This document shows positions 1-44,599 of a stretch of 44,599 nt of DNA, piece after piece. Each line of letters opens with the position of its first letter. Position 1 is the stretch's first letter. The stretch is taken from contig JAAESG010000231.1 in assembly GCA_024229615.1 (NCBI GenBank), forward strand, positions 1 through 44,599, read 5' to 3'. The notes under the pieces were generated by a model that ran no database searches, was not told the origin of the DNA, and worked only from the letters and a program-made list of their open reading frames with translations. This DNA comes from Gammaproteobacteria bacterium (GTDB taxonomy: Bacteria; Pseudomonadota; Gammaproteobacteria; GCA-001735895). A program made the translations under genes and the position numbers.

Positions 1-813
1 ATAAGCCCTGAAATGCGCCAACCCTTTCCATGTACAGCGCCCCAAACCGTAGGCTCGTCTCAGACAGAATATACCGGCCTCGATACCAGCGCGGAAGTTG
101 CGCAGCTTACGATACACCCAGGGATTCTTGACCATGCTCTCTATCGTCAAACCTCGTTTCATATGGAAGGCCATATCTTTAACCTCGCGCCCCTTGGCTT
201 TACGCAGATTGGCGAAACTGGCATAGTCGCCGTCTGCAGCCATTTGACGTCGCGCTTTACCATACTGGGCCATATGCCTATCCAGCATCGGTATCAAACG
301 ATCTACATCTGCCGGATTGCCATCCTCGATCACGACATCGAGGATCAAACCACTACGCCCGGTGCTCAAATTCAGTTTGTGACCATACTGAACGTCTCGA
401 GCGCCTTTGACGATGATGTCCGTGTGTGCTTCAAAAATACTCACGATCTTTTCACACGCCGGCACCTTTTCTCCGTAAAATACACGTCGTTCGTTTTGCT
501 CGATCACTTGATAGATCAATGGCTTGAAGTGTGCGACCTGCTGCTTCCAGCCCCCATAGTCCATGGGTAGATGCACCTGGACAGCATGCAGTGCGACAGT
601 CACTTCCTGAAGGTAGCCCAAACTCTTTTCGGTCGCTTCTATCAAATCCCGATAAAGCTGTACTTTCTTATCCTGCCCCCGGGTATATCGGATGGCGTGC
701 ATGCACTTTTTGGCAACCCGCCGATGGTTTTGACAATTGACTATCGTGACTCCTTCGGCCACTTCGGCAGCACCATCGAGGCGGGAATATCCAGGGTTAT
801 TACCAGGGTCCAT
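1..813 (-). pseudogene. ISNCY-type DDE transposase, 5'-truncated and cut by window edge
   Basis: The minus strand is open from an ATG at 813 to the left edge (271 codons, no stop), and an in-frame TAG lies just upstream at 826-828. The translation resembles the catalytic part of ISNCY/IS1202-like transposases. An FEAHTDII motif places a candidate first Asp at residue 132. AADGDYAS gives the second Asp (194 or 196), and FRAGIEAGI gives the Glu (245). A C-terminal GLGRCTWKGLAHF stretch follows, typical of this group. Family members are about 430-460 residues, so roughly 150 N-terminal residues seem to be missing, and no upstream frame supplies them. The C-terminus may continue outside the window. 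I infer an inactive remnant. The family name is from memory of motif layout and is less certain than the DDE transposase call. Confidence 0.75.
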
Positions 814-1017
814 GTTGATCGTATCCTATCCAAAATGGGTATATTAGTATTTGCTTAAATACCATAATATCAATTCACCCAATCGCCATATTCTCGATCA
901 ATTTGCAAAAGTACGCGACGACCATCCTCGTATACGAAAACTACAACTGTGCGACTATTAATTGGTTGAATCACTACAGGTTAACAATTCCGTCCAATTC
1001 AAAAAATGGAGCTCAAG

Positions 1018-1584
1018 ATGAATTCAAAACTAATACTCATCACATTTAGCATCCCCGTGCTATTGGCCTTTCAACCAGCCAAAGCTAACGACGACAAGTC
1101 CCAGCTAAAACAGGAAGCAATCAGTATCATTCAGAGATTCGGAGGCTCTCTAAAGCCTGAGCTAAAAAAAGCGATTGATGCTGGTGGCCCGGCCCATGCA
1201 ATTTCCGTATGCTCGGAGAAAGCCCCGGCTATCGCACAAAGTCTCAGCCAGGATACCGGCTGGACCGTAAAGCGAGTCAGCCTGAAGGCCCGCAATGACA
1301 AGACTGCCATTCCAGATGCCTGGGAAAAGATGGTACTGGAGCAGTTTGATCAACGTCAGGTCAACGGTGAGTCTGCCGCCAAAATGGCGTTTGCTGAAGT
1401 TGTGGACGGGAAGTTTCGTTTCATGAAGGCCCAGGGAGTCGAGACCGTTTGCCTGGCTTGTCATGCGACAAAAATCAAACCCGAAGTCGAGGCGGCGCTC
1501 AAGGATAAATATCCCCAGGACCTGGCACGAGGCTATTCGCTGGGCCAGATTCGTGGCGCCTTCAGCCTTTCCAGGGACCTTTAG
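1018..1584 (+). CDS. Periplasmic c-type haem protein, DUF3365 (Tll0287-like)
   Basis: The 188-residue product has a cleavable signal peptide (hydrophobic residues 4-17, likely cut after QPAKA at 23). A CLACH haem-attachment motif follows at residues 145-149. The middle resembles the DUF3365 family: VCSEKAP around Cys65, GWTVKRVS near 81-88, and a C-terminal GQIRGAFS tail. In the structurally known member Tll0287 the haem is thought to be held by a Cys and a His, and Cys65 is the only other conserved-looking Cys, so it is a candidate ligand. The role is probably redox or gas sensing in the periplasm; no partner gene adjoins it. I prefer the ATG at 1018 over the one at 1006 because GGAG (1008-1011) sits six bases upstream of it. 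Confidence 0.8.
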   Translation: MNSKLILITFSIPVLLAFQPAKANDDKSQLKQEAISIIQRFGGSLKPELKKAIDAGGPAHAISVCSEKAPAIAQSLSQDTGWTVKRVSLKARNDKTAIPDAWEKMVLEQFDQRQVNGESAAKMAFAEVVDGKFRFMKAQGVETVCLACHATKIKPEVEAALKDKYPQDLARGYSLGQIRGAFSLSRDL

Positions 1585-1802
1585 TCAAAAAAACAGTCAT
1601 GCGAAAAGAGTCGCTGATCAATGCTTTCTTTTCCCATTGGTCAGCGCCCTCTTCTACCCGTAAAAAACACCTGCTTAACCAGAGGTTCGTTTAACAAGCC
1701 CCAATAGCCAACTACCGGGATAAATTCGGTTTCTGTTATCTCGCCTAGTTGCGGTATTATCCGGGCAAGGACCATGAGACTGGTTACAAGTCAGAAACCG
1801 CT

Positions 1803-2075
1803 ATGACGAGCCCCGAACCTGAACACTGCGGCGAGGTATTCACCAACGCTTTGCCCGCGGAAGCCCCAGTACTGTACGGCAGCGCATCGCTGTCGCCGCA
1901 AGGTGCGTTCGAGGCGCGCAGCCTGCGGACCTTCACCCTGACCTATCGCTGCGGCCGCTACGGACTCGACGATACTGGCTCGATCCGCATCGTGTTTCGT
2001 TTCACTGCCGATGTCGGTCCTTTGCAGATGACCGACCCGGCAGCATATTTTCCAAATTCAAGATTCAAGACCTGA
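1803..2075 (+). pseudogene. 5' fragment of a larger gene (N-terminal domain only)
   Basis: From the ATG at 1803, a 90-residue frame encodes a peptide with a coherent core: a CGEVFTNA start, then a beta-rich stretch with RTFTLTYRCG, YGLDDTGSIRIVFRF and a final MTDPAAYF. From memory this motif opens large proteins of several hundred residues (a hypothetical family, some with DUF3604-like domains), which normally continue after a DPAAPNY-like segment. Here the frame ends 8 codons after DPAA (YFPNSRFKT, then the stop), so I infer a deletion of the remainder. The frame extends upstream to a TTG at 1749 without convincing sequence, and no clear Shine-Dalgarno is seen. It lies between the haem protein gene and convergent minus-strand genes. 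Family assignment is tentative. Confidence 0.4.
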
Positions 2076-2093
2076 TAAACATAAGGCAACCTC

Positions 2094-2116
2094 GCCCCGC
2101 CACGGTGTGGCGGGGC
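2094..2116 (+). terminator. GC-rich hairpin, possible terminator
   Basis: GCCCCGCCAC, loop GGT, GTGGCGGGGC forms a perfect 10-bp stem 18 bases after the stop at 2075. There is no immediate T-run; a T-rich stretch begins about 14 bases later. It lies between convergent transcription units, so it may end plus-strand transcripts. Confidence 0.4.
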
Positions 2117-2154
2117 ATACAATGATAGTTTTCCTGTTATTTTTCCACCAAAAA

Positions 2155-2178
2155 AAAGGCCGGGTCGCCCCGGCCTTT
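2155..2178 (-). terminator. Intrinsic terminator of the family-5 SBP gene
   Basis: On the minus strand a perfect 10-bp stem (AAAGGCCGGG / CCCGGCCTTT, loop of four) is followed directly by a run of T (the A-run at 2150-2157 on the plus strand). It starts 24 bases after the stop codon at 2202. This is a textbook factor-independent terminator. Confidence 0.85.
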
Positions 2179-2201
2179 CAAGTTGGTGAAACTGGATTCG
2201 C

Positions 2202-3809
2202 TTAGACGAACCACCACCGTTCGGTATTCTTCATGCCGTCCAGTTCCCAGTTGTTGCCAATTTGATCGGGAAGACCGATCTTGTCGTTTATCGCCATCAC
2301 GTCACTGAGGAAGAGCGGTAATATCAAGCCGCCGTCGGTGTTGACGATTTTCTGCATATCGACATAGATTTCGCGTCGTTTCTCCGAATTCAATTCGGCG
2401 CGGCCCTGGACGAGTAACTTGTTGAATTTCTCGTGTTTCCAGAAGGTGTCGTTCCAGCTAGCATCCGCGGCGTATACCTGGGAAAACATCCAGTTTTCCG
2501 TGGGCCGGCCGCTCCAGTAGCAGGCGCACCAGGGCTTTTTCATCCACACGTCAGACCAGTAGCCGTCATTGGGTTGGCGCTTCACATCGATATTGATGCC
2601 GGCGGGCTTGGCCGATTCGCGCATCAATGCCCCTGCGTCCACCGATCCGGAGAACGCGGTATCCGCGGCATAGAATTCCACCGACAGGCTGTCCATTCCG
2701 GCCTGCTTCAGATGCCACTTCGCCTTGTCGGGGTCGTATTCCCGCTGCGGCAACTCCTCTGCTGTCGCACGATACACGTTGGCCGGGCCGATCGGATTGT
2801 CGTTGCCGAGTTCACCGTATCCAAATGCGATCTTGTTCAGCCAATCTTTACGCTGGATGATCAACTTGAGCGCCATACGAACGTGATTATTGTCATAGGG
2901 CGCAGTATCCGTGCGCATCGGCAGCGTGATCTGCTTGTTACCCGTGGTGGCGATAACCTTTACACCCGGTAGTTTGGTAAGCCGACTGGCGGTTTTCAAT
3001 TCCACCTTCAGGATGCAGTCCACCGTATCCGTTCGCAGGGCGGTGGTACGCGCCGACGGGTCCGCGAGCTGCAGAGACTCGATTTCATCGAAATGCGCTT
3101 TGCCTTCTTTCCAGTAGTTGGGATTGCGCTTCGTAAGGGTGCGAATACCGGCCTCATGGTCCGCCAGGGAGTAACCGCCCGTGCCGTTGCCGGATTGCCA
3201 GTCGATGCTGCCATCCCCATTGGAGGGGCAGATCAGGATGTGATAGTCACTGAGGATGAAGGGAAAGTCGGCATCGCCGCCTTTGAGACTCACCACTACC
3301 GTATTTTTGCCATCCGCCTTGACATTGTCGACGCCGGTAAGGATGCCGGCTGCGGCCGATGTCGATTTTTCGCCGAGGTGATGCTGCAGTGAATCCACCA
3401 CGTCCTGCGAATTCATGGTTTTGCCATTGTGAAATTCCACACCCTGGCGAATTTTAAAAACCCACTGGGTGGCATCGGCGTTAGCTTCCCAGCTCTCGGC
3501 CAGTTCTCCCACCAGTTCGCCATTGGCCGCGACTTCGGTCAGGTTGTTGCGCAACTGGCCGAACTGCAGACTTTGCATATAGGAGTCCAGGATTTGGCCC
3601 GGGTCCAGTACGTCGCTGGTCGCGCCACCGGTCAACCCCTGCCGCAGTCTGCCGCCTTTTTTTGGTGCGGCATGGGCTGCTTCGCTGTACAGGGCGGGCG
3701 CCATGGCCCCCACGCCCATCGCCATTGCCGCGGACAGAAATTTGCGCCGGCTAAGGCTACCTTCCGCAACCATTCGTTGCAGAAATTTAATATCGTCGTC
3801 TCGATTCAT
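2202..3809 (-). CDS. Tat-exported ABC solute-binding protein, family 5 (peptide/opine type)
   Basis: The 535-residue product begins with a twin-arginine signal (SRRKFL at residues 20-25, then a hydrophobic alanine-rich stretch ending AAHAA near 48). The mature part has the SBP_bac_5 fold marks: an early DVLDP segment, WVFKIRQGVEFHNGK near 116-130, a DVVDSL segment, and repeated NPNYWKEGK-type motifs. Such proteins capture peptides, opines, nickel or other small solutes for Dpp/Opp-type importers. A strong GGAGGA lies six bases before the ATG and an intrinsic terminator follows. No permease or ATPase of this class is in the window, so it is an orphan. The co-directional FAD-GcvT gene ends 289 bases upstream, which suggests, but does not prove, that the ligand is an N-methylated amino compound. 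Length is normal for the family. Confidence 0.88.
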   Translation of the reverse strand: MNRDDDIKFLQRMVAEGSLSRRKFLSAAMAMGVGAMAPALYSEAAHAAPKKGGRLRQGLTGGATSDVLDPGQILDSYMQSLQFGQLRNNLTEVAANGELVGELAESWEANADATQWVFKIRQGVEFHNGKTMNSQDVVDSLQHHLGEKSTSAAAGILTGVDNVKADGKNTVVVSLKGGDADFPFILSDYHILICPSNGDGSIDWQSGNGTGGYSLADHEAGIRTLTKRNPNYWKEGKAHFDEIESLQLADPSARTTALRTDTVDCILKVELKTASRLTKLPGVKVIATTGNKQITLPMRTDTAPYDNNHVRMALKLIIQRKDWLNKIAFGYGELGNDNPIGPANVYRATAEELPQREYDPDKAKWHLKQAGMDSLSVEFYAADTAFSGSVDAGALMRESAKPAGINIDVKRQPNDGYWSDVWMKKPWCACYWSGRPTENWMFSQVYAADASWNDTFWKHEKFNKLLVQGRAELNSEKRREIYVDMQKIVNTDGGLILPLFLSDVMAINDKIGLPDQIGNNWELDGMKNTERWWFV

Positions 3810-4040
3810 GTGTCTCCTCCGGTTTTGTATTTATCACACTGCCAGAATGATTTTTTTTAAAAGTTCAGCCATTCTATGGCAATGTGACTGGTTTTGTCCT
3901 GTGAGTATAACCCCGAGGCTTGCGGATTGAAATATCACCTACTCGAAACACTGGGTTGGCAAAAGGAGAAATCATTCGCTCCTCGCTAAAGCCTCTAAAT
4001 GGCGGTAGTTTTCAATTTAATTGTTGTTATCAGGTGATCT

Positions 4041-4083
4041 GATCCGCGAGAATGCTATTTTTTGGGAAAATAGCACCGCGATC
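4041..4083 (-). terminator. Extended hairpin after the FAD-GcvT gene
   Basis: TGCTATTTT (4053-4061) pairs perfectly with AAAATAGCA (4067-4075) around TTGGG, and outer GATCCGCG/CGCGATC bases extend the stem. It lies 16 bases beyond the stop at 4099 on the minus strand. There is no clean T-run after it, so it may be a weak terminator or an mRNA 3' stabiliser. Confidence 0.45.
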
Positions 4084-4098
4084 ACGCGGCGCATTAAC

Positions 4099-6663
4099 TC
4101 AGCTCCGTGGCAGTTTGTTTTCCGGATCATAGAGCGGTTTGTAACCGACTGATTCAAGCTTCATCGGGAACTGCTCGCCGAGGTATTCCATAATCATTTC
4201 GCGGCCTTCCTGGCAATATTCGGACGGCAAGTAACCAAGGCCGATATTTTTACCGATGCTCGGTCCATAGGCGATGCTGCTCAGATACGAACGGCGACCC
4301 TTGGAATCGATGGGTACTTCGCCGGTCTCCGGGTCGATCAGCGGGGCGCTACCGACCGGATAACGTGCTACCCCCTGTGAATCCACATTGTCGGTCATGA
4401 CGAAGGTACAGAGATAGGCGACCTGCTGCTCTAGCTCGCGTTGTTCGATGTAAGGCGCCTTGCCGTGGAAGTCCGCTGCCTTGACGACGGGGCGTGCCAG
4501 ACCAGCCTCGTACAGGTTGTACTCGGTCAGCAGGTCGGCATTCTGCAGGCGCAGGCTCTTTTCCATGCGCCGACTGTTGGCATAGGTTTCGATCCCGACC
4601 GGCGTCGCCCCCTGAGCGTAGACCAGATCCCATAGCGACAGGCCGTAGCTGAAGTCCACGTGCAGTTCCCAGCCCTGTTCGCCTACATAGGAGATACGGA
4701 AAGCCTCGACCGGAATACCCTGCAGCGTGAGTCGTCGGGTTGCGGCAAACGGAAAGTTTTCTTCCTCCCAGGCGGCGGGATCGTCAGCGATGGCCTGAAT
4801 CGTCTTGCGTGCGTTCGGTCCCCAGACACCCAGGCAAGCCACGTGATCTGAGCGATCGTCGATGTAAACCTTCCAGCCTTTATCTTCGGCCATGCGCTTG
4901 AGCCAGATGTAGTCGCGGTGACCCGCATCGGCGCCGTCGATCATACGGAAGCGGTCTTTGGCATGGCGAATAACCGTGAGGTCCGCGCGTACCCCGCCGC
5001 GCTTGTCGAGGAAGTGTGTGTAAACGCCCTTGCCGATAGGGGTATCGCCGCCGACCTTGGCGACACAGGCATATTCCATTAGTGCTTCCGCGTCGGGACC
5101 TATGATGTCGTAGACGGCGAAATGCGACAGGTTGATCATGCCGACATTATCCGACATCGCCAGTTGTTCCGCATTGGAGACGCGCCAGAAGTGGCGGTTA
5201 TCCCATTCGTGCTCGCGTACCGGTACCCGGTCGGCGTATTTCTCCAGCAGATGTTCGTTCGAGGCATAGCCGTGTGCGCGCTCCCAGCCCGACAGCTCCA
5301 TGAAATAGCCGCCCAGTTCCTGTTCACGGGCCCAGAAAGGACTGCGACGCAGATTACGGCCCTTGGAATAGGGTTCGCGGTTATGCACCGCAGGGTTGTA
5401 AATCTTGAACGCGGATTCGTAACAACGATCGTAGATATAGGAAGGTGTTTTCTGGATCGGATAGTGACGCGCGGTGTCGATGCCGAAGAAATCCATCTCG
5501 GCAACACCGTCGGTCATCCAGTCCACCAGCACCTTGGCGATTCCGGGGCCGTCTTTGACCCAGACCGCGATCGCGTACCAGAGCCCGCGAGTGAGCGTGG
5601 ATTCACCCACCGAAGGACCACCGTCGGTGGTGACTTGTAGCAGGCCGTTGAATGAGTGTTTCTCGTTGTAACCGACTTCACCGAGGATCGGAGTCAGTTC
5701 CATGGCGCGTTCCAGCGGCTCGATGATCTGCTCGAGTTCGAGATCGCGCTGTGACGGTGACCAATGGGTCTCACCTTTTTCGGGCAGGTCACGCGGGTGA
5801 ACCAGGCGGGGTTCCTTTTCTTCGTAGTAACCCCACTCGATCTGACCGCCTTCCGGCGTTTTCGGGTCGCCGGTGTCGCGCATATAGGCCGAGTTGCCCT
5901 GATCGCGCAGCAGTGGGTAACCGATGTCCTTGCCGGTGCCTTCGAATTCATTGAAGGGGGCGAAGAAAGAAAGCGGGTGATCGACCGGCATGACTGGAAG
6001 ATCTTCGCCAGCCATCTCTGCGATGCTACGACCCCAAAGTCCGGTGCAGACGATAACGTGGTTGGCGGCAATGTAGCCACGGCTGGTTTCCACACCGACG
6101 ATGCGGCCATCCTGAATGTCGAGACCGGTCGCGTTAGTATTGGCAAAGGATTGTGCCTTGCCGGTTTTGACGGCGTTATCGACCAGGATTCCTGCCACCG
6201 TTTGCGAGCGAGGTTTCACCAGTCCGGCGTCGGGATCCCACATGGCACCTTGGATCATGTCTTCTTCGAGCAGTGGAAAGAGTGCCTTGGCCTCGGCGGC
6301 GCTGATCATCTTCACATTGGTGCCGAAAGCCTTGCCCGAGGCGACCTTGCGCTTGAGTTCCATCATGCGATCGTCGTCACCCTTGCGCGCGACCTCGAGA
6401 CCGCCGACGCGGGCGTAATGCCCCATCTTGTCGAAGAATTCGATGCTGTAGTGCGTGGTATAGCAGACGAACTTGCTGTGGTCGGTGGCATAGCAGAAAT
6501 CGGACGCGTGCGAGGTTGAGCCGATGTCGGTCGGAACCGACGTCTTGTCGATACCGACGATGTCTTCCCAGCCGCGTTCAACCAGGTGATGCATCACCGA
6601 GGCGCCGACTATGCCGCCAAGACCGATGACGACGACGTTGGATTTTTCTGGAAATTGTGCCAT
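4099..6663 (-). CDS. FAD-dependent oxidative demethylase-like protein fused to GcvT domain (DMGDH/SarDH family)
   Basis: The 854-residue protein has an N-terminal DAO-type FAD domain with the dinucleotide fold GLGGIVG at residues 14-20. His52 (STSHAS) is at the position that carries covalent FAD in dimethylglycine and sarcosine dehydrogenases. From about residue 430 there is a GcvT/aminomethyltransferase-like half with SYVGEQGWELHVDF near 664-677, which in relatives binds tetrahydrofolate and accepts the methylene group. Family members oxidise N-methyl amines and produce 5,10-methylene-THF. The surrounding motif differs from the usual TTWHSA, so the substrate may not be dimethylglycine. GGGAGA lies eight bases before the ATG. 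It is co-directional with the orphan solute-binding gene downstream. Function at family level is solid; substrate is inference. Confidence 0.82.
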   Translation of the reverse strand: MAQFPEKSNVVVIGLGGIVGASVMHHLVERGWEDIVGIDKTSVPTDIGSTSHASDFCYATDHSKFVCYTTHYSIEFFDKMGHYARVGGLEVARKGDDDRMMELKRKVASGKAFGTNVKMISAAEAKALFPLLEEDMIQGAMWDPDAGLVKPRSQTVAGILVDNAVKTGKAQSFANTNATGLDIQDGRIVGVETSRGYIAANHVIVCTGLWGRSIAEMAGEDLPVMPVDHPLSFFAPFNEFEGTGKDIGYPLLRDQGNSAYMRDTGDPKTPEGGQIEWGYYEEKEPRLVHPRDLPEKGETHWSPSQRDLELEQIIEPLERAMELTPILGEVGYNEKHSFNGLLQVTTDGGPSVGESTLTRGLWYAIAVWVKDGPGIAKVLVDWMTDGVAEMDFFGIDTARHYPIQKTPSYIYDRCYESAFKIYNPAVHNREPYSKGRNLRRSPFWAREQELGGYFMELSGWERAHGYASNEHLLEKYADRVPVREHEWDNRHFWRVSNAEQLAMSDNVGMINLSHFAVYDIIGPDAEALMEYACVAKVGGDTPIGKGVYTHFLDKRGGVRADLTVIRHAKDRFRMIDGADAGHRDYIWLKRMAEDKGWKVYIDDRSDHVACLGVWGPNARKTIQAIADDPAAWEEENFPFAATRRLTLQGIPVEAFRISYVGEQGWELHVDFSYGLSLWDLVYAQGATPVGIETYANSRRMEKSLRLQNADLLTEYNLYEAGLARPVVKAADFHGKAPYIEQRELEQQVAYLCTFVMTDNVDSQGVARYPVGSAPLIDPETGEVPIDSKGRRSYLSSIAYGPSIGKNIGLGYLPSEYCQEGREMIMEYLGEQFPMKLESVGYKPLYDPENKLPRS

Positions 6664-7530
6664 GACTATTCTCCCGATGGTGGTCGGTCGTCACCGTTGC
6701 CGCCAAAAGTGTGCTCAAATCTGATTGACGTCCCTCACGTGAAAGCGACCTCCCAGCATGCGCCGAGTTGACGTCTCGGCCAGGGTTCTCCCCGCCGGCG
6801 GATGTCGATGGTCTTCCACTCGCACGAAATTCATATAACCTAAACCCGATTCCGTGCTGAACGGCCCGCTGCAATCATGCATCGGACTGAGGCAGTATAA
6901 ACACCCACTTTTCACATCTCCAACAGTTTTAGGTCCGGGAAGTCGCGGCGCTGTCCAAGCGTGTCGCATCTGAATTCCGACCGAGTCCCGGCGCGCGCTC
7001 CGGATTGCCGTGCAGGCCAACATGACGGAAAACCAGATCATCGCTTCAGCCGATAACGGCGGCGAGGGGCCTATTTTCCAGCGGGTCGATTTGTTAACAG
7101 CGACACCCGGATTCGACACGGTGCTTTTGATCCGCTGATAGTTTTACAGAAAACCCCAAGCGGAGCAGCTTTCCAGAAGTTTGACATGGAGCTGGATCTG
7201 GCCGGACGGCGCCGCTGGTGAATCCAGGCTCAATGATCAACTTAGCCGAGAAAGTTGATGTGATTACCAATTGATGCCGCATATCCCGTTGATGTTAAAG
7301 AGTATTTATCCCTTGCCCCATTAAGGAAATATTTCTCTAATCCACTTTTTCACTATCGAAGCCAGCTTCCCGGGCAGTAACATGTCTGCCATCTGAGTTC
7401 AGTGCTGACAGTATTCCGGAAAACCGAGGGTAGAGACTGAAGGCAATCCAGATTGAAGCCGACAGATTAATTGATTCTCAAGATCTGTATCGGGTCGCGA
7501 TCCAGCTGGATCGTAATGTGGAGCTTTTGC
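6664..7530. other. 867-base intergenic region without a convincing gene
   Basis: This stretch separates divergent genes (FAD-GcvT leftwards, TPR protein rightwards), so it must hold both promoters. Short open frames occur on the minus strand (for example 6715-7119) but have no recognisable motifs, coherent composition or ribosome site. I looked for a glycine riboswitch, SAM or THF motif upstream of the FAD-GcvT gene and did not recognise any. Its length is unusual beside the tight packing of most of the window. Confidence 0.6.
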
Positions 7531-8403
7531 ATGAACGAGATGATCAAAATATCCAGGCAGACAGCGTCATTCACGCCAAACCTGAGCCTGCTAGTTGCCA
7601 TTGTTGTTTCACTGACTATTTCCCATCCTGCCGCAGCTCATGGACCGGGTCTGGATGAGATCGATGCGATTACGACACAGATCGTCGAGATGGGTGAACC
7701 GGCCGGGTTATACGCCAAAAGGGCACATGTTTACCAGAACAATCATATGTGGCAGGAAGCCATGTCCGATCTTGACAGGGCTGCCGAACTGGATTCGCAA
7801 AATACAGAGTATGACCTGGATCGTGCAGAACTGTCTTTGGAGGCGGGTGAGTTCCTGCGTGCGCTGGATTTTATCGATTTGTACCTGTTACGCCATGAAG
7901 GCAGCCACGAAGCTCTGCTGATTCGCGCCCGCTCTCATCGGGCTCTGGGGCAATACCCTCAGTCTATTGAATCATATCAGTCGGCACTCGCCGATTTGTC
8001 AGGTTCGGAAGGTAGTCCGATGCCGGAATGGTATATCGAATTTGCGGATACCTGGTTGTTGGCGGGTAACAAACGAAATGCCCTGCAGGTGTTGCGAAAG
8101 GGCATCGATCATCTGGGTATGCTCGGTGTTTTTCAGCTGAGGGCGGCCGAGCTGGAAGTAGAACTGGGACTATACGATTCAGCTCTGGCGCGCGTCGATC
8201 AGTTGCTTGCCAGGGCGCAACGCAAGGATTTGTGGCTTACCCGACGTGCCGATATTTTAACCAGGGCAGGTCGCGAGGAAGAAGCGCTGCAGACATACGA
8301 ACAAGCATATGCCGCGTTGCAGAGTTTACCTCCACGTTTGCAAAATTTACCGGTTTCGATAGAACTCGAGAATCGCTTGCTACAACAGATCAATCAACAG
8401 TAA
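7531..8403 (+). CDS. Exported TPR-repeat protein
   Basis: The product is about 290 residues: a signal peptide (hydrophobic SLLVAIVVSLTISHPAAA, cut before HGPG) followed by at least four tetratricopeptide-type helical pairs, with signature pieces such as LYAKRAHVYQNNHMWQEA, ALLIRARSHRALGQYPQS and LTRRADILTRAGREEEAL. TPR proteins act as protein-protein scaffolds; the partner is unknown. I choose the ATG at 7531 because GGAG lies seven bases upstream and the signal peptide then starts normally; a longer frame begins at 7471. The following phosphatase gene starts 54 bases downstream on the same strand, so the two probably form an operon. The partnership suggests a surface or periplasmic phosphate-scavenging unit, which is inference. 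Confidence 0.75.
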   Translation: MNEMIKISRQTASFTPNLSLLVAIVVSLTISHPAAAHGPGLDEIDAITTQIVEMGEPAGLYAKRAHVYQNNHMWQEAMSDLDRAAELDSQNTEYDLDRAELSLEAGEFLRALDFIDLYLLRHEGSHEALLIRARSHRALGQYPQSIESYQSALADLSGSEGSPMPEWYIEFADTWLLAGNKRNALQVLRKGIDHLGMLGVFQLRAAELEVELGLYDSALARVDQLLARAQRKDLWLTRRADILTRAGREEEALQTYEQAYAALQSLPPRLQNLPVSIELENRLLQQINQQ

Positions 8404-8457
8404 CACCGTAGTCGCCCCAGTTTGAGCATCCAGAGGGACAAAATCGAGGTAAAGGAC

Positions 8458-10422
8458 ATGCGCATAGAGATTCTGAAGCCAATTTTCACTCCCATTATTG
8501 CTCTGGTCATGTTACTGGGACCCTTGCTCGGTTCCTCCGCATACGCCGCTTTATCTCGCCAACCTTACTTGCAGAGTGTCAGCGATACCCGAGTGGTTTT
8601 GCGTTGGAGAACGACGTCTTCGGCAACCAGCCGTGTGAGCTATGGCGCCAGTGTCGGTAATCTGAATACACACGTGGATGAAAGCGGTGCCCGTACCGAG
8701 CATGAGGTGGTGATTACAGGGCTGACCTCAGATACTCAGTATTACTACTCCGTCGGTCCCATATCGGGATCTATCGAGGCCGGAAATGACAGTAACCATT
8801 TTTTTACGACCGCTCCCTCGGTGGGCTCAAATCGCAAGATTCGCATTTGGGCCATTGGTGACCCCGGTACCGGAACCAGCAATCAACGCAACGTCAGGAA
8901 CGCATTTTACAATCTGGATAGTGTCAAAACCGATGTGGTGCTGACTTTGGGTGACAATGCTTATGACGATGGTAGCGACAGCGAATATACGAACAATTTT
9001 TTTAACGTTTACGAGGATTTGTTACGCCAGGCACCCGTGTGGGCGACACGTGGAAATCACGAGAGAAGTCTGAGTGCTCACCAGACTGCTTTTACGCATC
9101 CGACGAATGCCGAATCAGGTGGATTTGCGTCAGGATCCGAGCTTTATTATTCGTTTGATTACGGCAATATCCACTTTGTCTGTCTGGATTCTTTTACATC
9201 GTCCAATTTAAACGGCAACTCCATGTATACCTGGCTGGAAAATGACCTGGCCTCGACTACGCAGAACTGGATTATCGCGTTTTGGCATCACCCACCTTAC
9301 TCGCGTTCGAGCAACCACGATTCCAATAGCGAAAGTGGGCAACGAGTGACCCGTGAAAGAGCCAATCCAATTCTCGAAAGATACGGCGTTGATTTGCAGC
9401 TCGGCGGGCACAATCATTTTTATTCACGTACTGTTTTGATCAATAACCACTATGGGACGTCGGGTTCTTATAGCCAGGCGAATCATGCCGTTGACGCAGG
9501 TGATGGTCGCGAAAACAGCGATGGCGTTTACTACAAGGCGACGAATCCCGAGGGTGCGGTTTACGTTTTGGCGGGCAGTTCCGGGAAGATCGGTTATACG
9601 CCGATCCATCACCCGGCCAATTTTACCGAAGTATTGGAATTGGGGTCGATGGTTATCGACGTCGAAGGTGACCGCATGGACGTGCGTATGTTGCGTGAAA
9701 ACGGTGCGATACAGGATTATTTTACGATCACCAAATCGGTATCGGTAAACCAGGCGCCACAGGTCAATGCCGGTGCAAATCAATCGACCGATACCGCGTC
9801 GGCGATCAACCTCAACGCGACGGTCAGCGACGACGGTCTGCCGAGCAACACGTTGACTTATAGCTGGAGCAAGGTCAGTGGTCCGGGCACGGTCAGTTTC
9901 GGTAATGCCGGTCAGGTCGACACGACGGCATCGTTCTCGGCTGCGGGCGGTTACGTGTTGCGACTGGTGGCCAGTGACGGTGCGCTCAGCAGTAACGACA
10001 GTCTCAGCGTAACGGTATCGGCTACAAACCAGGCGCCGCAGGTCAATGCCGGATCGGACCGGTCGGTCGAAATCGGGGATTCAATCGACCTCGATGCCAC
10101 GGTGGGCGACGATGGTTTGCCGAGCAATACGATGATTTACAACTGGAGCAAAATCAGCGGTCCGGGTGATGTCATTTTCAGCGACGCCAGTCAGGTCGAT
10201 ACCAGCGCATTGATTTTTACTGCAGGGAGTTATGTTTTACAGCTCGAGGTCAGCGATAGCGTATTGACGACAAATGATCAGGTTAAAATTACAGTTGACG
10301 AAGAAGGTGGGGGCGGAAGCAGCGGAAGTGCCGGTTCAATCGATCTGAGCTTGCTTGTTGGATTCCTTATGTTGATTCTTTTACGCGCCGCGCCAGGTCT
10401 TGCTCCGGGAGGAAAACGATAA
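8458..10422 (+). CDS. Secreted purple-acid-phosphatase-like metallophosphoesterase with PKD-like repeats and GlyGly-CTERM tail
   Basis: The 654-residue product has a signal peptide (to about 30), an N-terminal fibronectin-III-like purple-acid-phosphatase domain (33-118) and a calcineurin-like catalytic domain. All seven family metal ligands are visible: Asp135 (GDPG), Asp166 and Tyr169 (GDNAYD), Asn200 (GNHE), His277 (HHPP), His318 and His320 (GHNH). Two tandem PKD/Ig-like modules follow (about 431-616). The end is Gly/Ser-rich, then a hydrophobic segment and basic tail, as in GlyGly-CTERM proteins processed by rhombosortase for surface display. It likely hydrolyses phosphate esters outside the cell. 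The ATG at 8458 has an AAAGGA-like site just upstream; a TTG at 8422 would add 12 residues. Confidence 0.85.
   Translation: MRIEILKPIFTPIIALVMLLGPLLGSSAYAALSRQPYLQSVSDTRVVLRWRTTSSATSRVSYGASVGNLNTHVDESGARTEHEVVITGLTSDTQYYYSVGPISGSIEAGNDSNHFFTTAPSVGSNRKIRIWAIGDPGTGTSNQRNVRNAFYNLDSVKTDVVLTLGDNAYDDGSDSEYTNNFFNVYEDLLRQAPVWATRGNHERSLSAHQTAFTHPTNAESGGFASGSELYYSFDYGNIHFVCLDSFTSSNLNGNSMYTWLENDLASTTQNWIIAFWHHPPYSRSSNHDSNSESGQRVTRERANPILERYGVDLQLGGHNHFYSRTVLINNHYGTSGSYSQANHAVDAGDGRENSDGVYYKATNPEGAVYVLAGSSGKIGYTPIHHPANFTEVLELGSMVIDVEGDRMDVRMLRENGAIQDYFTITKSVSVNQAPQVNAGANQSTDTASAINLNATVSDDGLPSNTLTYSWSKVSGPGTVSFGNAGQVDTTASFSAAGGYVLRLVASDGALSSNDSLSVTVSATNQAPQVNAGSDRSVEIGDSIDLDATVGDDGLPSNTMIYNWSKISGPGDVIFSDASQVDTSALIFTAGSYVLQLEVSDSVLTTNDQVKITVDEEGGGGSSGSAGSIDLSLLVGFLMLILLRAAPGLAPGGKR
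9748..10299 (+). repeat. Tandem duplication of the PKD-like module, 279-base period
   Basis: Unit one (from 9748) and unit two (from 10027) both begin AACCAGGCGCC and encode NQAPQVNAG, followed by matching DDGLPSNT, YxWSKxSGPG and QVDT blocks. Several runs are identical at DNA level, which points to recent duplication inside the phosphatase gene. Confidence 0.85.
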
Positions 10423-10585
10423 GATGTAGGCTGGTTGTTCGCAGGCCTGAAGCACTCGATACTGTCTCTGGCAAGAGTTATCCAACCGTTGACAACCCGA
10501 TTCATACTGCCACTGTTTACGACGATATCCCATGGTTGCTCTCCAGGTTCGATTGAAGGCCCGGCAAAGCCATCGGTACCGGTAC

Positions 10586-10597
10586 TGATTTAGATCA
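10586..10597 (+). promoter_or_regulatory. FNR/CRP-like dyad upstream of the CBS gene
   Basis: TGAT-N4-ATCA is a perfect dyad close to the FNR/ANR consensus (TTGAT-N4-ATCAA, first and last base different). It is centred about 96 bases before the CBS start. A TATACC at 10625-10630 could be a -10 element, which would put the site near -45. CRP-type binding is an alternative. Prediction only. Confidence 0.3.
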
Positions 10598-10687
10598 CGC
10601 AAGCCAGCTTAAATTGGATTATCATATACCAGTCTGGACCGACTCCGGTTCGATTGTAACTAAACCACGGCAACGGGGATAAGTTAA

Positions 10688-11116
10688 ATGAAACTAGCTG
10701 AACTGATACGCGGCAAGAGCCATGAAATTGTAAAGATCAAGGCGAATCAAAGTATTGCAGAAGCCGCGATCGCACTAGGTGAACATAAAATCGGTGCGTT
10801 ACTGGTAGAAGATCAGAATGGTGACATTGCCGGCATTCTGTCCGAGCGTGACATCGTAGGCGGAATGGCTCCGCATGGTGCCGATTTGCACGATGTCGCG
10901 GTATCCGAATTGATGACCGTGAACATAATACATTGTTCGCCACAAGATACGGTTAACGAGGCCATGGCGATGATGACCGATCGGCGTATTCGTCATCTGC
11001 CTGTTTTCGATGACGATGAACTGGTCGGCTTTATCAGTATTGGTGACCTCGTAAAATGCCGAATCATGGAAGTTCAGTCTGAAGCCGAGGCGCTGCGGCA
11101 ATACATTGCCTCCTGA
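10688..11116 (+). CDS. Tandem CBS-domain protein
   Basis: The 142-residue protein is essentially two CBS domains (about 5-62 and 73-130), with motifs GALLVEDQNGDIAGILSERDIV and RHLPVFDDDELVGFISIGDLVK. Paired CBS domains form a Bateman module that binds adenine nucleotides and signals energy state. There is no attached enzyme or transport domain, so it is a stand-alone sensor or a regulator acting in trans. Start chosen at the ATG preceded by GGGGATAAG. It stands alone, between long gaps on both sides. The upstream FNR-like dyad hints at oxygen or energy control, which is inference. Confidence 0.85.
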   Translation: MKLAELIRGKSHEIVKIKANQSIAEAAIALGEHKIGALLVEDQNGDIAGILSERDIVGGMAPHGADLHDVAVSELMTVNIIHCSPQDTVNEAMAMMTDRRIRHLPVFDDDELVGFISIGDLVKCRIMEVQSEAEALRQYIAS

Positions 11117-11499
11117 TTGAAGGTGGTAACAGAGCCTGACGGGTTTTGCCCACAGCTTCGTCCTGAGCGTATCCATTCCGATAACTCGTTGGTGCAACCC
11201 GTAGCAGCCCGGGACTCAACTGCTTTTCTCTAAGGCGCATCGGGTCAAAGCCGCGGGATGACGGGAGTGTTAGGCGGGGTGGCAGGAGTGTGGTGACACG
11301 CGCCGGTGCATTCGGTCTGGATAATCGGCCGAATGGCCGATCGATCCGGCTTCTAGCCGTAACCGGAAGCCACCAGTTAAAGCCGGTGGCTGTTCACGTT
11401 GTTGATGTATCGAAACCAGGGTCGCAAAACCACCTTGCTTGTCATTACTCGGAATCTGGCGTTCAATAGCCGGCCATATCCTTGCTGATGGAGAACCGA
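11117..11499. other. 383-base gap with two hairpins
   Basis: No gene seen. It holds ATCGGCC-GAAT-GGCCGAT at 11324-11341 and AGCCACC-N10-GGTGGCT at 11368-11391. Neither is followed by a T-run. They may be structured 3' or 5' untranslated RNA between the CBS and GST genes, or repeat remnants. Confidence 0.5.
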
Positions 11500-12108
11500 A
11501 TGAAGCTTATCTTTGCCGATGCTTCGCCATTTGCGCGTAAAGTTAGAGTTCTTATCCTGGAGCTCGGGCTCAAGGATTCGGTTGAATTGCAGGATCCCGG
11601 CGCGGTAACTCCGGTTTCTAACAACGACCAGCTGAATGCGATTAATCCGCTGGGTATGGTGCCCGCGTTGGAACTCGACAATGGCGAAAGCCTGTACGAC
11701 TCCCCGGTCATTTGTGAATATCTGAATCAGATCGCAGACGGACCTTTTTTCCCAGTCGATTCGATGCGCAGGATTCACACCCTGGGCCTGCAGGCACTCG
11801 GCGACGGTATTCTCGATCTTTCGGTCGCGTTGCGTTATGAATCTGCTATTCGACCGCAGGAACTGCAGTGGCAGAACTGGATCGATCATCAGAACGAAAA
11901 AATAGAACGCGCTCTCGATGTGCTGGAAAAGCGTTGTACGCAATTCGAATCTACTCCGTTGATCGGAGAGATCACTATCGCCTGTGTGCTCGGTTATCGG
12001 GATTTTCGCTTTGCAACCACGGACTGGCGTGTCGGACGTCCCGCGTTGACGCAGTGGTTTGATCTGATCATGCAGCGCGATAGTCTCGCGAGTACGATAC
12101 CGGCCTGA
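11500..12108 (+). CDS. Glutathione S-transferase family protein
   Basis: The 202-residue product has an N-terminal thioredoxin-like GST domain (about 1-75). Ser9 (DASPFARKV) is in the catalytic position of beta/omega-like bacterial GSTs, and a NPLGMVPALELDNGESLYDSPVICEYL segment carries the glutathione-binding cis-Pro and Glu/Ser pair. An all-helical C-terminal domain follows. It may conjugate or reduce electrophiles with glutathione; no substrate is implied by neighbours. The ATG at 11500 is chosen because GGAG lies six bases upstream. A longer frame from a TTG at 11482 is less likely. It converges with metY across a strong hairpin. Confidence 0.88.
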   Translation: MKLIFADASPFARKVRVLILELGLKDSVELQDPGAVTPVSNNDQLNAINPLGMVPALELDNGESLYDSPVICEYLNQIADGPFFPVDSMRRIHTLGLQALGDGILDLSVALRYESAIRPQELQWQNWIDHQNEKIERALDVLEKRCTQFESTPLIGEITIACVLGYRDFRFATTDWRVGRPALTQWFDLIMQRDSLASTIPA

Positions 12109-12188
12109 TCTACCGGGCAAGTCCAAAAACAAGAATTAACCAACACAACCTCACAAGTATTGTGCCGGGGGCGATGTGATTGCACGGT

Positions 12189-12223
12189 CATTCCGGGTAA
12201 GTGCGGAACACTTACCCGGAATG
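12189..12223. terminator. 15-bp hairpin between convergent GST and metY genes
   Basis: CATTCCGGGTAAGTG and its exact reverse complement flank a CGGAA loop. It lies 80 bases after the GST stop and 43 bases beyond the metY stop. T-runs are weak on both sides, so it is probably a bidirectional terminator of modest type or a 3'-end stabiliser. Confidence 0.6.
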
Positions 12224-12266
12224 TTAACAGTGGAGTATGACTGCTATATGCGAGGCAAATATCCGG

Positions 12267-13538
12267 CTATTTTGCCGCGTCCAGCGCCTGATCGATATCC
12301 GCAATAATATCCTTGATGTTTTCGATACCGATGGAAAGCCGTACCAGGTCCGGGGTTACGCCGGACGCCGCAAGCTCATCATCCGCGAGCTGTCGATGCG
12401 TCGTCGACGCTGGATGACAGGCAAGCGATTTGGCATCGCCAATATTCACCAGACGGGTGATGAGCTGCAATGCGTCAATGAACTTGGTGCAGGGTTCGAT
12501 ACCGCCCTCGATGCCGAAGGTTAGTATGCCTGATGCCTTGCCATTCATGTATTTGTCGGCCAGAGCCTTGTGAGGACTGCTGTCTAACCCGGCATATTTG
12601 ACCCACTCCACCTGGGGATGGCTTTCGAGATGCCTGGCAACCGCCAGCGTATTGTCGCATATTCTTTCCATGCGCAGCGGCAGGGTCTCCAGGCCCTGTA
12701 GGGCAAGGAAGGTATTCATTGGCGCCAGTGCGGCACCCATGTTACGCAAGGGTACGACGCGCGCGCGCAGAATGTAGGGAGGCAAACCGGTTTCGGTATA
12801 CACGACGCCGTGATAGGAAACATCCGGCTCGTTCAGACGTTTGAATCGATCCTTGTTGGCGACCCAGTCGAAATTATTCGAGTCGACAATCACGCCACCG
12901 ATGATGGTACCGTGCCCGCCAATGTACTTGGTCAACGAGTGTACAATGATATCGGCCCCCCACTGGAAGGGGTTGCATAGCATTGGTGATGCGACCGTGT
13001 TGTCGACGATGACCGGTACACCGTGGGCGTGTGCGATTTCGGCGACTTTTTCCAGATCGATGATATTTCCCGCGGGATTACCGATCGACTCGCAAAACAC
13101 AGCTTTGGTTTTATCGTCGATCAGCGCTGCCATCGAACCCAGGTCCTCTGGATCGACGAAGCGGGTCTCAATACCCATTTGCGGGAAAGTGTGTGCAAAC
13201 AGGTTGTAGGTGCCGCCGTAAAGCGTGGAGGTGGCGATGATGTTGTCACCGGCCTCGGTAATGGTTTGAATCGCGTAAGTCGTTGCAGCTTGCCCGGAAG
13301 CGAGGCCAAGCGCCGCGACCCCTCCTTCCATGTCCGCGATACGCTCTTCGAGCACTGCCGTGGTCGGATTCATGATGCGCGTATAGATGTTGCCCAGCAC
13401 CGCGAGATTGAACAAATCAGCGCCATGCTGAGTGTCGTCAAAGGCGTAGGCGGTGGTCTGGTAAATCGGAACGGCCACTGCATTGGTGGTGGGATCTGGG
13501 CTGTAGCCCGAGTGCACCGCTTTGGTTTCAATTTCCAT
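12267..13538 (-). CDS. metY: O-acetylhomoserine sulfhydrylase (aminocarboxypropyltransferase)
   Basis: The 423-residue protein is a Cys/Met metabolism PLP enzyme. The PLP lysine is Lys204 in HSLTKYIGGHG, and Asp179 (VDNTVASP) contacts the pyridine nitrogen. The N-terminal KAVHSGYSPDPTTNAVAVPIYQ block and the GNIYTRIMNPT loop with Tyr and Arg are typical of MetY. It makes homocysteine from O-acetylhomoserine and sulfide in the cytoplasm. Length matches the usual 425-430 residues, which separates it from the shorter MetB/MetZ type. AAGAGGA lies eight bases before the ATG. It is a single-gene unit with its own hairpin terminator; neighbours do not suggest a special role. Confidence 0.88.
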   Translation of the reverse strand: MEIETKAVHSGYSPDPTTNAVAVPIYQTTAYAFDDTQHGADLFNLAVLGNIYTRIMNPTTAVLEERIADMEGGVAALGLASGQAATTYAIQTITEAGDNIIATSTLYGGTYNLFAHTFPQMGIETRFVDPEDLGSMAALIDDKTKAVFCESIGNPAGNIIDLEKVAEIAHAHGVPVIVDNTVASPMLCNPFQWGADIIVHSLTKYIGGHGTIIGGVIVDSNNFDWVANKDRFKRLNEPDVSYHGVVYTETGLPPYILRARVVPLRNMGAALAPMNTFLALQGLETLPLRMERICDNTLAVARHLESHPQVEWVKYAGLDSSPHKALADKYMNGKASGILTFGIEGGIEPCTKFIDALQLITRLVNIGDAKSLACHPASTTHRQLADDELAASGVTPDLVRLSIGIENIKDIIADIDQALDAAK

Positions 13539-13831
13539 TATTAGTCCTCTTATTTTTGTCGATGTTTTAATTGTCTGGCCATTCTAGTCTTTTCTGTCCG
13601 ATAACCCAATTATTACGATATCGACTACCCGGCGGATATCCAGCACTTTGAGCAGGCTGATCGGGGTTAGCCGGAATAGGGCTCAGGCCGGTTACAAATT
13701 GCACAGTCTCATTTGGTATAAAAACTATCGATTCATCTTTCATATTCAATGGATTACGATAAATTGAGACCGACTGGCGAGATATTCAGGTTAGCTTCTG
13801 GCATGACACCAGGCAGGGACAACGGCGATGG

Positions 13832-14740
13832 TTATGCGTCCTGATTGGCCGAGATTTTTGCTTCGCGGTGAAACACATACATACCCGAGCCGACGATCAA
13901 CGCAACGCCAAGCCAGGTCACCGTATCCGGGAATTCGTTGAAGATGAGCAGGCCCAGAATCGTCGAGCCGATGATTTCAATATATTGAAACGGCGCCAGT
14001 ATGCCGATCGATGCCAATCGATAGGCGTGGGTAACCAGCAGGTGACAACCGGTTGCGATCACACCCAGAGCGCCGAGCAGTAACCACTGAGTCGTAGTTG
14101 GCCACACCGGGGCCAGAATCTCAATTTCGCTGTAGCTGCCATAACCGAGTGCAATGCTCATCACCAGGCAACCGAAAATGCCGGCAAAAAACTGCAACCT
14201 GATCGGATCTTCATGCCTGACCAGCTTGCGGGTCAAGACGATGTAAAATGAAAAGCAGGCGGCTGCGGCAACCGGGTACAGAGCCGCATAGCCAACTTGC
14301 GAAAAGGTGGGGCGGATAATAATTAAGGCACCGATAAAACCGAAGCTGATCGCTGATATGCGTCGCCAGTGAATCGCTTCACCGAAAATAAGTGCCGATA
14401 GCAAAGTGACTAGCAGGGGCTCGATAAAAAAGATCGAGATCGCGTCGGCCAGTGGCAGATAGGCCAGTCCGGAGAAAAAGCACAGGGTTGCGAACGCAAT
14501 CAGGGAACCGCGCGCGGCATGCAGAAACAGCGCGGGTGTAAACCACGGGCCGCTGGTTCTGAGCAGCAGTGGAAACATTAAGATGAACTGGAAAAAGAAA
14601 CGGCTCCAGGTCACCTGGCCGGACGAAACCGATCCTGCAAGCCATTTGGCGATCGCATCGATGCCGGGCAGTATCAGCATGGCGATGATCATCATGGCCA
14701 TTGCCCTGGCGGTGGGGTTGTTGCCAGGGCCTGTTAACAC
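13832..14740 (-). CDS. EamA/DMT-family transporter
   Basis: The 302-residue protein has about ten hydrophobic segments arranged as two EamA repeats (roughly 10-140 and 150-290), with the usual inner features ARGSLIAFATLCFFSGLAYLPLADAI and a PFQYIEIIGSTILGLLIFNE block in the second half. DMT proteins export or exchange metabolites; substrate cannot be told. The frame begins with GTG overlapping the last seven bases of the LysR gene, implying translational coupling. An ATG at 14701 is an alternative start that would shorten it by 13 residues. Linked to the sox regulator, it may handle an amine or glycine-related metabolite, which is inference. Confidence 0.82.
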   Translation of the reverse strand: MLTGPGNNPTARAMAMMIIAMLILPGIDAIAKWLAGSVSSGQVTWSRFFFQFILMFPLLLRTSGPWFTPALFLHAARGSLIAFATLCFFSGLAYLPLADAISIFFIEPLLVTLLSALIFGEAIHWRRISAISFGFIGALIIIRPTFSQVGYAALYPVAAAACFSFYIVLTRKLVRHEDPIRLQFFAGIFGCLVMSIALGYGSYSEIEILAPVWPTTTQWLLLGALGVIATGCHLLVTHAYRLASIGILAPFQYIEIIGSTILGLLIFNEFPDTVTWLGVALIVGSGMYVFHREAKISANQDA

Positions 14741-15660
14741 GATTTGGCTAAGAATCCCGGGTCCATAAAGTTTTGTCTTGCCAGCTCCATTTGTGCTAGC
14801 AAGCAGTCAATGAACGCTTTTCCCAGTATCGAAACCGGTTTGTCCCTGGGCCAGATAACTGCGATATCATAGGCTACCGGAGGGTCGAAACGGACAACTC
14901 GGATATTTTCCATGGGCTGGGAATCTATCGTAAACGGATCCACCAGCGCCGATCCCAGTTGCCGCTGTGCAAACGCCAGTGCGCTATGAAACAGCCGGGC
15001 CTGGCAGCGATCGTTCCAGACACAATCCCTGGCAGAAAAAATTTCACGTAAGCGGTGGTAAGTCATGTGTGCTGAGCCGAGGGTTATCAATGGTTCCCCG
15101 TGCAGGTCTCGTGGTGATATCAGTGTTTTGTGCGCCAGTCGATGATTCGCGGGCAGGACAAAAAAACATTCGTAGGAAAACATTTCGGCAACCAGGTTTT
15201 CATGTTCTATGGGGCCTTCGGCAACGCCAATCTCGATCATGTGATTGGAAACCAGCTCCTGAACTTTCACCGAAGATCGTGTCTGAAAAGAAATATTAAT
15301 ATCGGGTTTTTCCTGCAAGAAATCGCGTACCACGTTCGGCAGAAATTGCATCGATAGTTCCGGTAATGCGGCGATTTCGAGCCTGCCCCTGTCAAGCGCG
15401 CGTATCGCGGTGGCTTGTTCAATCACCCTGTCGAATCCGTTGATCGCGGGTTCGGTGGATTCTGCGAGGCGATAAGCTTCCGGGGTTGGTGTTAGTCGAC
15501 CATTGATACGATTGAACAATGTGAATCCGAGGGTGTGTTCGAGGCTGGCGATCAGGTTACTGACCCCCGGCTGGGAGATGCCGAGACGTCGAGCGGCGCC
15601 GGTTACAGTGCCAATATCCATGATGGAATGAAATGCCTGGATCTGTCTGAATTGAAGCAT
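14734..15660 (-). CDS. LysR-family regulator (OccR-like), divergent from soxBDAG
   Basis: The protein of about 308 residues has an N-terminal winged helix-turn-helix (FRQIQAFHSIMDIGTVTGAARRLGISQPGVSNLIASLE, residues 3-41) and a C-terminal type 2 periplasmic-binding effector domain. The helix-turn-helix most resembles OccR/NocR-type regulators of opine and amino acid catabolism. It is transcribed away from soxB, with an ATAAG-N11-CTTAT dyad right at its own start, the usual arrangement for autorepression plus activation of the divergent operon. A likely effector is sarcosine or a related N-methyl amino acid (inference). I choose the ATG at 15660; a GTG at 15678 would add six residues. It overlaps the EamA gene by seven bases. 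Confidence 0.85.
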   Translation of the reverse strand: MLQFRQIQAFHSIMDIGTVTGAARRLGISQPGVSNLIASLEHTLGFTLFNRINGRLTPTPEAYRLAESTEPAINGFDRVIEQATAIRALDRGRLEIAALPELSMQFLPNVVRDFLQEKPDINISFQTRSSVKVQELVSNHMIEIGVAEGPIEHENLVAEMFSYECFFVLPANHRLAHKTLISPRDLHGEPLITLGSAHMTYHRLREIFSARDCVWNDRCQARLFHSALAFAQRQLGSALVDPFTIDSQPMENIRVVRFDPPVAYDIAVIWPRDKPVSILGKAFIDCLLAQMELARQNFMDPGFLAKSC

Positions 15661-15661
15661 A

Positions 15662-15682
15662 ATAAGGCATAGTATCACTTAT
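15662..15682. promoter_or_regulatory. LTTR operator (T-N11-A type dyad)
   Basis: ATAAG-N11-CTTAT is a perfect dyad of the form bound by LysR-type regulators. It abuts the lysR start and is centred about 73 bases upstream of the start point predicted for the sox promoter, close to the usual recognition-site position. Confidence 0.6.
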
Positions 15683-15732
15683 AATGATGTGGTCTGCAAA
15701 AAAAACTATTAGATTGAATGGCGTAAAATCCC

Positions 15733-15738
15733 TATAAT
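15733..15738 (+). promoter_or_regulatory. Predicted -10 element of the sox operon
   Basis: A perfect TATAAT lies 69 bases before the soxB ATG. Only a poor -35 (TTAGAT, 18-base spacing) is present, as expected for an activator-dependent promoter. Confidence 0.45.
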
Positions 15739-15806
15739 TTGCGCCCTAATTATTTTTGATGACGAACATTCGCATCAATTGGAACAACACATGCAGGCGC
15801 TGGTTC

Positions 15807-17057
15807 ATGAGTAAGTATTCGATATTTTCACTGCTGCGTAACGCGATCAGTTATCACGAAAACTGGTCCGCCGCGTGGCGCAGTCCCGAACCCAAAAAAG
15901 AATACGATGCGTTAATTATCGGCGGCGGTGGTCACGGCCTTGCAACTGCGTACTACCTGGCCAAAGAGCATGGTATGACGAATATTGCGGTGCTCGAAAA
16001 GGGCTGGATCGGCGGCGGCAATACCGGGCGCAATACCACTATCGTGCGTTCCAACTATCTATGGGATGAATCCGCGCACCTTTACGAGAAATCGATGAAA
16101 CTGTGGGAAGGTTTGAGCCAGGATTTAAACTATAACGTCATGTTCAGTCAGCGCGGGGTGTATAACCTCGGACACAATCTGCAGGATATGCGCGATATTC
16201 GGCGCCGCGTCAACGCCAACCGCTTGAACGGCATCGATGGTCACGTCGTTACGCCAGAAGAGATCAAGCGTGCGATTCCCGAAATCAATATCGACCAGGG
16301 CTGCCGTTACCCGATTCTGGGCGCTTCGTTTCAACCGCGTGGCGGCGTTGCACGTCACGATGCCGTGGCATGGGGTTTTGCGCGTGGCGCGGACATGCGC
16401 GGGGTCGACATCATTCAGAATTGTGAAGTTACCGCGATCCGTCAGCACAATGGCGCGGTTACCGGGGTCGAAACCACGCGCGGTGCGATCGATGCGAAGA
16501 AGATAGGCGTGGTGGTTGCCGGACACTGCTCGGTGCTCGCGGAAATGGCTGGTTTCCGCATGCCGATCGAGAGTCACCCGCTGCAAGCGCTGGTATCCGA
16601 ACCGATCAAGCCGGTGATCAACACCGTCATCATGTCGAACGCGGTGCACGGTTATATCAGCCAATCGGATAAGGGCGACCTGGTCATCGGTGCTGGAATC
16701 GACAGTTACAACGGTTATGGTCAGCGGGGCAGTTTCCCGACCATCGAACATACCGTTGCGGCGATTTGTGAAATGTTTCCAATCTTCAGACGTGTACGCA
16801 TGAACCGCCAGTGGGGCGGCATCGTCGACACCGCTCCCGACGCCTGTCCGATCATCGGTAATACCCCGGTCAAGGGATTGTATTTTAACTGTGGTTGGGG
16901 AACCGGCGGTTTCAAGGCTACACCTGGATCAGGCTGGGTGTTTGCGCACAATGTCGCTACCGGTGAACCCCATGAATTGAATCGGGCTTTCGCACTGGAT
17001 CGTTTCGTGACCGGTTTTCTCATCGATGAACACGGCGCTGCCGGTGTCGCGCACTAG
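15807..17057 (+). CDS. soxB: Sarcosine oxidase, beta subunit
   Basis: The 416-residue FAD-dependent subunit of heterotetrameric sarcosine oxidase opens with [16 protein letters not shown], typical of the family. The FAD fold is IIGGGGHG near 37-44. His184 in [11 protein letters not shown] matches the region where FMN is covalently attached in known enzymes. The [18 protein letters not shown] block is at the C-terminal end. SoxB oxidises sarcosine to an imine that yields glycine, with the methyl group moving to THF on SoxA. The ATG at 15807 gives the canonical N-terminus; a 17-residue longer frame starts at 15756. It is first of soxBDAG, 12 bases before soxD. It acts in the cytoplasm. Confidence 0.93.
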
Positions 17058-17069
17058 GAGATAAAGACT

Positions 17070-17354
17070 ATGTTTTTAATCGAATGTCCCTGGTGTGGCG
17101 AACGCGACGAAACCGAGTTTTCCTGTGTTGGTGAAGCGCATATCGTGCGTCCGCTCGAACCCGGGAAATTGAGCGATGACGCGTGGGCCGACTATCTATT
17201 CATGCGTAAGAACCCAAAAGGTGCGCACCGCGAACAATGGTTGCACGCGGCCGGTTGCAGGCGCTACTTCAATGCCGAACGTGACACGGTCACCTACAAA
17301 ATCGGTTCAACCTACAAGATTGGTGAAGCACCTCCGAGCGAGGGCAAACAATGA
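17070..17354 (+). CDS. soxD: Sarcosine oxidase, delta subunit
   Basis: The 94-residue zinc-binding subunit has Cys6 and Cys9 (IECPWCG) plus His59 and Cys63 (WLHAAGCRRYF), exactly the ligand pattern and numbering of known SoxD. The central DDAWADYLFMRKNPKG and C-terminal TYKIG segments also match. It is structural, bridging the alpha and beta subunits. AGGAGA lies seven bases before the ATG, and its last four bases overlap the soxA start (ATGA), so translation is coupled. Confidence 0.95.
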   Translation: MFLIECPWCGERDETEFSCVGEAHIVRPLEPGKLSDDAWADYLFMRKNPKGAHREQWLHAAGCRRYFNAERDTVTYKIGSTYKIGEAPPSEGKQ

Positions 17355-20300
17355 GCCAGAGATTGAGAATAGAGCAGGGTGGTCGCGTCGATCGCGAACA
17401 GGAAATCCAGTTCAGCTTCAATGGTAAGGCGTATACCGGCCTTGCCGGCGATACGCTTTGCTCGGCGCTGCTCGCCAACGGTGTGCACCTGGTTGGACGC
17501 AGCTGGAAGTATCATCGTCCACGCGGGGTGATGAGTGCCGGTTCGGAAGAGCCAAACGCAATATTCCAGCTGGAGAAGGGCAACCGCACGATTCCGAATG
17601 CACGCGGCACCCAGGTTGAGCTGTACCCGAACCTCAACGCCAGCAGTGTCAATTGCTGGCCCAGCCTCGATTTCGATCTGCTGTCGATCAACAGCAAGTT
17701 CAGCCGTTTGATGCCAGCCGGGTTTTACTACAAGACTTTCATGTGGCCGAAGTCAATGTGGATGAAGTACGAGCATTTTATTCGTAAAGCCTCGGGCCTG
17801 GGTGAAGCTCCGCGCGAGAATGACCCCGATCGCTATGAACATACACATCGGCATTGCGATGTGTTGGTGGTAGGCGGCGGTGTGGCGGGAATGTCGGCGG
17901 CTCTGGCCGCGGGTCGGGCTGGTGCACGTGTGATTATTGCAGACGAGCAATCCGAGTTTGGCGGTTTGACGCTTGCCAGCAAGGCCCAGATCGATTCAGT
18001 CGATGCCTGCCAGTGGATCGAGCAGGCAGTCGCCGAGCTGGAATCCATGCCGGAAGTTACGCTGTTACCGCGCAGCACCGTGTTCGGTTATCATGATTAT
18101 AATTTTCTGACGATCAACCAGCGCCTCAGCGACCACCAACCGATTGCAGCGCGTAGCGGTGGACGCGAGAAACTCTGGCAGGTCAGGGCGCGGCAAGTGG
18201 TATTGGCAACCGGTGCCGCGGAGCGTCCGATGGTATTTGCCAACAACGATCGGCCGGGCATCATGCTGGCTTCGGCCGTGTCCACCTATGCCAATCGCTA
18301 CGCGGTTAAGGCTGGTAGTCGGGCCGTCATTTTCACCAACAATGACAGCGCTTACCAGGCGGCTCTCGATTTAATAGCGGCCGATATCGAGGTGGTTGCT
18401 GTCGTCGATGCGCGTGGTAACTCCGCCAGCGAAATTGCCAACACCGCTCGCGACGCCGGCATTCAGGTGATAAACGGCAGCGTCGTGGTTGACACGGCCG
18501 GACGTAAACATCTGAGTTCGGTTCAGGTCATGCGTTTCTCCGCCGACGGTTCATCGGTTAGCGGCATTACCAAATCTCTGAGTTGCGACTTACTTGCGGT
18601 CTCGGGAGGCTGGAGCCCGGTCGTGCATCTGAACGCCCAATCTGGCGCCAAACCGGTCTGGGATGAAGAAGCCTCGATGTTCCGCCCGGGTGAAACGGCG
18701 CAAGCACAGATTTCGGCTGGTGCGGCAAACGGAACACTCGAGCTGGCCGGATGCTTGCGTGAAGGCGTCGAGGCGGGAAATAGCGCTGCGCAGGCCTGTG
18801 GTTTTGACGCCTCGATGAGCGCCCCGTCCGCCGACAAAATCGATAGCGAGGCTTTGTTGCCACTGTGGACTGCACCGTCACCGTACACGCGCGGACGTGG
18901 TCCCAAGGCCTTTATCGATATGCAAAACGATGTCGGCGTGGCGGATATCGAACTCGCGGTACGTGAAGGTTTTCAATCGGTCGAGCATGTCAAACGCTAC
19001 ACCGCAATGGGTTTCGGTACCGATCAGGGGAAACTGGGCAACATCAATGGCATGGGTGTTCTGTCAACGACACTGGGGCAGACTATTGCTGCAACCGGTA
19101 CCACCACCTATCGACCCAATTATACACCGATCAGTTTCGGCTCGTTTGCGGGACCAAATCTCGGTGAGCATTTGTTCGATCCGGTACGCAAGACCGCGAT
19201 GCATGGCTGGCACGAGGAAAACGGTGCCGAGTTCGAGGACGTAGGACAGTGGAAGCGACCCTGGTATTACCCGAAAGCAGGTGAAGACCTGCATCAGGCG
19301 GTCAATCGGGAATGCCTCGCGGTGCGTGAGGGTGTCGGAATTCTCGATGCGTCGACGCTTGGCAAGATTGAGGTCAGGGGCAAGGATGCGGCTGGATTCC
19401 TCGAAATGATTTATACCAACAACTGGATGAAGCTCGAGGTCGGACAGGGTCGATACGGTTTCATGCTCGGCGAGGATGGCATGGTAATGGACGATGGCGT
19501 GACGATTCGAATCGCCGATGATCATTTCTTCATGCATACCACGACCGGCGGTGCCGCTGGGGTGCTCGCCTGGATGGAACGCTGGTTGCAGACTGAATGG
19601 CCTGAGCTGGAAGTTTTCCTGACCTCGGTCACCGATCACTGGGCGACCGCCGCGGTGGTCGGTCCGAAAAGTCGCGATGTGGTTTCAGCCGTGTGCACGG
19701 GGATTGATTTTTCTGCGCAGGCATTTCCATTCATGGCTTCGAGAGCAGACTCGATCGGTGACGTCGAGTGTCGCGTCAATCGCATCAGTTTCTCGGGCGA
19801 ACTCGCCTACGAGGTCAACATTCCTGCCAATCATGGTCGTTTCATGTGGGAAAAATTGATGCAGGCCGGCGCGCAATTCAATATTACGCCTTATGGCACC
19901 GAGACCATGCACGTGCTACGCGCCGAGAAGGGCTACGTGATCGTTGGGCAGGATACCGATGGATCGGTAACCGTAGATGACCTGGGCCTTGGCTGGGCGC
20001 TCTCGAAAACCAAAGATGATTTCATCGGCAAACGTTCGCTGAGCCGACCGGACACGGTGCGCAAGGACCGTAAGCAACTGGTAGGACTGATGACCGATGA
20101 CCCGCAGACAGTTATCCCGGAGGGTGCGCAACTGGTCGATGATCCAAATGTTCCTCTACCCATACCGATGGTGGGCCATGTCAGTTCGAGCTACTACAGT
20201 GCCTGCTGTGCTCATTCGATCGCAATGGCGCTGGTCAAGGGCGGCCATCATCGAATGGGTGAAACCTTGTACGCTCCGCTTGCCAACGGGCGGGTGATCA

Positions 20301-20359
20301 AGGCGACCATCTGCGAGCCAGTGTTCTACGACAAGGAGGGATCGAAAGCCAATGCCTAG
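17351..20359 (+). CDS. soxA: Sarcosine oxidase, alpha subunit
   Basis: The 1002-residue subunit has three parts. An N-terminal ferredoxin-like domain (about 1-100) contains GRSWKYHRPRGVMSAG. A pyridine nucleotide-disulphide type NAD-binding domain has GGGVAG at 175-180 and a second fold near VVLATGAAERPMVFANNDRPG. A C-terminal GcvT-like THF-binding domain runs from about 620 to 990, ending in a family-typical VFYDKEGSKANA. It takes the methylene group from sarcosine oxidation to form 5,10-methylene-THF. Its length is standard. It overlaps soxD by four bases. Its TAG stop is supplied by bases 2-4 of the dispersed repeat at 20356. Confidence 0.94.
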   Translation: MSQRLRIEQGGRVDREQEIQFSFNGKAYTGLAGDTLCSALLANGVHLVGRSWKYHRPRGVMSAGSEEPNAIFQLEKGNRTIPNARGTQVELYPNLNASSVNCWPSLDFDLLSINSKFSRLMPAGFYYKTFMWPKSMWMKYEHFIRKASGLGEAPRENDPDRYEHTHRHCDVLVVGGGVAGMSAALAAGRAGARVIIADEQSEFGGLTLASKAQIDSVDACQWIEQAVAELESMPEVTLLPRSTVFGYHDYNFLTINQRLSDHQPIAARSGGREKLWQVRARQVVLATGAAERPMVFANNDRPGIMLASAVSTYANRYAVKAGSRAVIFTNNDSAYQAALDLIAADIEVVAVVDARGNSASEIANTARDAGIQVINGSVVVDTAGRKHLSSVQVMRFSADGSSVSGITKSLSCDLLAVSGGWSPVVHLNAQSGAKPVWDEEASMFRPGETAQAQISAGAANGTLELAGCLREGVEAGNSAAQACGFDASMSAPSADKIDSEALLPLWTAPSPYTRGRGPKAFIDMQNDVGVADIELAVREGFQSVEHVKRYTAMGFGTDQGKLGNINGMGVLSTTLGQTIAATGTTTYRPNYTPISFGSFAGPNLGEHLFDPVRKTAMHGWHEENGAEFEDVGQWKRPWYYPKAGEDLHQAVNRECLAVREGVGILDASTLGKIEVRGKDAAGFLEMIYTNNWMKLEVGQGRYGFMLGEDGMVMDDGVTIRIADDHFFMHTTTGGAAGVLAWMERWLQTEWPELEVFLTSVTDHWATAAVVGPKSRDVVSAVCTGIDFSAQAFPFMASRADSIGDVECRVNRISFSGELAYEVNIPANHGRFMWEKLMQAGAQFNITPYGTETMHVLRAEKGYVIVGQDTDGSVTVDDLGLGWALSKTKDDFIGKRSLSRPDTVRKDRKQLVGLMTDDPQTVIPEGAQLVDDPNVPLPIPMVGHVSSSYYSACCAHSIAMALVKGGHHRMGETLYAPLANGRVIKATICEPVFYDKEGSKANA

Positions 20360-20379
20360 CCCGCATTTCTCACCACCTT
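20356..20379 (+). repeat. Half copy of the CTAGCCCGCAT dispersed repeat
   Basis: These 24 bases are identical to 42864-42887, the left arm of a long hairpin, and include the soxA stop codon. No inverted right arm follows here; instead there is a 15-base direct repeat (TATATGCGCTCTG at 20383, TATACGCGCTCTG at 20398). Confidence 0.8.
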
Positions 20380-20430
20380 CTGTATATGCGCTCTGGTTAT
20401 ACGCGCTCTGCTTGTCTGAGGTACGCATAA

Positions 20431-21009
20431 ATGTCTGATCTATTTCAACAGGAAAGCCCGCTGGTACAGATCGAGTATGCCGAGCCTGCTGGGGCCGCTC
20501 CGAGCATTGAAGAAAAACCTTTACTGGGTTATCTCAATTTACGTGGATGCCCGGATCACACCGGGTTTCTGGCCGCCTGCTTAAAGGTACTGGGTTGCGA
20601 GCCACCGACCGAGCCGAATACCCTCGTCGTATCGGGTGATTATCGAATTTACTGGCTGGGTCCGGATGAATGGCTGGTTATTACTCCAGTGGACCAACAA
20701 GTACAGTTACAGCAGAAATTACTCAAGGCACTCAAGAAAGTGTTCTCTTCAGTGGTCGATAATTCGAGCGGCTTGACCATGCTCCACATCACTGGAAACA
20801 ACGCGGCGGCCTTGCTCGCCAGTGATTGTCCGCTCGATCTGCATGCACGCGAATTCAAGCCGGGCCAGTGTGCGCAGACGCGTCTTGCCAGGGCGGGCAT
20901 GACGATCTCACCGCTGGCGGACGGCACCGGTTTCGAGGTGATTATTCGCCGCAGTTTTGCAGATTATCTGATGCAGTGGTTGCAGGAGGCTGCGAAAGCC
21001 TTCGAGTAG
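20431..21009 (+). CDS. soxG: Sarcosine oxidase, gamma subunit
   Basis: The 192-residue subunit matches the SoxG family: LGYLNLRGCPDHTGFLAA near 32-49, the WLGPDEWLVIT motif near 75-85, VDNSSGLTMLHITG near 109-122, and a C-terminal FEVIIRRSFADYLMQWLQEAAKAFE region. SoxG is a small structural subunit with a GcvT-like fold. It lies 71 bases after soxA, the longest gap in the operon, filled by the repeat. GAGG is about ten bases before the ATG. A hairpin follows the stop. No glyA, folD or purU gene accompanies the operon, although these often do. Confidence 0.92.
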   Translation: MSDLFQQESPLVQIEYAEPAGAAPSIEEKPLLGYLNLRGCPDHTGFLAACLKVLGCEPPTEPNTLVVSGDYRIYWLGPDEWLVITPVDQQVQLQQKLLKALKKVFSSVVDNSSGLTMLHITGNNAAALLASDCPLDLHAREFKPGQCAQTRLARAGMTISPLADGTGFEVIIRRSFADYLMQWLQEAAKAFE

Positions 21010-21040
21010 GCGCCTGTTCGGGCCAAGTTTACGCAAATAA

Positions 21041-21073
21041 TAAGGGAACTCTGCAAAATGCAGAAACCCCTTA
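21041..21073 (+). terminator. Bulged hairpin after soxG
   Basis: TAAGGG (21041-21046) pairs with CCCTTA (21068-21073) and an inner CTGCA-AAA-TGCAG stem closes the loop. It starts 32 bases after the soxG stop and is followed by AGTTT. Probable operon end, moderate strength. Confidence 0.5.
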
Positions 21074-21122
21074 AGTTTCTACTTGAAACTAACCGGATTA
21101 TGGCTAACCATGTTCGGCAATT

Positions 21123-21752
21123 ATGTATTACGGTGAAAAACTCAATAGCATCAGCCATCTGGTCGGCGCTGCGCTGGCCCTGATTGCCCTTGGAGCCTTG
21201 CTGACCGTCGGCTTACAATCACGCGACCCCTGGATCATTTCCAGTTTCAGTCTGTTTGGTGTCACCCTGGTGTTGCTCTACACCATGTCGACGCTTTACC
21301 ACAGCTTCCATCCACCGAAACTTAAAAATCTGTTCCAATTGCTCGATCACGTCGCGATCTACCTGTTGATTGCCGGTACCTACACACCTTACATGCTGGT
21401 CAGCCTGCGCGATGGCAACGGCCTTCTGATCATGATCATCATCTGGCTTCTAGCCCTGGTGGGTATTTTGACCGAGATTTTTTTATCCGGTCGTGCCGTC
21501 AAGGTCGGACAGATGATCATTTATCTCGGCATGGGCTGGGCCTGTTCTTTTGACATTGCCGGCATTAAAGCCGCGCTTCCTGAGGCTGGTTTGTGGTGGT
21601 TGACGGCTGGGGGAATCGCTTATACCGGCGGTGTCGTATTTTACCTTCTCGACATGATGAATCGGCTAAACCATGCCCATGGCATCTGGCATTTTTTTGT
21701 ATTGGCTGGGTCTACCTGCCACTTCGTTTCAGTGATTGGATACGTCCGTTAG
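21123..21752 (+). CDS. trhA: Hemolysin III family membrane protein (TrhA/YqfA, PAQR-like)
   Basis: The 209-residue protein has seven predicted membrane segments and the conserved polar residues of the family: NSISHLVGA near the start, STLYHSFHP, LDHVAIYLLIAGTYTPY, and a terminal HGIWHFFVLAGSTCHF with the metal-type histidines. E. coli YqfA (TrhA) belongs here and is tied to membrane energy homeostasis under unsaturated fatty acid exposure; the haemolysin name is historical. The start ATG at 21123 gives the usual YGEKLNSISH opening, although the ribosome site is weak. It follows the sox operon by 113 bases with a hairpin between, so it is probably separate. Confidence 0.88.
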   Translation: MYYGEKLNSISHLVGAALALIALGALLTVGLQSRDPWIISSFSLFGVTLVLLYTMSTLYHSFHPPKLKNLFQLLDHVAIYLLIAGTYTPYMLVSLRDGNGLLIMIIIWLLALVGILTEIFLSGRAVKVGQMIIYLGMGWACSFDIAGIKAALPEAGLWWLTAGGIAYTGGVVFYLLDMMNRLNHAHGIWHFFVLAGSTCHFVSVIGYVR

Positions 21753-21795
21753 CCGGTCATCTTCTGAGCCGTGTTTTAGCCGGTGTCGGGGTACA

Positions 21796-21816
21796 CTAGC
21801 CCGCATATTGCAAACC
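21796..21816 (+). repeat. CTAGCCCGCATATTGCA-type repeat fragment
   Basis: It shares the first 11 bases (CTAGCCCGCAT) with the repeat at 20356 and 42864, and about 16 of 21 positions with 44552-44572, all on the plus strand. It lies 43 bases after the trhA stop. This could be a second subfamily of the same repeat. Confidence 0.4.
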
Positions 21817-22008
21817 TGGCGGTACTCCCCTGGCGGTTTTTCGCCGTTGTGAATCAAATTAATCTACTTTACCGAGCTTCCAGATCGTTGTTATGAAATT
21901 GATTCGAGCGGCAGAGCCAGGCAGTGTTTTGTCGAAACCGTGACAGATGAAGAGTTGGCTAAATCGGACTAACATGAGTCTGAAATAATTTGACGGCCTG
22001 ACCTCGCT

Positions 22009-22873
22009 ATGAAAATTGTCTCATACAACATTCACTATGCCATCGGTAAAGACAATCACTACGATCTTGGACGCGTAGCCGATTCGGTTCGTGGCGCCGA
22101 TATTATTGCGTTGCAAGAGGTCGAACGACACTACGGTCTGCCGGACGGACCCCGCCAACCCGAAGACATCGCGGACATGCTGCCTGAGTATTACTGGATT
22201 TTTGATGCTTCCTTCGATATCGATGGCAGCCAGAAACGTGCGGACGGGACGATTCTCAACCGACGACGCCAACACGGACAGATGCTGCTCAGCCGCTGGC
22301 CGATCCTGAGCAAGCGTTACCATCTATTACCGCGTTTGAACATTGAGTCTGAATTCAATATGCAGATGGGCGTGCTGGAAGCTGTGATTGACACAGCCAT
22401 CGGCGAGTTGCGGTTATACGATGTTCATTTTGGTTCGGTTTCAAGTGAGGAACGCCAGCTTCAGGCGGGTTTCGTGGTGGCGTTGGTGCGCGATGCCCCG
22501 GAACAGGGCGGTGCGTGGACCGGCCCGGTTTCTGCAGTCGCCGAGCGGGACTGGTCCGTCGGAATGAAACAACCGCCGATGCCGATGGATGCGATAGTTC
22601 TGGGTGACTTCAACATGCAGCCCTGAGTACGAAATCATCGCCACAGCAACGACAAGCTCGGACGAATTCCTGCTGACCGATATCTGGGCGCAGAAAAATC
22701 CGGGTGCCGGGGTGCTGACCTGGCATCCCAATCCGGGTCGACCCGACGATGAGGAAAGTGCACTGCTCGATTATTGCTTTCTGACCCCGCAACTGGTCAG
22801 CCGCAGCAAGGCGTCCTGGGTGGATGAAGCAGCGGATGGCTCCGATCATCAACCACTTTGGACCGAGTTTTGA
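22009..22873 (+). pseudogene. Endonuclease/exonuclease/phosphatase family gene split by a frameshift
   Basis: The first frame (22009-22626) holds the N-terminal active-site half: SYNIHYAIG with Asn7, LQEVE with Glu37, LRLYDVHFGS, and the metal motif GDFNM. It ends in TGA just after GDFNMQP. The second half continues in the next frame, beginning SPEYEIIA near 22624 and running to 22873 through LTDIWAQKNPGAGVLTWHP, LLDYCFLTP and the catalytic SDHQPL. Joined, it is a full-length EEP phosphodiesterase (DNase, sphingomyelinase or phosphoinositide phosphatase-like) of about 288 residues. No slippery heptamer is seen, so I read it as a one- or two-base indel: a recent pseudogene or a sequence error. 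Confidence 0.8.
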
Positions 22874-23219
22874 AATTCACCGGCATCCTGTGCTTCACCC
22901 ACCGGTCGGGTTGCACCCGGGAAGATTAAAGTTGGGTTCATACCAGACAATACAATAGTGGCTTGTAATCAAGCCTGGTGACTTTTCTAGTGACCACGGG
23001 TTCTGCTTTTTAAGCAGAGGTGATGCGTCAACGCTGTATATTTACGTCCTGCAGTTTAGCGTATAGTCCACCTACATTATGATCCGGTCGGCGTTGACGC
23101 GAAATGCATGGTCAGTCAGATAAGAATAAGAAAATCAGCTACTGTGATTCAGGTAGCGAGTGAATCCGGCTCCAGCAATTGGCTAACCGGTTGAATTATA
23201 TGTCTCATTGCACTTTAAA
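22874..23219. other. 346-base gap
   Basis: No gene seen. It contains a small hairpin TCTGCTT-TTT-AAGCAGA at 23002-23018 that does not belong to a recognisable tRNA. It presumably holds the promoter of the MFS gene. Confidence 0.5.
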
Positions 23220-24443
23220 ATGCTAGTCGACTACTGGCGCTTTGCTCGATCGAACGCGCGATTCCTCGGCTTCGGATTTTTTCTAGCTTTTCTTTCCAGT
23301 GCCGGGCAGACCTATGTCATCGGTGTGTTTGGTCCCCAGATCCAGGCCGATTTTGGACTCGATACCGGTAGTTGGGGGCGGATCTACATGTTCGGTACAC
23401 TCGCCTCAGCGATTGTAATCAATTGGAGCGGTTCGCTGATCGATCGGCTCGACCTGCGCCTGTTTACTGGCCTGGTTCTGCTCGGTCTCTGCGCTGCCTG
23501 CCTGGTGATGGGGTCGGTGACTTCGCCGCTGTTGCTGGTGTTCGCCATTTTCCTGTTGCGCCAGTTCGGTCAGGGGCTGAGCAGCCATGCCAGTATTACC
23601 TCGGTGGCGCGTTATTACGATAACGATCGTGGCAAGGCGATTGCACTGGCGGCGATGGGTTACGCTCTTGGTGAGGCGATCTTGCCGGTCGCCGGTTTAC
23701 TCGCTTCGCAACTCTGGGGTTGGCGGCATACGTTTCAAATTGTCGCGGTCGTCGTGCTTACCTCGATCCTGCCGGTCATGTGGCTGCTGAAAGGTCACGC
23801 CCAACGCCATGCGTCGCATCGGGCTGCGCTCGAAAAAAGAGCCGCAGAAGGCGGTGGATGGGGTGACTATAACCGTCTTCAAATGCTTTCCGAACGGCGC
23901 TTCTACTACCTGCTACCCGCGATGATCGCCACTCCGATGATCGGTACTGCGTTGTTCTTTTTCCCGGCCGAGATCGCACAGGCTAAAAACTGGAGCAGTT
24001 TCTGGGTAACCGGGAATTACTGGCTTTACTCGATGGTGTCGGTTGTAACCACGGTTTACTCCGGGGTGCTCATCGATCGTTTCAGCGCGAGGCGAGTTTT
24101 ACCCTTCTTTCTGCTGCCGTTGGGGCTTGCGCTGGTCGTAATCAACCTGTCCGATCATGTCTACCTGGTATGGCCCTTTCTGTTGCTACAGGGGATTACA
24201 TCCGGTCTTTATTTTACCGGCTTGAGCGCGCTATGGGCTGAACTCTATGGCGCCAGGCATCTGGGTGCAATCAAGTCGCTGACCAATGCGGTGATGGTAT
24301 TTTCTTCCGCCCTGGGCCCGGCGGCTGTCGGCAGTTTGCTGGAATGGGGGGTTTCCTTCGTCGCGATTACGCTGATGCTCGCCGGTTTCTGTGTTGTTGC
24401 GACCCTGATGCTGGTTCACGCACTGCGAATTCCGAGCCGTTGA
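23220..24443 (+). CDS. Major facilitator superfamily transporter
   Basis: The product of about 407 residues has twelve predicted membrane segments in two six-helix halves, split by a charged loop (GHAQRHASHRAALEKRAAEGGGWGDY). GSLIDRLDLR and GVLIDRFSARR are the cytoplasmic loop 2-3 and 8-9 motifs. The N-terminal LSSAGQTYVIGVFGPQIQADFGLDTGSWGRIY opening is seen in MFS proteins of the oxalate/monocarboxylate type. The substrate is unknown. I choose the ATG at 23220 over a TTG at 23208; neither has a good ribosome site. Its 3' end overlaps the convergent BKACE gene by 28 bases, leaving no room for a terminator between them. Confidence 0.85.
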   Translation: MLVDYWRFARSNARFLGFGFFLAFLSSAGQTYVIGVFGPQIQADFGLDTGSWGRIYMFGTLASAIVINWSGSLIDRLDLRLFTGLVLLGLCAACLVMGSVTSPLLLVFAIFLLRQFGQGLSSHASITSVARYYDNDRGKAIALAAMGYALGEAILPVAGLLASQLWGWRHTFQIVAVVVLTSILPVMWLLKGHAQRHASHRAALEKRAAEGGGWGDYNRLQMLSERRFYYLLPAMIATPMIGTALFFFPAEIAQAKNWSSFWVTGNYWLYSMVSVVTTVYSGVLIDRFSARRVLPFFLLPLGLALVVINLSDHVYLVWPFLLLQGITSGLYFTGLSALWAELYGARHLGAIKSLTNAVMVFSSALGPAAVGSLLEWGVSFVAITLMLAGFCVVATLMLVHALRIPSR

Positions 24444-25237
24444 CGCGCCGCTTCGGATGTCGCCGCGGCGAAGTCATTCTGTCGTAAAGCTGCCACCAGA
24501 CTTTCAACCAGACTGGCGGTGTTTGATGCTATGTTGCCGTTGGGCAGGTACAAATTATTTTCAAAGCCGATACGGGCGTTGCCGCCGGCTTCGATCGCGC
24601 GCATCACGCATTGTTGCTCCTTGTGACCAAAGGCGCAGGTAAACCAGTCAAGTTGGCTCAGGTCATATTGTAGAAACGAATCCAGGTCCGTGGGATCGGA
24701 CTGGAAATTGACGTTGTAGCGTCCGAGCACGAAGAGCACGCAACGATGCCCGGCTGGAATCACACCGCACTGCCGATAATCGAGGAATTGTTGGAGTTCA
24801 TCAGCCGAGTAAACGATATGCTGAATATGAACCTCGTGTTCATCGCACCACGCGAAATACTGTTGTGCGTAGTCGGGCTTTTCGAAGCTGGAACTGATTT
24901 CGCGTAGGCTTATACTCGCCATTTGCGGAACCACGGCCTGAATGCAGGCTATCTGTTGCTCGGGTGTATAAATTCCAACGGCTTCCGATGTCACCTGTAT
25001 CAGCATACCAGGGACCCGGACTGCCATTTCAGCGATCAATTCACGATATAGTCCGGCATCCAGCACGTGTTCATCGTTGCTGCCGCGAACGTGGGCGTGC
25101 AGTGCGCTGGCTCCCGCGGCGTGACAAAGCGCGGCTTCGCTAACCGTATCTTCGATCGAAACCGGCAGGGTGGCGTGGTCGCGTTTGGTCTTGCGGGCGC
25201 CATTCGGCGCCACCATGACGATGACATCGCGCGTCAT
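24416..25237 (-). CDS. BKACE family beta-keto acid cleavage enzyme (DUF849)
   Basis: The 273-residue TIM-barrel protein has the family zinc motif HAHVR (His47, His49, Arg51), an N-terminal APNGARK/LPVSIEDT segment, and GFENNLYLPNG near 224-234 with the catalytic-type Glu. BKACE enzymes condense a beta-keto acid with acetyl-CoA and cleave it to acetoacetate plus a new CoA thioester; known members act on 3-keto-5-aminohexanoate, dehydrocarnitine and others. It is last in the 14-gene cluster and overlaps the aminotransferase gene by four bases. This coupling suggests that the aminotransferase or a dehydrogenase supplies its keto substrate. The substrate class is not readable from the sequence. 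Confidence 0.85.
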   Translation of the reverse strand: MTRDVIVMVAPNGARKTKRDHATLPVSIEDTVSEAALCHAAGASALHAHVRGSNDEHVLDAGLYRELIAEMAVRVPGMLIQVTSEAVGIYTPEQQIACIQAVVPQMASISLREISSSFEKPDYAQQYFAWCDEHEVHIQHIVYSADELQQFLDYRQCGVIPAGHRCVLFVLGRYNVNFQSDPTDLDSFLQYDLSQLDWFTCAFGHKEQQCVMRAIEAGGNARIGFENNLYLPNGNIASNTASLVESLVAALRQNDFAAATSEAARQRLGIRSA

Positions 25238-26562
25238 AGACTGCGAAGTGTGGATTTGAGCGTCTTGTCGAGCTTGTTCACGAGTTCATCGATATGCTCA
25301 AGCTCGATGATGAAAGGCGGTGCCAGTAGCACATGGTCGCCTTGCTGACCGTCGATGGTGCCACCCATCGGATAGCAGATCAGGCCGGCGTCGAATGCCA
25401 GTTGCTTGAATTTTTTATGAAATCCGAGTTGCGGCGGGAAGGCTGCCTTGCTGTCCCGGTCACGCACAAATTCGAGCCCGAAAAACAGGCCCCGACCACG
25501 GATGTCGCCGATATTCGGGTGATCACCGAACTTGTCGAGTAGTGCCTTGTGCAGGCGCACCCCCTGTGCGAGGACGCGGTCGAGCACGCGACGATCCATA
25601 ATCTTTTGTACGACCGCGTGTGCGGCGGCGCAGGCAACGGGATGGCCGATATAAGTGTGCCCATGCTGGAAGAAGCCGGAGCCTTGTTCAATCGCCCGGT
25701 ATATCTGGTCGCTGCAAAGCATCGCTCCAATCGGCTGGTAGCCTGCGCCAAGACCTTTTGCGATGGTCATGATGTCCGGGGCGATACCATCCTGGTCGCA
25801 GGCATAGAGGCTGCCGGTGCGCCCCATGCCGCACATGACTTCGTCGAGGATCAGTAGTAAACCATATTGATTACAGATTTCGCGAATGCGCTTGAAATAA
25901 CCTTCGACTGCGGGCACGGCACCGAGCGTTGCACCGACCACCGGTTCGGCGATAAACGCCATGACCTGGTCTTCGCCGAGACGTAGAATTTCTGTTTCGA
26001 GTTCGTTAGCGACCCGTTGCCCGTAGTCAAACTCGGATTCATCCGGTTGCTGGTCGCGATATTTATAGCAAGGAGCAATATGCGTGGTTTCGATCATCAG
26101 CGGTGAAAACGGTTCGCGTCGCCACAGGTTGCCACCGGCGGCGAGTGCGCCGAGGGTGTTACCGTGATAAGACTGCCGACGCGAGATGAGGCGGTGCCGC
26201 GAGGGTTGCCCGATCTCGATAAAATATTGGCGAGCGAGTTTGATTGCGGCTTCGACGGCTTCCGATCCACCCGAAACAAAGTAGGCCCGATCGAGTGCGC
26301 CCGGGGCTTCCTTGATCAGTAGCTCGGCCAGGGCTTCGGCCGGGACACTGCTGAAAAATCCGGTATGCGCGAATTCCAGACGCTCGAGCTGAGTGGTTAT
26401 CGCTTCGGTGATTCTGGGATCGTTATGACCGAGGCAGGATACCGCGGCACCACCAGAAGCATCGAGATAACGCTTGCCGGTAAGGTCGATAATATAGACG
26501 CCGTCGCCCTGTACCGCGAGCGGTTGGCTGCCCTTGCAATTACGTGGAAAAACGTTACTCAT
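25234..26562 (-). CDS. Class III PLP aminotransferase
   Basis: The 442-residue protein has the fold-type I, class III features: SGGSEAVEAAIKLARQY near 97-113 (phosphate cup), LDEVMCGMGRTG with Asp240, the PLP lysine Lys269 in TIAKGLGAGYQPIGA, and a C-terminal RGRGLFFGLEFV block. Such enzymes move omega- or beta-amino groups, usually to pyruvate or 2-oxoglutarate. It starts three bases after the FAD-GcvT gene and ends overlapping BKACE by four bases, so the three are translationally linked. It is a plausible source of a beta-keto or semialdehyde product for BKACE. It could also act on a beta-alanine or GABA-like compound. Confidence 0.9.
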   Translation of the reverse strand: MSNVFPRNCKGSQPLAVQGDGVYIIDLTGKRYLDASGGAAVSCLGHNDPRITEAITTQLERLEFAHTGFFSSVPAEALAELLIKEAPGALDRAYFVSGGSEAVEAAIKLARQYFIEIGQPSRHRLISRRQSYHGNTLGALAAGGNLWRREPFSPLMIETTHIAPCYKYRDQQPDESEFDYGQRVANELETEILRLGEDQVMAFIAEPVVGATLGAVPAVEGYFKRIREICNQYGLLLILDEVMCGMGRTGSLYACDQDGIAPDIMTIAKGLGAGYQPIGAMLCSDQIYRAIEQGSGFFQHGHTYIGHPVACAAAHAVVQKIMDRRVLDRVLAQGVRLHKALLDKFGDHPNIGDIRGRGLFFGLEFVRDRDSKAAFPPQLGFHKKFKQLAFDAGLICYPMGGTIDGQQGDHVLLAPPFIIELEHIDELVNKLDKTLKSTLRSL

Positions 26563-26565
26563 TTT

Positions 26566-28986
26566 TCACCTGGTCGCGGCGCGCATGTTCGACCCGGAGG
26601 GATCGTAAACGGCATTTAGCGCGATAGTCCCGGCATTCTGACTGCGCGCTATATCGACGTCAACTTTAAGACCTGCCAAATAGTTCTCACTATTAGATTC
26701 AATCAGGGCTATCGCGACGGGTCTGCCAACCCGGTAACCGAATGATGCCGAAGTCGTTTTGCCGATAATTTTTCCATCGTGATAGACCGGCTCGTTACCG
26801 AGCGGTTGGGCGTCGACAGAATCGAACAGGATACTGACCAGTTTTTTATCAGGCGGATGATCTCGCTGTTCGAGTAGGGCAGTTCTGCCGATGAAATCGC
26901 TGTCCCAGTCGAGCGTAAATTCGAGGCCGGCCTGAAACGGGTTGATATCGGTGTCAAGGTCATGACCAAAGGCCAGAAAGCGTTTCTCGATGCGCATTGA
27001 AGTCTGCGCAAAAATTCCAGCGGGTTTTGCACCTGCACTACTCAGGGCGTCAAACAGTTGTTGCGCCTGTCGAGCCGGACAACTGACCTCCCAACCGGTC
27101 TCGCCGACATAGGAAAGGCGAACTGCGTCGACTTCAATGCCCGAAATCACGGTATTGAAAAATTGAAAATATCCCATTTGATTCAACTCGGAAGCCCCCA
27201 GTTGTTCGGCAATTCCGGGTGCACTGGGTCCCATCAGGGCGAGCACTGCATAGGCGTCGGTTACGTCGGTCAATTCGACCTGTTGGCCAGGCTTGAGATG
27301 GCGTTTCAACCAGGCCAGATCCCGCTTGATCGCACTGGTGCCCACATAGAGGCGATATTCGTTGGCGTTAATTCTTAGCGCGGTAAGATCGCTCTCATAA
27401 CCGCCGCGCTGGTTTAACATCGCGGTATAGATGGCCCGCCCCGGAGGCCGGGTCATATCGTTCGCGCAAACCCGGTTCAAAAAGATTTCGGCATCGATTC
27501 CGCTGACCTTTATTTTACCGAAACTGGATTGGTCGAAAATTGCTGCCTGCTCGTGAGCGTAACCCACTTCCCTGGCGACTAGATCAAACCAGTCAGGTTT
27601 GTTGAATGTCAGTCGGGGTTCCTGTTGTTTATCGAAGTAGAGTGGCCGCTCCCAGCCATAAAACTGGCCAAAATGCGCCTTGTTATCCTGCCATTTCGAG
27701 TGCAGCGGGGTTAGTTTCAATTCACGTGCGGTTTGCAATTGAATCCCCGGGTAATGAATTGCATAGTGAGTGCCGAGAATTTCAGGTACCCGGGCGCTGA
27801 GGGCTGCAACGGAATTGAAGCAGGATGGATAACGCTTTGGGTCTGCTTCATGCAAATCGGTCGGGGTGTGGCCGTGAACGATGCAATGAGCCAGGGCCAT
27901 GCCCGCACCCCCGCCGGTGGCCACGCCAACCGAATTCATACCACAACCGAGAAACAGGCCCTGAGTCTCGGCACTTTCCCCTAGCAGGAACGAGCCGTCC
28001 GGGGTAAAGCTCTCGGGACCGTTGAGCAACATGCGAATATCGGCATCGGCGAGGCAGGGTAGTCGATGCAGGGCATTTTCCAGCATCGGCTCGAAGTGGT
28101 CCCAGTCTTCGGGTAATAGCTGAAACGCGAAATCTTTGCCGATTTGGTCGGGATCTATCGCTTTACCCATGGGTTCGAAGCAACCCACTAGTAAACCACC
28201 GGAATCGTCGCGAATATACAAATGGTTATCGTGATCGGATAGTGTGGGCAGGTTCCCGGATACTCCTTCGATCGGATTGGTGAGCAGATAAAAATGCTCA
28301 CAGGGCCAGACCGGAATTTCAACACCCGCCATCGCGGCATTTTCGCGACTCCACAGACCGCTGCAGATTGCGATCGCGTCGCAGGCAATTTCCCCGGCAC
28401 TGGTTTCGACGCCGACAATAATATTGTCTCGGCTTTTAATCCCGGTGACGCCAGTGTGCTCGAAAATTTTCGCACCCCTCGCTCTGGCGCCCTTGACCAG
28501 TGCCGCGCACAGGTCGGATGGTCCAACCCGACCATCCTCCGGTGACCAGACCGCGCCGATCACGTCCTCGGTGTTCATCATCGGCCAGCGCTCTTGCGCC
28601 TCGGCAACCGAAATGGAATTCGCCGCCACGCCGTACATGCGGGCCAGGGATTCCTGCCGCTTGATGAAATGTAGCCGATCCGGGTTGGTCGCGATCGACA
28701 GCGAACCCTTGTTGATCCAGCCAGTGGCTTGCCCGGTTTCCTGTTCGAGTGAACTGTAGAGCGAAATCGAGTAACGGATCAGGTCGGTCAGATTCTTGCT
28801 CGAACGTAACGCGCGTACCTGCGCAGCCGAATGCCAGGTCGTACCGGAGGTCAATTCGTTACGTTCCAGCAGTATTGCGTCGCTGACACCGGCTTTGGCG
28901 AGGTGATAGAGCGTGGAGCAGCCCATCACACCACCGCCGATAACGACGACAGAGACTTGAGCGGGTAAGTCTTGGATGGAAGTCAC
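26566..28986 (-). CDS. FAD-dependent demethylating dehydrogenase with GcvT domain (DMGDH/SarDH family)
   Basis: The 806-residue protein has an FAD fold (IGGGVMG near 16-22) and the canonical TTWHSA motif with His52 for covalent FAD. A DAO catalytic domain runs to about 370, then a linker (FAO_M-like), and a GcvT-like THF-binding region runs from about 430 to the C-terminus, with VRLSYVGETGWEVSCPARQ near 646-664. This matches dimethylglycine and sarcosine dehydrogenases more closely than the 4099-6663 paralogue does. It should remove an N-methyl group and give 5,10-methylene-THF. It begins with GTG; AAGG is only two bases upstream and no better start precedes the FAD motif. It follows the importer ATPase gene by 18 bases, so its substrate is probably imported by that system. 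Confidence 0.88.
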   Translation of the reverse strand: MTSIQDLPAQVSVVVIGGGVMGCSTLYHLAKAGVSDAILLERNELTSGTTWHSAAQVRALRSSKNLTDLIRYSISLYSSLEQETGQATGWINKGSLSIATNPDRLHFIKRQESLARMYGVAANSISVAEAQERWPMMNTEDVIGAVWSPEDGRVGPSDLCAALVKGARARGAKIFEHTGVTGIKSRDNIIVGVETSAGEIACDAIAICSGLWSRENAAMAGVEIPVWPCEHFYLLTNPIEGVSGNLPTLSDHDNHLYIRDDSGGLLVGCFEPMGKAIDPDQIGKDFAFQLLPEDWDHFEPMLENALHRLPCLADADIRMLLNGPESFTPDGSFLLGESAETQGLFLGCGMNSVGVATGGGAGMALAHCIVHGHTPTDLHEADPKRYPSCFNSVAALSARVPEILGTHYAIHYPGIQLQTARELKLTPLHSKWQDNKAHFGQFYGWERPLYFDKQQEPRLTFNKPDWFDLVAREVGYAHEQAAIFDQSSFGKIKVSGIDAEIFLNRVCANDMTRPPGRAIYTAMLNQRGGYESDLTALRINANEYRLYVGTSAIKRDLAWLKRHLKPGQQVELTDVTDAYAVLALMGPSAPGIAEQLGASELNQMGYFQFFNTVISGIEVDAVRLSYVGETGWEVSCPARQAQQLFDALSSAGAKPAGIFAQTSMRIEKRFLAFGHDLDTDINPFQAGLEFTLDWDSDFIGRTALLEQRDHPPDKKLVSILFDSVDAQPLGNEPVYHDGKIIGKTTSASFGYRVGRPVAIALIESNSENYLAGLKVDVDIARSQNAGTIALNAVYDPSGSNMRAATR

Positions 28987-29004
28987 TACCTTGTGTTAAA
29001 AAAC

Positions 29005-29760
29005 CTAGAGTATCTGACTCAGGAATTCCTGGGTGCGTGGGTCCTTGGCCTCGGTGAAGAAGGTTGAAGGCGGACCATGCTCGACAATCACCCCGCGATC
29101 GGTGAAATAGATGTGATCCGCGACCTCGCGGGCAAATCCCATTTCATGGGTGACCAGAATGCAGGTCATGCCATCCTGTGCCAGGTCCTTGATTGCCAGC
29201 AATACTTCGTTGACAGTTTCCGGATCAAGTGCGGCAGTCACCTCGTCGAACAACATGACGTCCGGGTTCATTGCCAGCGAACGCGCAATTGCGACGCGTT
29301 GTTGCTGCCCGCCGGAGAGTTCCCCTGGATAGGAATTTTCTTTACCAACCAGGTTGACTCGCTTGATCAGTTTGCGTGCGCGTTCCTCGACTTCGTCGGG
29401 GGCTTGTTTTAACACTTTTATCGGCGCCATCATGACATTTTCGAGTGCGGTTTTATGCGGGAATAAATTGTACTGCTGAAAAACCATGCCGACATTCTTG
29501 CGCAGTTTGAGCTTGTCGAGTTCGGGGTTGTTGACCTCGATACCTTCTACTTTGATGGAGCCACTGTCGATCGTGTTTAGCGCGTTGATGCAGCGAATCA
29601 GTGTCGACTTGCCCGAACCCGAAGGTCCGATGATGCAAATGACCTCACCTTGCCTGACGTCGAGGGTGACTCCCTTCAAGACCTCCAGTTCACCGAAAGA
29701 TTTATGCACATCTCGAATCGAAACCAGTGGTTGTTCGGGAGTCCAGTCACTATTGCTCAT
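29005..29760 (-). CDS. Polar amino acid ABC transporter, ATP-binding protein
   Basis: The 251-residue ATPase has Walker A GPSGSGKST (45-53), Q-loop FQQYNLFPH (94-102), signature LSGGQ (148-152), Walker B VMLFDE (168-173) and an H-loop in LVTHEMGF. It is of the GlnQ/HisP type that powers polar amino acid import. The residue after the Walker B Glu is Val where Pro is usual (DEVTAALDP); this variant occurs in some amino acid ATPases. It lies 21 bases after the permease gene and 18 before the FAD-GcvT gene. Confidence 0.92.
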   Translation of the reverse strand: MSNSDWTPEQPLVSIRDVHKSFGELEVLKGVTLDVRQGEVICIIGPSGSGKSTLIRCINALNTIDSGSIKVEGIEVNNPELDKLKLRKNVGMVFQQYNLFPHKTALENVMMAPIKVLKQAPDEVEERARKLIKRVNLVGKENSYPGELSGGQQQRVAIARSLAMNPDVMLFDEVTAALDPETVNEVLLAIKDLAQDGMTCILVTHEMGFAREVADHIYFTDRGVIVEHGPPSTFFTEAKDPRTQEFLSQIL

Positions 29761-29781
29761 CTCGGGCGCTCCGGGTCTGGG

Positions 29782-30669
29782 TTATTGTCGGACAGCAAAT
29801 TTTTTCTCCAGTCGTATCGTATAACGCGCAATTGGATAGCAGTATGCGAAAAATATGATCAGGGCGAAACCGAAAAACGGCACCAGCAACTCGGGATGAT
29901 TGTCTTCGGCTTCCATGGCCTGGCGCGAAAGCGTTACGATTTCCTCGACCCCGAGTAACGAGATCAACGGGGTTGCCATGGTCAGGATCGCATACCAGTT
30001 CATCCAGGGAGGAATCATCCGCTTGAAGCATTGTGGAAGAATTACCAGCCACAGGGTCTGGTTGCGTGAGTAGGCGAGCGAATCGGCCGCCTCCCATTGA
30101 CCGGTGGGTACCGAAATTATGGCACCGCGCACGATTTCGGAAATATTTGCCATGATTGGCAGCGCGAGTCCGAAGACCGCCTTGAGCCAGTCGGGAATCG
30201 GATATATGTGATCACCGATCTGGATTTCAAAGGGCAGGGCGAGCATAACGATGAATAACAGCACCAGCCACGGAGAATTACGAAACAACTGGGTGATAAA
30301 CCAGCTTGGTGCGGCAATTGCTCTGGCCGGTGAAACCTGCCCCAGGCCGAGCAATACGCCCGCGATAGTGCCGACCAGCATAGTCATAAAACTGACCACC
30401 AGGTTCAGCACGAATCCCTTACCGACGATAAACGGCAACCAACGCCACAGGGCGTCCAGCGCTTGTGAAAAGCTGTAATTGCTTTGCGCCAGCGCGAAGC
30501 CAGGCCAGGCCAGTAAAATCAGTGCGATCAGGAAAAGACTGCGTGGCGAGAACTCGGCCAGCCAGCGACTGAACAGTAAGTCGTTTACCTGACCCGCGGG
30601 GCTGAATTTGAACGGTTTTAAAACCGCCAGATCGGTATTTGTCGTGGTTAAAGCCGGTTTGGCGTTCAT
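29782..30669 (-). CDS. Polar amino acid ABC transporter, permease 2
   Basis: The 295-residue inner-membrane permease of the HisMQ family has an unusually long N-terminal region (about 75 residues, with one extra membrane segment), reminiscent of AapM/BztC-type subunits. Core helices follow, then the EAA-type cytoplasmic loop EIVRGAIISVPTGQWEAADSLAYSRNQTLWLVILPQ that docks the ATPase. It overlaps the first permease gene by four bases. Together with the partner permease it should form the heterodimeric channel. Confidence 0.9.
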   Translation of the reverse strand: MNAKPALTTTNTDLAVLKPFKFSPAGQVNDLLFSRWLAEFSPRSLFLIALILLAWPGFALAQSNYSFSQALDALWRWLPFIVGKGFVLNLVVSFMTMLVGTIAGVLLGLGQVSPARAIAAPSWFITQLFRNSPWLVLLFIVMLALPFEIQIGDHIYPIPDWLKAVFGLALPIMANISEIVRGAIISVPTGQWEAADSLAYSRNQTLWLVILPQCFKRMIPPWMNWYAILTMATPLISLLGVEEIVTLSRQAMEAEDNHPELLVPFFGFALIIFFAYCYPIARYTIRLEKKFAVRQ

Positions 30670-31418
30670 GTGCCATACCCCGGAATACGTAATTTGCGCT
30701 CCCAGCGGCTCATCCCCAGCACGAGAACACCGACCAGCAGGAAGTAGGCGAAAAACAGGAACAACATGCAGGCGTTCTGCGCGGTTGAATAATCGTTATA
30801 AATGCTGATCATCTGATACAACAGTTCGGGCACCGCGATAGCAAGTGCTTGTGTAGTAGTCTTGACCAGATTGACCAGGTTGTTGTTCAGTGCCGGCAGC
30901 GTGACCCTAAAGGCGAGTGGTAGAACGATGTAAATATAGATTTGCAAACGGTTCATGCCGAGCGCTTCCGCGGCTTCCTGTGTCGACTCGGGTACCGCCT
31001 CGATACCGGCCCTGAATATTTCGACATTAAACGCGCCGGCGAAAAAAGACAGCGATATGATGGCCCAGCCGACATTGGAAATAATCGGAACTTCCAGCCA
31101 GCCGTCGGGTGAATAGGTCGGTGTAAACTGCCCCAGCGCAAAATAGAAAAACATCAGCTGGATGAGTGGCGGTGTATTGCGGAAAAACTGGATATACCCC
31201 TGCATGAAGAGCCGCAGGGTTTTGGAATGGGCGCCCTGTACCCAGGCGCCGACGATGCCGATAATGACGCTAAGGATGACGCATATGATTGAAAGTTCCA
31301 GTGTCATCCAGAACCCTTCGATGACACGGTCGGTCTGAGTCGGGTCGTAAAAGTAGATGAAATTCCATTTCGGGTGCGTCTGCGCCAGATCGTAAAAGTA
31401 TTGCTGAAATGAATTCAT
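30666..31418 (-). CDS. Polar amino acid ABC transporter, permease 1
   Basis: The 250-residue permease has the HisMQ signatures FMQGYIQFFRNTPPLIQLMFFYF and the EAA loop GIEAVPESTQEAAEALGMNRLQIYIYIVLPLAFR. It has about five membrane segments and a short periplasmic N-terminus (QYFYDLAQTHPKWNF). It sits 71 bases downstream of the binding-protein gene and overlaps the second permease by four bases. The ribosome site is weak (AAAG), so expression may depend on the upstream hairpin and read-through. Confidence 0.9.
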   Translation of the reverse strand: MNSFQQYFYDLAQTHPKWNFIYFYDPTQTDRVIEGFWMTLELSIICVILSVIIGIVGAWVQGAHSKTLRLFMQGYIQFFRNTPPLIQLMFFYFALGQFTPTYSPDGWLEVPIISNVGWAIISLSFFAGAFNVEIFRAGIEAVPESTQEAAEALGMNRLQIYIYIVLPLAFRVTLPALNNNLVNLVKTTTQALAIAVPELLYQMISIYNDYSTAQNACMLFLFFAYFLLVGVLVLGMSRWERKLRIPGYGT

Positions 31419-31438
31419 ATCTTTACGTGCCGCAAAAG

Positions 31439-31466
31439 TCCCGGCAGGATTTGTTTCCGGCCGGGA
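31439..31466 (-). terminator. Intercistronic hairpin between SBP and permease genes
   Basis: TCCCGGC and GCCGGGA pair across a 14-base loop. There is no strong T-run. Such elements commonly let the binding protein be made in excess over the membrane subunits, by partial termination or mRNA protection. Confidence 0.5.
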
Positions 31467-31489
31467 ATGTCGCGTAAAACGTTAGAGAT

Positions 31490-32338
31490 CTACTGAATCC
31501 AGTCGGCGAAGCGCTCGTTCTGGTTCTTCAGGTACTGGGTTGCCTGGATGCCCCATTTCTTTTCCAGCTCGATTAGTTTACCGGATTGGTGCAGGTTGTA
31601 AGTCAGTCCCGACATGAAGTTGCCGAAAATGCAGTCTTTTTCCGGGAGCGGAACCGCGAGACCCCAGGGGTTGTCGTCTTCACTGTTGAGTGGCATTTCA
31701 TAGGTATCGTAATTACCTGACGACAGGTCGGACATGATTGAAGAATCGTCGTAAACCCAGGCGATACACTTCTTATCGCGCAGCGCCTGCTTGGCTTCGG
31801 CATTACCGGTAAAGGCGACAATTTTGACACCATAGCGATCAGAAACCACCTTGTTATAAAAAGCGCCCTGCTTTCCACAAACCGGCTTGCCGCGCAAGTC
31901 TTCCCACTTTTTAATGCCGACGGCCCTGGGGGACATGACATTAGTACCCGAGGTGTAATAGTTGGGCTGGGTGATACCGACAATCTTGCGTCGATCGGGA
32001 CGGTCGGACATGGTCGCGATCATCATGTCGATCTTGCCGTTTTCCAGGAACTGCATGCGGTTGGATGACTGTACCGCAACGAGTTCAAGCTCTACGCCCA
32101 TCGCGTCGGCGGCGATTTTCGCCATGTCTGCTTCCATACCTACTATGGCGCCGCTGGTATCACGGAAACCCCAGGGCTTGTAGTCAGCTTTGACACCGAC
32201 CACCATCTTGCCGCGTTTCATGACCTTGTTCCAGCCGTCGTTGCTGCAAGTCATGCCTGCGGCGAAGCTGGTGCTGCTGGTCAGGATAAGAGCCGCCGAA
32301 GCCGCACTGACGAGCATTGATTTGATTGATTGATTCAT
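31490..32338 (-). CDS. Polar amino acid ABC transporter, substrate-binding protein (family 3)
   Basis: The 282-residue product has a signal peptide (cut after STSFA near 26). The SBP_bac_3 domain shows KMVVGVKADYKPWGFRDTSGAIVGMEADMAKIAA near 44-78, DMMIATMSDRPDRRKIVGITQPNYYTSG near 104-131, and GKPVCGKQGAF. The Arg in the SDRPDRR segment and the Asp near 74 are the usual alpha-amino group contacts, so an amino acid-like ligand is likely, in line with the catabolic genes. GGAGG lies seven bases before the ATG. A putative promoter lies about 75-100 bases upstream. Confidence 0.92.
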   Translation of the reverse strand: MNQSIKSMLVSAASAALILTSSTSFAAGMTCSNDGWNKVMKRGKMVVGVKADYKPWGFRDTSGAIVGMEADMAKIAADAMGVELELVAVQSSNRMQFLENGKIDMMIATMSDRPDRRKIVGITQPNYYTSGTNVMSPRAVGIKKWEDLRGKPVCGKQGAFYNKVVSDRYGVKIVAFTGNAEAKQALRDKKCIAWVYDDSSIMSDLSSGNYDTYEMPLNSEDDNPWGLAVPLPEKDCIFGNFMSGLTYNLHQSGKLIELEKKWGIQATQYLKNQNERFADWIQ

Positions 32339-32410
32339 CGATTCCTCCAGGTTGTTTATGTTATTGGTATGTTTCCCGTTTTGATGTGACGGGATTATTC
32401 TTTGCGCGTC

Positions 32411-32439
32411 ATTTAACAGCAGATCAGGAAATCATGCAA
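32411..32439 (-). promoter_or_regulatory. Candidate internal promoter before the SBP gene
   Basis: On the minus strand TTGCAT (32439-32434) and TTAAAT (32416-32411) are 17 bases apart, 72 bases before the SBP start, in the widest gap (141 bases) of the cluster. Matches to the sigma-70 consensus are partial (3/6 and 4/6), so this is a weak prediction. Confidence 0.35.
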
Positions 32440-32479
32440 ATATTGAAATCGGTATGACACGCGCCAGCCGACGGTATCG

Positions 32480-33118
32480 CTAGGAAATCGGCATGAACTT
32501 ACCGGCTTCCCAGTCATAGGCACTGAGCTGAGGGGCTGCGATGTCGACATACCAGCCATGTAGTTGCAAGTCACCCAACTGAATACGTTCTCGCACCCAC
32601 GGGAAGGTGGTCAGGTTTTCCAGCGATACGAGTACAGCGTTCTGCTCGCAGGCGCGCGTACGAGCTTCGGGGCCGGCGTGTGACATGGTGGCGAGTACAC
32701 GGCGATGGGCGGCAGACAGCATTGACACCCAGGCGGGCACGAACTTGAAGGAACTGTCATAGGGATCGGGTTCCATCATTAATTTGATGCCGCCACAATG
32801 CGCGTGGCCCAGTACCAGTATATGCTTGACGCCAAGACCCAGCACCGCGAACTCGAGCGCCGCGCTGGTGCCGTGATAGGTGCCCTCCTCTTCCATCGGT
32901 GGCACCAGGTTGGCGACGTTACGCACCATGAACAAATCGCCGGGATCGGCCTGAAAAAGTATCGCAGGATCGACCCTGGAGTCGGAGCAGGCGACCACCG
33001 CCACTTCTGGGTGCTGCCCCTCGGAAACAAGACTTTCGATCAGCGGGCGGGTTTCTTCATAGTCGCCATTGCGATAGCGCCGGTAACCCTGCATTAATTT
33101 TTCGACACCGTCTTTCAT
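32480..33118 (-). CDS. Beta-class carbonic anhydrase
   Basis: The 212-residue product has all ligands of a beta-carbonic anhydrase: Cys44, Asp46 and Arg48 in ACSDSRVDP, and His105 and Cys108 in GHAHCGG. FMVRNVANLV and TSAALEFAVLGLGVKHILVLGH complete the active site. It interconverts CO2 and bicarbonate in the cytoplasm. It sits inside a catabolic cluster between an SDR gene and the importer genes, 17 bases after the SDR stop. I choose the ATG at 33118; a TTG at 33139 would overlap the SDR gene by four bases. It may retain CO2 released in the pathway or feed a carboxylase elsewhere; neither is shown here. Confidence 0.9.
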   Translation of the reverse strand: MKDGVEKLMQGYRRYRNGDYEETRPLIESLVSEGQHPEVAVVACSDSRVDPAILFQADPGDLFMVRNVANLVPPMEEEGTYHGTSAALEFAVLGLGVKHILVLGHAHCGGIKLMMEPDPYDSSFKFVPAWVSMLSAAHRRVLATMSHAGPEARTRACEQNAVLVSLENLTTFPWVRERIQLGDLQLHGWYVDIAAPQLSAYDWEAGKFMPIS

Positions 33119-33135
33119 TATAGATTCTGTTCCGT

Positions 33136-33897
33136 TCAAAAAGGCAGGGGCAGTTTGCTGGTGCGGCCGCCGTCGATGACGATGACCTGGCCGGTCACAA
33201 ACGCCGAATCATCGCTGGCGAGGTATACCGCGAGCTTGCCGACATCATCGGCTTCGCCGATACGGCCGAGCGGATGCATTTTATAGAGTTCCTCCCAGGC
33301 TGTCTCGGGGTTTTGCTGGGCATTGATATAGTCGTCACTGAGGGCTGAACGAATCCAGCCCGGCGCGATCGCATTAACGCGGATTTTATCCTCGCCGAGG
33401 TCGACCGCCATGGCCTTTGTCAGTGCGTGCACACCGCCTTTGGAAGCGCAATAGGCGGTGTGCTGCGGGTTGGCCGCGAGTCCTTCGATCGATCCGATGT
33501 TGATAATACTGGCGCCATTGGCCGCGCGCAGCTGTGGTAGCAGCGCTTTACTCAGAAACACGGGCGCTGTCAGGTTGAGTGCGAGCATCTGGCTCCATTC
33601 GTCGAGTTGCATCTGTTCGAGTGATTTTTCAAACATGATGCCGGCGTTATTGACCAGGATATCTACTTTGCCATGTGCCTGGCGTACGGTGTCTGCAATC
33701 AGTGCGTAGCTTTGCGTCTGTGACAGATCCGCTTCGACCCATAACACCCTGTCTTGCTTGGACAACTCCGCGGGCAATGGGCTGCGTTGTGCGACGACGA
33801 TCGATGCACCGGCGGCCAGCATCGCCTGGCTGATACCGAGACCGATGCCCTGGCCACCACCGGTGATAACGGCCACCCTGGCTTCGAGTTTACTCAT
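33136..33897 (-). CDS. SDR-family oxidoreductase (B)
   Basis: The 253-residue classical short-chain dehydrogenase has TGGGQGIG (12-19) for the cofactor, NNAG (83-86), catalytic Ser136 (NIGSIEG), Tyr149 and Lys153 (YCASK), and a C-terminal VTGQVIVIDGG. It has no acidic residue at the usual position after the second beta strand (VVAQRS), so NADP is possible. It is separated from the other SDR by three bases. It probably oxidises or reduces a hydroxyl/keto group in the pathway. Confidence 0.9.
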   Translation of the reverse strand: MSKLEARVAVITGGGQGIGLGISQAMLAAGASIVVAQRSPLPAELSKQDRVLWVEADLSQTQSYALIADTVRQAHGKVDILVNNAGIMFEKSLEQMQLDEWSQMLALNLTAPVFLSKALLPQLRAANGASIINIGSIEGLAANPQHTAYCASKGGVHALTKAMAVDLGEDKIRVNAIAPGWIRSALSDDYINAQQNPETAWEELYKMHPLGRIGEADDVGKLAVYLASDDSAFVTGQVIVIDGGRTSKLPLPF

Positions 33898-33900
33898 CGT

Positions 33901-34668
33901 TTAACCGTATACGGGTTTGGCTCCGGTGACTTCAACGGTTTCGCCGCAAACATAGCGTGCGTCATGCGATGCCAGAAAAGCGATCACGTCCGCAATTTCC
34001 TCGGGTTCGGCGATATGTCCCAGCGGAACCGTTTTACCCAGGTCTTCAACCGCGGTAACCGGATCGATTCCACGACGGATAAAACCGCTGCGTAACATCG
34101 CTGTGTTGACTTCATTCGGACATACTGCGTTGACGCGGATACCGTCCTGCGCATGATCCCGCCCCAGGCATTTAGTCAGCGCGGCGAGCGCTGCCTTGCT
34201 GGTGCAGTAGGCGACATGATCCGGGCCCGGGTAGATGCCCCAGGTCGACGAAGTGTTGACGATTGCGCCATCGCCAGCCACCTGCATCTGTGGGATCGCC
34301 GCACGGCACAGGAAAAAAACCGCATTCAGGTTCACATCCAGCGCGCTGAACCACATATCGTCGGTAGTTTCGAGTATATTGCCGCGCGGGATGATGCCGG
34401 CATTGTTGATCAGAATATCGATACCACCCAGTTTTTCCACGGCGTGGGCGATAAGCGTTTCACAATAGGGCTTCTGGCGCAGATCGCCGGCCAGGAAACT
34501 GGTTTCCAGACCTTTTTGAGACAGTGTTTCACTGAGGTCTTCGCAGTCTTCTATGCTGCGATCGGAAAACAGTACTTTTGCGCCTTCTCTGGCAAACAAT
34601 TCGACCAGTGTGTGGCCGATGCCACCGCTGCCACCGGTAATGACAACTCTTTTATCTTCAAATCTCAT
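33901..34668 (-). CDS. SDR-family oxidoreductase (A)
   Basis: The 255-residue classical SDR has TGGSGGIG (11-18), Asp36 at the NAD-preferring position (LFSDRS), NNAG (88-91), Ser140/141 (NTSSTWG), Tyr154 and Lys158 (YCTSK), and VNAVCPNEVNTAML. It is not a recent duplicate of SDR B: identity is confined to family motifs, so the two probably act on different steps. It starts two bases after the DadA-like gene and ends three bases before SDR B. Confidence 0.9.
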   Translation of the reverse strand: MRFEDKRVVITGGSGGIGHTLVELFAREGAKVLFSDRSIEDCEDLSETLSQKGLETSFLAGDLRQKPYCETLIAHAVEKLGGIDILINNAGIIPRGNILETTDDMWFSALDVNLNAVFFLCRAAIPQMQVAGDGAIVNTSSTWGIYPGPDHVAYCTSKAALAALTKCLGRDHAQDGIRVNAVCPNEVNTAMLRSGFIRRGIDPVTAVEDLGKTVPLGHIAEPEEIADVIAFLASHDARYVCGETVEVTGAKPVYG

Positions 34669-34670
34669 GA

Positions 34671-35915
34671 TTAGAAAAATCTTCGTGGGCTGAATGGGGT
34701 TATATTGTGGCTTGGTTCTTCACCGTTTGCCAGTTCGGCGATCAACTTGCCGGTAATCCCTGACAGCGTCAATCCGAGATGATGGTGTCCAAATGCGTAG
34801 AGGATGAACTCCGACGACGTACTGTAACCAATAACCGGCAAGGCGTCGGGGCAGGTGGGCCGATAACCGAGCCATTCCTGGTCGGGTTGTTGGGGAAGTT
34901 CGAGCATTTGCTGCGCCTTGCGTGTCAGGTATTCGATGATGCGGGGATTTGCCGGTTTCTGCTTACCCGCTATTTCGACGGTGCCCGCAATGCGCATGGC
35001 CTGATCCGTTGGGGTTGCATAGAAACCGGCGTGATGCCAGCTTACCGGGCGTTTCAGCAAGTGCTGCATATTGTTGTACTGTACGTGATAGCCACGCTCG
35101 GTATCGAGTTTAAGCAGTGACATCGGGATACCTTTAATCGATTTCGAGAATGCGCCCGCGGCAATGACGACGCGCTCGGCTTCGATGTTTTCACCATTAT
35201 CGAGTTGAATCTGCACTGAACCGTCGCCATGAATCACTTCGAGCGCGCGATGAGGCAACAGCTGCCCCTGATTGCGTTTGAAGCACTCCACGTACCGCTG
35301 ACACAGAGTCAACGGATTCAGCACGTGGCTGATGCTGTCAAACAGCAGGCCGCGTTTGAACGGAAATTTCAGATTGGGTTCGAGATCCTGGATGTCGCCC
35401 TGGTCCAGCTCGATGAAGTTGGAACCCTGTTCGCGGCGTGCCTGGTTTGATCGTTTCACGGCGTCGAACTCTCGCTGATCGACATAAACATGCATGAATC
35501 CCTGTTGCGTTAACAGGTCACGTGCATCCGCCATCTCGAGTAACGGATCGAGGCCTTCGTAGGTTTTTGCCAGCAACTTGCCGAGCAAACGGGTGATTCG
35601 GGCCACCTTGTGTTCGCGGCAATTCGCCAGGAAATCGATCATCCACCCCGGATGAGAGAGTACGTAGGCGAGATCCAGGGTCAGGGGGCTTTCACGGGAA
35701 AATATCAGTGACGGCAAACGGCGGAATATATCCGGGTTGTTCACCGGAATGCACCCATACTCCGCGATGGTGCAGGCGTTGCCCGAGGAAGTGCCTGAGC
35801 CCGGGGCTTCAGGATCGATCAGGGTGACCGCAAAACCTTTCTTCTGCAGCCACAGGGCACAACTGCAACCAACGATACCGGCACCGATCACGGCGATATG
35901 GGTGGAGGAACTCAA
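34671..35915 (-). CDS. DadA-like FAD-dependent D-amino acid dehydrogenase/oxidase
   Basis: The 414-residue DAO-family flavoprotein has GAGIVG at 11-16, SGTSSGNACTIAEYGCIPV near 40-58 (no covalent-FAD His), and a C-terminal GYRPTCPDALPVIG and FGHHHLGLTLSG. This is the layout of DadA, which deaminates D-amino acids, and of related N-alkyl amino acid dehydrogenases. The only workable start is TTG at 35915, with GGAG five bases upstream; no ATG precedes the FAD motif. It is preceded by a 98-base gap, the second widest in the cluster. The substrate is unknown; it is unlikely to be simple sarcosine oxidase because it lacks the WHSA-type motif. Confidence 0.85.
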   Translation of the reverse strand: MSSSTHIAVIGAGIVGCSCALWLQKKGFAVTLIDPEAPGSGTSSGNACTIAEYGCIPVNNPDIFRRLPSLIFSRESPLTLDLAYVLSHPGWMIDFLANCREHKVARITRLLGKLLAKTYEGLDPLLEMADARDLLTQQGFMHVYVDQREFDAVKRSNQARREQGSNFIELDQGDIQDLEPNLKFPFKRGLLFDSISHVLNPLTLCQRYVECFKRNQGQLLPHRALEVIHGDGSVQIQLDNGENIEAERVVIAAGAFSKSIKGIPMSLLKLDTERGYHVQYNNMQHLLKRPVSWHHAGFYATPTDQAMRIAGTVEIAGKQKPANPRIIEYLTRKAQQMLELPQQPDQEWLGYRPTCPDALPVIGYSTSSEFILYAFGHHHLGLTLSGITGKLIAELANGEEPSHNITPFSPRRFF

Positions 35916-36013
35916 GCGAACTCCGGATTTCGGTCTTTTTTCAAGGCCAGATAGTGTATTGAAACTCGTAGTGAACCGATACTGGTATTTTTTGCTTTAG
36001 AGATCATCCCGCC

Positions 36014-37024
36014 TTATATAGCCAGAGCCTTGCGCAACATTACTCCCAGGTGTTCGCGGCTTGCCGGATCCATTAGATTGAGCGCGGGTAAACCGGATAG
36101 CTTTTTCACCAACGCGATGGCAGCGTCGGTGTTGGCCGCACCGCCAGCGACCAGATCGGGATTGCGCTGGAATGCCGTTTGTACGCCGACCACGGCATAC
36201 GGATCCTGTGCACAAAGTAGTTTGAATTTGACGTTATCCCGAATCATTTCCTTGGCTATCGCCCCATTGTATGGCTCGAGTGGCGAGGCACCGGCTTCGG
36301 CGACGACGACATCGGGTTTGTCCCTCGCGATTAGCGACAGGAGATAGGGGAGGGCTTGGCGATAGGTCGTTTCATCAACGGCAGAAGACGGCAGGCCTGC
36401 ATCGACAAAGTCGTAAATAGCCCTCGCGCCGGCATCACCAAAACTCAACATGTCGCGATAACGAGCCGCCCCGGTCAGTTTTGCACCGACGACGTTGAGA
36501 CCCATCTGTGACAACAGGTGGACAATGACACGCCCGGACATGGTTTTTCCGGATGACATGGATGTGCCGACGATGAGGATGACCGGGATATCGAAATCAA
36601 TGATATCGATTTTGCTCAAGCTTCCCCGCATCGTCACCTTGGTCTCGTTGCGCATGACGTGCCCGTGATATTGCAAACGCATTGGCGATGAAATGAATGG
36701 AGACAGTGAGGTAACCTTTCCGAACAGACCGGCGGCCGTCAGAGCATTGAACTCGCCCGACTCGTCGATCGATTGCCAGGAGCCAACGGCTTCCAGGGTC
36801 GCCACCCGGTTACCGAAAGCGCCGACCACGAGGTCGCCTTCCATGATCTCTATCATGCGTCCATCGGGCAGTTCGACCGCTTTCAGGTGGCCGCGTGTAT
36901 CGAGTACCTTGCCAACCACGTAGTCGCCAGTGTCCCAGTAGTCGCGCCCAATGGCCGTGGTGGTGAAGTTGGTGGGTGACAGGTCGGAGATTCGGGTCAC
37001 GGATGCCAGGAATGGACGTATCAT
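36014..37024 (-). CDS. Unrecognised P-loop protein, catabolic-cluster associated
   Basis: I do not recognise this 336-residue protein with confidence. A beta-rich N-terminal domain (about 1-140, rich in Gly and Val, with VVGKVLDTRG and GRMIEIMEGDLVVGAFGNR) is followed by a P-loop GTSMSSGKT (153-161) and a Rossmann-like domain. The latter has VVGAKLTGAARYRDML, DFVDAGLPSS, VVVAEAGASPLEPYNG and a C-terminal helical tail. The P-loop and the VVVAEAG strand suggest nucleotide-dependent chemistry, perhaps kinase- or ligase-like, or a metallochaperone-type NTPase. A distant relation to DUF1611 proteins is possible but unproven. GGGAG lies seven bases before the ATG, and it is 21 bases after the M20 gene. 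Confidence 0.75.
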   Translation of the reverse strand: MIRPFLASVTRISDLSPTNFTTTAIGRDYWDTGDYVVGKVLDTRGHLKAVELPDGRMIEIMEGDLVVGAFGNRVATLEAVGSWQSIDESGEFNALTAAGLFGKVTSLSPFISSPMRLQYHGHVMRNETKVTMRGSLSKIDIIDFDIPVILIVGTSMSSGKTMSGRVIVHLLSQMGLNVVGAKLTGAARYRDMLSFGDAGARAIYDFVDAGLPSSAVDETTYRQALPYLLSLIARDKPDVVVAEAGASPLEPYNGAIAKEMIRDNVKFKLLCAQDPYAVVGVQTAFQRNPDLVAGGAANTDAAIALVKKLSGLPALNLMDPASREHLGVMLRKALAI

Positions 37025-37045
37025 CGATCTGCTCCCATTTGCGCT

Positions 37046-38203
37046 TCAGATTTTGAGCGGTGGTGTCAGTAGCAGCAGGGTGAGCAAGGCGCAACGTACC
37101 GGCAATGAATCGGGGTAGATATACTCGTGACTAGCATGGGCGCCATCGCCGACCGCACCCATACCATCGATGGTTGCGGTATATAGACTGGTGGTGTTGC
37201 CGTCAGAGCCACCGCCCGCAGTACCCTGCTCGAGATGCAGGTCAATATCTTCACCGAGTTGCCGGGTGATTTTCCACAGGCGTTGATTGTCCTCGGTGCG
37301 TTCCATGGGCGGACGTCCGATCGCGCCTTCAATCAGTAATGAAACCCCCGGGGTTACGGCCTCGAGGTTATGAATCGCGTGTTCCACGCGCTCGGCGTCC
37401 TGCTGGGTCTGAACCCGCACGTCGACTACTGCGCGGCTCTCAGGCGCCACCATGTTGGGCCGAATACCGCCATCGATGACTCCGACATTGACCGAGGTTC
37501 CGTGTTCCGGATCGTTCAATTCAAACAGTTTTTGAATGATGTGCGACAGCTCGAGAATAGCGCTCGCACCAGCACCCGGGTCCAGCCCGGCGTGCGCGGC
37601 CTTGCCCTGTACTATAACCGTAAAGCGGCCGACGCCCTTGCGCGCCGTTTTTATTTTGCCGCTGTGACCCAACGAAGGTTCGAGTACCATACAACGATCG
37701 ACGCATTGCGCCAGCGCACGCACGTAGCGCGTCGATTCGTGGCTGCCGATTTCCTCATCCGAGTTGATGAAACACAGTGGCGCCACACTGGGTTTCAGAT
37801 CCAGTAGTTCGATCGTGCGCAGCGCGTAAATCATTTCCACGAGACCGGCCTTCATGTCGTAAACCCCTGGCCCGCGCAGTGTGCCGGGCTCACACTGCAG
37901 CGGCATGGTTTGCAGGGTTCCAATTGGCCATACAGTGTCACAGTGGCCGAGCATTAATTGCGCGGGTTGCCGCTTTGTCCGGTAGCCGGGTGCTGCGTAC
38001 ACGTGACCGCCAGAGTTGCGCCCGGGAATCAGTTTGACACGGTAGCCGATTGCCTCGAATTCGGATTTCAGACGCAGGCGAATTTGCGCCTGGCTAGCGG
38101 GCTCGGTTGACGGAGTTTCCATTTTCACCAGGTCGCTCAGCAATCCGATCATGGAATCCTGCTGAGCGCACAAATGATCGAGCACCTCGAGCTTGGCACT
38201 CAT
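37046..38203 (-). CDS. M20-family metallohydrolase (carboxypeptidase G2-like)
   Basis: The product of about 385 residues has the M20 zinc set: His and Asp in LGHCDTVWP, the bridging Asp in GVYDMKAG, the Glu pair in NSDEEIGS, the Glu in LEPSLG, and the last His in DGAHASHEYIY. It also has the KAAHAGLDPGAGASAI dimerisation-domain motif and TAGGGSDGN near the end. The pattern is closest to carboxypeptidase G2, which hydrolyses N-acyl or peptide bonds next to a carboxylate. It may release an amino acid from an N-acyl or dipeptide precursor. I choose the ATG at 38203, four bases after the flavin reductase stop, with AAGAGA upstream; a frame from 38320 would overlap that gene heavily. Confidence 0.87.
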   Translation of the reverse strand: MSAKLEVLDHLCAQQDSMIGLLSDLVKMETPSTEPASQAQIRLRLKSEFEAIGYRVKLIPGRNSGGHVYAAPGYRTKRQPAQLMLGHCDTVWPIGTLQTMPLQCEPGTLRGPGVYDMKAGLVEMIYALRTIELLDLKPSVAPLCFINSDEEIGSHESTRYVRALAQCVDRCMVLEPSLGHSGKIKTARKGVGRFTVIVQGKAAHAGLDPGAGASAILELSHIIQKLFELNDPEHGTSVNVGVIDGGIRPNMVAPESRAVVDVRVQTQQDAERVEHAIHNLEAVTPGVSLLIEGAIGRPPMERTEDNQRLWKITRQLGEDIDLHLEQGTAGGGSDGNTTSLYTATIDGMGAVGDGAHASHEYIYPDSLPVRCALLTLLLLTPPLKI

Positions 38204-38207
38204 CCGC

Positions 38208-38816
38208 TTATCTCTTAAAGCCTGCGGGAAGCGGTAATTGATTGCTGCTGGCGATTTCGGCAAAACGCCCCGGGTAGAGATAGGCCAGCAAGGGTGCCGA
38301 GTAGACGAGGTCTTCGTCATCCCGGTCCGAGGAGCGCAGCGCGTCCTCTGCTACCCTGGCGTTCTTAATACGACCGATGATGAGCGAGTTTTCTTCCAGG
38401 TTGTCGACGATTTGCTGTAATTCACATTCGAGGAAAAGGTAGCCATCCTGCAGCAGCGGTGCGTTGACCGATTGCGCAGCAAAAGTGGGCAACGCCTGTG
38501 TGATTGGCTTACTGCCATCTGCGCAACGTGGTGTCGCCGCCAGACTCGCGAGCACGGTCTGGGATGGGCGCATATAAGTAACGGCAAACTGCCGATTACG
38601 CTGGATGTTTTGATAGGTGTTATGGCGCGGTGTACAGACAAAGCCGAAGTGGTTCTTCCAGCTCATTGGCATTGCCAGATGTTTGGGAGCGAGATCGTCG
38701 CTGCCGTCCGTTTCCCGGGTGCCGATGACGACCAGCGGGAAAACTGTGAAGAAACTTTCCCAGATGGAACTACTGGTGTCCAATTCGATCAAAGTCGAAG
38801 TTACCGTATCAGCCAT
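38208..38816 (-). CDS. Flavin reductase-like (FMN-binding split barrel) protein
   Basis: The 202-residue protein fits the flavin-reductase-like domain: FPLVVIGTRETDGSDDLAPKHLAMPMSW near 25-52, FVCTPRHNTYQNIQRNRQFAVTYM near 59-82, and LFLECELQQIV with a C-terminal PLLAYLYPGRF. Such proteins reduce FMN for a monooxygenase, or act as FMN-dependent oxidoreductases. No partner monooxygenase is in the cluster. It is the first gene of the 14-gene run, divergent from the thiol-protein gene across 88 bases, which should hold promoters for both. Confidence 0.82.
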   Translation of the reverse strand: MADTVTSTLIELDTSSSIWESFFTVFPLVVIGTRETDGSDDLAPKHLAMPMSWKNHFGFVCTPRHNTYQNIQRNRQFAVTYMRPSQTVLASLAATPRCADGSKPITQALPTFAAQSVNAPLLQDGYLFLECELQQIVDNLEENSLIIGRIKNARVAEDALRSSDRDDEDLVYSAPLLAYLYPGRFAEIASSNQLPLPAGFKR

Positions 38817-38904
38817 GTCACTAGTCCATTGTCTTTATAATGAAAAAGCTAACACTGTCGTCCATCGAGCGTATTGACGCGTATCAAAACAACCGGAGTC
38901 CCCT

Positions 38905-39435
38905 ATGAATGTCCTTAAATCCCGCCAGCCAGTCCCCGCACTCGTAGTCGATACCCTGGAGGGTACCTGGTCGCTGGCCGAGCAAAGCCCTGATAATTTC
39001 ACCATGGTGGTTTTTTACCGCGGTCTGCATTGCCCGATTTGCAGCAAGTACGTGGGTGAGCTGGACAAACTTTCCGGCGAATTTGCCGAAATCGGTGTGT
39101 CTATCCTGGTGCTAAGCGGGGATGAGCGCGAGCGCGCCGAGCAGGCGAAGCAGGATTGGAATTTAAATAATATCGCCATTGGATATGGTGTGAGTACCGA
39201 GCAGGCGCGGGATTGGGGGCTGCATCGTTCAGCTGGCAGAGGGAAAACCTCAATTGGCATCGAGGAACCAGCCGAGTTCAGTGAGCCCGGACTGTTTATC
39301 GTACGTCCGGATAACACGCTTTACTGGGCACAGATTAATACCATGCCGTTTGCGCGCCCACATTTTCTTGAAATTATCGGTGCTCTCAAATTCGCCATGG
39401 AAAAGGATTATCCAGCGCGCGGCGAACTGAGCTGA
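38905..39435 (+). CDS. AhpC/TSA-family peroxiredoxin-like protein
   Basis: The 176-residue thioredoxin-fold protein has VVFYRGLHCPICSKYVGEL near 35-53. The CPIC pair (Cys43, Cys46) is at the place of the peroxidatic Cys of the AhpC/TSA family; the CxxC form is typical of the peroxiredoxin-like redoxin subgroup rather than classical AhpC. No C-terminal resolving Cys is visible. It probably reduces peroxides or thiols in the cytoplasm, since it has no signal peptide. GGAG lies six bases before the ATG. It is divergent from the catabolic cluster, so shared control by oxidative conditions is possible: FAD oxidases and DadA-like enzymes can make peroxide. Confidence 0.83.
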   Translation: MNVLKSRQPVPALVVDTLEGTWSLAEQSPDNFTMVVFYRGLHCPICSKYVGELDKLSGEFAEIGVSILVLSGDERERAEQAKQDWNLNNIAIGYGVSTEQARDWGLHRSAGRGKTSIGIEEPAEFSEPGLFIVRPDNTLYWAQINTMPFARPHFLEIIGALKFAMEKDYPARGELS

Positions 39436-39891
39436 CGTCGACCGAGACTATCCTGCTACAAATAAGTCCCCTTTACGCAGACTGGTCCGATTCCCGATGC
39501 GTCAATCCCGCTTGCGCCGGGGTACGAAAGGGGTGGCAGGAAGAATCGCGCTCTTGAGCGGGACAGTTTTATCACTCACGGGCGCGGGGGACAGAAAACA
39601 ACTGCACCCTGTTCCACATTTCCCCGTGTTTAATTTTTATCTGTCAATAGCCAATATTTCACCAAATCTATTGCAATAATGGAACTATACTTGGTCCCCG
39701 TGTGGCTTAGTCGTACCCGCTATTGACATGAATAAGTTCATGAATAGGCAACTACTATCGAAAAACTATATCGAGTTGCTTTTATCTATCTGAAGAGTGG
39801 CAAGTAACATTTGAAGAGTGGCAAGTAACATAATGGGGGCCGCTAGTGACGTCAGAATATCAGGGAACCTGTTTACCATAGTTTCCACACT
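39436..39891. other. 456-base gap with a tandem repeat
   Basis: No convincing gene. It contains the 20-base tandem repeat at 39791-39831 and an AT-rich stretch (39625-39780) that probably holds the promoter of the GGDEF-EAL gene. The part near 39497-39620 has a GGGACAG-rich look often seen at remnants of mobile elements, but nothing identifiable. Confidence 0.5.
39791..39831 (+). repeat. Two copies of a 20-base repeat, 21-base period
   Basis: TGAAGAGTGG...GTAACAT occurs at 39791-39810 and again, identical, at 39812-39831, with one T between. The spacing is two helical turns, so both copies face the same side of the DNA. It lies 60-100 bases before the GGDEF-EAL start and could be a regulator site or a slippage duplication. 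Confidence 0.85.
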
Positions 39892-42867
39892 ATGAAAGCA
39901 TTTCCCGTCTTGAGTTTGCTGGTCATCGCGCTGGGTTATTTCGGCGCGGGCGTTTATGCGCATGAAAGTTTTCGAGTCCTGGCGATTCACGCATACAGCC
40001 AGGAATATCCCTGGACAAAATCACAGCATCAGGGTTTTGTCGAAGAGTTGACCAGAAATTCCCTGATACCGGTCAATATCAGCACCGAGTATCTTGATAC
40101 CAAACGACGAGCCTATAGTAAAGACTATGCGCGACAGTTCAGACGTTATCTGCAGGTAAAGTACACCGGATACAAACCCAATCTTATTTACGTTACCGAT
40201 GACTATGGTTACCTTTTCGCGAAAAATTATTTATTGAAATTGTATCCGGATGCCCCGGTTATTTTTTCTGGCGTAAATGACTACAGCATTATCTCCGATA
40301 TCGAACCCCTGCCTATTCGCGGTGTTTTTGAAAAAAAGGATATTTTAAAAAATCTCGATCTAATACACGACCTTGACAACAAAGAGACGGAAATCATCGT
40401 TCTGGGCGATGGCTCCAGCACGTATAGAGTGATTGAATCTGAGATCAGGCAGCAGCTGGCGAAGTATCCTTATATCAGTGTTGAATTTATCGTTCAAAAC
40501 AATATGGAGGAATTGGTTGAAGCATTAAACAGCCGCAGTCAAAATTATCTTTTCCTCGCCAGCATAGGCGAGATCAAAGGACATACCGGCTTGTTACTTA
40601 ATCCGGAAACAGTAGTTTCCGAAATTGTCGATCTCGGTAAGTTCGCCATTTTTGCGATGGAAGACTCTTATTTTTTTGATGGCGTTGTCGGTGGTTATGT
40701 CACCAGCGGGAAATTGCAGGGAGAGAGGGCAGCCCAACTCACCCTGGGTTTGCAAAAGGATTCAGGCATTCATCAGATTGGCAATATTTACGACATTCCC
40801 AACACCTATATTTTTGATCGCTCGAAACTAACAGAGCTGGATATCTCGTTGCCGGACGAGGTTAGTAGCAAGGCCCTATTTCACAATATCCCTCCCAGTT
40901 TTTATCAGAAAAACAAAACGCTTGTGCTGGTGATATCAACCTTGCTGATTGTCACCACGGTAACCGTCATCAGCTTTGTTTTTATTTTGCGAATCAAGAA
41001 AAGAAAGGATAGGAGAAGGCGAGAAGAAAAACGCACGGCTCAACTGGAGCGATACCAGAATGCGATGATAGCCTGGTCAGAAGCCACTCATGAAAGCATC
41101 GGGGAGGCCTTCGAAAATGCAACCGAAATATCGGCTAATACCCTGGATGTCAAGCGCGTCAGTATCTGGCTGTATGATGAGGACAGAACGAGTATCGAAT
41201 GTCGGGTGATGTTTGTCAGCGGTGAAGGACATTCGGATGGTGGCGTGTTTAAAAAGGCCGATTTCCCGAGCTTCTTCGCCGCGCTGGAAACCGGCCGGCG
41301 AATTGTTATCAACGATGCCAGAAATGATCCCGTTACCAACGAACTGGCACAGACCTACCTGCCGGACAATGATGTTCACGCCGTACTCGGTGCGCCGATT
41401 TTCTATGATGGAAATATCATTGGTGTGATTTTTCACGAACATATCAGCGATGCACGTAGCTGGACCATAAATGAACAGGAGTTTTCCGCGCTAATCGCCA
41501 GCGACATTTCCCTGTCACTGGAAGTTGACAAGCGAAAAGTGATTGAAAAAAACCTCGAGCACCAGGCCTATCACGACTCATTGACAGGCCTGCCAAACAG
41601 GTCGTTGTTACTGGATCGTATCGATCAGGCGATCCGGCACGCAAAACGCAATAAATCACTTCTCGCGGTACTTTTTCTGGATCTAGACAACTTCAAGCAA
41701 ATCAATGATTCCCTTGGCCACTCGGTAGGCGACACGGTACTGGTCACTATCTCCGGCATGCTGAAACAGGCTTTGCGGGATATGGATACGATTGCGCGCC
41801 TGGGTGGAGATGAGTTCACCATTTTGTTGAGCGAATTCGAGAAGGAAGAAGAGATTAATGAGATCACGACTAAGCTATTCGACATTTTGCGCCGGCCGCT
41901 GTTGATCAAGGGAAGAGAACTTTTTGTCACCACCAGTATTGGTATAAGCGTTTATCCAAACGATGGCAAAAGTCCGGAACTCCTGTTGCGTAATGCGGAT
42001 GCGGCTATGTATCGAGCCAAGGAAAAAGGTCGCAACGGGTTTGAGTTTTATACCGAAGATATGACCGAAAGGGCACTGGAAAAGGTGCACATGATCACCA
42101 ACCTGAACCGAGCCTTCGATCAGCGTGAGTTCGAAGTGTACTACCAGCCACAGTATGATATTCAGGATAAGCAAATGGTGGGACTGGAGGCGCTGTTGCG
42201 ATGGCATCATCCCGAACTTGGTTTGCTTTGCCCTGAAGCGTTTCTACCCGCGGCGGAAGAATCGGGGCTGATTGTTGCACTGGATCGTTGGACGATGGGC
42301 CAGGGTATGCGGCAGATGAAACTATGGAGTGATGCCGGTGTTGTCCTCGGGCGTCTTTCCCTGAATTTGACCATGCAACAAATCGACCAACCGGATTTCT
42401 TTGAATTTCTCATGGAGTTGATGCAGGAAAATGATTTTAATGGTACCTCGTTGGGTTTTGAGATCACGGAAGGCCAGCTCATGAAAAATCCCGAAAGGAC
42501 GATCGAATTGCTCAACCGTATCGCCGAACTGGGAGTAAAAATATCGGTGGATGATTTTGGAACCGGATATTCGTCCCTGGCTTATCTGAAAAAACTGCCC
42601 GTAGACGCGCTTAAAATCGACAAGGAATTTATTCGCGATATTCCCGGAAATGAGGATGATATCTCGATAGTGAGATCGATTATCGCGCTCGCAAAAAGTA
42701 TGAGATTAGACGTACTAGCCGAAGGCGTTGAAACCGACGATCAAATCGATTTTCTGAACGACGAGGGCTGCCGCCTCGTGCAGGGCTATATATTCTCCCA
42801 TCCAAAACCGGCCGAAGAAATTCCCGAGCTGGCCAGTTACTGGGTACAGTCAGCAAACTGGCGCTAG
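39892..42867 (+). CDS. Membrane GGDEF-EAL protein with periplasmic SBP-like sensor and GAF domain
   Basis: The 991-residue protein has a signal peptide (to about 23) and a periplasmic ABC_sub_bind-type sensor (about 26-330, with VLAIHAYSQEYPWTKSQHQG and IYVTDDYGY). A membrane helix follows near 344-367, then a charged linker, a GAF domain (about 400-535), GGDEF (motif near 638-642, RLGGDEF) and EAL (ALLRW near 766, with catalytic-type Glu in FEITEGQ and the DDFGTGYSS loop near 886). Both cyclic-di-GMP domains keep their key residues, so it could be bifunctional, or one could act as a sensor. The periplasmic part likely binds a small solute. A tandem repeat sits upstream; its TAG stop lies in a hairpin repeat. 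The ribosome site is weak. Confidence 0.9.
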   Translation: MKAFPVLSLLVIALGYFGAGVYAHESFRVLAIHAYSQEYPWTKSQHQGFVEELTRNSLIPVNISTEYLDTKRRAYSKDYARQFRRYLQVKYTGYKPNLIYVTDDYGYLFAKNYLLKLYPDAPVIFSGVNDYSIISDIEPLPIRGVFEKKDILKNLDLIHDLDNKETEIIVLGDGSSTYRVIESEIRQQLAKYPYISVEFIVQNNMEELVEALNSRSQNYLFLASIGEIKGHTGLLLNPETVVSEIVDLGKFAIFAMEDSYFFDGVVGGYVTSGKLQGERAAQLTLGLQKDSGIHQIGNIYDIPNTYIFDRSKLTELDISLPDEVSSKALFHNIPPSFYQKNKTLVLVISTLLIVTTVTVISFVFILRIKKRKDRRRREEKRTAQLERYQNAMIAWSEATHESIGEAFENATEISANTLDVKRVSIWLYDEDRTSIECRVMFVSGEGHSDGGVFKKADFPSFFAALETGRRIVINDARNDPVTNELAQTYLPDNDVHAVLGAPIFYDGNIIGVIFHEHISDARSWTINEQEFSALIASDISLSLEVDKRKVIEKNLEHQAYHDSLTGLPNRSLLLDRIDQAIRHAKRNKSLLAVLFLDLDNFKQINDSLGHSVGDTVLVTISGMLKQALRDMDTIARLGGDEFTILLSEFEKEEEINEITTKLFDILRRPLLIKGRELFVTTSIGISVYPNDGKSPELLLRNADAAMYRAKEKGRNGFEFYTEDMTERALEKVHMITNLNRAFDQREFEVYYQPQYDIQDKQMVGLEALLRWHHPELGLLCPEAFLPAAEESGLIVALDRWTMGQGMRQMKLWSDAGVVLGRLSLNLTMQQIDQPDFFEFLMELMQENDFNGTSLGFEITEGQLMKNPERTIELLNRIAELGVKISVDDFGTGYSSLAYLKKLPVDALKIDKEFIRDIPGNEDDISIVRSIIALAKSMRLDVLAEGVETDDQIDFLNDEGCRLVQGYIFSHPKPAEEIPELASYWVQSANWR

Positions 42868-42928
42868 CCCGCATTTCTCACCACCTTTCGTCGTCTCGCA
42901 ACGAGTGGTGGTGAGAAATGCGGGCTAG
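42864..42928. repeat. Full palindromic copy of the CTAGCCCGCAT repeat
   Basis: A perfect 21-bp stem (42864-42884 with 42908-42928) encloses a 23-base centre that itself contains CTCG-CAA-CGAG. The stop codon of the GGDEF-EAL gene is inside the left arm. It may serve as a terminator or mRNA-end structure. The first 24 bases equal 20356-20379 exactly. Confidence 0.9.
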
Positions 42929-43123
42929 GTGCAACTTATTTCAGTCATTCAAAACCAGAGCCGGATGTCATTCACATTCGCGTCCATCGGTGAACAAGCC
43001 GCCCTCCGAACGACACAAGTCGACTGCCACAGGCTCGACGTATTTGGTTGTAATTTTTTAACTATAGTATTTTGATTGTCTGTCGATACCCTGCTTAGAA
43101 CCAGATTACATCAGCAGGCAATC

Positions 43124-44455
43124 ATGGATACTTCGGGCATTTCCACGTCAGTGAGCGCAAACAGTTTCGCCGCGTCATCCAGGGCTCGCGCCGAGTTTCA
43201 TGGCGCAGAGCGAATGGAAGCTACCCGCGAGGCACGACACGACCACCATCATGATCATCACGGCGAAGGCCGGAGAGGGCTCGCACTCGGGGTATTTAAG
43301 CAAGAACTCCGCATGGCGCTGGAATCGAATTTCAATGCGAAGTTCACTGTAACGCAACAGGGCTACGCCCGCCAACAAGAGCCGGCGACCTCTGATGATG
43401 TCGCAGAAGAGGCGCTGAGTGCGGCGAAGCAACTCGTAGCCGCCGAACCGACCAATGCCGCGAAATCGCTGATCTCATTCCGTGCGAAGGTGCAGGAGAC
43501 CGCGACTTACGTGCGTAATACGGTCGGCGACCGTGACGATGTCGCCGAGCTAGATGATGCCGAGGCCAGGCTCGACCAGGGTCTCGCGAAACTGGAGGAC
43601 GAAGTCGATGCCAATCGCGAATCCTCATCCTCTGTACTGGAGGTCGATACACGCATTAAGCAGCGATCAAGCATCAAGATTCGTACCCAGGAAGGTGATG
43701 TCGTCAAACTTAACCTGAAGCTGGTTGACAAAATGTCTGCTTCTAACCTTGCCTACGCCGACGATGGGATGTCGATTAGTTCGACGGAGGTCGCCGTTTC
43801 GAGCCGCTCACGGATGAGCTTAAAAGTAGAAGGCGATCTGAACGACGCAGAAATGAACGCGATCCAGAACGTACTCGCCCAGGCAGAGATGATTGCCGAT
43901 GAATTCTTTGGTGGCGACATCGGTGCTGCCTTCAATATCGCGCAGGGGTTCGAGTTCGATAGCGGGCAGCTAGCGCGCGTGAACCTGAGTTTCAAGATGC
44001 GTCAGCTTTCGAATGTCTCGTACGAAGAGACAGTACGTCCAGCCGCGATTGCACCGGCGACTGCAGCGCCTGAATCGGTCACCGAGCCCGCGGCTGTGGC
44101 AATGCCAGAAGCTCTTGTAAATCCCGTCGACGAAGAACCGGTGACGATCGACGAAGAGAGTGTAACCGAAGCAATAGTACCTACTGAATCAGTCGTAACG
44201 TCCACACCATCCCCTGGCGCCGCGCTTTCCACCTTCTTTGAGCAGCTGAGTGCTTTCCTGCGTACGGTCGGAGAAGGATTCGAGGTCGAATCTGACGATA
44301 CGTCGTACAGCTATCACTATTCCGAGTCTTTCAAGTTCAACCTGTTAAAAGTTGTCATGCATACGATTGCTCCGGCCGATGCAGGTAAGGCGGCAGAAAA
44401 TGCCGAGTCCGTCATTGGTCAAATTATCGACAATTCTGCCCCGGAAGATGCCTGA
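43124..44455 (+). CDS. Uncharacterised acidic protein with His-rich N-terminus (possibly DUF5610-like)
   Basis: The 443-residue protein has no signal peptide. Near residue 38 there is a metal-like cluster (HDHHHDHHGE). Then come a helical, Asp/Glu-rich stretch (about 80-165), a beta-type block SSIKIRTQEGDVVKLNLKL near 184-202, and a segment NAIQNVLAQAEMIADEFFGGDIGAAFNIAQGFEFDSGQLARVNLSF near 245-290. A Pro/Ala/Glu/Val-rich low-complexity linker (about 305-375) follows, then a second folded C-terminal part. The FFGGD...AFxxAxxFEFDSxQL block resembles hypothetical gammaproteobacterial proteins I recall as DUF5610, but I am not sure. I chose the ATG at 43124 over a TTG at 43076. Its function is unknown. 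Confidence 0.75.
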   Translation: MDTSGISTSVSANSFAASSRARAEFHGAERMEATREARHDHHHDHHGEGRRGLALGVFKQELRMALESNFNAKFTVTQQGYARQQEPATSDDVAEEALSAAKQLVAAEPTNAAKSLISFRAKVQETATYVRNTVGDRDDVAELDDAEARLDQGLAKLEDEVDANRESSSSVLEVDTRIKQRSSIKIRTQEGDVVKLNLKLVDKMSASNLAYADDGMSISSTEVAVSSRSRMSLKVEGDLNDAEMNAIQNVLAQAEMIADEFFGGDIGAAFNIAQGFEFDSGQLARVNLSFKMRQLSNVSYEETVRPAAIAPATAAPESVTEPAAVAMPEALVNPVDEEPVTIDEESVTEAIVPTESVVTSTPSPGAALSTFFEQLSAFLRTVGEGFEVESDDTSYSYHYSESFKFNLLKVVMHTIAPADAGKAAENAESVIGQIIDNSAPEDA

Positions 44456-44551
44456 GAACTGAAATTCGCCTCTCGATTTCTCGGCATGCAATAGTTTGAA
44501 CCAACAGGATCGAGGTTGAGGCAAGCGTCGAACCACTCAAAATCTGAGTTA

Positions 44552-44572
44552 CTAACCTGCATATTGCACCAG
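44552..44572 (+). repeat. CTAACCTGCATATTGCACC repeat fragment
   Basis: Close to 21796-21816 (about 16 of 21 positions, both with GCATATTGCA). It lies about 100 bases after the last gene and continues toward the window edge, so its full extent cannot be seen. Confidence 0.4.
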
Positions 44573-44599
44573 TCGGTCTCGCGCCTTGACTTAACCTAT

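Follow-up and report, generated by a model that had tools for sequence, protein, structure and literature searches.

A conserved two-module gene cluster for the probable degradation of an amino compound and a P-loop protein family with a possible link to arginine biosynthesis

The window, a stretch of 44,599 nucleotides from a gammaproteobacterium (contig JAAESG010000231.1), contains a block of 14 genes that were not joined by chance but form a conserved cluster. The block is also not one indivisible pathway, but consists of two modules, and the gene sets of which it is composed are found separately as well. Probably it serves the import and degradation of an amino compound, possibly an N-methylated one. 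In addition, the P-loop protein family to which gene 3 belongs might contain an enzyme for the first step of arginine biosynthesis that has so far been overlooked.

Organization of the Gene Cluster

The block is formed by 14 consecutive open reading frames on the minus strand, from position 38816 down to position 24416 (Table 1). Searches with Pfam and NCBIfam supported the families named in the first-pass annotation, i.e. a flavin reductase-like protein, an M20 metallohydrolase, a DAO protein, two short-chain dehydrogenases (SDRs), a beta-carbonic anhydrase, a family 3 solute-binding protein, two permeases, an ATPase, a DAO-GcvT fusion, a class III aminotransferase, and a BKACE. The expected motifs were found in all ten proteins of the block that were examined. 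The structures closest to the M20 protein were those of carboxypeptidase G2 (88 bits).

The longest open reading frame of gene 2 starts at position 38320, and its 113-base overlap with the flavin reductase gene is due to the choice of the first in-frame ATG. The ATG at position 38203 is located 4 bases past the stop of the flavin reductase gene, and with this start at most 21 bases are found at 10 of the 13 junctions, including three 4-base overlaps. A 14-gene minus-strand run with gaps mostly below 25 bases and several 4-base overlaps had also been described before, and the coordinates bear this out. Longer gaps exist between the P-loop and the DAO gene (98 bases), between the genes for the carbonic anhydrase and the binding protein (141 bases), and between those for the binding protein and the first permease (71 bases). 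A scan for promoters and terminators yielded no minus-strand terminator-like site in these three gaps, but its site counts were below the means of shuffled sequences (6 versus 9.1 and 11 versus 16.0), so that the scan carries no information.

Table 1. Features of the 14-gene block, in the order of the minus strand
Feature	Coordinates	Strand	Evidence and remarks
Gene 1, flavin reductase-like protein (PF01613), 202 aa	38208..38816	-	First of trio (genes 1-3) also found elsewhere without the rest
Gene 2, M20 metallohydrolase, about 385 aa from ATG 38203	37046..38203	-	Family matches, motifs
Gene 3, P-loop protein, 336 aa	36014..37024	-	Weak DUF1611 match; full-length homologue in arginine operons
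Gene 4, DAO/DadA-like FAD oxidoreductase	34671..35915	-	Family match
Gene 5, short-chain dehydrogenase 1	33901..34668	-	Family match; YxxxK present
Gene 6, short-chain dehydrogenase 2	33136..33897	-	Family match; YxxxK present
Gene 7, beta-carbonic anhydrase	32480..33139	-	Family match, motifs; absent from some relatives
Gap of 141 bases, module I/II boundary	32339..32479	-	7-pair inverted repeat at 32374-32394
Gene 8, family 3 amino-acid-type solute-binding protein	31490..32338	-	Family match
Gene 9, amino-acid ABC permease	30666..31418	-	Family match
Gene 10, amino-acid ABC permease	29782..30669	-	Family match
Gene 11, ABC ATPase (GlnQ-like)	29005..29760	-	Family match
Gene 12, FAD-GcvT fusion, dimethylglycine dehydrogenase type	26566..28986	-	Domains; absent from some relatives
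Gene 13, class III aminotransferase	25234..26562	-	NF005685/PRK07483
Gene 14, BKACE of distinct clade	24416..25237	-	PF05853; two altered active-site positions

Conservation and Modularity in Related Genomes

The gene order is kept in relatives, among them the Gamma 3 symbiont of Olavius algarvensis, and the flanks are usually AhpC and MFS genes. A chance junction of unrelated operons had been named as the outcome that would speak against the cluster; instead, the order recurs, indicating that the block is more than a product of chance. The complete set of 14 genes was present in 2 of the 31 tabulated genomes, a count that is limited by contig ends.

Two modules can be distinguished. Module I comprises the trio of flavin reductase, M20 and P-loop genes, followed by the genes for DAO, the two SDRs and the carbonic anhydrase, while module II comprises the importer, FAD-GcvT, aminotransferase and BKACE genes. 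The carbonic anhydrase, the importer, the FAD-GcvT and the BKACE are each absent in some members beside the remaining genes. In genome G022 the modules are about 16 kb apart, module II has its own RpiR-type regulator, and DAO-SDR1 belong to the other string. The first-pass view of a single complete route through all 14 genes is thus not supported.

Several members lack the leading trio, and in more distant bacteria it is found without a DAO homologue (examined stretches of L027, L028, L041, L046, L049, L051 and L052; the flavin reductase of L052 was detected with tblastn), so the trio may not belong to the pathway. Together with the arrangement in G022 and the 141-base gap at the module boundary, this would fit the explanation that functionally unrelated operons became neighbours in one lineage, with module II degrading one compound and the trio and DAO-SDR-SDR doing something else, e.g. 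N-acylation and deacylation of amino acids or repair. This explanation is a serious possibility, but less likely than not, because the DAO gene directly adjoins the aminotransferase gene, with nothing between them, in G007 and G008, and because a single contig of G010 carries HyuAB, DAO, a GS-like gene, a gene of unknown type, SDR1, RpiR and the start of FAD-GcvT. Moreover, the trio and the aminotransferase share one contig in 12 of the 18 trio-bearing genomes of the genus, although some of the genes between them are missing (separate contigs in 6 of 18).

Of the 41 genomes of the order, 27 contain a homologue of the DAO protein (E <= 1e-100), and all of these belong to the genus of the window. 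Both DAO and aminotransferase were present in 25 of the 41 genomes, only DAO in 2, only aminotransferase in 2, and neither in 12. Within the genus alone the distribution was 25/2/2/2, and the association was weak (Fisher p 0.07) because nearly all members carry both genes.

With contig ends included, the aminotransferase, the FAD-GcvT and the BKACE were present at the locus in 26, 12 and 17 of the 31 genomes, respectively. Where the region was visible, the BKACE was absent beside the aminotransferase in 6 of 23 genomes (locus only). In G017, G029, G011 and G020 an MFS gene or MFS fragment directly follows the aminotransferase and the BKACE is absent, and G007 and G008 also have none beside the aminotransferase. 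In Gamma 3 the BKACE is broken across two open reading frames and the FAD-GcvT is a remnant. Seven gaps at sites of FAD-GcvT absence were tested; a 32-base remnant was found in L092 only, while no remnant was detected in the other six at E 0.01. The persistence of the rest where FAD-GcvT and importer are absent indicates that the core does not depend on demethylation.

The Enzymes of Module II

The gene 14 protein matched PF05853 with 192 bits (cut-off 24.8) and is thus a member of the BKACE family, and the His-x-His and Glu positions of the metal site are kept in 25 of 25 BKACE sequences. Its score against the NCBIfam equivalog for Kce was 112.7 bits, far below the cut-off of 382. Like Kce, it retains the His-x-His, Glu and Arg positions, but in contrast to Kce, which acts in lysine fermentation, it has Arg at the Glu-14 position and Asn at the Asp-231 position (Kce numbering). 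Both altered positions were found in all 22 sequences of the gene 14 clade, which differs from the three other BKACEs of the same genome. In Microvirga the same clade adjoins a 3-hydroxyacyl-CoA-dehydrogenase-like gene, and in Skermanella such a gene is located about 6 kb away; this neighbour could offer another way to a beta-keto acid.

The Arg in 22 of 22 clade sequences, versus Glu in Kce in the alignment, would suit an acidic beta-amino acid as the substrate of the aminotransferase-BKACE end, e.g. beta-glutamate converted to 3-oxoglutarate, with the Arg binding the distal carboxylate. According to PMC4922564, BKACE group G4 accepts negatively charged substrates. Glutamine-type importers and TAXI-TRAP at some loci point in the same direction, but this reading is improbable, because the FAD-GcvT suggests an N-methylated substrate. 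To our knowledge no N-methyl-beta-glutamate has been described. Furthermore, the gene 8 protein retains an Arg and an Asp aligned with those of amino-acid binders, residues typical of binders of alpha-amino acids.

Gene 12 encodes a single chain with DAO, FAO_M, GCV_T and GCV_T_C domains that matched dimethylglycine dehydrogenase with 425 bits. As in the solved dimethylglycine dehydrogenases, to which it aligned over most of its length, the FAD and TWH motifs are present. Many clusters that resemble the one of the window in other respects lack this relative of the FAD-GcvT demethylases or retain just a remnant of it. The joint presence of BKACE and FAD-GcvT in one cluster with two SDRs would be in accordance with a modified route of carnitine or betaine degradation, in which an SDR would generate the beta-keto acid, the BKACE would cleave it, and the FAD-GcvT would demethylate the released methylated glycine. 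This variant is very improbable: the aminotransferase is more widely conserved than the FAD-GcvT or the BKACE, and the BKACE clade has the Arg at the Kce Glu position and is unlike the three other BKACEs of the genome. In addition, none of the genes of the block was recognized as specific for carnitine, and among the matches listed (best 25 for SDRs, ATPase and aminotransferase) no NCBIfam equivalog for a carnitine-specific dehydrogenase or transporter scored above cut-off. Homarine degradation was also considered and dismissed; no open-access paper describing this gene set was found.

The gene 13 protein belongs to NF005685 (PRK07483; 753 bits, equivalog cut-off 485). Its homologue adjoins a BKACE gene in 7 of 9 examined alphaproteobacterial loci, which were drawn from 25 aminotransferase matches listed. 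The two genes occur in either order, and their products are 59-68% (aminotransferase) and about 39-44% (BKACE) identical to those of the window. These loci differ in their transporters (TAXI-TRAP, GlnHPQ and others), and neither trio nor DAO nor carbonic anhydrase is annotated in them, the annotation being incomplete. In Alloyangia a C-terminal GcvT fragment is annotated beside the pair, and in Marinovum a 61% identical FAD-GcvT is located next to TAXI-TRAP and a universal stress protein, both of which are also neighbours of the aminotransferase gene of Thalassospira, Pseudosulfitobacter and Paracoccus sp. SMMA_5_TC. An SDR beside the pair in Limimaricola was rejected as a counterpart (just 25-32% identity to the SDRs of the window). 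Plasmid-borne DAO and M20 homologues were discarded as a guide as well (best matches below 41% identity, no cluster counterpart at three loci examined). The earlier proposal that the block leads to methylene-THF, acetoacetate and a CoA thioester fits its end section, genes 12 to 14, which partly recurs in alphaproteobacteria, but it is not supported for all 14 genes as one route.

The P-loop Protein Encoded by Gene 3

For gene 3 no Pfam family scored above cut-off, and the sole weak match at E <= 10 was DUF1611 (PF07755), with 16.1 bits versus a gathering score of 25; relatives reached 23.5, 25.4 and 21.7 bits. A sequence search of the PDB yielded nothing at E <= 1. The P-loop domain aligned with 2g0t (Z 13.2), which we take to be a DUF1611 protein, as is presumably DgcN, an enzyme of irreversible D-glutamate racemisation. 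DUF1611/DgcN is thus among the closest known systems, but the score of gene 3 is below the DUF1611 cut-off. CTP synthase reached an equally high value (Z 13.8) and SRP GTPases a close one, and the fold therefore does not point to DUF1611 in particular; the Foldseek matches were mostly other kinds of P-loop NTPases.

Homologues of gene 3 were found in the arginine operons of 9 genomes. In all nine, neither ArgA above cut-off nor ArgJ was detected, whereas ArgA or ArgJ was present in 25 of 25 tested genomes with a homologue outside an arginine operon. N-acetylornithine carbamoyltransferase, which marks an arginine pathway with N-acylated intermediates, scored above cut-off in 8 of the 9 arginine operon genomes (not in G655) and in none of the 9 genomes, out of the 25 for comparison, in which it was searched for. 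Weak matches to a GNAT part occurred in G273, G405, G326 and G206, and likewise in genomes that have ArgA, e.g. G000 and G127. PF04768 gave no match in any genome, controls included, so its silence does not show absence. The homologues occupy arginine operons where the N-acetylglutamate synthases ArgA and ArgJ are not found, and differ from both in being P-loop proteins devoid of a GNAT or ArgJ match. This coincidence makes the gene 3 family a candidate N-acylglutamate synthase. No paper containing both "N-acetylglutamate synthase" and "DUF1611" was found in the open-access literature.

Discussion

As a whole, the block is best explained as a conserved two-module catabolic cluster that would degrade an amino compound via a beta-keto acid, a tentative reading that falls somewhat short of even chances. 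Genes 8 to 11 would import the amino compound, which is favoured by the Arg and Asp that the binding protein has in common with amino-acid binders. Gene 12, where present, would transfer an N-methyl group onto tetrahydrofolate, and gene 13 would form a beta-keto acid from a beta-amino acid by transamination. Gene 14, where present, would convert the latter with acetyl-CoA to acetoacetate and an acyl-CoA. Module I might prepare or channel the substrate: the gene 3 protein would N-acylate the amino acid or an intermediate, the M20 enzyme would remove the acyl group, with the flavin reductase-like protein as a partner, and DAO and SDRs would oxidize C-N and C-OH bonds. The link of the P-loop family to N-acylated glutamate was counted in favour of this acylation and deacylation part. 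A pathway with this gene set was not found in the open-access literature, as judged from titles and the beginnings of abstracts.

The observations on both subjects can be joined in a further proposal, for which we would likewise give slightly less than an even chance. Gene 3 would represent a hitherto unrecognised P-loop family that N-acylates amino acids. One branch would act as a non-orthologous N-acylglutamate synthase and catalyse the initial reaction of arginine biosynthesis in several families of proteobacteria. The other, together with the M20 deacylase and the flavin reductase-like partner, would form a portable cassette for acylation and deacylation, joined in this genus to a catabolic cluster that ends in a new BKACE subfamily. 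For bacteria that seemingly have none of the known enzymes, the P-loop family is thus a new candidate for the entry into arginine synthesis. The aminotransferase and the distinct BKACE clade constitute a testable genetic module for the degradation of an amino compound, common to gamma- and alphaproteobacteria of marine origin, one of which is a worm symbiont.

Organization and Conservation of the Gene Block

The block consists of 14 consecutive genes on the minus strand of the window, which is an entire contig of a 735-contig genome. The first-pass annotation had described this block correctly, and its family names were upheld by the family searches. The sought motifs were found in the ten block proteins inspected for them. 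The start of the M20 gene is to be shifted to 38203, and with this start 10 of the 13 junctions are at most 21 bases long, including three 4-base overlaps, while the three longer ones comprise 98, 141, and 71 bases. The coordinates of all features are compiled in the table.

In the genome collection searched, the Olavius algarvensis Gamma 3 endosymbiont (scaffold DS021199.1) belongs to the genus of the window; eight further compared loci stem from metagenome-assembled genomes. The P-loop gene (gene 3) was matched in 22 of the 41 genomes of the order, and after removal of two distant matches (27–28% identity) 20 remained, 18 of them in the genus. The DAO and the aminotransferase were each found in 27 of the 41 genomes (E up to 1e-100 and 1e-120, respectively), all belonging to the genus, and both were present in 25 genomes. 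All 18 genomes of the genus with the trio type (flavin reductase, M20, P-loop) carry both genes, and in 12 of them a single contig holds both the P-loop gene and the aminotransferase gene.

A gene table of 31 genomes was built from the fetched loci, in which many absences are contig ends. The complete set was present in two genomes, the window's own and G016, and 13 genes were found in G015 (without FAD-GcvT), G003 (without carbonic anhydrase), and G024 (BKACE past the contig end). The usual neighbors AhpC and MFS occurred in 19 and 18 of the 31 genomes, respectively. Three genomes revealed that some absences are real and not due to contig ends: in G030 only 170 bases separate SDR2 from the aminotransferase, and the carbonic anhydrase, the importer, and FAD-GcvT are absent; an ATPase remnant of 67 residues is left in G026, and a FAD-GcvT remnant of 32 bases in G005.

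Coordinates of the block and of features in compared loci (L numbers)
Locus	Positions	Feature
Window	38816-24416 (minus strand)	14-gene block
Window	24416-25237	BKACE of the clade
L036, L037, L039, L065-L069, L072, L086, L088, L091, L095, L104-L110, L112		BKACE of the same clade
L087 (G010, trio-less)	6991-13697	DAO flanked by fused hydantoinase A/B and glutamine-synthetase-like gene
L082	1148-2572	GCS2-like protein of 475 aa, matched weakly in Pfam, just upstream of DAO
L083	9800-11227	Counterpart of the L082 protein, about 0.5 kb upstream of DAO
L074 (Gamma 3)	4601-7264, and L038/L074 boundary	Cluster in decay
L103 (Ruegeria pomeroyi megaplasmid)	6168-13805	Consecutive trimethylamine methyltransferase family gene, class III aminotransferase, two FAD-dependent oxidoreductases

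Two Modules and Their Distribution

In genome G022 DAO-SDR1 lies about 16 kb from a string of binding protein-permeases-ATPase-FAD-GcvT-aminotransferase-BKACE (module II), from which an RpiR gene is divergently oriented. In G010 one contig carries hydantoinase A/B fusion-DAO-glutamine-synthetase-like-unknown-SDR1-RpiR-start of FAD-GcvT, and another FAD-GcvT-aminotransferase-BKACE; the hydantoinase and the glutamine-synthetase-like gene may take the place of the trio as entry enzymes. The DAO adjoins the aminotransferase in G007 and G008, and the SDRs are absent. An AraC-type gene is located between AhpC and DAO in G009, and G023 has an ORF at the same place.

The trio was found in seven of eight more distant loci (L027, L028, L041, L046, L049, L051, and L052; L027 and L028 are possibly inside the genus), with gene 3 identities of 49–79%, and in the eighth, L050, the contig ends before the flavin reductase. 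No DAO homologue was present in the available stretch of any of the eight, of which L046 breaks off within gene 3, and both L027 and L049 stop no more than 1 kb beyond it; genome-wide searches for DAO likewise found none for L041 (G037) and L046 (G036).

A plasmid search with the aminotransferase matched 328 records, of which the best 25 were considered and nine loci inspected. Among the matches listed, the BKACE adjoins the aminotransferase in seven of the nine loci, an annotated MurR/RpiR regulator is in view in five, and TAXI-TRAP together with a universal stress protein in four. Two further loci, picked by BKACE matches, likewise carry the aminotransferase-BKACE pair. In Alloyangia an annotated GcvT C-terminal fragment adjoins this pair, and the closest plasmid FAD-GcvT, that of Marinovum (61%), adjoins TAXI-TRAP and a universal stress protein. 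BKACEs of the window's clade adjoin a 3-hydroxyacyl-CoA-dehydrogenase-like gene in Microvirga, lie about 6 kb from one in Skermanella, and have no annotated aminotransferase adjoining in Rhizobium leguminosarum. These neighborhoods, together with the known BKACE reaction, suggest that C3 would be oxidized or transaminated and that BKACE would then cleave the product. The R. pomeroyi gene row is a distant parallel to module II, and one of its oxidoreductases is 47.5% identical to gene 12 (FAD-GcvT).

The BKACE and the Proposed Route

An alignment of 25 BKACEs comprised 22 of the window's clade (19 aminotransferase-linked, three not) and the three others of the window's genome. All 22 clade members have Arg at the position of Glu-14 and Asn at that of Asp-231 of Kce, the lysine-fermentation BKACE, although these are related sequences and thus not 22 independent events. 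The three others have Gly, Gly, and His at the former position and Asp at the latter, and the His-x-His, Glu, and Arg positions are kept in all 25. The Kce letters were read from the alignment, and the residue numbers and roles are those of Kce. The clade pattern is AP(N/T)G(A/G)R plus FEN(N/S), with an aminotransferase partner or a hydroxyacyl-CoA-dehydrogenase-like gene nearby.

The BKACE was found in 17 of the 26 tabulated genomes with the aminotransferase. In G024, G018, and G002 the contig ends where it would be sought; in G017, G029, G011, and G020 it is absent after the aminotransferase, which is directly followed by the MFS gene or its fragment; and in G007 and G008 it was not found within the available contig stretch. 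In Gamma 3 the BKACE is split across two ORFs, only a remnant of FAD-GcvT is left, and SDR2 and the carbonic anhydrase lie about 15.6 kb apart with other genes in between. The earlier interpretation held up in part: the gene cluster was borne out by its retention in relatives, but the BKACE not being universal and the state of Gamma 3 speak against a single obligatory route. The cluster was judged to combine known modules in a new way, and its substrate would be an amino compound.

P-Loop Homologues in Arginine Operons

The alignment-based model of the gene 3 protein had a mean pLDDT of 75, and residues 145–336 gave Z scores of 13.8 with CTP synthase and 13.2 with 2g0t, which belongs to DUF1611, and only slightly lower scores with further P-loop NTPases. 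A profile comparison with eight second-tier homologues gave a probability of 100% (E 1.8e-40, 322 columns), showing that the N-terminal and P-loop parts are both common to them and gene 3.

The second-tier homologues sit in arginine operons, whose genes were located by tblastn, the queries being proteins from two operons. The P-loop gene is flanked by argG and argC in eight loci (L053–L060, L060 being on a short contig), seven of which also have argD, N-acetylornithine carbamoyltransferase, argB, and argH. At L062 (G655) argC and argB are on one side, and argG was not found by tblastn. The names are based on NCBIfam for L057 and L056, where argG, argC, N-acetylornithine carbamoyltransferase, argH, and argB exceeded the cut-offs, and argD (334.6 bits vs. 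410) and an argR-like gene (101.5 vs. 130.45) were below. The operon homologues are 46–76% identical to the first of them, and other homologues 27–33% to the operon type, which may thus be one branch, so that its function need not apply to gene 3.

The established N-acetylglutamate synthases ArgA and ArgJ were sought in a first set of 18 genomes, grouped after the operons were known, except for G243, which was opened only later. In all nine operon genomes from seven families (G158, G206, G080, G057, G313, G326, G405, G273, and G655) ArgA above the cut-off and ArgJ were absent, and the main TIGR01890 match spans the kinase part only. The other nine (G000, G016, G001, G345, G243, G315, G340, G048, and G631) all have ArgJ, and eight, not G631, have ArgA above the cut-off. 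N-acetylornithine carbamoyltransferase was above the cut-off in eight operon genomes (not G655) vs. none of the nine others.

For a second set, 17 of 33 homologue-bearing genomes were newly opened, 16 for this test plus G243. In none of the 17 loci do arginine-operon genes adjoin the homologue, with the exception of an argD-like aminotransferase at L128. ArgJ was found in 15 of the 16 (not G213; a fragment only in G127, cut by the contig end in G329) and ArgA above the cut-off also in 15 (not G490), and as the exceptions differ, each has at least one enzyme. Overall, none of the nine operon genomes showed either enzyme at these cut-offs, and all 25 others (G011 left out) had one or both; the compared genomes are partly from common families.

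A divergent GNAT synthase could still be encoded in the operon genomes, because weak GNAT-part matches exist in four of the nine; such matches also occur in ArgA-bearing genomes. The main text portion of a 2015 review on N-acetylglutamate synthase does not contain "P-loop" (PMC4490483), and parts of the GapMind article name no P-loop synthase (PMC7311316). The gene 3 homologues of the arginine operons are candidates for a non-orthologous N-acylglutamate synthase, and this link between the P-loop protein and arginine is the most interesting lead.
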